Of a stretch of 64,000 nt of DNA, positions 1 through 64,000 are shown in pieces. The translations under genes were made by a program, and so were the position numbers. This DNA is from Alitta virens. Taxonomy: Eukaryota; Annelida; Polychaeta; Phyllodocida; Nereididae. The notes under the pieces were generated by a model. It was not told the DNA's origin. It worked only from the letters and a program-made list of their open reading frames with translations, and did no database searches. Every line of letters begins with the position of its first letter. The stretch's first letter is position 1. The stretch lies in NCBI GenBank assembly GCA_932294295.1, contig OW028584.1, positions 23,281,638 to 23,345,637 of the forward strand, in the 5' to 3' direction.

Positions 1-1361
1 CTAGTCATTGTTTCCAAGAAGAATGGGGATATAAGGCTCTGCTTGGATCCCAAGAACCTGAACAAGCATCTAGTTCGCAGCATCCATTATACAGCGTCTT
101 GGGAGGATGCTTTACACAGTCTTCGAAACGGTGAATATTTTTCAACACTGGGCGCTAAAAGTGGCTACTGGACTAAGAAGCTGAGTAAAAACAGTCAGTT
201 ACTCATAGCCTTCAACACACCGTTCAAGAAGTACTGTTTTGTCAGGCTGCCATTTTGGCTCTCTGTCTCATCAGAGATATTTTGCGAACAGATGGGACCA
301 CGCACTTGCCGGTGTACCCGGAACTTTCCCTTGTGCAGATGATGTCAAGGTCCAGGGCTCAACTGAGAAACAACACGACATAAATTTGCTGGAAACCATC
401 GCAAAAGCCCAAAGAGCAGGGATCAAATTTAATCCTGACAAATGTCAAATCAAGAGAAACAAGATTTCCTACTTCAGAAGAGTAATTTCTTCAAAGGGTG
501 TCGAACCCTGCCCTAAAAAGGTGAAAGCCATGCAACAGTTGATGCCACCCACAACTAAACAGGAGCTTCAAAGCTTCAGGGGATCGATCAACTTCATGGC
601 AACATTCATTCCCAATCTGGCAAAGAAGACAAACCTCATGAGAAACCTCCTCAAGAAAGATGCTCACTTCATTTGGACAAGTCACATGCAAGTGGAATTT
701 GAAGAAGTCAAAACAGCAATTGCGAACACAGTTGCATCGACACACTTAGATCCCAGCAAACCAGTCATTATTGAGACTGATGCCTCACTCAACGGTCTTG
801 GCGCAGTTCTCATCCAAGAAGACAAACCAGTTCGGTTCTTAAGCAAGTCACTCACACAGACTGAAGCAGACTACTCGAACATCGAACGCGAGCTGCTCAC
901 AATTCTATTTGCCTGCGAGAGACTTCACCAATACAAATTCGGGCGAACAGTGACTATTCACACAGATCATAAGCCGCTTGAATCAGTGTTTAAGAAACCC
1001 ATTAGCCTTTCACCTGCGCGCCTACAACGGATACTTCTGCGACTGAGAACCTACGATCTCAACGTGAAATACGTGGGATCCAAACGTGTCTTGTTAGCCG
1101 ACACCTTGTCAAGGTTGGTTAGACCAGGAGCAGACTCCACCTTGCCAGGCCTAGATGTCAACATAGCACAGGTGCTACAAATCAAGCCAACCCGACTCCA
1201 AACACTCCGGGAAGAGACAAAAGCTGATGCTACTTTAACCAGGATGACCAGACACATCCTTGGTGGTTGGCCAGAGCATAAACAAGATCTTACAGAAGAC
1301 CTCCATCCAAACTGGTGCTTCAGAGACGAGCTAGCAGTCCTAGATGGACTGGTGATGAAAG

Positions 1362-1625
1362 TAGTAGTAGTAGTAGTGTTATTGTTTAATGCCTCATCAG
1401 CACCTGAGTGGGCTATGTAGAGGCTCTCTAGGGTAAGATTGATCATCCATAGTTGGTAGTAGAAACCAGAAGCATGCAAAAAATCTACAAGTGTCTGCAT
1501 TGGATAGCTGGAGCAGCTTGTGCAATGCGCACTGTCCTGTTTTAGCCACTGGGGATAGAGGACTTCACCCCAAGTGTTTCCACCCTCGCCGCGTGGAGGC
1601 CCAGGACCTTCGAGGGCTATGAAAG
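1362..1625 (-). mobile_element. SINE-like insertion inside pol, with 7-bp target duplication
   Basis: The pol frame is interrupted by about 257 bases. ATGAAAG occurs directly before it (1355-1361) and at its end (1619-1625), so it is a target-site duplication. Read on the minus strand the insert ends in an (ACT)n tail (plus strand GTA repeat at 1362-1376), as expected for a target-primed non-LTR element. No coding capacity is seen. The family is not recognised; a 5'-truncated LINE tail is the alternative. Confidence 0.7.
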
Positions 1626-1711
1626 GAAGCAGAGTGGTGGTTCCAACTTCCCTTAGATCAGAGACGCTCAACAAGCTACATGATGGTCATCAAGGAGTGA
1701 CAGCCACATTA

Positions 1712-1775
1712 CAAAGGGCCAGAAGAGTGTGTGTGTGTGTGTGTGATTTGGGCTTTACGTCAAAGGGCCAGAAGA
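1712..1775. repeat. GT microsatellite between 15-bp direct repeats
   Basis: CAAAGGGCCAGAAGA occurs at 1712-1726 and again at 1761-1775, with a (GT)n run (about 1727-1746) between. The duplication adds 49 bases to the integrase region and breaks its frame. Confidence 0.8.
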
Positions 1776-2920
1776 ACAGTGTATTGGCTAAAATTACAAG
1801 ATGATGTGAGTGAAATGATTCAAAGATGCCAAGATTGTCAGAGACATGCCAAAAAGAAATCAGTGATGCCCAAAAGCAGATATCTACCGTACGACCAATG
1901 GAAACTATTGGTATGGATATCATGGATCACAAAGGCAAACCTGTGCTTGTGGCTATAGATTATTTCTCAGGGTACATTACAGTGGACCACCTAAACCGAG
2001 AAACAGCAGAAGCAGTTATTGCTAGAGTGAGTGACAACTGCCGCAAGTTTGGATTGCCAGAGACGATCATCACTGACAACGGCCCGTGTTTCAGGTCACA
2101 AAAATTTGACAGCTTTTGTGATAAGCTTGAAATCAAACACTTGACCTCCAGTCCTCATTACCACCAGAGCAACGGCGTGCAGAAAGAGCCATCCAAACAG
2201 TTGAACACATTTACAAGAAATGTAAAACCCAGGATGAGATCACATTGGCGCTGCTTGCTTATCATGACACACCAATCAGCAGTGACCTACCTTCTCCATC
2301 AGAGTTATTTTTCAACAGAAAGATAAACACCCGACTTGGCCTGATGTACCAGCCAACTGCACTCAGCGACAAACAAAAGACCAAGTTAATGGAAAGAAGA
2401 GCTGCTCATCTGACACCTTCAGAGCCTCAAAAAGCCTATATACCAAATCAACAAGTATGGTTTACAGAAGATGGAAATCTCACAAGAAGAACCCGCTCTA
2501 CCTCAGGAGACACCACGATTGGCAGTACCACCAGTGCCCCATCGACCTGAACCCCCTCCGTCACCTCAGAAAGAAGAGTGCGATGCGAATGCACAGCCAT
2601 CTCCAGTGCCTGGATCCCCACTGAAGAGAAGATCGTCTGGCCGACTATCAAAGCCGAGAAGAGATCCCAACTTTGTATATAATTAACCAAATACTCAGAG
2701 CAGGTGCTGAAGACCTTGCTCCTACGGTGAGACAAGTCCTGGGACCTCTGTCTCCATACTCCATACACAGTCTAAGATCAAAGACATTGTGGTGTGCAAT
2801 TTTAAAGAAGAAATGAACACTTAAACACATTTGCTCTTAAAGCCTTTATACTCTTATTGTGCAGTAGGTTAATAACTTTTAAGCATGACTTTGTTAATTT
2901 TATATATATACTTTTTATTT

Positions 2921-3056
2921 CAAAGAGGGGCATGTTAGGATATTGCCAATATACTCTAGATGGCGCCTCAAGCGTTTAGTATGATACACATACGCCCCCT
3001 ACTGATTGTAAGTAGTACTAGCAGTTGTTGAATAAAGAACAAGAACTTAAACAACA
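2921..3056 (+). mobile_element. candidate 3' LTR of the Ty3/Gypsy remnant with polypurine tract
   Basis: A purine tract (CAAAGAGGGG, 2921-2930) is followed by TGTTAGG at 2933. The segment ends AACAACA at 3056, giving the TGTT...AACA ends expected of an LTR, and has a poly(A) signal AATAAA at 3031-3036. It lies 250 bases after the pol stop. No 5' partner is in the window, so the borders are inferred. Confidence 0.5.
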
Positions 3057-3070
3057 AGTTATTTTTATAA

Positions 3071-3239
3071 GGGGGGATGTTGTAATAGTCCTAAATGTAG
3101 TCATGTTACGCTACGATATCATGAACGTTGTCATACGTGTCATCGCGCATGCGTCGTATTGTATTTCGCACCATGCTGGAATAAACATACATCACTGCAT
3201 TACCTTCATCATTGACTTCATTAATATTGAAATACAACA
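3071..3239 (+). mobile_element. second LTR-like segment with polypurine tract
   Basis: A G-run (3071-3076) leads into TGTTGTA at 3078; the mirrored end TACAACA is at 3233-3239, about 162 bp in all. AATAAA lies at 3180-3185. The ends differ from the preceding segment, so this is either a different element joined to it or the true 3' LTR. Confidence 0.5.
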
Positions 3240-3309
3240 GGTGGTCTACACTTAAATTTATTGACAAGAAGAAAACCGCTGTCATGACAAACTCTACATT
3301 TTAATCAGT

Positions 3310-4110
3310 TGTTAACATTAGAAATGAAATTCACAAGCTTTGTAAGCAGTTTAAATTCACATTTGATTATTTTTACTGAATAAATGATGTGGAGTAACAT
3401 AAGTTTGACTGAAAAACAACATTGAAACACTTGCTAAAAACATACTGATCATGGTAAAACCAGATGAAATTCACACGCTTTGTATGATTTAGCAGTTTCA
3501 TACTTTTCATCAAATAAAAAAAATGGGAGATAAAACTAATTGGACTGCACACATCAAACGCACAAGATCGAAACATAATTGCTAAATAAAGAACTTCACT
3601 GCACACCCATTGGATGAAATTCACATGCTTTCTATGATGTAGCAGTTTCGTATTCAATTTCTAATACCACATGAAGTACTTCACTGCAAACCCATTCAAA
3701 ACTTTGATGTGAAATTCATACTTTTGTAAGACTTAGCAGAATCATATCTAATTGGTATCACTAATTAATGATACAGAGATCAATTCAACCAAAATGACTG
3801 TGCAAGACATAAAATTGAATCATAATTTGTCAAACAAAATACTTCACTGCACAGTGCGTACTAATCGGATGAAATTCACATGCTTTGTATGACTTAGCTG
3901 TTTCTTCTTAAATGTTTATTACTAAATAAGTGATGTGCATATCAAAAACACATCGAAACACCACTTGTTAAATAACATATTTATTATTACTCAATAAATA
4001 ATATTGAGATATAACTAGTTCGACTTGTGCACATCCAACTGCAAACCCAATAAAAATTTGATGAAACTCACATGCTTTGTATGACATAGCACTTTAATAT
4101 GCTCTGTTTC
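3310..4110. repeat. degenerate tandem repeat, about six copies
   Basis: The phrase GATGAAATTCACATGCTTTG, followed by TATGAnTTAGCAGTTT, recurs in diverged form near 3322, 3462, 3612, 3708, 3870 and 4057. The linking sequence (ACTTCACTGCACACCCATT-like) also recurs. Spacing is about 100-190 bp. No coding potential is seen. Confidence 0.7.
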
Positions 4111-4901
4111 AACCATTCTTACATTTTACTGCTGGGGTTGGTAAGTATTGACCTCCACATTCACCCAGCCAATCTGTATTTTTCCCCAAGGCCATCATGC
4201 AAAGATCAAAAAGAAAATCAGGAACTGCGAAAATAAAACCTACGCAATGACATATCACCGAAAAATGATAATTCTATAATTTGTCCCGAGTTTTAATGTC
4301 TGTCATATCATGGAATAGAGAATTGTCTTAGCTATAGTGTATAGAGGAACTGTTTGCTATGGGCTAGTTCCATAATTAGTTTTGCTTATTTTGTCATGTG
4401 CAGCGACACAGGGGCATAGGAAAGTTTGAGATTTGGCCCTAAATTTCAACAACACAGGTCGGCTGCTACACTTTTAACTGATGCAAGTTTAGAATGCACT
4501 GCCCCATATCTTGCAAAACATTGTCAAGGCAAACTACTTAAAAAAAATCTTTTTTTTTTTAAATATATATAACAATTTGGTACATTAGAAAACATAATTG
4601 CATCCATATAATTATTGATTATATTTACGATCCTGGTTATAGTTATAACACTCAGAACATTATGGTAATAATTAACAAATACCACATTAATTTCTTTAAA
4701 ATTTCACCTTATTAAAAACAGACAAATCTAGACCAATTTGTTAATTTCAGCACCATGATTTTTTCAGAGTAATTAAGCCATGTTATGTCGTACCAATTGT
4801 TTACAGACAAGCAACACTACCTGCCAGTATAGCACTGAATACCACTTTTAAAATACAGCATAGGAATGTAACGTCTGGTCGACTCAACTCGAGAATTATT
4901 T
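4111..4901. other. downstream flank of XYLB, nothing identified
   Basis: This is AT-rich single-copy-looking sequence between the tandem repeat and the XYLB stop codon. It should hold the XYLB 3' untranslated region, but no convincing minus-strand AATAAA was found. Confidence 0.4.
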
Positions 4902-18367
<13,466 letters not shown>

Positions 18368-18619
18368 TTCTGAAAGAACGAAATGTTGTCGGAAACAGCC
18401 AGATGGCGCCAGCATCTAACAGTGAAACGACATCTGGTGAGTTTTATAAAGCCGAAATTTTAATCAATTAAATTTCTTGATTCTGCTCGCACAGCTGCGA
18501 AAGGTCTCATATATACTGGATATTTGTCGTACGGTGAACAGACTGTGTCTTGCAGATTTATTCTGGAAAACAATGCGCTTGATATTAGCCACCAGGTGGG
18601 ACATGGGTTTACGGGCACC

Positions 18620-18630
18620 TGCGCACGCAC
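18620..18630 (+). promoter_or_regulatory. possible NRF1-like site
   Basis: TGCGCACGCAC resembles the NRF1 consensus TGCGCATGCGC with two mismatches. It lies directly before the X-box. Confidence 0.3.
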
Positions 18631-18643
18631 CTTGCCTGGTAAC
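18631..18643 (+). promoter_or_regulatory. RFX X-box, 85 bp upstream of ODAD3
   Basis: CTTGCC-T-GGTAAC has one perfect RGYAAC half-site and a mirror half-site one base from GTTGCC. RFX factors drive ciliary genes through such X-boxes close to the start. A further half-site AGCAAC follows at 18651-18656. ODAD3 is a motile-cilium gene, so position and target fit. Confidence 0.6.
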
Positions 18644-18727
18644 CGATCATAGCAACAGTCCGACATCGACGCCAACAACCACCACTAACTGACAGAACAC
18701 TCCGTTCTATAACTGACAGCTACCAAA

Positions 18728-21700
18728 ATGCCTGGGAAAAGCTCTTATCAGCATAATATTAACGAAAAAATTGATGAGCTAAAGAACAAGATTCAACTTT
18801 TAGGTGAGTTGTCAAATCAAGTGACATCTTAGAGTTGGACAGTTTGAAAGATTGATAACTGAAAAGTTAAACAGTATCTGTCAGTGTCACTGTATATTAC
18901 TTGATGGAGTAATTATTACCATTATTATTGGCATTATTACGTTCTTCCACGATGATAGTCCATCTACTGAAACAGTGAAAGATGATAATAATAGTTTGTC
19001 CGGACAACCTATACACTGCCAAGCAGCTAGGGGTCCCAGACTGCATGCATATTTCAGCGAATGATGCATGCAAAAAATTATGTTAAATAATCTAAGCCTT
19101 AGGCTTATTATGTGATTATTTGCAGAGGGTGATCGAAGAGCTTATTACGAACGTTCACAATGGACGATGAAACAAAACCAACAGAAAATCCGCAAACTGC
19201 GGAAGGAGAACAAGGAGCTCCACAAAATGAAAGCTGACAGACTTGCTGTAATTACCAATATTAAGGCTTTAAGCAATTGATTGATCAGTAATTACCACAA
19301 GCTTCTTTTGAACAAAATATTATTCATTAGCTTAAAGTTAATTTTTGCACTTAAGTTCATATACATACTATGTATTATATAAAGGCGTAGATTCAGAAAT
19401 TTCAAGATTTGTTATTTATATTTTTTGCTATTTTACAGGCAGATGAACATGTTGTCAATAAAGGGCTTGAGGAACATCCTAGAGAAAGGAATGCATTACG
19501 TGACAAATCTGGTCAGGTAAGGATCGATGATCGACATGCTCACCTGCAATTTATCAATCAGCCCTCAGATGAGACAAGAAATTGTCCTTTTGGCTGAACG
19601 TGCATAAAACTTGCCAAAATTGTGTCTTTTGTCATTGATGTGCTATATCTCACAATTCCTAGGAGTAACCAGATTGTTGGCTGACCTCCATACCAGCATG
19701 TGCACTTTCCATCCATAAATTTCAGATAGCATACCATGTGGCACAAAGTTGGCAATGTCCACAACAGGTCAATGTCAGGCCAACCTTGTGCCTACATAGG
19801 ATGTGATTCCCTACAAGAACGCCAACTTATGATTTGTTCTGGTGGAGAAGCTATACAGACTAATCTCATGCTACGATGATGCATAACTGCAAATTAATTG
19901 CACAATTTTCATTTCATTTATATTAATATATATATACCTTTTTTTCTGTATTGTAATTTTAAGTATCTTTTCTTTATTCTAATTCTATCAGGTTCAATTG
20001 GGACTCCTAGCTACTTGAAGTGGTTGTATGTGAAACTTTATATGTAAACTGTATGTTTGCTTGTTCTTTAATTTTAGTGTTTTTTGTCTGTTGCTAAATC
20101 AACCTCTTGTCAATTTCAAAATTTCCTACTACAATAATCATAAAAAATTTCATCATTCCAGGTTGCAATTGTCAAGATGGACGAAAAGGTCAGGGACCAA
20201 GTGAATAAACTGAATCTTATGATATACAAGACAACAACAAAACAGAAGAAGCTGGAAGAACTACAGACAAATTATAACCAGATGGTCAAAGATTCTGAAG
20301 ATGCTGTTTCTACAGATGCAGGGCAGTCAGAGGATGCTCAGGTGTTTTTTTCATTAGTTTATTGATAACTAATTACGTTTGTGATTATGCCCTTTTTGCC
20401 AGTGTTATTCGTAAATACAAACATTCAAAAATATGTAAGGGCTGTTCCATTTTAAGTGTGGTAGGGGGAGGGGGTGGAACTGAGGATTTTCAGACCCTGC
20501 CCTCCCCTCTTTTTCTCTTTGGGAGAACCCCCCCCCCCCCTCCTCTTTTTCAAAATCAGGTCCGCCCCTACCCCACACTTTTAAATGGAACAGCCCTAAT
20601 GCACATAACCATATGATAACTATCAAATCAATCTGCGAATAAGCAAAGTGAGTTTATAGCACTTGATGTAATTAAACACATTTTTAAAAATCTGATGTGT
20701 AAAATTAACCAGATTTTTCTCAATTCACAGACCATCAGAAATTTGGAAAACCGACTTGAAAAGGCCAATCTAAAGTGCAAGGAAGCAGAACATATTCGAA
20801 AAACTTACGAGCAAATTAAAGCAAAGTTACAAGAAGAGCACATGTCATATGGGAACACTTTGGATGAAATGGAAACAGAAATTGTGAGGTATGAATAGAA
20901 AGAAGGTAACCGATGCATGAAACATATTATTGTAAAAACCTCATGTAAGAAACGGAAATAGGTTATAAAATAATTAAGCTTGCTCAAGACATTACTGCAA
21001 TTTTACTTAAAAGTTTACTTAAGTTTATTATTATATAAAAAAAACTGAATGATCAGACAACATTGATTCTCATAGATATATTTCAAAATTCAAATTAAAC
21101 CTATTTCTCTGACAGTGCTAAGATTCCTATGTAGTACATTGGTTATGGTCGTTAGCATCTATTAGAATACCTATATTTATAAGCAATTAATCATGATTCA
21201 GGCTCATCATCATAATATTTTTACGCACAATTAAGCAGAAATCATTTCTGAAACTGAACAATACTGAAGGCATTATATTATATTATACCATTTGCTGTTA
21301 ACTCTCTATTCTAAACTCCTGGTGAATCTTTTTTTGGACTTAATTATCTGTATGTAGATGCCGTCAAGAGTTAGAGGAGCTGAAAGCCATGAACAACGAT
21401 GCCCAGATTGCTAAAGACACATCAAAAGCAGAATTGGAACAGCAGGAGAGACAGGTCTACCAAGAACGTAAAGAGAGGGAGCTGGAACTAGCCGAGATCA
21501 AGAAGGAGGCGGAAGAGAGACGTATCCAGCATGAACGCATCGAGAGAAGAATTGTAAGTGGCGATGTGTAATTATCTGGGGTAGCAGTTATCAAAGCTTG
21601 GCAATTAAAATAATTGCTTGTCATGAAGCCCCTTTAATTCAGATCATATCAGGTGATGATAATTGTATTCTTGTCAGATCCACCAATCTTTAAACTTGAG

Positions 21701-24700
21701 GTTTTAGTGTTGCTTCAGGTTTGCAATTTTCCTTTCCAACCTAGCAAAATTACTAAATTATTGGTAAGATTATTGAAAAATTGACAATTATACCAGGTTA
21801 AGTGTACATGCTGCAGATCTGAAGATTTTAGAATAATAAGAAAAGTTAAACATGTTTTCTCTATAGCCTGAACCTTCAGTTACTGCAGGATCAATTGTGC
21901 GATACAGAATTTTAAGAAACTGGCAAATTACAATCTATATACCGTTTTATTGCTATATTTTCTTAAAAGTTACTTTACCTCACTTGGTTATGTTAATATC
22001 TAAACTTCTTTATTATTCATCAAAATGAAATTTTAAATTTTTTTTTTGTTGAGGGTCGTTCCATTTAAAAAAGAGGGGGGGGGGTCTAAAAAATTTCAGG
22101 TCCACCCCCCTCTCTCTTATCCCCGATATCTGGTTTTTGGCAGACCCCCCCCCCCCCCCCCACCCCAACCCGCTTTTTTCTACATTAAGATATAGTAAGA
22201 TAATATTGGCCAACCACTCCCCCGATATCAGTTTTTCCCAGACCCCTCCCCCCTCCCTATATCTGAAAAATCTTCAGGTCCACCCCCAACCCCTCCCCCC
22301 TTCCTTTTTTAAATGTAACAGCCCTGAACATTTTTCAAAGGATATATATTTTGTCATACAAATTGATGAGCGTGCAAAGCTTTGTTTTATTAAATCTATT
22401 TCAAGCAGGAGGTGAGATCATAACACGAAGTGGTTTGGATTTATTTACGAGACACTGTTTGCTGATTCAGACTGTTGAAAATTAGTCAATTAGCAAGATT
22501 ATGCAGTGATATATATTATTTGACAATTCAGGTTCTGAAGTTTTGATATCTAACTGGTTCATCAGTTTGAGTTCATGGGTTTATGTTCAGTTTCTGTTTT
22601 GCTTATTTGAGCAGAGAATTATTAAATATTGTTCAATGTGTAATTAAGGGCCATATAAAATATTTAAAATTCTGTTATATCATGTATATCTGTCTGTTGT
22701 TTTCAAAATAACCATGGTTTCAAGAATTTGAATATTTTTAGGATTCTGAATTATTTTGCTAATAATTTTCATACTTCACAGAAATTGGTTATATGACACA
22801 ATTGTTTTTAGACGGTCTTTTTAAAGTGCATTTTGATGTGATGAACTGTAAAGATCTTTTTTAAATACGGCATTTTGAAAATCATATATCCTGATTAATT
22901 TTATATAGTATTCTCAAATGACGGTTGGTAACATTTGAAAGTTTTTCGCCATTTTTAAATTGCCAACTTACATTTCGTTCCAACGCATGATTATGTCACC
23001 GCTCATTGAAGTATATTCGACAATACTTCCAATGGCAACAAGCATCCTGTATTTCTGAATATTTTCATTCACAAATATATCATTGCATATGAATGACATA
23101 TTGTGTACACTTCATTAAGAATGTTCACAATGTCTCTGGAATGTATTAAAAGTATTTGTCATCGTAACAGTTATATAGGTCCATTTATTTGTTTAAAGTC
23201 ACTTCGATAGAAATCCCTTGCCTTCATCGAAAATGCTTCTTTTAGTTTTACTACCAGTCAATCTCATTATGGCATTTTATCAATGATTATCTACATGTGA
23301 TTGTGCATCTAACATACTATCACATTGCATGAAATAGAGAAATGTTTTAAATAAAAATAAGCGCATGACTTTAAATAAAGTTTCAGATGTTATCTCATTT
23401 AACTGCGCAATTAAAGTACTTCAGTAGCATGCTGCATTATATTATAGCATAAATTGTCATATAACATCTAATTAGTACAAAATTTTATTAATTTAACTTA
23501 TCTTGATTTAACTACAGTTGATTTGAGTTCATTCCTGACTGAAGCAAAAAAAATAAAATCTTTAATCAGAAATGAATCATGTGATCTAAAATTTTGGTGT
23601 ATCTAATATATTTTTGTACATTTGATACAGCAACGAGGATCCATCACCCAAGATGAGCTGAGCCCTGCAGAAAGACAAGCATTAATGGTGGAGGAGGAAC
23701 AAGCAAAGATAACGACTTACGAGGATGCATTTAAAAGAATCAAGGAAGCAACTGGAGTTTCTGATACTTCTGTAAGTTAAACAAAGCCCGCTGAAATTTT
23801 GTAGTTAAGTTGTCACAGTATTTGAAAGCTTCTAAGTAAAACGATTATTCATGACATTGTCTCAATGTCACTGGTCTCAAACTTATCAGCTTATATGACC
23901 AGCATTATCATCTCTTCATTGCATTTTCCTCTAGCAGCTGTTAAAGTAAGCTGAACGTCATATGCGCAGATCAGTAGCCTTAAGCTATGTTTCTATGCAT
24001 AGTGTGTAGCCAATGGTGCACATTTCGAAATGTGTATTCCAAAAGATAAAATTCAAATTAATTGACCCTATCCATGCGCTCATGTACAATGCATGAACGC
24101 AATATATATTGCACAATGCATATTCCCAATTGTTCCAATGAACAATTGAGTAGGATGACGTCACTAATTAATTGTTACATTGATGACATCATAAAACAAT
24201 ATGACATCACAATACATATGACATCATCAAACATTATTTATCTGCTACGGTGTCAGTGACCTCTTGTGGTACTTTTTCATCACATACAAACATACCTATT
24301 AAATTTAGATGAAAAGTATTATGTGTTGGCCCTGTGAACTTTTCACAGGGCCAACACTTAGTGATCACACTAAGTGATCACAATAAGTGCTGGTTCATCA
24401 TAAAAATTCATATTCTGTACATTGACAGGAAGTGGTGATTCGATTTGAGAACCAAGGCGATACCCAGAGCCACCTGGAGGAGCTCAAAGATATGAACTTG
24501 CAAATGTTAGAAAGATATAATGAAGAGAAGAAGAAACTACAACAGGAATTTGAAGAAATGAAATACTCTGGTGAAGCCAAACTGTCAAGGTTTGTAAATG
24601 AAAATACAGCTGTACAATGCAATTTGTTAAAATTGCAGAAAAAATTAAAAAAAAAGGTTAAGAAGACTCTGTTTTCTAACTCAAATTTTCTGCTTATATA

Positions 24701-26758
24701 TGCTATTGAATGAAAAATATATTGCTCACAGTATTTATGGCAGTGTAACCTTTTTACTAACAATACCACTTAATATGTTTTACCCTCAGTAAATATCTAT
24801 CTATCCATCTGTCCATCTATCGATATCTGTATCTACCTAATGACCAATAAATTTCATTACAGTGGCCAACAATTGCTTGAGAATTTCCAGAAGAGCTTAG
24901 CTGAGGAGGAAGTGCAAAGGGATGGTTCGAAAGAAAAATTTGAAAAATCTGCAAAACTTTTGACGCAAGTGAAATCTGGGGTGGAGCATCTGGCTGAGAA
25001 GTTGAGGAACCTCAAAGCTGTAAGTATAGCCTGGAAGCAACTGCAGCAAAGTGTTTTCTAGGCACTGAAATGGAAATTTGTCAAGCTGTGGTATGAGCAG
25101 ATAGTGTAGTGGTATTGTGCTAGACTCCCAATCCCAAAGGACTGGGTTACAGCCTGGTCCGCTGCACTTTACGCTGTTTGTGGCCTTTATAATAATGTGT
25201 TACGGACATTGGTCAGCAGTCACAAAAAACAATTACTTGTGACGCTGCAGTTTTCCCAGATTTCAAGAGGGTCTGTCTTAAATCCCTCAAGTACTCCCTG
25301 TTTGGCCAAGCTGTTTAATTACAACAGGATTTTTTTAGGTTTTCTATGATTTCTAGAGTGGCTACGAACCCTGTTACCAGGTCCAGAATAAATGTCCACT
25401 TGTTTTTTGGGCATATTTTTCCATAAATGGCATGGAGCAGAGCAAAATGAACAGAAATGTTAACAACAAGTCAAAGCCCAAATTTCTAGCTCATAAAAAA
25501 AAAGTTCTAGGGACCAAAATAATTAATTCTGCTATGCATGTGCTCCATTGTATTTTTTGCTGCTTGTCTCCGACCAGAACAAATGGCCATAATGATGAGA
25601 TAATGGGAAAAATTATCATGGAGAGATAGGAAACTTGAAGTTAATTTGTACTGAGAGGCGTTTTTATGGGTTAGAAAATTGGGCTTTGACTTTTTGGTAA
25701 CATCTATCTCCGTCTTGTGCTTGTTCATGACATATATGTAAATTAAGATCGAAAAACAAGCTAGTGGATGTTTATTTTTTACTATACTTTAAATTGCTGC
25801 TCAACAATCTTCACACACACCATAAATTAATGACGTACCTTGCACTGCAATAATGCGCCACAACATGTAACATGGTATTAGCCATGATGGTACAATAATA
25901 ACTTCTAACTAGACTAACTTATACTATAAACATGATAAACTAAATTTGCAGCCTTCAAGTCAAGTCCAGAAAGCAAAGATTTTGCCAACATCAGACGAGT
26001 ATGTTCTTGATCAGCTGTCACAATGCGAAGAAAAACTGCTGAAACTTTTGGAGGAGTTGGACGGAAAAGATCTTGATGAAGTTGTCAAACAAATGGAGGA
26101 GGAAGAGGTAGGATTGGTGATAACTTATGGGATGCAAGCAAACTTATTGGGTGCATGCAGTATTGAGAAATTGGGAAAAATCATATTTCCCATTAGCATG
26201 ATAAGGGTTATCACTGTAAAAAATATTTTTGTTATCCCAAAAAAAAAAAAAAACCCTTGATTTTAATTTTTGTATCGATCAATATATGTTAGCAGCCTGC
26301 AATTAAGGCCAAGCATGGGTGAAATTTGCCTTTTTTAGAAGGTTTTATGGTAGGAAGTTGATATTAGGCATAAATGAAATACATTTACCGGCTGCACCCA
26401 TATACACTGTACCATAAATTCATTTATCCACAGGCCATCATTCATTAACACTATCTAAAAGGGAATATCAATATTTCGACCTGAGACTGATCTTCGAAAC
26501 TAAATCAGATGCATACTAATTCATTCCTTCATGTGTTTACAGTTCCACAATACAACTGAGCTGAAACTACCAACACACAACACCAGGGTAAAATTACCAC
26601 AAGCGCAAAAAGACAACATGTATGATGACGATGAGGACAGTGGAGAAGATGAGGGTATCATGACCAGAGCAGACCTCAAGAAAAACGCTCAGATGCTCGT
26701 CGATTCAAAGAGTAAAAAGAGAGGGGCTGGCATGCGTAAAAAGAAGACCAAAAAGTGA
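18728..26758 (+). CDS. ODAD3: outer dynein arm docking complex subunit 3 (CCDC151), complete 11-exon gene
   Basis: The product is a coiled-coil protein needed to build and dock outer dynein arms on ciliary doublets, acting with ODAD1, ODAD2 and ODAD4. Exons: 18728-18803, 19126-19247, 19439-19516, 20162-20341, 20731-20888, 21358-21553, 23631-23771, 24429-24589, 24863-25019, 25952-26107, 26543-26758. All introns are GT-AG and the exons join in phase to 546 codons (human about 595). Family marks are [13 protein letters not shown] (residues 26-38), [12 protein letters not shown] (from 153), a Glu/Arg-rich helix with ERIERR (about 250-269), the [12 protein letters not shown] segment (from 326) and [12 protein letters not shown] (about 358-369). 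Nearly the whole chain is heptad-rich coiled coil. The tail is first acidic ([11 protein letters not shown]) and then Lys-rich (KKKTKK). The start is the first ATG after the promoter and opens in the conserved frame. It shares its promoter with XYLB. Confidence 0.95.
20438..20597. mobile_element. poly-G/C MITE, AGGGCTGTTCC family, copy 1
   Basis: AGGGCTGTTCCATTTTAAGT at the left mirrors the right end TTTAAATGGAACAGCCCT. Between are G-rich then C-rich runs and the phrase TTCAAAATCAGGTCCGCCCC. Location is ODAD3 intron 4. Confidence 0.75.
22052..22325. mobile_element. poly-G/C MITE, AGGGCTGTTCC family, copy 2
   Basis: Ends AGGGTCGTTCCATTTAAAA and TTTAAATGTAACAGCCCT match those of the element at 20438. 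The interior repeats CAGGTCCACCCCC twice and CCCCGATATC twice, so it looks like a nested or tandem pair. Location is ODAD3 intron 6. Confidence 0.7.
24150..24235. repeat. cluster of TGACGTCA/TGACATCA motifs
   Basis: One CRE palindrome TGACGTCA (near 24157) and three one-base variants TGACATCA occur within 80 bp at roughly 20-bp spacing, in ODAD3 intron 7. It may be a decayed short tandem repeat or a CREB/ATF cluster. Confidence 0.45.
24323..24357. repeat. perfect 16-bp hairpin
   Basis: GTGTTGGCCCTGTGAA and its exact complement are separated by three bases. It is followed by two AAGTGATCAC-type palindromes. It lies in ODAD3 intron 7. Confidence 0.85.
25096..25172 (+). mobile_element. tRNA-derived SINE head
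   Basis: TAGTGTAGTGGTATTGTGC resembles a Pol III A box and the following CTGGGTTACAGCC a degraded B box, about 35 bases apart. The 5' and 3' edges are not clear. It lies in ODAD3 intron 9. Confidence 0.5.
25447..25728. mobile_element. fold-back element in ODAD3 intron 9
   Basis: The left arm carries AAGTCAAAGCCCAAATTTCT and CTCATAAAAA; the right arm has the mirrored TTTTTATG and AAAATTGGGCTTTGACTT, and both outer parts mirror ATGAACA. Arms are about 60 bp, diverged. Confidence 0.6.
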
Positions 26759-26930
26759 TCACTTCACTGAAGTTCACTCAAAGAAAAAGTGAAGATTAAC
26801 ATTGCAGTGCGTTATACACTATCAGGGTTACACCAAATAATGTATTAAATTACTATTAATTGTGCAAGGTATACAATGTAGATGAAGAGTGACAAAATGA
26901 GAGAAAGTGAAATGAAAAACTGAAATGATA

Positions 26931-26936
26931 AATAAA
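26931..26936 (+). terminator. ODAD3 poly(A) signal
   Basis: AATAAA lies 173 bp after the ODAD3 stop; a second AATAAA is at 27141-27146. Confidence 0.55.
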
Positions 26937-27496
26937 TCATATCTGTTCATGTTGCCCAATGACAATATTTAGACTGCCTTGCAACTGTCGCGAACTGTAC
27001 AAAAAAAAAATTGATCTGGAATAGAGGAATATCACCTATTTCCAGAACACCTAAAGCTAAAGCTAAAGAGACTAAGATGTAATTTAGCAATTTGTAGAAT
27101 GAATTTTACTGAAGTTGCACCTTGTACTTCTTGCCATGTTAATAAATACCATCATTAAATTTTAAACTTAGCTGTGTTAGTCAATCATTGAACATGAAAA
27201 ATTTTAGTGGCCAAAACATATGCAGATCTACATGCAGGGTTCCTTGGAAGACAAATTTAAGACTTTTTTTCAAGACCAAAAATCTTCAAAATGTAAGACC
27301 TGTTACAACAGCCTGTTTATTTTTATATTTTCTTAAGCCTTAAAATTGATCAATTAGATTTAAGACTAAATTTATTATTTTCAATGATGCGTAGCTACGC
27401 TGATATAGTATCCCACCAGATAAGGGTACAAGGTTAACTAGAATCAACAAGCAGTTCAGGGGGTCAGCTGGCATTGTTGAAATAATACTGTCGTTG

Positions 27497-28126
27497 GTAT
27501 ATACTGACTTTTCGTAAAATGATTATGTATACTTGGAATAAATGAAATTGCCTTCATCGAAATTCGTCACCACATCTAATGATGCAAACTTTCAAAGTTG
27601 AACTAATATTCTGCTCACAAATAGTTAACCATGTATACTTATTTTCAATTCAGGCAGCAAATTTCAGTGAACTGCAAATTTTTGTTAATTCTTGTGTAGG
27701 CCTGCAATATTTTTATCCAAACTCTTTTCCTGAAGGCTTAGATTCACCAGCTAGAGACAAATCAATACTAAAATACAATTTGTTCAATACAGCCCTTTTC
27801 CTTAGTACCCTCTTTGCATTTCAGGCATTTGTGATTTCTGAATGATTGGCACATGTAGCATCTATCAGTATCACTTATCACCAGATAGAGTCAAATCAAT
27901 ACAACACAACTTGAACACATCTAGAATGTAGATTCCCAATCTCCGGATTAAAAATCGATGAATTTAGTCGGTGGCTGTAAATTTATACATGTTTAACAAT
28001 TTGTAATCAGAATATTAGTTCAACTGAAAGTTTGCATCATTAGATGTGGTGACGAATTTCGATGAAGGCAATTTCATTCATTCCAAGTGTACATTAATTA
28101 TCATATTACGAAAAGTGAGTAAACAC
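27497..28126. mobile_element. fold-back element with arms of about 140 bp
   Basis: The sequence 27497-27640 is repeated in reverse complement at about 27985-28126, including a nearly unbroken stretch across GATGAAGGCAATTTCATT and CATCATTAGATGTGGTGACG. The middle holds two diverged direct copies of AGACAAATCAATAC/AGTCAAATCAATAC. No transposase is visible. The rest of 26937-28322 shows nothing else. Confidence 0.75.
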
Positions 28127-28322
28127 AGCCACTGATGAAGACGACGAGATGTCGCTGAAAATTATGACATTGATATTTTAAAATTCTCCTGGAGGTAAAA
28201 TTCATCGATTAACTTGAACATAGTTGGGTGAAACAGCAGCCAAACAAAGATTAATACATCTTTATAACATATTTATTGCACTAGTTCAACCCATTTAAAT
28301 TAAACAATCCATGTGTAGCAAC

Positions 28323-28615
28323 TTAGTCTTGCACCGGCGACTGATTTATAATGTTTCGTGACTGTTCTTTGTATTCACTGATTGAATCTGAGAGTTCCAC
28401 TCCCATCTTTTCCAGCTCCTGAACTTGTCCTTTTAATGTGTCTGGTGCTAACTTCAAATTCTCCGTTTCTCCCAAAAATGTCAAAGTCTTTTTGTACACT
28501 AGATCTACGTTGTGGTTGACAGTCTCAGTTGAAGTTTCCTCCCCAGGGTTGCTGGACACATGACTGTCGTCCATGGAGTAGGAGTCTGCACTGATGCGAG
28601 ATTCACTGATGTTCG
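28323..28615 (-). CDS. 3' terminal exon of an unidentified gene
   Basis: A minus-strand frame opens after a good acceptor (TTTCAG at 28616-28621), begins in phase 2 with NISESRIS and ends at TAA 28323-28325, giving about 97 residues. The first half is Ser/Asp/Glu-rich (SADSYSMDDSHVSS). The second half is a predicted amphipathic helix (LKGQVQELEKMGVELSD, then SEYKEQSRN). Composition and the splice signal argue for a real exon. Family is not recognised. Upstream exons should lie to the right on the minus strand, but none was securely found before the tRNA array, so they may be far away or the exon may be a relic. Confidence 0.5.
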
Positions 28616-28680
28616 CTGAAATGTAAAGAAAGCAATGTGAGACTATTGAAGTGACCGCATAGGAGTTAATCTGTGATTTA

Positions 28681-28834
28681 CAGCTGATTTCATAGACTTG
28701 GAAACTAAACTCCAGAGGACGTCTGTGAATCCAGGATTTTCATTGGCTAAGGGATTGTTTTAATCAATTGATGGGATTCCTGGACTTGCATGCCGTAACC
28801 TGGAGTTTAGTTTCCAAGTCTATGAAATCAGCTG
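28681..28834. mobile_element. MITE with perfect 35-bp terminal inverted repeats
   Basis: The 35 bases starting CAGCTGATTTCATAGACTTG at 28681 are exactly mirrored at 28800-28834. TA stands immediately outside each end (28679-28680, 28835-28836), the target of Tc1/mariner-type transposases. The 84-bp interior has no frame. It lies just upstream of the unidentified exon. Confidence 0.85.
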
Positions 28835-28836
28835 TA

Positions 28837-29564
28837 ATAAGGATATTCGAATTTGAGTGCAAATCAACATTTTTCAATAGTGGTAGGTTTCCAGAAAAAA
28901 AACCTGGTAAGTTTGCACAAAAAGGGTAGTTTCTTTTTAGGTGAGGGAGATAAAAGTTTCAATAAATTAAGGACCACACTCAATTGCAATAAACCTTCAG
29001 CACTTGGTGACATGCTCTGAACAACATTCAAATGCAATTAATAACGCAAAATCTCAATTGTCATACACATTGAACAGTTGGTTGCAATCATGAATTTGGC
29101 TATATATTTAACATTTTATGTGAGTATCTACTTCAATGGAGGTGCTGAGAAATTGAGAGAACAGTATTGAATTGAAAACCTCCAAAGATCATTCAAGGCA
29201 CACGTTTATATTAATTCTGATGAGAACAAGAGATTAAATGTTCAAACTCATGGTACCATTGACATTAAATTTAATATGGTTCACAAACTCCTTGCAATGA
29301 CAGTTCACATGCGAGCATAGATATCATTAGACTGACTGATGAGCCGCTTCATTTCATATAATGTCACTATATCTAGTAAACAAACTCATGGCTTGGGCGA
29401 TCATAAACTGATTAAAAACAGATGTAGGCACAGCTTTTTGAAAACGACGAAAATTATGATTAGATTGTTAAAGATAAACACTAAATGACAAAATAAATTA
29501 TTTTAGACTTTTTTCTCAGCACTGCAGATTCTTCAATAACAGTTTTCAAAATAAGGTGTTCTGG
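28837..29564. other. AT-rich stretch, nothing identified
   Basis: No convincing exon, repeat or RNA gene was seen on either strand. Confidence 0.4.
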
Positions 29565-29740
29565 AGTGGTTGTCCACTAGACAACTGGGCCAAAATTTCT
29601 GGTTGTCCGCTCAGATTTTCAGTTGTCCGAAAAAAAAAAAACAACTGTCAGTTGTCCAACGGAAAACCCCGTGGTTAAACATGGTAGTCCGGCTGACAAT
29701 TTCGTTGTCCTAGACAACCGGAAACCCTTATTTCGAACAC
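29565..29740. mobile_element. repeat fragment with inverted TTGTCC/GGACAA motifs
   Basis: GGTTGTCCACTAGACAACTG on the left and GTTGTCCTAGACAACCGG on the right are related palindromes; GTTGTCC recurs at least five times, with an A run in the middle. It looks like a decayed MITE. Confidence 0.5.
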
Positions 29741-30215
29741 TGAATAATTTCATATTTAACCAAATTAAATTTGACGTTACGTGGCATGGGGAAACCCGTT
29801 TTGAAATCAAACAAACATGCAGGCCGATTTGGCTGTGATTGTCAGCTCATTATTATTTAATATCATAACGACAAATAGCGTCAATTACATAATTATGAAG
29901 AATCTTCCAAAAACCCATTCAGAAACGGTTTGTCTTGTAAGTGATCCTGATACTTTCGAAAGCGCGACAACCATTCATTGTAAAAATACAATCATCCAGA
30001 TAGAGGCCATCCGCAATCTCTGTTGAGGTAATGGCCAAGAAATCCAGCTATCATTGCCTATTAACGATGATTTTCACAATAACGTTGTTGTGGAGGGTGT
30101 CGAGTCATACAAGTGGTGAAAGGCTGGAGGCCGAGGGCAATTAAAGTCTGAACCAAGGGCTATTAAAAGTAGCCACCACCATACAACCATACATCTTTAT
30201 TGTTAATTTTTTGTT

Positions 30216-30608
30216 TTAATGCACTTTTTGTTCCCCCATATATTTTTGTTGTTTACGTAATACTAATAGCTCCTGGCCATTTTGGTGGCCCAACTTAACT
30301 TTTACTGATATGCCAACCTGTGCATCTAATTTCTTTGCAGCTTTGCTCAAATTTACGATAGTACTGTGTGTGTGTAAATATCCATCATTGATCATAGCTA
30401 GGACCACTTGGCGATCGGCCAGAGTCAGACAAGACTGGTTTCAAAGTTTCACGTATTTCTTACCATTTTTCGCGTCATTTAGAATTGTGAAGACTACATC
30501 ATCTTCGTGAGAACGCTGTACATCAGCTATTATTTCATCTACACTTGGTAGTTTGGGACGTTGCGGCAAAGGAACATTTTTCTTCAATATTTTGTGGACC
30601 ATGTCCAT
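30216..30608 (-). pseudogene. decayed reading frame of unknown family
   Basis: From an ATG at 30608 the minus strand reads 55 codons (MDMVHKILKK..., ending KKYVKL), one TGA (30441-30443), then a further 73 codons in the same frame to TAA at 30216. The second part (GYLHTHSTIVNLSKAAKKL) looks protein-like, with helical Lys/Ala pattern. One in-frame stop and no splice sites around it suggest a retrocopy or old transposon gene. A chance open frame cannot be excluded. Confidence 0.4.
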
Positions 30609-30655
30609 GTCATTGCTCACTTACTATGGGCGATATTTAGGGGTGAGTGTATAAT

Positions 30656-31311
30656 GCGGACCACGCGGACCATGCAGATCATGCGGACCAGCACTATAAG
30701 TACTATAAGACAAACAAGTTTGTTTAGACAAATACACCGGCCATATATTGAAGAATGCGGACCATGCAGATCATGCCAAAATAATTTTAGCAATCACTAG
30801 CTTAATTTTAAAAAAAATAAATAATAAATATAAAACAAAAAATTAATAAAAACAAATTACAAAAATAAAAGGACAGAACTGCCATATGATTGGCCAGAAG
30901 CTATTGAAAATGTTCACCTTCTGATTGGTCATTTTTTTCCTCAATCCTGACTTCTCTCCAAGGGTAAGTTAATACAAAATTATTTCTGCAAACCAATGTT
31001 AAAGATAATGCCATTATTATAAAGTATGCAGACCAAGTTGTAGATTATGCAGACCAAGTGGTAGAAATGCAGACCATCTTTTATAAAACGCAGACCATGT
31101 TTTTTTTGTTATTTTTCTTTCTGAAAACAATGTTTTGTTGGAGAATCTGCAGACCAGATTTGAGAAAGTGCAGAAAACGTTTTATGGTATTAGATAGTGC
31201 AGACCAAGTTTAGTCAGTAATGGAAAGTGCAGACCAGGTATGAGAAAGTACAGGTCCAATTACTTCCCATAAATATTATAAATTCTAAGAAATTTTTTTA
31301 AGTGCAGACCA
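30656..31311 (+). repeat. GCAGACCA/GCGGACCA motif array
   Basis: A 9-bp tandem GCGGACCAN repeats four times at 30656-30691 and twice at 30757-30774. Eight exact GCAGACCA copies follow at 31028, 31049, 31069, 31090, 31149, 31199, 31229 and 31304, the first four spaced 20-21 bp. Sequence between copies is AT-rich and unrelated. One copy in reverse orientation is at 31504. Confidence 0.75.
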
Positions 31312-31519
31312 AATAAAAAGTTATGGTGTTTTTGAATGAGCTTTATATGCCTTTAATGCTTCATTGCTAATTTCATGGACATAATTTTGTATTATTTGAG
31401 AAATCACAGCCTTCATTACAATAAGTTCATCTTATATAATTAAATTAAGTTAATAAACATGTGTGTAGTCTGCATGATGTCCAAAGATGAGTTACAGGGG
31501 TTTTGGTCTGCATTATACA

Positions 31520-31745
31520 ATCGTGGATTCTTTGGTTGGACAGTTTAGAACTACTCCGCCTCTGGAAGTCCTTGGGGTACATATTGACAATAAATTGTCT
31601 TGGCTCAAACACATCAATTATATTAAAACAAAAAATGTCAAAGGGTCTGGTTATGATATGTAAATTGAAGAAATTATTCAATCAGAAAATTCTCTAGTCC
31701 TTATACCAGTTTTATTGAATTGGAAATATGGGCATCTGCTGCCAA
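31520..31745 (+). mobile_element. LINE reverse transcriptase 3' fragment
   Basis: The plus strand encodes, across frameshifts, PPLEVLGVHIDNKLSWLKHI, then a Lys-rich piece ending LKKLFNQKIL. This is the pattern just after the catalytic domain in non-LTR reverse transcriptases (LGVxIDxxLxWxxHI). It is broken and short. Its middle part reappears in every spacer of the adjoining tRNA array. Confidence 0.75.
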
Positions 31746-31759
31746 AGTCCACTTTTCAT

Positions 31760-31808
31760 CTAGGGTCAACACCCACAGTCTGACTCCTTAGACCACTTGC
31801 CATCCTCA
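31760..31808 (-). pseudogene. decayed tRNA-like relic left of the array
   Basis: On the minus strand GTGAGGATGGCAAGTGGTCT, then AAGGAGTCAGACT, aligns to the 5' half of the tRNA-Leu genes (GTCAGGATGGCCGAGTGGTC...). It lacks a proper D stem and B box. It is closer to the tRNA consensus than the relics inside the short units. Confidence 0.7.
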
Positions 31809-32172
31809 CTTGTGCTGCTCTTGAAAATCCTGCACCTCCTCATTTTGAGGGTGGTAACACTGTGGGTGGTGACCTTGAGGTTAACACGTCGCTTATTATA
31901 TTACCACTCATTATACTCACTTCTCCAAATTGCTCAAGTCCATGTCATTTAGTACTGCTTCCTTGCATACATATTCAAGTGACTTTGAGTGTGTATTTAA
32001 CAAATTATATGATATGGTATCTGAATCATCATTACATTCTAGAGTAGCAGTGACTTTAAATTTTTACTTTTGCCACCAATGGGCTACACAACAACTTTTC
32101 CAAGTCCAATTTCACACATATCACAATTTCACACATTTCACAATTTCTCTAAAATAATATGAAAAAATATAT

Positions 32173-32294
32173 TGTCAGAAGTGGGATTTGAACCCACGCC
32201 CACATACGTGGACCAGAACACCCACAACACCTGTAAATTCAGGTAAGGTTCAACACCTTGAGTCTGGCGCCTTAGACCACTCGGCCATCCTGAC
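32173..32294 (-). tRNA. tRNA-Leu(CAA) copy 1, with intron
   Basis: First gene of the array and model for all others. The 122 bp hold an 84-nt mature tRNA and a 38-nt intron directly 3' of position 37 (plus offsets 47-84). Acceptor stem GTCAGGA pairs TTCTGAC with discriminator A. Anticodon stem CCAGA/TCTGG encloses CTCAAGT, so the anticodon is CAA (Leu, UUG codons). The long variable arm CCAC/GTGG and T stem GTGGG/CCCAC are intact; A box is TGGCCGAGTGG and B box GGTTCAAATCC. The intron has its own ACCTG/CAGGT hairpin and a TTGA able to pair with the anticodon region. CCA is not encoded. This copy differs from consensus by one base in the variable loop (CGTAT). It starts a 549-bp long unit. Confidence 0.95.
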
Positions 32295-32327
32295 CTGTGC
32301 TAGGAGCAATCCCTTTCTAATGGGATT

Positions 32328-32390
32328 CGAGAACTGCTCTGCCCTTGGAAGTCCTTGGGGTATATATTGACAAAACATTGTCTTGCCCTT
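32328..32390 (+). repeat. LINE-derived segment inside the array spacer (representative)
   Basis: The plus strand here reads EVLGVYIDKTLSC in one frame, closely matching EVLGVHIDNKLSW of the LINE fragment at 31553-31600. The same segment lies about 155-217 bp from the left end of every long unit. A shorter form lies at the equivalent place in every short unit. Confidence 0.75.
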
Positions 32391-32721
32391 GAAAGTCCTG
32401 CACCTCCTCATTTCGAGGGTGGTAACACTGGGTGGTGACCTTGAGGTTAACACATCACTTATTATAACACCACTGATTATACTCACTTCTCCAAATTGTT
32501 CAAGTTCATGTCATTTAGTACTGCTTCCTTGCATACATATTCAAGTGACTTTGAGTGTGTATTTAACAAATTATATGATATGGTATCTGAATCATCATTA
32601 CATTCTAGAGTAGCAGTGACTTTAAATTTTTACTTTTGCCACCAATGGGCTACACAACAACTTTTCCAAGTCCAATTTCACACATATCACAATTTCTCTA
32701 AAATAATATGAAAAAATATAT

Positions 32722-32843
32722 TGTCAGAAGTGGAATTTGAACCCACGCCCACATTCGTGGACCAGAACACCCACAACACCTGTAAATTCAGGTAAGGTTC
32801 AACACCTTGAGTCTGGCGCCTTAGACCACTCGGCCATCCTGAC
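32722..32843 (-). tRNA. tRNA-Leu(CAA) copy 2, B-box variant
   Basis: C61 to T in the B box (GGTTCAAATTC), leaving a G53-U61 pair; long unit following a long unit. Confidence 0.85.
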
Positions 32844-33276
32844 CTGTGCTAGGAGCAATCCCTTTCTAATGGGATTCGAGAACTGCTCTGCCCTTGGAAG
32901 TCCTTGGGGTATATATTGACAAAACATTGTCTTGCCCTTGAAAGTCCTGCACCTCCTCATTTCGAGGGTGGTAACACTGGGTGGTGACCTTGAGGTTAAC
33001 ACATCACTTATTATAACACCACTGATTATACTCACTTCTCCAAATTGTTCAAGTTCATGTCATTTAGTACTGCTTCCTTGCATACATATTCAAGTGACTT
33101 TGAGTGTGTATTTAACAAATTATATGATATGGTATCTGAATCATCATTACATTCTAGAGTAGCAGTGACTTTAAATTTTTACTTTTGCCACCAATGGGCT
33201 ACACAACAACTTTTCCAAGTCCAATTTCACACATATCACAATTTCACACATTTCACAATTTCTCTAAAATAATATG

Positions 33277-33282
33277 AAAAAA
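33277..33282 (-). terminator. Pol III terminator of tRNA copies (representative)
   Basis: Six Ts on the minus strand start 6 bases after the discriminator base. Copies that follow a 324-bp short unit have five Ts. Eight copies (34433, 46483, 47376, 51505, 52398, 53291, 54184, 55967) have only three at this place and next meet four Ts about 10 bases on. Confidence 0.7.
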
Positions 33283-33287
33283 TATAT

Positions 33288-33409
33288 TGTCAGAAGTGGG
33301 ATTTGAACCCACGCCCACATTCGTGGACCAGAACACCCACAACACCTGTAAATTCAGGTAAGGTTCAACACCTTGAGTCTGGCGCCTTAGACCACTCGGC
33401 CATCCTGAC
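33288..33409 (-). tRNA. tRNA-Leu(CAA) copy 3
   Basis: Consensus sequence; short unit, 324 bp. Confidence 0.95.
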
Positions 33410-33482
33410 CTGTGCTAGGAGCAATCACTTTCTAATAAGATTCGGAGAACTGTTCTGCCTCTTGAAGTCCTTGGGGTACATA

Positions 33483-33538
33483 TTGAACCCAGGGTCAACA
33501 CCCACAGTCTGAATCCATAGACCACTTACCATCCTCAC
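33483..33538 (-). pseudogene. tRNA-like relic inside the short unit (representative of 32)
   Basis: The minus strand reads GTGAGGATGGTAAGTGGTCT, then ATTCAGACT, a GGGTGTTGACCC stretch and GGGTTCAAT. It resembles the tRNA 5' half plus a B-box core. The anticodon loop and acceptor pairing are lost. It lies 195-250 bp from the left end of each short unit. Confidence 0.65.
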
Positions 33539-33611
33539 TTGTACTAAAAAAATTTCACACATATCACAATTTCACACATTTCACAATTTCTCTAAAATAA
33601 GAAAAATATAC

Positions 33612-33733
33612 TGTCAGAAGTGGGATTTGAACCCACGCCCACATTCGTGGACCAGAACACCCACAACACCTGTAAATTCAGGTAAGGTTCAACACCTTGA
33701 GTCTGGCGCCTTAGACCACTCGGCCATCCTGAC
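33612..33733 (-). tRNA. tRNA-Leu(CAA) copy 4
   Basis: Consensus sequence; long unit shortened to 494 bp by a 72-bp spacer deletion near 34040. Confidence 0.95.
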
Positions 33734-34105
33734 CTGTGCTAGGAGCAATCCCTTTCTAATGGGATTCGAGAACTGCTCTGCCCTTGGAAGTCCTTGGGGT
33801 ATATATTGACAAAACATTGTCTTGCCCTTGAAAGTCCTGCACCTCCTCATTTCGAGGGTGGTAACACTGGGTGGTGACCTTGAGGTTAACACATCACTTA
33901 TTATAACACCACTGATTATACTCACTTCTCCAAATTGTTCAAGTTCATGTCATTTAGTACTGCTTCCTTGCATACATATTCAAGTGACTTTGAGTGTGTA
34001 TTTAACAAATTATATGATATGGTATCTGAATCATCATTACAATTTCACACATATCACAATTTCACACATTTCACAATTTCTCTAAAATAATATGAAAAAA
34101 TATAT

Positions 34106-34227
34106 TGTCAGAAGTGGGATTTGAACCCACGCCCACATTCGTGGACCAGAACACCCACAACACCTGTAAATTCAGGTAAGGTTCAACACCTTGAGTCTGG
34201 CGCCTTAGACCACTCGGCCATCCTGAC
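34106..34227 (-). tRNA. tRNA-Leu(CAA) copy 5
   Basis: Consensus sequence; short unit, 327 bp. Confidence 0.95.
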
Positions 34228-34432
34228 CTGTGCTAGGAGCAATCACTTTCTAATAAGATTCGGAGAACTGCTCTGCCTCTTGAAGTCCTTGGAGTACATA
34301 TTGAACCCAGGGTCAACACCCACAGTCTGAATCAATAGACCACTTACCATCCTCACTTGTACTAAAAAAAATTCATACATATCACAATTTCACACATTTC
34401 ACAATTTCTCTAAAATAATATGAAATATATAT

Positions 34433-34554
34433 TGTCAGAAGTGGGATTTGAACCCACGCCCACATTCGTGGACCAGAACACCCACAACACCTGTAAATTC
34501 AGGTAAGGTTCAACACCTTGAGTCTGGAGCCTTAGACCACTCGGCCATCCTGAC
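34433..34554 (-). tRNA. tRNA-Leu(CAA) copy 6
   Basis: G26 to T; weak three-T terminator; long unit. Confidence 0.88.
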
Positions 34555-34998
34555 CTGTGCTAGGAGCAATCCCTTTCTAATGGGATTCGAGAACTGCTCA
34601 GCCCTTGGAAGTCCTTGGGGTATATATTGACAAAACATTGTCTTGCCCTTGAAAGTCCTGCACCTCCTCATTTCGAGGGTGGTAACACTGGGTGGTGACT
34701 TTGAGGTTAACACATCACTTATTATAACACCACTGATTATACTCACTTCTCCAAATTGTTCAAGTTCATGTCATTTAGTACTGCTTCCTTGCATACATAT
34801 TCAAGTGACTTTGAGTGTGTATTTAACAAATTATATGATATGGTATCTGAATCATCATTACATTCTAGAGTAGCAGTGACTTTAAATTTTTACTTTTGCC
34901 ACCAATGGGCTACACAACAACTTTTCCAAGTCCAATTTCACACATATCACAATTTCACACATTTCACAATTTCTCTAAAATAATATGAAAAAATATAT

Positions 34999-35120
34999 TG
35001 TCAGAAGTGGGATTTGAACCCACGCCCACATTCGTGGACCAGAACACCCACAACACCTGTAAATTCAGGTAAGGTTCAACACCTTGAGTCTGGCGCCTTA
35101 GACCACTCGGCCATCCTGAC
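34999..35120 (-). tRNA. tRNA-Leu(CAA) copy 7
   Basis: Consensus sequence; rare 328-bp short unit with AGGACCAATC after the gene. Confidence 0.95.
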
Positions 35121-35326
35121 CTGTGCTAGGACCAATCACTTTCTAATAAGATTCGGAGAACTGCTCTGCCTCTTGAAGTCCTTGGGGTACATATTGAACC
35201 CAGGGTCAACACCCACAGTCTGAATCCATAGACCACTTACCATCCTCACTTGTACTAAAAAATTTTCACACATATCACAATTTCACACATTTCACAATTT
35301 CTCTAAAATAATATGAAAAAATATAT

Positions 35327-35448
35327 TGTCAGAAGTGGGATTTGAACCCACGCCCACATTCGTGGACCAGAACACCCACAACACCTGTAAATTCAGGTAA
35401 GGTTCAACACCTTGAGTCTGGCGCCTTAGACCACTCGGCCATCCTGAC
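35327..35448 (-). tRNA. tRNA-Leu(CAA) copy 8
   Basis: Consensus sequence; long unit. Confidence 0.95.
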
Positions 35449-35892
35449 CTGTGCTAGGAGCAATCCCTTTCTAATGGGATTCGAGAACTGCTCTGCCCTT
35501 GGAAGTCCTTGGGGTATATATTGACAAAACATTGTCTTGCCCTTGAAAGTCCTGCACCTCCTCATTTCGAGGGTGGTAACACTGGGTGGTGACCTTGAGG
35601 TTAACACATCACTTATTATAACACCACTGATTATACTCACTTCTCCAAATTGTTCAAGTTCATGTCATTTAGTACTGCTTCCTTGCATACATATTCAAGT
35701 GACTTTGAGTGTGTATTTAACAAATTATATGATATGGTATCTGAATCATCATTACATTCTAGAGTAGCAGTGACTTTAAATTTTTACTTTTGCCACCAAT
35801 GGGCTACACAACAACTTTTCCAAGTCCAATTTCACACATATCACAATTTCACACATTTCACAATTTCTCTAAAATAATATGAAAAAATATAT

Positions 35893-36014
35893 TGTCAGAA
35901 GTGGGATTTGAACCCACGCCCACATTCGTGGACCAGAACACCCACAACACCTGTAAATTCAGGTAAGGTTCAACACCTTGAGTCTGGCGCCTTAGACCAC
36001 TCGGCCATCCTGAC
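35893..36014 (-). tRNA. tRNA-Leu(CAA) copy 9
   Basis: Consensus sequence; short unit, 324 bp. Confidence 0.95.
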
Positions 36015-36216
36015 CTGTGCTAGGAGCAATCACTTTCTAATAAGATTCGGAGAACTGTTCTGCCTCTTGAAGTCCTTGGGGTACATATTGAACCCAGGGT
36101 CAACACCCACAGTCTGAATCCATAGACCACTTACCATCCTCACTTGTACTAAAAAAATTTCACACATATCACAATTTCACACATTTCACAATTTCTCTAA
36201 AATAAGAAAAATATAC

Positions 36217-36338
36217 TGTCAGAAGTGGGATTTGAACCCACGCCCACATTCGTGGACCAGAACACCCACAACACCTGTAAATTCAGGTAAGGTTCAACAC
36301 CTTGAGTCTGGCACCTTAGACCACTCGGCCATCCTGAC
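36217..36338 (-). tRNA. tRNA-Leu(CAA) copy 10
   Basis: C25 to T turns the G10-C25 D-stem pair into G-U; 549-bp long unit. Confidence 0.9.
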
Positions 36339-36765
36339 CTGTGCTAGGAGCAATCCCTTTCTAATGGGATTCGAGAACTGCTCTGCCCTTGGAAGTCCTT
36401 GGGGTATATATTGACAAAACATTGTCTTGCCCTTGAAAGTCCTGCACCTCCTCATTTCGAGGGTGGTAACACTGGGTGGTGACCTTGAGGTTAACACATC
36501 ACTTATTATAACACCACTGATTATACTCACTTCTCCAAATTGTTCAAGTTCATGTCATTTAGTACTGCTTCCTTGCATACATATTCAAGTGACTTTGAGT
36601 GTGTATTTAACAAATTATATGATATGGTATCTGAATCATCATTACATTCTAGAGTAGCAGTGACTTTAAATTTTTACTTTTGCCACCAATGGGCTACACA
36701 ACAACTTTTCCAAGTCCAATTTCACACATATCACAATTTCTCTAAAATAATATGAAAAAATATAT

Positions 36766-36887
36766 TGTCAGAAGTGGAATTTGAACCCACGCCCACATTC
36801 GTGGACCAGAACACCCACAACACCTGTAAATTCAGGTAAGGTTCAACACCTTGAGTCTGGCGCCTTAGACCACTCGGCCATCCTGAC
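36766..36887 (-). tRNA. tRNA-Leu(CAA) copy 11, B-box variant
   Basis: C61 to T; second long unit of a long-long pair. Confidence 0.85.
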
Positions 36888-37331
36888 CTGTGCTAGGAGC
36901 AATCCCTTTCTAATGGGATTCGAGAACTGCTCTGCCCTTGGAAGTCCTTGGGGTATATATTGACAAAACATTGTCTTGCCCTTGAAAGTCCTGCACCTCC
37001 TCATTTCGAGGGTGGTAACACTGGGTGGTGACCTTGAGGTTAACACATCACTTATTATAACACCACTGATTATACTCACTTCTCCAAATTGTTCAAGTTC
37101 ATGTCATTTAGTACTGCTTCCTTGCATACATATTCAAGTGACTTTGAGTGTGTATTTAACAAATTATATGATATGGTATCTGAATCATCATTACATTCTA
37201 GAGTAGCAGTGACTTTAAATTTTTACTTTTGCCACCAATGGGCTACACAACAACTTTTCCAAGTCCAATTTCACACATATCACAATTTCACACACTTCAC
37301 AATTTCTCTAAAATAATATGAAAAAATATAT

Positions 37332-37453
37332 TGTCAGAAGTGGGATTTGAACCCACGCCCACATTCGTGGACCAGAACACCCACAACACCTGTAAATTCA
37401 GGTAAGGTTCAACACCTTGAGTCTGGCGCCTTAGACCACTCGGCCATCCTGAC
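37332..37453 (-). tRNA. tRNA-Leu(CAA) copy 12
   Basis: Consensus sequence; short unit whose flank reads CTAATATGATTC. Confidence 0.95.
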
Positions 37454-37655
37454 CTGTGCTAGGAGCAATCACTTTCTAATATGATTCGGAGAACTGTTCT
37501 GCCTCTTGAAGTCCTTGGGGTACATATTGAACCCAGGGTCAACACCCACAGTCTGAATCCATAGACCACTTACCATCCTCACTTGTACTAAAAAAAATTC
37601 ACACATATCACAATTTCACACATTTCACAATTTCTCTAAAATAAGAAAAATATAC

Positions 37656-37777
37656 TGTCAGAAGTGGGATTTGAACCCACGCCCACATTCGTGGACCAGA
37701 ACACCCACAACACCTGTAAATTCAGGTAAGGTTCAACACCTTGAGTCTGGCGCCTTAGACCACTCGGCCATCCTGAC
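37656..37777 (-). tRNA. tRNA-Leu(CAA) copy 13
   Basis: Consensus sequence; long unit. Confidence 0.95.
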
Positions 37778-38221
37778 CTGTGCTAGGAGCAATCCCTTTC
37801 TAATGGGATTCGAGAACTGCTCTGCCCTTGGAAGTCCTTGGGGTATATATTGACAAAACATTGTCTTGCCCTTGAAAGTCCTGCACCTCCTCATTTCGAG
37901 GGTGGTAACACTGGGTGGTGACCTTGAGGTTAACACATCACTTATTATAACACCACTGATTATACTCACTTCTCCAAATTGTTCAAGTTCATGTCATTTA
38001 GTACTGCTTCCTTGCATACATATTCAAGTGACTTTGAGTGTGTATTTAACAAATTATATGATATGGTATCTGAATCATCATTACATTCTAGAGTAGCAGT
38101 GACTTTAAATTTTTACTTTTGCCACCAATGGGCTACACAACAACTTTTCCAAGTCCAATTTCACACATATCACAATTTCACACATTTCACAATTTCTCTA
38201 AAATAATATGAAAAAATATAT

Positions 38222-38343
38222 TGTCAGAAGTGGGATTTGAACCCACGCCCACATTCGTGGACCAGAACACCCACAACACCTGTAAATTCAGGTAAGGTTC
38301 AACACCTTGAGTCTGGCGCCTTAGACCACTCGGCCATCCTGAC
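38222..38343 (-). tRNA. tRNA-Leu(CAA) copy 14
   Basis: Consensus sequence; short unit with ATTCAGAG flank. Confidence 0.95.
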
Positions 38344-38545
38344 CTGTGCTAGGAGCAATCACTTTCTAATAAGATTCAGAGAACTGTTCTGCCTCTTGAA
38401 GTCCTTGGGGTACATATTGAACCCAGGGTCAACACCCACAGTCTGAATCCATAGACCACTTACCATCCTCACTTGTACTAAAAAAATTTCACACATATCA
38501 CAATTTCACACATTTCACAATTTCTCTAAAATAAGAAAAATATAC

Positions 38546-38667
38546 TGTCAGAAGTGGGATTTGAACCCACGCCCACATTCGTGGACCAGAACACCCACAA
38601 CACCTGTAAATTCAGGTAAGGTTCAACACCTTGAGTCTGGCGCCTTAGACCACTCGGCCATCCTGAC
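38546..38667 (-). tRNA. tRNA-Leu(CAA) copy 15
   Basis: Consensus sequence; long unit with spacer changes CTTTCATAC and GTGAATTTG. Confidence 0.95.
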
Positions 38668-39111
38668 CTGTGCTAGGAGCAATCCCTTTCTAATGGGATT
38701 CGAGAACTGCTCTGCCCTTGGAAGTCCTTGGGGTATATATTGACAAAACATTGTCTTGCCCTTGAAAGTCCTGCACCTCCTCATTTCGAGGGTGGTAACA
38801 CTGGGTGGTGACCTTGAGGTTAACACATCACTTATTATAACACCACTGATTATACTCACTTCTCCAAATTGTTCAAGTTCATGTCATTTAGTACTGCTTC
38901 CTTTCATACATATTCAAGTGAATTTGAGTGTGTATTTAACAAATTATATGATATGGTATCTGAATCATCATTACATTCTAGAGTAGCAGTGACTTTAAAT
39001 TTTTACTTTTGCCACCAATGGGCTACACAACAACTTTTCCAAGTCCAATTTCACACATATCACAATTTCACACATTTCACAATTTCTCTAAAATAATATG
39101 AAAAAATATAT

Positions 39112-39233
39112 TGTCAGAAGTGGAATTTGAACCCACGCCCACATTCGTGGACCAGAACACCCACAACACCTGTAAATTCAGGTAAGGTTCAACACCTTGA
39201 GTCTGGCGCCTTAGACCACTCGGCCATCCTGAC
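39112..39233 (-). tRNA. tRNA-Leu(CAA) copy 16, B-box variant
   Basis: C61 to T; second of a long-long pair. Confidence 0.85.
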
Positions 39234-39677
39234 CTGTGCTAGGAGCAATCCCTTTCTAATGGGATTCGAGAACTGCTCTGCCCTTGGAAGTCCTTGGGGT
39301 ATATATTGACAAAACATTGTCTTGCCCTTGAAAGTCCTGCACCTCCTCATTTCGAGGGTGGTAACACTGGGTGGTGACCTTGAGGTTAACACATCACTTA
39401 TTATAACACCACTGATTATACTCACTTCTCCAAATTGTTCAAGTTCATGTCATTTAGTACTGCTTCCTTGCATACATATTCAAGTGACTTTGAGTATGTA
39501 TTTAACAAATTATATGATATGGTATCTGAATCATCATTACATTCTAGAGTAGCAGTGACTTTAAATTTTTACTTTTGCCACCAATGGGCTACACAACAAC
39601 TTTTCCAAGTCCAATTTCACACATATCACAATTTCACACACTTCACAATTTCTCTAAAATAATATGAAAAAATATAT

Positions 39678-39799
39678 TGTCAGAAGTGGGATTTGAACCC
39701 ACGCCCACATTCGTGGACCAGAACACCCACAACACCTGTAAATTCAGGTAAGGTTCAACACCTTGAGTCTGGCGCCTTAGACCACTCGGCCATCCTGAC
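39678..39799 (-). tRNA. tRNA-Leu(CAA) copy 17
   Basis: Consensus sequence; short unit, 324 bp. Confidence 0.95.
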
Positions 39800-40001
39800 C
39801 TGTGCTAGGAGCAATCACTTTCTAATAAGATTCGGAGAACTGTTCTGCCTCTTGAAGTCCTTGGGGTACATATTGAACCCAGGGTCAACACCCACAGTCT
39901 GAATCCATAGACCACTTACCATCCTCACTTGTACTAAAAAAATTTCACACATATCACAATTTCACACATTTCACAATTTCTCTAAAATAAGAAAAATATA
40001 C

Positions 40002-40123
40002 TGTCAGAAGTGGGATTTGAACCCACGCCCACATTCGTGGACCAGAACACCCACAACACCTGTAAATTCAGGTAAGGTTCAACACCTTGAGTCTGGCGCC
40101 TTAGACCACTCGGCCATCCTGAC
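40002..40123 (-). tRNA. tRNA-Leu(CAA) copy 18
   Basis: Consensus sequence; long unit. Confidence 0.95.
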
Positions 40124-40567
40124 CTGTGCTAGGAGCAATCCCTTTCTAATGGGATTCGAGAACTGCTCTGCCCTTGGAAGTCCTTGGGGTATATATTGAC
40201 AAAACATTGTCTTGCCCTTGAAAGTCCTGCACCTCCTCATTTCGAGGGTGGTAACACTGGGTGGTGACCTTGAGGTTAACACATCACTTATTATAACACC
40301 ACTGATTATACTCACTTCTCCAAATTGTTCAAGTTCATGTCATTTAGTACTACTTCCTTGCATACATATTCAAGTGACTTTGAGTGTGTATTTAACAAAT
40401 TATATGATATGGTATCTGAATCATCATTACATTCTAGAGTAGCAGTGACTTTAAATTTTTACTTTTGCCACCAATGGGCTACACAACAACTTTTCCAAGT
40501 CCAATTTCACACATATCACAATTTCACACATTTCACAATTTCTCTAAAATAATATGAAAAAATATAT

Positions 40568-40689
40568 TGTCAGAAGTGGGATTTGAACCCACGCCCACAT
40601 TCGTGGACCAGAACACCCACAACACCTGTAAATTCAGGTAAGGTTCAACACCTTGAGTCTGGCGCCTTAGACCACTAGGCCATCCTGAC
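40568..40689 (-). tRNA. tRNA-Leu(CAA) copy 19, A-box variant
   Basis: G13 to T inside the A box (TGGCCTAGTGG); the only A-box change seen in the array; short unit. Confidence 0.85.
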
Positions 40690-40894
40690 CTGTGCTAGGA
40701 GCAATCACTTTCTAATAAGATTCGGAGAACTGCTCTGCCTCTTGAAGTCCTTGGGGTACATATTGAACCCAGGGTCAACACCCACAGTCTGAATCCATAG
40801 ACCACTTACCATCCTCACTTGTACTAAAAAAATTTCACACATATCACAATTTCACACATTTCACAATTTCTCTAAAATAATATGAAAAATATAT

Positions 40895-41016
40895 TGTCAG
40901 AAGTGGGATTTGAACCCACGCCCACATTCGTGGACCAGAACACCCACAACACCTGTAAATTCAGGTAAGGTTCAACACCTTGAGTCTGGCGCCTTAGACC
41001 ACTCGGCCATCCTGAC
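40895..41016 (-). tRNA. tRNA-Leu(CAA) copy 20
   Basis: Consensus sequence; long unit. Confidence 0.95.
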
Positions 41017-41460
41017 CTGTGCTAGGAGCAATCCCTTTCTAATGGGATTCGAGAACTGCTCTGCCCTTGGAAGTCCTTGGGGTATATATTGACAAAACAT
41101 TGTCTTGCCCTTGAAAGTCCTGCACCTCCTCATTTCGAGGGTGGTAACACTGGGTGGTGACCTTGAGGTTAACACATCACTTATTATAACACCACTGATT
41201 ATGCTCACTTCTCCAAATTGTTCAAGTTCATGTCATTTAGTACTGCTTCCTTGCATACATATTCAAGTGACTTTGAGTGTGTATTTAACAAATTATATGA
41301 TATGGTATCTGAATCATCATTACATTCTAGAGTAGCAGTGACTTTAAATTTTTACTTTTGCCACCAATGGGCTACACAACAACTTTTCCAAGTCCAATTT
41401 CACACATATCACAATTTCACACATTTCACAATTTCTCTAAAATAATATGAAAAAATATAT

Positions 41461-41582
41461 TGTCAGAAGTGGAATTTGAACCCACGCCCACATTCGTGGA
41501 CCAGAACACCCACAACACCTGTAAATTCAGGTAAGGTTCAACACCTTGAGTCTGGCGCCTTAGACCACTCGGCCATCCTGAC
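41461..41582 (-). tRNA. tRNA-Leu(CAA) copy 21, B-box variant
   Basis: C61 to T; second of a long-long pair. Confidence 0.85.
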
Positions 41583-42026
41583 CTGTGCTAGGAGCAATCC
41601 CTTTCTAATGGGATTCGAGAACTGCTCTGCCCTTGGAAGTCCTTGGGGTATATATTGACAAAACATTGTCTTGCCCTTGAAAGTCCTGCACCTCCTCATT
41701 TCGAGGGTGGTAACACTGGGTGGTGACCTTGAGGTTAACACATCACTTATTATAACACCACTGATTATACTCACTTCTCCAAATTGTTCAAGTTCATGTC
41801 ATTTAGTACTGCTTCCTTGCATACATATTCAAGTGACTTTGAGTGTGTATTTAACAAATTATATGATATGGTATCTGAATCATCATTACATTCTAGAGTA
41901 GCAGTGACTTTAAATTTTTACTTTTGCCACCAATGGGCTACACAACAACTTTTCCAAGTCCAATTTCACACATATCACAATTTCACACACTTCACAATTT
42001 CTCTAAAATAATATGAAAAAATATAT

Positions 42027-42148
42027 TGTCAGAAGTGGGATTTGAACCCACGCCCACATTCGTGGACCAGAACACCCACAACACCTGTAAATTCAGGTAA
42101 GGTTCAACACCTTGAGTCTGGCGCCTTAGACCACTCGGCCATCCTGAC
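42027..42148 (-). tRNA. tRNA-Leu(CAA) copy 22
   Basis: Consensus sequence; short unit, 327 bp. Confidence 0.95.
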
Positions 42149-42353
42149 CTGTGCTAGGAGCAATCACTTTCTAATAAGATTCGGAGAACTGTTCTGCCTC
42201 TTGAAGTCCTTGGGGTACATATTGAACCCAGGGTCAACACCCACAGTCTGAATCCATAGACCACTTACCATCCTCACTTGTACTAAAAAAATTTCACACA
42301 TATCACAATTTCACACATTTCACAATTTCTCTAAAATAATATGAAAAATATAT

Positions 42354-42475
42354 TGTCAGAAGTGGGATTTGAACCCACGCCCACATTCGTGGACCAGAAC
42401 ACCCACAACACCTGTAAATTCAGGTAAGGTTCAACACCTTGAGTCTGGCGCCTTAGACCACTCGGCCATCCTGAC
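42354..42475 (-). tRNA. tRNA-Leu(CAA) copy 23
   Basis: Consensus sequence; long unit. Confidence 0.95.
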
Positions 42476-42919
42476 CTGTGCTAGGAGCAATCCCTTTCTA
42501 ATGGGATTCGAGAACTGCTCTGCCCTTGGAAGTCCTTGGGGTATATATTGACAAAACATTGTCTTGCCCTTGAAAGTCCTGCACCTCCTCATTTCGAGGG
42601 TGGTAACACTGGGTGGTGACCTTGAGGTTAACACATCACTTATTATAACACCACTGATTATGCTCACTTCTCCAAATTGTTCAAGTTCATGTCATTTAGT
42701 ACTGCTTCCTTGCATACATATTCAAGTGACTTTGAGTGTGTATTTAACAAATTATATGATATGGTATCTGAATCATCATTACATTCTAGAGTAGCAGTGA
42801 CTTTAAATTTTTACTTTTGCCACCAATGGGCTACACAACAACTTTTCCAAGTCCAATTTCACACATATCACAATTTCACACATTTCACAATTTCTCTAAA
42901 ATAATATGAAAAAATATAT

Positions 42920-43041
42920 TGTCAGAAGTGGGATTTGAACCCACGCCCACATTCGTGGACCAGAACACCCACAACACCTGTAAATTCAGGTAAGGTTCAA
43001 CACCTTGAGTCTGGCGCTTTAGACCACTCGGCCATCCTGAC
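42920..43041 (-). tRNA. tRNA-Leu(CAA) copy 24
   Basis: G23 to A breaks one D-stem pair; short unit. Confidence 0.87.
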
Positions 43042-43243
43042 CTGTGCTAGGAGCAATCACTTTCTAATAAGATTCAGAGAACTGTTCTGCCTCTTGAAGT
43101 CCTTGGGGTACATATTGAACCCAGGGTCAACACCCACAGTCTGAATCCATAGACCACTTACCATCCTCACTTGTACTAAAAAAGTTTCACACATATCACA
43201 ATTTCACACATTTCACAATTTCTCTAAAATAAGAAAAATATAC

Positions 43244-43365
43244 TGTCAGAAGTGGGATTTGAACCCACGCCCACATTCGTGGACCAGAACACCCACAACA
43301 CCTGTAAATTCAGGTAAGGTTCAACACCTTGAGTCTGGCGCCTTAGACCACTCGGCCATCCTGAC
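43244..43365 (-). tRNA. tRNA-Leu(CAA) copy 25
   Basis: Consensus sequence; long unit with CTGGATGGTG spacer change. Confidence 0.95.
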
Positions 43366-43809
43366 CTGTGCTAGGAGCAATCCCTTTCTAATGGGATTCG
43401 AGAACTGCTCTGCCCTTGGAAGTCCTTGGGGTATATATTGACAAAACATTGTCTTGCCCTTGAAAGTCCTGCACCTCCTCATTTCGAGGGTGGTAACACT
43501 GGATGGTGACCTTGAGGTTAACACATCACTTATTATAACACCACTGATTATACTCACTTCTCCAAATTGTTCAAGTTCATGTCATTTAGTACTGCTTCCT
43601 TTCATACATATTCAAGTGACTTTGAGTGTGTATTTAACAAATTATATGATATGGTATCTGAATCATCATTACATTCTAGAGTAGCAGTGACTTTAAATTT
43701 TTACTTTTGCCACCAATGGGCTACACAACAACTTTTCCAAGTCCAATTTCACACATATCACAATTTCACACATTTCACAATTTCTCTAAAATAATATGAA
43801 AAAATATAT

Positions 43810-43931
43810 TGTCAGAAGTGGGATTTGAACCCACGCCCACATTCGTGGACCAGAACACCCACAACACCTGTAAATTCAGGTAAGGTTCAACACCTTGAGT
43901 CTGGCGCTTTAGACCACTCGGCCATCCTGAC
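43810..43931 (-). tRNA. tRNA-Leu(CAA) copy 26
   Basis: Same G23 to A change as copy 24; short unit. Confidence 0.87.
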
Positions 43932-44133
43932 CTGTGCTAGGAGCAATCACTTTCTAATAAGATTCAGAGAACTGTTCTGCCTCTTGAAGTCCTTGGGGTA
44001 CATATTGAACCCAGGGTCAACACCCACAGTCTGAATCCATAGACCACTTACCATCCTCACTTGTACTAAAAAAATTTCACACATATCACAATTTCACACA
44101 TTTCACAATTTCTCTAAAATAAGAAAAATATAC

Positions 44134-44255
44134 TGTCAGAAGTGGGATTTGAACCCACGCCCACATTCGTGGACCAGAACACCCACAACACCTGTAAATT
44201 CAGGTAAGGTTCAACACCTTGAGTCTGGCGCCTTAGACCACTCGGCCATCCTGAC
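44134..44255 (-). tRNA. tRNA-Leu(CAA) copy 27
   Basis: Consensus sequence; long unit, same spacer variant as copy 25. Confidence 0.95.
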
Positions 44256-44699
44256 CTGTGCTAGGAGCAATCCCTTTCTAATGGGATTCGAGAACTGCTC
44301 TGCCCTTGGAAGTCCTTGGGGTATATATTGACAAAACATTGTCTTGCCCTTGAAAGTCCTGCACCTCCTCATTTCGAGGGTGGTAACACTGGATGGTGAC
44401 CTTGAGGTTAACACATCACTTATTATAACACCACTGATTATACTCACTTCTCCAAATTGTTCAAGTTCATGTCATTTAGTACTGCTTCCTTTCATACATA
44501 TTCAAGTGACTTTGAGTGTGTATTTAACAAATTATATGATATGGTATCTGAATCATCATTACATTCTAGAGTAGCAGTGACTTTAAATTTTTACTTTTGC
44601 CACCAATGGGCTACACAACAACTTTTCCAAGTCCAATTTCACACATATCACAATTTCACACATTTCACAATTTCTCTAAAATAATATGAAAAAATATAT

Positions 44700-44821
44700 T
44701 GTCAGAAGTGGAATTTGAACCCACGCCCACATTCGTGGACCAGAACACCCACAACACCTGTAAATTCAGGTAAGGTTCAACACCTTGAGTCTGGCGCCTT
44801 AGACCACTCGGCCATCCTGAC
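44700..44821 (-). tRNA. tRNA-Leu(CAA) copy 28, B-box variant
   Basis: C61 to T; second of a long-long pair. Confidence 0.85.
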
Positions 44822-45265
44822 CTGTGCTAGGAGCAATCCCTTTCTAATGGGATTCGAGAACTGCTCTGCCCTTGGAAGTCCTTGGGGTATATATTGACAA
44901 AACATTGTCTTGCCCTTGAAAGTCCTGCACCTCCTCATTTCGAGGGTGGTAACACTGGGTGGTGACCTTGAGGTTAACACATCACTTATTATAACACCAC
45001 TGATTATACTCACTTCTCCAAATTGTTCAAGTTCATGTCATTTAGTACTGCTTCCTTGCATACATATTCAAGTGACTTTGAGTGTGTATTTAACAAATTA
45101 TATGATATGGTATCTGAATCATCATTACATTCTAGAGTAGCAGTGACTTTAAATTTTTACTTTTGCCACCAATGGGCTACACAACAACTTTTCCAAGTCC
45201 AATTTCACACATATCACAATTTCACACATTTCACAATTTCTCTAAAATAATATGAAAAAATATAT

Positions 45266-45387
45266 TGTCAGAAGTGGGATTTGAACCCACGCCCACATTC
45301 GTGGACCAGAACACCCACAACACCTGTAAATTCAGGTAAGGTTCAACACCTTGAGTCTGGCGCCTTAGACCACTCGGCCATCCTGAC
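45266..45387 (-). tRNA. tRNA-Leu(CAA) copy 29
   Basis: Consensus sequence; short unit, 324 bp. Confidence 0.95.
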
Positions 45388-45589
45388 CTGTGCTAGGAGC
45401 AATCACTTTCTAATAAGATTCGGAGAACTGTTCTGCCTCTTGAAGTCCTTGGGGTACATATTGAACCCAGGGTCAACACCCACAGTCTGAATCCATAGAC
45501 CACTTACCATCCTCACTTGTACTAAAAAAAATTCACACATATCACAATTTCACACATTTCACAATTTCTCTAAAATAAGAAAAATATAC

Positions 45590-45711
45590 TGTCAGAAGTG
45601 GGATTTGAACCCACGCCCACATTCGTGGACCAGAACACCCACAACACCTGTAAATTCAGGTAAGGTTCAACACCTTGAGTCTGGCGCCTTAGACCACTCG
45701 GCCATCCTGAC
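45590..45711 (-). tRNA. tRNA-Leu(CAA) copy 30
   Basis: Consensus sequence; long unit. Confidence 0.95.
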
Positions 45712-46155
45712 CTGTGCTAGGAGCAATCCCTTTCTAATGGGATTCGAGAACTGCTCTGCCCTTGGAAGTCCTTGGGGTATATATTGACAAAACATTGTCT
45801 TGCCCTTGAAAGTCCTGCACCTCCTCATTTCGAGGGTGGTAACACTGGGTGGTGACCTTGAGGTTAACACATCACTTATTATAACACCACTGATTATACT
45901 CACTTCTCCAAATTGTTCAAGTTCATGTCATTTAGTACTGCTTCCTTGCATACATATTCAAGTGACTTTGAGTGTGTATTTAACAAATTATATGATATGG
46001 TATCTGAATCATCATTACATTCTAGAGTAGCAGTGACTTTAAATTTTTACTTTTGCCACCAATGGGCTACACAACAACTTTTCCAAGTCCAATTTCACAC
46101 ATATCACAATTTCACACATTTCACAATTTCTCTAAAATAATATGAAAAAATATAT

Positions 46156-46277
46156 TGTCAGAAGTGGGATTTGAACCCACGCCCACATTCGTGGACCAGA
46201 ACACCCACAACACCTGTAAATTCAGGTAAGGTTCAACACCTTGAGTCTGGCGCCTTAGACCACTCGGCCATCCTGAC
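46156..46277 (-). tRNA. tRNA-Leu(CAA) copy 31
   Basis: Consensus sequence; short unit, first of the 1,786-bp four-gene block. Confidence 0.95.
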
Positions 46278-46482
46278 CTGTGCTAGGAGCAATCACTTTC
46301 TAATAAGATTCGGAGAACTGCTCTGCCTCTTGAAGTCCTTGGGGTACATATTGAACCCAGGGTCAACACCCACAGTCTGAATCCATAGACCACTTACCAT
46401 CCTCACTTGTACTAAAAAAATTTCATACATATCACAATTTCACACATTTAACAATTTCTCTAAAATAATATGAAATATATAT

Positions 46483-46604
46483 TGTCAGAAGTGGGATTTG
46501 AACCCACGCCCACATTCGTGGACCAGAACACCCACAACACCTGTAAATTCAGGTAAGGTTCAACACCTTGAGTCTGGCGCCTTAGACCACTCGGCCATCC
46601 TGAC
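46483..46604 (-). tRNA. tRNA-Leu(CAA) copy 32
   Basis: Consensus gene with weak three-T terminator; long unit with CCTGGGGGTAT. Confidence 0.93.
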
Positions 46605-47048
46605 CTGTGCTAGGAGCAATCCCTTTCTAATGGGATTCGAGAACTGCTCTGCCCTTGGAAGTCCTGGGGGTATATATTGACAAAACATTGTCTTGCCCTT
46701 GAAAGTCCTGCACCTCCTCATTTCGAGGGTGGTAACACTGGGTGGTGACCTTGAGGTTAACACATCACTTATTATAACACCACTGATTATACTCACTTCT
46801 CCAAATTGTTCAAGTTCATGTCATTTAGTACTGCTTCCTTGCATACATATTCAAGTGACTTTGAGTGTGTATTTAACAAATTATATGATATGGTATCTGA
46901 ATCATCATTACATTCTAGAGTAGCAGTGACTTTAAATTTTTACTTTTGCCACCAATGGGCTACACAACAACTTTTCCAAGTCCAATTTCACACATATCAC
47001 AATTTCACACATTTCACAATTTCTCTAAAATAATATGAAAAAATATAT

Positions 47049-47170
47049 TGTCAGAAGTGGGATTTGAACCCATGCCCACATTCGTGGACCAGAACACCCA
47101 CAACACCTGTAAATTCAGGTAAGGTTCAACACCTTGAGTCTGGCGCCTTAGACCACTCGGCCATCCTGAC
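47049..47170 (-). tRNA. tRNA-Leu(CAA) copy 33
   Basis: G49 to A breaks the outer T-stem pair; short unit. Confidence 0.87.
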
Positions 47171-47375
47171 CTGTGCTAGGAGCAATCACTTTCTAATAAG
47201 ATTCGGAGAACTGCTCTGCCTCTTGAAGTCCTTGGAGTACAGATTGAACCCAGGGTCAACACCCACAGTCTGAATCCATAGACCACTTACCATCCTCACT
47301 TGTACTAAAAAAATTTCATACATATCACAATTTCACACATTTCACAATTTCTCTAAAATAATATGAAATATATAT

Positions 47376-47497
47376 TGTCAGAAGTTGGATTTGAACCCAC
47401 GCCCACATTCGTGGACCAGAACACCCACAACACCTGTAAATTCAGGTAAGGTTCAACACCTTGAGTCTGGAGCCTTAGACCACTCGGCCATCCTGAC
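47376..47497 (-). tRNA. tRNA-Leu(CAA) copy 34, decayed lineage
   Basis: C63 to A breaks the middle T-stem pair and G26 is T; weak terminator; long unit. Confidence 0.82.
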
Positions 47498-47941
47498 CTG
47501 TGCTAGGAGCAATCCCTTTCTAATGGGATTCGAGAACTGCTCTGCCCTTGGAAGTCCTTGGGGTATATATTGACAAAACACTGTCTTGCCCTTGAAAGTC
47601 CTGCACCTCCTCATTTCGAGGGTGGTAACACTGGGTGGTGACTTTGAGGTTAACACATCACTTATTATAACACCACTGATTATACTCACTTCTCCAAATT
47701 GTTCAAGTTCATGTCATTTAGTACTGCTTCCTTGCATACATATTCAAGTGACTTTGAGTGTGTATTTAACAAATTATATGATATGGTATCTGAATCATCA
47801 TTACATTCTAGAGTAGCAGTGACTTTAAATTTTTACTTTTGCCACCAATGGGCTACACAACAACTTTTCCAAGTCCAATTTCACACATATCACAATTTCA
47901 CACATTTCACAATTTCTCTAAAATAATATGAAAAAATATAT

Positions 47942-48063
47942 TGTCAGAAGTGGGATTTGAACCCACGCCCACATTCGTGGACCAGAACACCCACAACACC
48001 TGTAAATTCAGGTAAGGTTCAACACCTTGAGTCTGGCGCCTTAGACCACTCGGCCATCCTGAC
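47942..48063 (-). tRNA. tRNA-Leu(CAA) copy 35
   Basis: Consensus sequence; short unit with ATTCAGAG flank. Confidence 0.95.
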
Positions 48064-48265
48064 CTGTGCTAGGAGCAATCACTTTCTAATAAGATTCAGA
48101 GAACTGTTCTGCCTCTTGAAGTCCTTGGGAAACATATTGAACCCAGGGTCAACACCCACAGTCTGAATCCATAGACCACTTACCATCCTCACTTGTACTA
48201 AAAAAATTTCACACATATCACAATTTCACACATTTCACAATTTCTCTAAAATAAGAAAAATATAC

Positions 48266-48387
48266 TGTCAGAAGTGGGATTTGAACCCACGCCCACATTC
48301 GTGGACCAGAACACCCACAACACCTGTAAATTCAGGTAAGGTTCAACACCTTGAGTCTGGTGCCTTAGACCACTCGGCCATCCTGAC
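48266..48387 (-). tRNA. tRNA-Leu(CAA) copy 36
   Basis: G26 to A; long unit with CTGGATGGTG spacer change. Confidence 0.92.
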
Positions 48388-48831
48388 CTGTGCTAGGAGC
48401 AATCCCTTTCTAATGGGATTCGAGAACTGCTCTGCCCTTGGAAGTCCTTGGGGTATATATTGACAAAACATTGTCTTGCCCTTGAAAGTCCTGCACCTCC
48501 TCATTTCGAGGGTGGTAACACTGGATGGTGACCTTGAGGTTAACACATCACTTATTATAACACCACTGATTATACTCACTTCTCCAAATTGTTCAAGTTC
48601 ATGTCATTTAGTACTGCTTCCTTTCATACATATTCAAGTGACTTTGAGTGTGTATTTAACAAATTATATGATATGGTATCTGAATCATCATTACATTCTA
48701 GAGTAGCAGTGACTTTAAATTTTTACTTTTGCCACCAATGGGCTACACAACAACTTTTCCAAGTCCAATTTCACACATATCACAATTTCACACATTTCAC
48801 AATTTCTCTAAAATAATATGAAAAAATATAT

Positions 48832-48953
48832 TGTCAGAAGTGGAATTTGAACCCACGCCCACATTCGTGGACCAGAACACCCACAACACCTGTAAATTCA
48901 GGTAAGGTTCAACACCTTGAGTCTGGCGCCTTAGACCACTCGGCCATCCTGAC
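48832..48953 (-). tRNA. tRNA-Leu(CAA) copy 37, B-box variant
   Basis: C61 to T; second of a long-long pair. Confidence 0.85.
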
Positions 48954-49397
48954 CTGTGCTAGGAGCAATCCCTTTCTAATGGGATTCGAGAACTGCTCTG
49001 CCCTTGGAAGTCCTTGGGGTATATATTGACAAAACATTGTCTTGCCCTTGAAAGTCCTGCACCTCCTCATTTCGAGGGTGGTAACACTGGGTGGTGACCT
49101 TGAGGTTAACACATCACTTATTATAACACCACTGATTATACTCACTTCTCCAAATTGTTCAAGTTCATGTCATTTAGTACTGCTTCCTTGCATACATATT
49201 CAAGTGACTTTGAGTGTGTATTTAACAAATTATATGATATGGTATCTGAATCATCATTACATTCTAGAGTAGCAGTGACTTTAAATTTTTACTTTTGCCA
49301 CCAATGGGCTACACAACAACTTTTCCAAGTCCAATTTCACACATATCACAATTTCACACATTTCACAATTTCTCTAAAATAATATGAAAAAATATAT

Positions 49398-49519
49398 TGT
49401 CAGAAGTGGGATTTGAACCCACGCCCACATTCGTGGACCAGAACACCCACAACACCTGTAAATTCAGGTAAGGTTCAACACCTTGAGTCTGGCGCCTTAG
49501 ACCACTCGGCCATCCTGAC
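49398..49519 (-). tRNA. tRNA-Leu(CAA) copy 38
   Basis: Consensus sequence; short unit, 324 bp. Confidence 0.95.
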
Positions 49520-49721
49520 CTGTGCTAGGAGCAATCACTTTCTAATAAGATTCGGAGAACTGTTCTGCCTCTTGAAGTCCTTGGGGTACATATTGAACCC
49601 AGGGTCAACACCCACAGTCTGAATCCATAGACCACTTACCATCCTCACTTGTACTAAAAAAAATTCACACATATCACAATTTCACACATTTCACAATTTC
49701 TCTAAAATAAGAAAAATATAC

Positions 49722-49843
49722 TGTCAGAAGTAGGATTTGAACCCACGCCCACATTCGTGGACCAGAACACCCACAACACCTGTAAATTCAGGTAAGGTTC
49801 AACACCTTGAGTCTGGCGCCTTAGACCACTCGGCCATCCTGAC
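49722..49843 (-). tRNA. tRNA-Leu(CAA) copy 39
   Basis: C63 to T gives a G-U pair in the T stem; long unit. Confidence 0.9.
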
Positions 49844-50287
49844 CTGTGCTAGGAGCAATCCCTTTCTAATGGGATTCGAGAACTGCTCTGCCCTTGGAAG
49901 TCCTTGGGGTATATATTGACAAAACATTGTCTTGCCCTTGAAAGTCCTGCACCTCCTCATTTCGAGGGTGGTAACACTGGGTGGTGACCTTGAGGTTAAC
50001 ACATCACTTATTATAACACCACTGATTATACTCACTTCTCCAAATTGTTCAAGTTCATGTCATTTAGTACTGCTTCCTTGCATACATATTCAAGTGACTT
50101 TGAGTGTGTATTTAACAAATTATATGATATGGTATCTGAATCATCATTACATTCTAGAGTAGCAGTGACTTTAAATTTTTACTTTTGCCACCAATGGGCT
50201 ACACAACAACTTTTCCAAGTCCAATTTCACACATATCACAATTTCACACATTTCACAATTTCTCTAAAATAATATGAAAAAATATAT

Positions 50288-50409
50288 TGTCAGAAGTGGG
50301 ATTTGAACCCACGCCCACATTCGTGGACCAGAACACCCACAACACCTGTAAATTCAGGTAAGGTTCAACACCTTGAGTCTGGCGCCTTAGACCACTCGGC
50401 CATCCTGAC
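50288..50409 (-). tRNA. tRNA-Leu(CAA) copy 40
   Basis: Consensus sequence; short unit, 324 bp. Confidence 0.95.
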
Positions 50410-50611
50410 CTGTGCTAGGAGCAATCACTTTCTAATAAGATTCGGAGAACTGTTCTGCCTCTTGAAGTCCTTGGGGTACATATTGAACCCAGGGTCAACA
50501 CCCACAGTCTGAATCCATAGACCACTTACCATCCTCACTTGTACTAAAAAAAATTCACACATATCACAATTTCACACATTTCACAATTTCTCTAAAATAA
50601 GAAAAATATAC

Positions 50612-50733
50612 TGTCAGAAGTGGGATTTGAACCCACGCCCACATTCGTGGACCAGAACACCCACAACACCTGTAAATTCAGGTACGGTTCAACACCTTGA
50701 GTCTGGCGCCTTAGACCACTCGGCCATCCTGAC
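50612..50733 (-). tRNA. tRNA-Leu(CAA) copy 41
   Basis: One change inside the intron only (GTACGG for GTAAGG on the plus strand); long unit. Confidence 0.94.
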
Positions 50734-51177
50734 CTGTGCTAGGAGCAATCCCTTTCTAATGGGATTCGAGAACTGCTCTGCCCTTGGAAGTCCTTGGGGT
50801 ATATATTGACAAAACATTGTCTTGCCCTTGAAAGTCCTGCACCTCCTCATTTCGAGGGTGGTAACACTGGGTGGTGACCTTGAGGTTAACACATCACTTA
50901 TTATAACACCACTGATTATACTCACTTCTCCAAATTGTTCAAGTTCATGTCATTTAGTACTGCTTCCTTGCATACATATTCAAGTGACTTTGAGTGTGTA
51001 TTTAACAAATTATATGATATGGTATCTGAATCATCATTACATTCTAGAGTAGCAGTGACTTTAAATTTTTACTTTTGCCACCAATGGGCTACACAACAAC
51101 TTTTCCAAGTCCAATTTCACACATATCACAATTTCACACATTTCACAATTTCTCTAAAATAATATGAAAAAATATAT

Positions 51178-51299
51178 TGTCAGAAGTGGGATTTGAACCC
51201 ACGCCCACATTCGTGGACCAGAACACCCACAACACCTGTAAATTCAGGTAAGGTTCAACACCTTGAGTCTGGCGCCTTAGACCACTCGGCCATCCTGAC
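51178..51299 (-). tRNA. tRNA-Leu(CAA) copy 42
   Basis: Consensus sequence; short unit, opens the second four-gene block. Confidence 0.95.
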
Positions 51300-51504
51300 C
51301 TGTGCTAGGAGCAATCACTTTCTAATAAGATTCGGAGAACTGCTCTGCCTCTTGAAGTCCTTGGGGTACATATTGAACCCAGGGTCAACACCCACAGTCT
51401 GAATCCATAGACCACTTACCATCCTCACTTGTACTAAAAAAATTTCATACATATCACAATTTCACACATTTAACAATTTCTCTAAAATAATATGAAATAT
51501 ATAT

Positions 51505-51626
51505 TGTCAGAAGTGGGATTTGAACCCACGCCCACATTCGTGGACCAGAACACCCACAACACCTGTAAATTCAGGTAAGGTTCAACACCTTGAGTCTGGC
51601 GCCTTAGACCACTCGGCCATCCTGAC
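51505..51626 (-). tRNA. tRNA-Leu(CAA) copy 43
   Basis: Consensus gene, weak terminator; long unit, counterpart of copy 32. Confidence 0.93.
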
Positions 51627-52070
51627 CTGTGCTAGGAGCAATCCCTTTCTAATGGGATTCGAGAACTGCTCTGCCCTTGGAAGTCCTGGGGGTATATATT
51701 GACAAAACATTGTCTTGCCCTTGAAAGTCCTGCACCTCCTCATTTCGAGGGTGGTAACACTGGGTGGTGACCTTGAGGTTAACACATCACTTATTATAAC
51801 ACCACTGATTATACTCACTTCTCCAAATTGTTCAAGTTCATGTCATTTAGTACTGCTTCCTTGCATACATATTCAAGTGACTTTGAGTGTGTATTTAACA
51901 AATTATATGATATGGTATCTGAATCATCATTACATTCTAGAGTAGCAGTGACTTTAAATTTTTACTTTTGCCACCAATGGGCTACACAACAACTTTTCCA
52001 AGTCCAATTTCACACATATCACAATTTCACACATTTCACAATTTCTCTAAAATAATATGAAAAAATATAT

Positions 52071-52192
52071 TGTCAGAAGTGGGATTTGAACCCACGCCCA
52101 CATTCGTGGACCAGAACACCCACAACACCTGTAAATTCAGGTAAGGTTCAACACCTTGAGTCTGGCGCCTTAGACCACTCGGCCATCCTGAC
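52071..52192 (-). tRNA. tRNA-Leu(CAA) copy 44
   Basis: Consensus sequence; counterpart of copy 33 but with G49 intact. Confidence 0.95.
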
Positions 52193-52397
52193 CTGTGCTA
52201 GGAGCAATCACTTTCTAATAAGATTCGGAGAACTGCTCTGCCTCTTGAAGTCCTTGGAGTACAGATTGAACCCAGGGTCAACACCCACAGTCTGAATCCA
52301 TAGACCACTTACCATCCTCACTTGTACTAAAAAAATTTCATACATATCACAATTTCACACATTTCACAATTTCTCTAAAATAATATGAAATATATAT

Positions 52398-52519
52398 TGT
52401 CAGAAGTTGGATTTGAACCCACGCCCACATTCGTGGACCAGAACACCCACAACACCTGTAAATTCAGGTAAGGTTCAACACCTTGAGTCTGGAGCCTTAG
52501 ACCACTCGGCCATCCTGAC
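52398..52519 (-). tRNA. tRNA-Leu(CAA) copy 45, decayed lineage
   Basis: Same C63-A and G26-T pair of changes and weak terminator as copy 34; long unit. Confidence 0.82.
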
Positions 52520-52963
52520 CTGTGCTAGGAGCAATCCCTTTCTAATGGGATTCGAGAACTGCTCTGCCCTTGGAAGTCCTTGGGGTATATATTGACAAAA
52601 CACTGTCTTGCCCTTGAAAGTCCTGCACCTCCTCATTTCGAGGGTGGTAACACTGGGTGGTGACTTTGAGGTTAACACATCACTTATTATAACACCACTG
52701 ATTATACTCACTTCTCCAAATTGTTCAAGTTCATGTCATTTAGTACTGCTTCCTTGCATACATATTCAAGTGACTTTGAGTGTGTATTTAACAAATTATA
52801 TGATATGGTATCTGAATCATCATTACATTCTAGAGTAGCAGTGACTTTAAATTTTTACTTTTGCCACCAATGGGCTACACAACAACTTTTCCAAGTCCAA
52901 TTTCACACATATCACAATTTCACACATTTCACAATTTCTCTAAAATAATATGAAAAAATATAT

Positions 52964-53085
52964 TGTCAGAAGTGGGATTTGAACCCACGCCCACATTCGT
53001 GGACCAGAACACCCACAACACCTGTAAATTCAGGTAAGGTTCAACACCTTGAGTCTGGCGCCTTAGACCACTCGGCCATCCTGAC
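52964..53085 (-). tRNA. tRNA-Leu(CAA) copy 46
   Basis: Consensus sequence; short unit, opens the third four-gene block. Confidence 0.95.
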
Positions 53086-53290
53086 CTGTGCTAGGAGCAA
53101 TCACTTTCTAATAAGATTCGGAGAACTGCTCTGCCTCTTGAAGTCCTTGGGGTACATATTGAACCCAGGGTCAACACCCACAGTCTGAATCCATAGACCA
53201 CTTACCATCCTCACTTGTACTAAAAAAATTTCATACATATCACAATTTCACACATTTAACAATTTCTCTAAAATAATATGAAATATATAT

Positions 53291-53412
53291 TGTCAGAAGT
53301 GGGATTTGAACCCACGCCCACATTCGTGGACCAGAACACCCACAACACCTGTAAATTCAGGTAAGGTTCAACACCTTGAGTCTGGCGCCTTAGACCACTC
53401 GGCCATCCTGAC
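53291..53412 (-). tRNA. tRNA-Leu(CAA) copy 47
   Basis: Consensus gene, weak terminator; counterpart of copies 32 and 43. Confidence 0.93.
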
Positions 53413-53856
53413 CTGTGCTAGGAGCAATCCCTTTCTAATGGGATTCGAGAACTGCTCTGCCCTTGGAAGTCCTGGGGGTATATATTGACAAAACATTGTC
53501 TTGCCCTTGAAAGTCCTGCACCTCCTCATTTCGAGGGTGGTAACACTGGGTGGTGACCTTGAGGTTAACACATCACTTATTATAACACCACTGATTATAC
53601 TCACTTCTCCAAATTGTTCAAGTTCATGTCATTTAGTACTGCTTCCTTGCATACATATTCAAGTGACTTTGAGTGTGTATTTAACAAATTATATGATATG
53701 GTATCTGAATCATCATTACATTCTAGAGTAGCAGTGACTTTAAATTTTTACTTTTGCCACCAATGGGCTACACAACAACTTTTCCAAGTCCAATTTCACA
53801 CATATCACAATTTCACACATTTCACAATTTCTCTAAAATAATATGAAAAAATATAT

Positions 53857-53978
53857 TGTCAGAAGTGGGATTTGAACCCACGCCCACATTCGTGGACCAG
53901 AACACCCACAACACCTGTAAATTCAGGTAAGGTTCAACACCTTGAGTCTGGCGCCTTAGACCACTCGGCCATCCTGAC
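53857..53978 (-). tRNA. tRNA-Leu(CAA) copy 48
   Basis: Consensus sequence; short unit. Confidence 0.95.
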
Positions 53979-54183
53979 CTGTGCTAGGAGCAATCACTTT
54001 CTAATAAGATTCGGAGAACTGCTCTGCCTCTTGAAGTCCTTGGAGTACAGATTGAACCCAGGGTCAACACCCACAGTCTGAATCCATAGACCACTTACCA
54101 TCCTCACTTGTACTAAAAAAATTTCATACATATCACAATTTCACACATTTCACAATTTCTCTAAAATAATATGAAATATATAT

Positions 54184-54305
54184 TGTCAGAAGTTGGATTT
54201 GAACCCACGCCCACATTTGTGGACCAGAACACCCACAACACCTGTAAATTCAGGTAAGGTTCAACACCTTGAGTCTGGAGCCTTAGACCACTCGGCCATC
54301 CTGAC
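54184..54305 (-). tRNA. tRNA-Leu(CAA) copy 49, decayed lineage
   Basis: C63-A and G26-T as in copies 34 and 45, plus a variable-loop change; weak terminator. Confidence 0.82.
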
Positions 54306-54749
54306 CTGTGCTAGGAGCAATCCCTTTCTAATGGGATTCGAGAACTGCTCTGCCCTTGGAAGTCCTTGGGGTATATATTGACAAAACACTGTCTTGCCCT
54401 TGAAAGTCCTGCACCTCCTCATTTCGAGGGTGGTAACACTGGGTGGTGACTTTGAGGTTAACACATCACTTATTATAACACCACTGATTATACTCACTTC
54501 TCCAAATTGTTCAAGTTCATGTCATTTAGTACTGCTTCCTTGCATACATATTCAAGTGACTTTGAGTGTGTATTTAACAAATTATATGATATGGTATCTG
54601 AATCATCATTACATTCTAGAGTAGCAGTGACTTTAAATTTTTACTTTTGCCACCAATGGGCTACACAACAACTTTTCCAAGTCCAATTTCACACATATCA
54701 CAATTTCACACATTTCACAATTTCTCTAAAATAATATGAAAAAATATAT

Positions 54750-54871
54750 TGTCAGAAGTGGGATTTGAACCCACGCCCACATTCGTGGACCAGAACACCC
54801 ACAACACCTGTAAATTCAGGTAAGGTTCAACACCTTGAGTCTGGCGCCTTAGACCACTCGGCCATCCTGAC
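54750..54871 (-). tRNA. tRNA-Leu(CAA) copy 50
   Basis: Consensus sequence; short unit, 324 bp. Confidence 0.95.
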
Positions 54872-55073
54872 CTGTGCTAGGAGCAATCACTTTCTAATAA
54901 GATTCGGAGAACTGTTCTGCCTCTTGAAGTCCTTGGGGTACATATTGAACCCAGGGTCAACACCCACAGTCTGAATCCATAGACCACTTACCATCCTCAC
55001 TTGTACTAAAAAAATTTCACACATATCACAATTTCACACATTTCACAATTTCTCTAAAATAAGAAAAATATAC

Positions 55074-55195
55074 TGTCAGAAGTGGGATTTGAACCCACGC
55101 CCACATTCGTGGACCAGAACACCCACAACACCTGTAAATTCAGGTAAGGTTCAACACCTTGAGTCTGGCGCCTTAGACCACTCGGCCATCCTGAC
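55074..55195 (-). tRNA. tRNA-Leu(CAA) copy 51
   Basis: Consensus sequence; long unit. Confidence 0.95.
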
Positions 55196-55639
55196 CTGTG
55201 CTAGGAGCAATCCCTTTCTAATGGGATTCGAGAACTGCTCTGCCCTTGGAAGTCCTTGGGGTATATATTGACAAAACATTGTCTTGCCCTTGAAAGTCCT
55301 GCACCTCCTCATTTCGAGGGTGGTAACACTGGGTGGTGACCTTGAGGTTAACACATCACTTATTATAACACCACTGATTATACTCACTTCTCCAAATTGT
55401 TCAAGTTCATGTCATTTAGTACTGCTTCCTTGCATACATATTCAAGTGACTTTGAGTGTGTATTTAACAAATTATATGATATGGTATCTGAATCATCATT
55501 ACATTCTAGAGTAGCAGTGACTTTAAATTTTTACTTTTGCCACCAATGGGCTACACAACAACTTTTCCAAGTCCAATTTCACACATATCACAATTTCACA
55601 CATTTCACAATTTCTCTAAAATAATATGAAAAAATATAT

Positions 55640-55761
55640 TGTCAGAAGTGGGATTTGAACCCACGCCCACATTCGTGGACCAGAACACCCACAACACCTG
55701 TAAATTCAGGTAAGGTTCAACACCTTGAGTCTGGCGCCTTAGACCACTCGGCCATCCTGAC
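55640..55761 (-). tRNA. tRNA-Leu(CAA) copy 52
   Basis: Consensus gene; the 5' flank reads GTGCAAGG instead of GTGCTAGG; short unit. Confidence 0.95.
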
Positions 55762-55966
55762 CTGTGCAAGGAGCAATCACTTTCTAATAAGATTCGGAGA
55801 ACTGCTCTGCCTCTTGAAGTCCTTGGAGTACATATTGAACCCAGGGTCAACACCCACAGTCTGAATCCATAGACCACTTACCATCCTCACTTGTACTAAA
55901 AAAATTTAATACATATCACAATTTCACACATTTCACAATTTCTCTAAAATAATATGAAATATATAT

Positions 55967-56088
55967 TGTCAGAAGTGGGATTTGAACCCACGCCCACATT
56001 CGTGGACCAGAACACCCACAACACCTGTAAATTCAGGTAAGGTTCAACACCTTGAGTCTGGAGCCTTAGACCACTCGGCCATCCTGAC
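55967..56088 (-). tRNA. tRNA-Leu(CAA) copy 53
   Basis: G26 to T and weak terminator, T stem intact; long unit. Confidence 0.88.
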
Positions 56089-56532
56089 CTGTGCTAGGAG
56101 CAATCCCTTTCTAATGGGATTCGAGAACTGCTCTGCCCTTGGAAGTCCTTGGGGTATATATTGACAAAACATTGTCTTGCCCTTGAAAGTCCTGCACCTC
56201 CTCATTTCGAGGGTGGTAACACTGGGTGGTGACCTTGAGGTTAACACATCACTTATTATAACACCACTGATTATGCTCACTTCTCCAAATTGTTCAAGTT
56301 CATGTCATTTAGTACTGCTTCCTTGCATACATATTCAAGTGACTTTGAGTGTGTATTTAACAAATTATATGATATGGTATCTGAATCATCATTACATTCT
56401 AGAGTAGCAGTGACTTTAAATTTTTACTTTTGCCACCAATGGGCTACACAACAACTTTTCCAAGTCCAATTTCACACATATCACAATTTCACACATTTCA
56501 CAATTTCTCTAAAATAATATGAAAAAATATAT

Positions 56533-56654
56533 TGTCAGAAGTGGGATTTGAACCCACGCCCACATTCGTGGACCAGAACACCCACAACACCTGTAAATTC
56601 AGGTAAGGTTCAACACCTTGAGTCTGGCGCCTTAGACCACTCGGCCATCCTGAC
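56533..56654 (-). tRNA. tRNA-Leu(CAA) copy 54
   Basis: Consensus sequence; short unit with CTAATATGATTC flank as in copy 12. Confidence 0.95.
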
Positions 56655-56856
56655 CTGTGCTAGGAGCAATCACTTTCTAATATGATTCGGAGAACTGTTC
56701 TGCCTCTTGAAGTCCTTGGGGTACATATTGAACCCAGGGTCAACACCCACAGTCTGAATCCATAGACCACTTACCATCCTCACTTGTACTAAAAAAATTT
56801 CACACATATCACAATTTCACACATTTCACAATTTCTCTAAAATAAGAAAAATATAC

Positions 56857-56978
56857 TGTCAGAAGTGGGATTTGAACCCACGCCCACATTCGTGGACCAG
56901 AACACCCACAACACCTGTAAATTCAGGTAAGGTTCAACACCTTGAGTCTGGCGCCTTAGACCACTCGGCCATCCTGAC
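56857..56978 (-). tRNA. tRNA-Leu(CAA) copy 55
   Basis: Consensus sequence; long unit. Confidence 0.95.
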
Positions 56979-57422
56979 CTGTGCTAGGAGCAATCCCTTT
57001 CTAATGGGATTCGAGAACTGCTCTGCCCTTGGAAGTCCTTGGGGTATATATTGACAAAACATTGTCTTGCCCTTGAAAGTCCTGCACCTCCTCATTTCGA
57101 GGGTGGTAACACTGGGTGGTGACCTTGAGGTTAACACATCACTTATTATAACACCACTGATTATACTCACTTCTCCAAATTGTTCAAGTTCATGTCATTT
57201 AGTACTGCTTCCTTGCATACATATTCAAGTGACTTTGAGTGTGTATTTAACAAATTATATGATATGGTATCTGAATCATCATTACATTCTAGAGTAGCAG
57301 TGACTTTAAATTTTTACTTTTGCCACCAATGGGCTACACAACAACTTTTCCAAGTCCAATTTCACACATATCACAATTTCACACATTTCACAATTTCTCT
57401 AAAATAATATGAAAAAATATAT

Positions 57423-57544
57423 TGTCAGAAGTGGAATTTGAACCCACGCCCACATTCGTGGACCAGAACACCCACAACACCTGTAAATTCAGGTAAGGTT
57501 CAACACCTTGAGTCTGGCGCCTTAGACCACTCGGCCATCCTGAC
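57423..57544 (-). tRNA. tRNA-Leu(CAA) copy 56, B-box variant
   Basis: C61 to T; second of a long-long pair, spacer with GTGACTTTGAGG. Confidence 0.85.
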
Positions 57545-57988
57545 CTGTGCTAGGAGCAATCCCTTTCTAATGGGATTCGAGAACTGCTCTGCCCTAGGAA
57601 GTCCTTGGGGTATATATTGACAAAACATTGTCTTGCCCTTGAAAGTCCTGCACCTCCTCATTTCGAGGGTGGTAACACTGGGTGGTGACTTTGAGGTTAA
57701 CACATCACTTATTATAACACCACTGATTATACTCACTTCTCCAAATTGTTCAAGTTCATGTCATTTAGTACTGCTTCCTTGCATACATATTCAAGTGACT
57801 TTGAGTGTGTATTTAACAAATTATATGATATGGTATCTGAATCATCATTACATTCTAGAGTAGCAGTGACTTTAAATTTTTACTTTTGCCACCAATGGGC
57901 TACACAACAACTTTTCCAAGTCCAATTTCACACATATCACAATTTCACACATTTCACAATTTCTCTAAAATAATATGAAAAAATATAT

Positions 57989-58110
57989 TGTCAGAAGTGG
58001 GATTTGAACCCACGCCCACATTCGTGGACCAGAACACCCACAACACCTGTAAATTCAGGTAAGGTTCAACACCTTGAGTCTGGCGCCTTAGACCACTCGG
58101 CCATCCTGAC
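57989..58110 (-). tRNA. tRNA-Leu(CAA) copy 57
   Basis: Consensus sequence; 328-bp short unit with AGGACCAATC, counterpart of copy 7. Confidence 0.95.
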
Positions 58111-58316
58111 CTGTGCTAGGACCAATCACTTTCTAATAAGATTCGGAGAACTGCTCTGCCTCTTGAAGTCCTTGGGGTACATATTGAACCCAGGGTCAAC
58201 ACCCACAGTCTGAATCCATAGACCACTTACCATCCTCACTTGTACTAAAAAATTTTCACACATATCACAATTTCACACATTTCACAATTTCTCTAAAATA
58301 ATATGAAAAAATATAT

Positions 58317-58438
58317 TGTCAGAAGTGGGATTTGAACCCACGCCCACATTCGTGGACCAGAACACCCACAACACCTGTAAATTCAGGTAAGGTTCAACAC
58401 CTTGAGTCTGGCGCCTTAGACCACTCGGCCATCCTGAC
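58317..58438 (-). tRNA. tRNA-Leu(CAA) copy 58
   Basis: Consensus sequence; long unit. Confidence 0.95.
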
Positions 58439-58882
58439 CTGTGCTAGGAGCAATCCCTTTCTAATGGGATTCGAGAACTGCTCTGCCCTTGGAAGTCCTT
58501 GGGGTATATATTGACAAAACATTGTCTTGCCCTTGAAAGTCCTGCACCTCCTCATTTCGAGGGTGGTAACACTGGGTGGTGACCTTGAGGTTAACACATC
58601 ACTTATTATAACACCACTGATTATACTCACTTCTCCAAATTGTTCAAGTTCATGTCATTTAGTACTGCTTCCTTGCATACATATTCAAGTGACTTTGAGT
58701 GTGTATTTAACAAATTATATGATATGGTATCTGAATCATCATTACATTCTAGAGTAGCAGTGACTTTAAATTTTTACTTTTGCCACCAATGGGCTACACA
58801 ACAACTTTTCCAAGTCCAATTTCACACATATCACAATTTCACACACTTCACAATTTCTCTAAAATAATATGAAAAAATATAT

Positions 58883-59004
58883 TGTCAGAAGTGGGATTTG
58901 AACCCACGCCCACATTCATGGACCAGAACACCCACAACACCTGTAAATTCAGGTAAGGTTCAACACCTTGAGTCTGGCGCCTTAGACCACTCGGCCATCC
59001 TGAC
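58883..59004 (-). tRNA. tRNA-Leu(CAA) copy 59
   Basis: One C to T in the variable stem leaves a wobble pair; short unit. Confidence 0.9.
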
Positions 59005-59206
59005 CTGTGCTAGGAGCAATCACTTTCTAATAAGATTCGGAGAACTGTTCTGCCTCTTGAAGTCCTTGGGGTACATATTGAACCCAGGGTCAACACCCAC
59101 AGTCTGAATCCATAGACCACTTACCATCCTCACTTGTACTAAAAAAATTTCACACATATCACAATTTCACACATTTCACAATTTCTCTAAAATAAGAAAA
59201 ATATAC

Positions 59207-59328
59207 TGTCAGAAGTGGGATTTGAACCCACGCCCACATTCGTGGACCAGAACACCCACAACACCTGTAAATTCAGGTAAGGTTCAACACCTTGAGTCTG
59301 GCGCCTTAGACCACTCGGCCATCCTGAC
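59207..59328 (-). tRNA. tRNA-Leu(CAA) copy 60
   Basis: Consensus sequence; 549-bp long unit, counterpart of copy 10. Confidence 0.95.
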
Positions 59329-59755
59329 CTGTGCTAGGAGCAATCCCTTTCTAATGGGATTCGAGAACTGCTCTGCCCTTGGAAGTCCTTGGGGTATATA
59401 TTGACAAAACATTGTCTTGCCCTTGAAAGTCCTGCACCTCCTCATTTCGAGGGTGGTAACACTGGGTGGTGACCTTGAGGTTAACACATCACTTATTATA
59501 ACACCACTGATTATACTCACTTCTCCAAATTGTTCAAGTTCATGTCATTTAGTACTGCTTCCTTGCATACATATTCAAGTGACTTTGAGTGTGTATTTAA
59601 CAAATTATATGATATGGTATCTGAATCATCATTACATTCTAGAGTAGCAGTGACTTTAAATTTTTACTTTTGCCACCAATGGGCTACACAACAACTTTTC
59701 CAAGTCCAATTTCACACATATCACAATTTCTCTAAAATAATATGAAAAAATATAT

Positions 59756-59877
59756 TGTCAGAAGTGGAATTTGAACCCACGCCCACATTCGTGGACCAGA
59801 ACACCCACAACACCTGTAAATTCAGGTAAGGTTCAACACCTTGAGTCTGGCGCCTTAGACCACTCGGCCATCCTGAC
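59756..59877 (-). tRNA. tRNA-Leu(CAA) copy 61, B-box variant
   Basis: C61 to T; second of a long-long pair. Confidence 0.85.
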
Positions 59878-60321
59878 CTGTGCTAGGAGCAATCCCTTTC
59901 TAATGGGATTCGAGAACTGCTCTGCCCTTGGAAGTCCTTGGGGTATATATTGACAAAACATTGTCTTGCCCTTGAAAGTCCTGCACCTCCTCATTTCGAG
60001 GGTGGTAACACTGGGTGGTGACCTTGAGGTTAACACATCACTTATTATAACACCACTGATTATACTCACTTCTCCAAATTGTTCAAGTTCATGTCATTTA
60101 GTACTGCTTCCTTGCATACATATTCAAGTGACTTTGAGTGTGTATTTAACAAATTATATGATATGGTATCTGAATCATCATTACATTCTAGAGTAGCAGT
60201 GACTTTAAATTTTTACTTTTGCCACCAATGGGCTACACAACAACTTTTCCAAGTCCAATTTCACACATATCACAATTTCACACACTTCACAATTTCTCTA
60301 AAATAATATGAAAAAATATAT

Positions 60322-60443
60322 TGTCAGAAGTGGGATTTGAACCCACGCCCACATTCGTGGACCAGAACACCCACAACACCTGTAAATTCAGGTAAGGTTC
60401 AACACCTTGAGTCTGGCGCCTTAGACCACTCGGCCATCCTGAC
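60322..60443 (-). tRNA. tRNA-Leu(CAA) copy 62
   Basis: Consensus sequence; short unit with CTAATATGATTC flank. Confidence 0.95.
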
Positions 60444-60648
60444 CTGTGCTAGGAGCAATCACTTTCTAATATGATTCGGAGAACTGTTCTGCCTCTTGAA
60501 GTCCTTGGGGTACATATTGAACCCAGGGTCAACACCCACAGTCTGAATCCATAGACCACTTACCATCCTCACTTGTACTAAAACAATTTCACACATATCA
60601 CAATTTCACACATTTCACAATTTCTCTAAAATAATATGAAAAATATAT

Positions 60649-60770
60649 TGTCAGAAGTGGGATTTGAACCCACGCCCACATTCGTGGACCAGAACACCCA
60701 CAACACCTGTAAATTCAGGTAAGGTTCAACACCTTGAGTCTGGCGCCTTAGACCACTCGGCCATCCTGAC
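60649..60770 (-). tRNA. tRNA-Leu(CAA) copy 63
   Basis: Consensus sequence; long unit with ACAATGTCTTG spacer change shared with copies 65 and 67. Confidence 0.95.
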
Positions 60771-61214
60771 CTGTGCTAGGAGCAATCCCTTTCTAATGGG
60801 ATTCGAGAACTGCTCTGCCCTTGGAAGTCCTTGGGGTATATATTGACAAAACAATGTCTTGCCCTTGAAAGTCCTGCACCTCCTCATTTCGAGGGTGGTA
60901 ACACTGGGTGGTGACCTTGAGGTTAACACATCACTTATTATAACACCACTGATTATACTCACTTCTCCAAATTGTTCAAGTTCATGTCATTTAGTACTGC
61001 TTCCTTGCATACATATTCAAGTGACTTTGAGTGTGTATTTAACAAATTATATGATATGGTATCTGAATCATCATTACATTCTAGAGTAGCAGTGACTTTA
61101 AATTTTTACTTTTGCCACCAATGGGCTACACAACAACTTTTCCAAGTCCAATTTCACACATATCACAATTTCACACATTTCACAATTTCTCTAAAATAAT
61201 ATGAAAAAATATAT

Positions 61215-61336
61215 TGTCAGAAGTGGGATTTGAACCCACGCCCACATTTGTGGACCAGAACACCCACAACACCTGTAAATTCAGGTAAGGTTCAACACCT
61301 TGAGTCTGGCGCCTTAGACCACTCGGCCATCCTGAC
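61215..61336 (-). tRNA. tRNA-Leu(CAA) copy 64
   Basis: One variable-loop change (CATTTGTGG on the plus strand); short unit. Confidence 0.93.
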
Positions 61337-61541
61337 CTGTGCTAGGAGCAATCACTTTCTAATAAGATTCGGAGAACTGCTCTGCCTCTTGAAGTCCTTG
61401 GGGTACATATTGAACCCAGGGTCAACACCCACAGTCTGAATCCATAGACCACTTACCATCCTCACTTGTACTAAAACAATTTCACACATATCACAATTTC
61501 ACACATTTCACAATTTCTCTAAAATAATATGAAAAATATAT

Positions 61542-61663
61542 TGTCAGAAGTGGGATTTGAACCCACGCCCACATTCGTGGACCAGAACACCCACAACACC
61601 TGTAAATTCAGGTAAGGTTCAACACCTTGAGTCTGGCGCCTTAGACCACTCGGCCATCCTGAC
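61542..61663 (-). tRNA. tRNA-Leu(CAA) copy 65
   Basis: Consensus sequence; long unit. Confidence 0.95.
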
Positions 61664-62107
61664 CTGTGCTAGGAGCAATCCCTTTCTAATGGGATTCGAG
61701 AACTGCTCTGCCCTTGGAAGTCCTTGGGGTATATATTGACAAAACAATGTCTTGCCCTTGAAAGTCCTGCACCTCCTCATTTCGAGGGTGGTAACACTGG
61801 GTGGTGACCTTGAGGTTAACACATCACTTATTATAACACCACTGATTATACTCACTTCTCCAAATTGTTCAAGTTCATGTCATTTAGTACTGCTTCCTTG
61901 CATACATATTCAAGTGACTTTGAGTGTGTATTTAACAAATTATATGATATGGTATCTGAATCATCATTACATTCTAGAGTAGCAGTGACTTTAAATTTTT
62001 ACTTTTGCCACCAATGGGCTACACAACAACTTTTCCAAGTCCAATTTCACACATATCACAATTTCACACATTTCACAATTTCTCTAAAATAATATGAAAA
62101 AATATAT

Positions 62108-62229
62108 TGTCAGAAGTGGGATTTGAACCCACGCCCACATTCGTGGACCAGAACACCCACAACACCTGTAAATTCAGGTAAGGTTCAACACCTTGAGTCT
62201 GGCGCCTTAGACCACTCGGCCATCCTGAC
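62108..62229 (-). tRNA. tRNA-Leu(CAA) copy 66
   Basis: Consensus sequence; short unit, 327 bp. Confidence 0.95.
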
Positions 62230-62434
62230 CTGTGCTAGGAGCAATCACTTTCTAATAAGATTCGGAGAACTGTTCTGCCTCTTGAAGTCCTTGGGGTACA
62301 TATTGAACCCAGGGTCAACACCCACAGTCTGAATCCATAGACCACTTACCATCCTCACTTGTACTAAAACAATTTCACACATATCACAATTTCACACATT
62401 TCACAATTTCTCTAAAATAATATGAAAAATATAT

Positions 62435-62556
62435 TGTCAGAAGTGGGATTTGAACCCACGCCCACATTCATGGACCAGAACACCCACAACACCTGTAAAT
62501 TCAGGTAAGGTTCAACACCTTGAGTCTGGCGCCTTAGACCACTCGGCCATCCTGAC
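62435..62556 (-). tRNA. tRNA-Leu(CAA) copy 67
   Basis: Variable-stem C to T as in copy 59; last long unit in view. Confidence 0.9.
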
Positions 62557-63000
62557 CTGTGCTAGGAGCAATCCCTTTCTAATGGGATTCGAGAACTGCT
62601 CTGCCCTTGGAAGTCCTTGGGGTATATATTGACAAAACAATGTCTTGCCCTTGAAAGTCCTGCACCTCCTCATTTCGAGGGTGGTAACACTGGGTGGTGA
62701 CCTTGAGGTTAACACATCACTTATTATAACACCACTGATTATACTCACTTCTCCAAATTGTTCAAGTTCATGTCATTTAGTACTGCTTCCTTGCATACAT
62801 ATTCAAGTGACTTTGAGTGTGTATTTAACAAATTATATGATATGGTATCTGAATCATCATTACATTCTAGAGTAGCAGTGACTTTAAATTTTTACTTTTG
62901 CCACCAATGGGCTACACAACAACTTTTCCAAGTCCAATTTCACACATATCACAATTTCACACATTTCACAATTTCTCTAAAATAATATGAAAAAATATAT

Positions 63001-63122
63001 TGTCAGAAGTGGGATTTGAACCCACGCCCACATTCGTGGACCAGAACACCCACAACACCTGTAAATTCAGGTAAGGTTCAACACCTTGAGTCTGGCGCCT
63101 TAGACCACTCGGCCATCCTGAC
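63001..63122 (-). tRNA. tRNA-Leu(CAA) copy 68
   Basis: Consensus sequence; first of three short units in a row. Confidence 0.95.
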
Positions 63123-63328
63123 CTGTGCTAGGAGCAATCACTTTCTAATAAGATTCGGAGAACTGTTCTGCCTCTTGAAGTCCTTGGGGTACATATTGAA
63201 CCCAGGGTCAACACCCACAGTCTGAATCCATAGACCACTTACCATCCTCACTTGTACTAAAACAATTTCACACATATCACAATTTCACACATTTCACAAT
63301 TTCTCTAAAATAATATGAAAAAATATAT

Positions 63329-63450
63329 TGTCAGAAGTGGGATTTGAACCCACGCCCACATTCGTGGACCAGAACACCCACAACACCTGTAAATTCAGGT
63401 AAGGTTCAACACCTTGAGTCTGGCGCCTTAGACCACTCGGCCATCCTGAC
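63329..63450 (-). tRNA. tRNA-Leu(CAA) copy 69
   Basis: Consensus sequence; short unit following a short unit. Confidence 0.95.
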
Positions 63451-63656
63451 CTGTGCTAGGAGCAATCACTTTCTAATAAGATTCGGAGAACTGCTCTGCC
63501 TCTTGAAGTCCTTGGGGTACATATTGAACCCAGGGTCAACACCCACAGTCTGAATCCATAGACCACTTACCATCCTCACTTGTACTAAAAAAATTTCATA
63601 CATATCACAATTTCACACATTTCACAATTTCTCTAAAATAATATGAAAAAATATAT

Positions 63657-63778
63657 TGTCAGAAGTGGGATTTGAACCCACGCCCACATTCGTGGACCAG
63701 AACACCCACAACACCTGTAAATTCAGGTAAGGTTCAACACCTTGAGTCTGGCGCCTTAGACCACTCGGCCATCCTGAC
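63657..63778 (-). tRNA. tRNA-Leu(CAA) copy 70
   Basis: Consensus sequence; last complete gene. Confidence 0.95.
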
Positions 63779-63980
63779 CTGTGCTAGGAGCAATCACTTT
63801 CTAATAAGATTCGGAGAACTGTTCTGCCTCTTGAAGTCCTTGGGGTACATATTGAACCCAGGGTCAACACCCACAGTCTGAATCCATAGACCACTTACCA
63901 TCCTCACTTGTACTAAAAAAATTTCACACATATCACAATTTCACACATTTCACAATTTCTCTAAAATAAGAAAAATATAC

Positions 63981-64000
63981 TGTCAGAAGTGGGATTTGAA
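63981..64000 (-). tRNA. tRNA-Leu(CAA) copy 71, cut by the window edge
   Basis: Only the 3' 20 bases (acceptor and half of the T arm) are in view; the five-T terminator lies to its left. Confidence 0.85.

Follow-up and report, generated by a model that had tools for sequence, protein, structure and literature searches.

In Xenopus, the unit of the arrayed tRNA genes carries several different tRNA genes, and the Arabidopsis tRNASer/tRNATyr (SYY) cluster consists of 27 repeats. The Xenopus oocyte-type arrays, which are tandem tRNA units in an animal, are linked in a commentary to cytosine modification and RNA polymerase III (Pol III) at zygotic genome activation (ZGA), when the arrayed oocyte-specific genes, which bear 5fC, are said to become active (PMC11500080). 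The SYY cluster is also tandem, contains Tyr genes with introns, and is reported to be cytosine-methylated and silent in most tissues and active in root cap cells (PMC12308677). Entamoeba genomes are described as having several types of head-to-tail arrays, which contain nearly all of their tRNA genes in units of up to five tRNAs and short repeats (PMC2652664). The human 1q23.3 tRNA VNTR is likewise a tandem tRNA repeat, with about 98% identity, a variable repeat number (9–43 units per allele), a GC-rich 7.3-kb unit and CTCF, as given in its description (PMC4041453). Our literature search, which covered titles and abstract openings and reached subscription journals only thinly, found no prior report of an annelid tRNA array.

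Here we describe more than 70 tRNA-Leu(CAA) genes in a single row on chromosome 12 of Alitta virens, all on the minus strand. Whereas the Xenopus unit holds several tRNAs, the unit of this array holds one intron-bearing tRNA and a truncated half. The array also differs from the SYY cluster, which belongs to a plant and has a three-gene unit in far fewer copies; from the Entamoeba arrays, as A. virens has non-array copies; and from the human repeat, as its units span 0.3–0.6 kb and its spacer has a GC content of 37%. We read the locus as a real, mostly intact tRNA-Leu(CAA) gene array, one of at least four homogenised tRNA arrays in the genome, that possibly serves a frog-like, stage-specific supply, and we give this reading as a whole about even chances.

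Extent of the array and structure of the gene

We analysed a 64,000-nucleotide (nt) stretch of chromosome 12 (hereafter referred to as the window), in which the array and a representative gene have the following positions.

32173..63778, minus strand: tandem array of 70 complete tRNA-Leu(CAA) genes (Rfam and BLAST), running past the window to 155 copies
33288..33409, minus strand: copy chosen as representative, a 122-nt pre-tRNA with no difference from the array consensus (BLAST and alignment)
33372..33409, minus strand: exon 1, 38 nt, with the A box inside and its 3′ end after the anticodon CAA and G37
33334..33371, minus strand: intron, 38 nt, with hairpins in common with the introns of dispersed genes
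33288..33333, minus strand: exon 2, 46 nt, with the long variable arm, the B box GGTTCAAATCC and the discriminator A
33277..33282, minus strand: run of six Ts, resembling a Pol III terminator, 5 nt past the gene

The Rfam model RF00005 gave 70 matches above its gathering score in the window, from 32173 to 63778 and on the minus strand only, and all 70 copies pass the cut-off of 29 with scores of 39.5–50.4 bits. A BLAST search of the window with one copy recovered the same 70 full copies. It also returned one further copy that runs off the window end, together with 32 truncated 5′ halves. The original prediction of 70 complete head-to-tail genes in an array that leaves the window is thereby borne out, and its start at 31826 needs a small revision: the array is present there, but homologous sequence begins at 31810. 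With the region beyond the window included, the array comprises 155 copies in 70,839 bp, head to tail on one strand, and is followed on the right by an insertion of about 12.4 kb (a LINE) and then by a 156th tRNA-Leu copy. The locus thus has the form of a tandem tRNA array, with many near-identical head-to-tail units in one place.

The 38-nt intron lies between positions 37 and 38 in 70/70 window copies, and the anticodon CAA occupies a fixed position in 155 of the 156 sequences, the exception being a copy with a 14-bp deletion. The long variable arm, A73, CAA and the 37/38 intron agree with an alignment to five dispersed genes. The canonical intron position, along with these dispersed genes, which have matching exons (but for one base in one gene) and other introns at the same site, supports reading the anticodon as CAA. 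ARAGORN without its intron option detected no tRNA-Leu gene of the array; with that option it found 64 genes labelled Thr(CGT), an identity that we rejected as an artefact of intron placement, because the program places the intron about 2 nt off. The A-box stretch is unaltered in 137 of 156 sequences; of the 155 array copies, 137 have an unaltered B-box stretch and all have a terminator-like run of at least four Ts that begins within 18 nt of the gene. The claims that every copy is an intron-containing tRNA-Leu(CAA) gene and that most retain the Pol III boxes and a terminator therefore stand.

The largely unaltered A and B boxes could also reflect a chromatin element, in which clustered TFIIIC sites serve to anchor or delimit a domain and the tRNA is a by-product. 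This has been proposed for the human 1q23.3 repeat, and there is precedent for a topological boundary that coincides with a tRNA repeat (PMC4041453). Such an element would need neither the intron nor the terminators, however, and copies with shared B-box changes persist in the array (C61 in eight copies and G52 in six). We regard this explanation as very improbable.

Unit structure and origin

The array units are mainly 566 bp (long) or 324–328 bp (short), mostly alternate and are unevenly spaced. The spacers and the left edge contain the following features.

33410..33483, minus strand: 5′ flank, related in long and short units
33491..33538, minus strand: truncated, diverged tRNA-Leu 5′ half in the short spacer (BLAST; 75.5% identity over 49 columns)
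31810..32172, minus strand: left-edge spacer of the long type, the outermost one, which matches the long consensus with 96% identity across 363 columns
31762..31809, minus strand: left-edge tRNA-Leu 5′ half, likewise truncated, with 82% identity over 49 columns
31547..31602, plus strand: LINE-like fragment, judged by eye, reading LEVLGVHIDNKLSW

Within the array part of the window, BLAST identified 31 truncated tRNA-Leu 5′ halves. The 56-bp core of the LINE-like fragment (31547..31602), which had no match in a Pfam search, belongs to the 5′ flank of the long unit. Comparison of these sequences shows the local amplification, into long and short units, of a gene that lay next to LINE-like and truncated tRNA sequence.

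Across the genome, a 28-nt stretch of the 5′ flank matched 155 times in reverse and 0 times in forward orientation, and the array region alone gave the same two counts. We rejected a SINE or other mobile unit, as the flank is found nowhere outside the chromosome 12 array, which points to an amplified real gene; dispersed copies of the unit, as expected of a tRNA-derived SINE, were not found. As separate observations, a Helitron with Pif1 and Helitron_like_N domains adjoins the array on the right, and every unit terminates in a weak hairpin and CTAG. Helitron capture was considered and dropped, because by eye the hairpin is not conserved from one unit type to the other, and because the unit lacks dispersed copies.

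A serious rival to the supply array is a neutral or selfish satellite that captured an intact tRNA gene, with unequal exchange alone amplifying and homogenising the units and the tRNAs largely silent. A unit that contains LINE-like and truncated tRNA pieces fits this alternative, which we consider possible, at about one chance in three.

Variation among copies

In the window, the full 122-nt pre-tRNA equals the consensus in 45 of 70 copies; for the mature sequence alone the figure is 46 of 70. Among the 154 comparable array copies, the mature sequence is intact in 99 and the intron is identical in 151. We compared variable non-CpG sites between exon and spacer in 152 of 154 units, excluding one 494-bp and one 552-bp unit. 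Exon and spacer did not differ significantly in either long units (10/76 versus 41/440) or short units (5/76 versus 27/203). Since exon variation is no lower than spacer variation, this comparison gives no sign of purifying selection copy by copy, although young homogenised arrays afford it little power. The lack of any sign of exon constraint outside CpGs is as the satellite explanation would have it.

By contrast, CpG transitions were seen at 8/8 possible exon sites, against 6/39 at non-CpG G/C sites (p = 1e-5). The CpG observed/expected ratio is 0.14 in the spacer versus 0.53 and 0.48 in the array flanks. This CpG decay suggests germline methylation of the array, and would also suit a satellite. 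On the other side, 4.2% of 444-bp background windows match the long spacer in CpG poverty. Transcription-associated mutation was set aside as the source of the exon changes, being inseparable here from CpG decay.

Units 85–112 recur as units 112–139, with 26 of 28 exact and two carrying one difference each, so that a duplicated 27-unit block forms two near-identical blocks of about 12 kb each. A near-identical block in two copies is as unequal crossing-over would leave, and its double occurrence also accords with a satellite. It might instead be a false duplication that inflates an array of nearer 128 copies, given how similar the two blocks are. We think this very improbable: the array sequence contains no N, the assembly is described as based on PacBio Sequel II data with an estimated QV of 62.6 (PMC10352625), and the array persists under either count. 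Shared variants lie 18.4 units apart, compared with a random mean of 34.6 and a minimum of 15.8 in 500 shuffles, and thus not below every shuffle, a point against our preferred reading. The outlying right-edge copy has 84/84 intact exon positions and 21/515 changed flank positions (p = 0.06, from this single copy), which argues against a satellite.

Dispersed genes and other tRNA arrays

The five dispersed tRNA-Leu(CAA) genes lie on chromosomes 5, 11 and 12. Four of them match the mature consensus of the array exactly and the fifth is off by one base, whereas the array is unlike them in introns and flanks. The presence of dispersed genes is compatible with a satellite; a separate dispersed set is also a mark of Xenopus-type developmental arrays. 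Because the array intron is distinct from all five dispersed introns, it provides a natural barcode that separates array from dispersed transcripts and opens the role of giant tRNA arrays to direct testing in a worm related to Platynereis. The Platynereis genome is reported as highly methylated (PMC8330077).

The original prediction called the array unusual in being given over to a single intron-bearing isoacceptor. That description of the array holds, but the array is not solitary, as the genome contains at least three other tRNA arrays: Arg on chromosome 8, iMet with Leu(UAG) on chromosome 7 and Asp-Glu-Tyr on chromosome 11. The 1,301-bp Asp-Glu-Tyr unit is nearest in form to Xenopus, with several tRNAs per unit, which the chromosome 12 unit lacks. 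All four tRNA patterns with genome matches have copies outside arrays; a Lys(CTT) pattern based on vertebrates gave 0 matches and is uninformative. This chromosome-level animal genome thus has several tRNA genes amplified in separate arrays alongside dispersed copies. At least four arrays of different tRNAs, the initiator included, are much for chance capture by satellites.

Under the supply reading, the array would be methylated in the germline, with its CpGs decaying, and repeat turnover would keep most copies intact despite this decay. It may then be the bulk source of tRNA-Leu(CAA) during heavy translation, in oogenesis or ZGA, like the frog oocyte-type arrays, with the five dispersed genes as a putative housekeeping set. 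Amplification of iMet fits such a role, since a commentary describes initiator tRNA as rate-limiting for cell growth (PMC11500080). Against it, methylation may also mean silence: zebrafish chromosome 4 is reported to carry 60% of the predicted tRNA genes and to be heterochromatic nearly throughout (PMC11574265). A further point against it is that the CpG effect is weak in the Arg array on chromosome 8, where 5 of 12 CpG sites are changed versus 6 of 27 other sites. The arrays might even form an rDNA-like developmental set, methylated in the germline, whose activation by Pol III would come in the oocyte or with ZGA, with frog-type control by oxidised cytosine shared with annelids, but we hold this broader proposal to be unlikely.

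A large tandem array of tRNA-Leu(CAA) genes

The original prediction placed a many-copy tandem array of tRNA-Leu(CAA) genes in the window and had it running past the right end. The window corresponds to G000:C12:23281638-23345637, on chromosome 12. Both points hold: Rfam identified 70 tRNA genes in the window, every one on the minus strand and with BLAST in agreement, and the addition of 200 kb of downstream sequence brought the array to 155 copies over 70,839 bp. To its right lie an insertion of ~12.4 kb with LINE domains, one more copy and then a Helitron. One of the 155 copies carries a 14-bp deletion; among the other 154, 98 match the consensus exactly along the entire pre-tRNA, 99 in the mature portion and 151 in the intron. 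The gene has been amplified into near-identical and mostly intact copies.

Array features (continued window coordinates)
32173 to 103011, minus strand: full array, 155 copies
115907 to 116028: additional tRNA copy past the insertion, long-type flanks

Repeat units and origin of the array

The copies are separated by two types of spacer, which define long units of 566 bp (a few of 549, 552 or 494 bp) and short units of 324–328 bp. The two predominantly alternate, with 64 long–short, 63 short–long, 21 long–long and 3 short–short neighbour pairs, and two involving the odd 494-bp unit. Both types share the tRNA, a 3′ flank of ~65 bp and a 5′ flank of ~75 bp (88% identity for the 5′ flank). The short spacer contains a truncated, diverged 5′ half of a tRNA-Leu, and the long spacer ~300 bp of other sequence. 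A fragment that is LINE-like as judged by eye, and for which a Pfam search returned no match, occurs at both array edges, and a short piece of it is left in the units.

Genome-wide counts covered 671,116,069 bases in 23 contigs. A 28-nt stretch of the unit 5′ flank has 155 matches (≤2 mismatches) in the genome and 155 in the array region, and therefore every match lies within the array. With ≤3 mismatches allowed, the exon-1 pattern occurs 160 times, on the forward strand in 3 cases and on the reverse strand in 157. The array region accounts for 155 of these, all reverse; the other five lie on chromosomes 5 (two), 11 (one) and 12 (two). The exons of four of these five dispersed genes equal the array consensus and those of the fifth differ by one base, but their introns and flanks differ from those of the array, so the array descends from another Leu(CAA) gene carrying its own intron. 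A consensus fold of six intron sequences yields two predicted hairpins, for which the evidence is thin, with two-sided changes in only 1 of 39 pairs.

Mutation pattern and turnover

Across 154 copies, exon transitions were seen at all 8 possible CpG positions, 6 of 39 non-CpG G/C positions and 2 of 37 A/T positions. In a comparison of site variability that omits two odd-length units, 6 of 8 exon CpG sites vary in each unit type (p = 4e-4 and 3e-5 versus non-CpG exon sites). Variability at non-CpG exon sites did not differ from that of the spacer in either the 84 long units (10/76 versus 41/440, p = 0.30) or the 68 short units (5/76 versus 27/203, p = 0.14). The CpG observed/expected ratio is 0.14 in the array spacer versus 0.53 and 0.48 in the flanks, although 4.2% of background 444-bp windows are equally CpG-low. 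From these transitions, the CpG-poor spacer and exon sites that vary like spacer, we infer that the CpG-biased decay probably reflects germline methylation, and we read the exon–spacer comparison as pointing to an absence of copy-by-copy selection. In an arginine tRNA array on chromosome 8 the CpG effect is weak (variable sites, 5/12 CpG versus 6/27 non-CpG), which tells against a uniform rule.

Copies sharing a variant lie 18.4 units apart, versus a mean of 34.6 in 500 shuffles, some of which fell lower (minimum, 15.8). A block of ~27 units occurs twice and 26 of 28 units agree exactly between the two occurrences, the result either of a false duplication by the assembly or of recent unequal exchange.

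The array would be methylated in the germline and, if transcribed, could supply tRNA in bulk at a particular stage, a reading to which we give an even chance. A neutral satellite is a less likely but serious alternative. Precedents for arrayed tRNA genes point both ways. Oocyte-specific arrayed tRNA genes of the frog are described in a commentary as marked by 5fC and switched on at zygotic genome activation (PMC11500080). A methylated Arabidopsis cluster with intron-bearing tRNA-Tyr genes is reported to be active in root cap cells and silent in most tissues (PMC12308677), and the majority of predicted zebrafish tRNA genes are reported to lie on one chromosome that consists nearly wholly of heterochromatin (PMC11574265).

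Other tRNA arrays in the genome

Of the 63 scored matches of a tRNA family search, 61 belong to another array, located on chromosome 8, and pattern counts led to further arrays on chromosomes 7 and 11.

Arrays on other chromosomes
G000:C8:35295313-35349734 (L034-L039): Arg(TCG) and Arg(ACG) genes, anticodons one base apart
G000:C7:37488163-37537478 (sample L040): initiator-Met on one strand, Leu(TAG) on the opposite strand
G000:C11:30.6-31.6 Mb (sample L041): Asp-Glu-Tyr array, 1301-bp unit

In 60 kb of chromosome 8, ARAGORN found 189 genes (134 Arg(TCG), 54 Arg(ACG) and 1 Gln(TTG)), and the array also contains ~75 diverged full-length relics, 80–90% identical. The Arg pattern has 304 genome matches, 194 of them inside these 60 kb and so 110 elsewhere; the array may extend beyond the examined stretch. 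The initiator-Met pattern has 378 matches, and 92 of the 100 listed fall at 37.488–37.537 Mb of chromosome 7, where a 4-kb sample holds 8 initiator-Met genes and, on the opposite strand, 3 Leu(TAG) genes. Of 67 Asp matches, 53 are on chromosome 11, spread across ~0.9 Mb with initiator-Met matches interspersed; a 3-kb sample from there shows a 1301-bp unit in which Asp and Glu genes accompany Tyr genes that bear an intron. Five tRNA patterns were counted, Leu and Arg being picked since their arrays had already been seen. The Lys pattern, taken from vertebrates, had zero genome matches and is uninformative. Both independent patterns with matches, initiator-Met and Asp, led to an array, in a small, non-random sample.

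Tandem tRNA arrays are already a known kind: they are reported in Entamoeba (PMC2652664), tRNA gene clusters are reported in many eukaryotes (PMC2888827), and, according to the authors describing a human tRNA repeat, homogeneous tandem repeats of tRNA genes are uncommon in organisms other than Entamoeba (PMC4041453). The chromosome 12 array adds a new member to this kind, from an animal, with a single intron-bearing tRNA and >150 copies; the wider point is the presence of several tRNA arrays within one annelid genome.

Neighbouring elements and genes

Features flanking the array
Window 1-2700: LTR retrotransposon whose frames are interrupted, with domains for RNase H and integrase
Window 24426-24713 and 28323-28739: partial gene for outer dynein arm docking complex subunit 3 (a motile-cilium gene, expected in an animal) and an opposite-strand UPF0449 match, the latter scoring slightly below the Pfam cut-off
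L013:3215, 5033, 6851 and 8669 (near the array right end): endonuclease-like frames, Pfam match under the curated cut-off
L014:2173-7409 (near the array right end): Helitron (Pif1 helicase, Helitron_like_N), adjoining the last array copy

Adjoining the array, window 31028-31310 and 30656-30763 hold GCAGACC eight times and GCGGACC four times in <700 bp; the 200 kb examined has 7 further copies of GCAGACC and 0 of GCGGACC on the same strand. In the LINE-bearing insertion near the right end, the endonuclease-like frames are four copies of one 118-residue frame, spaced exactly 1818 bp apart.
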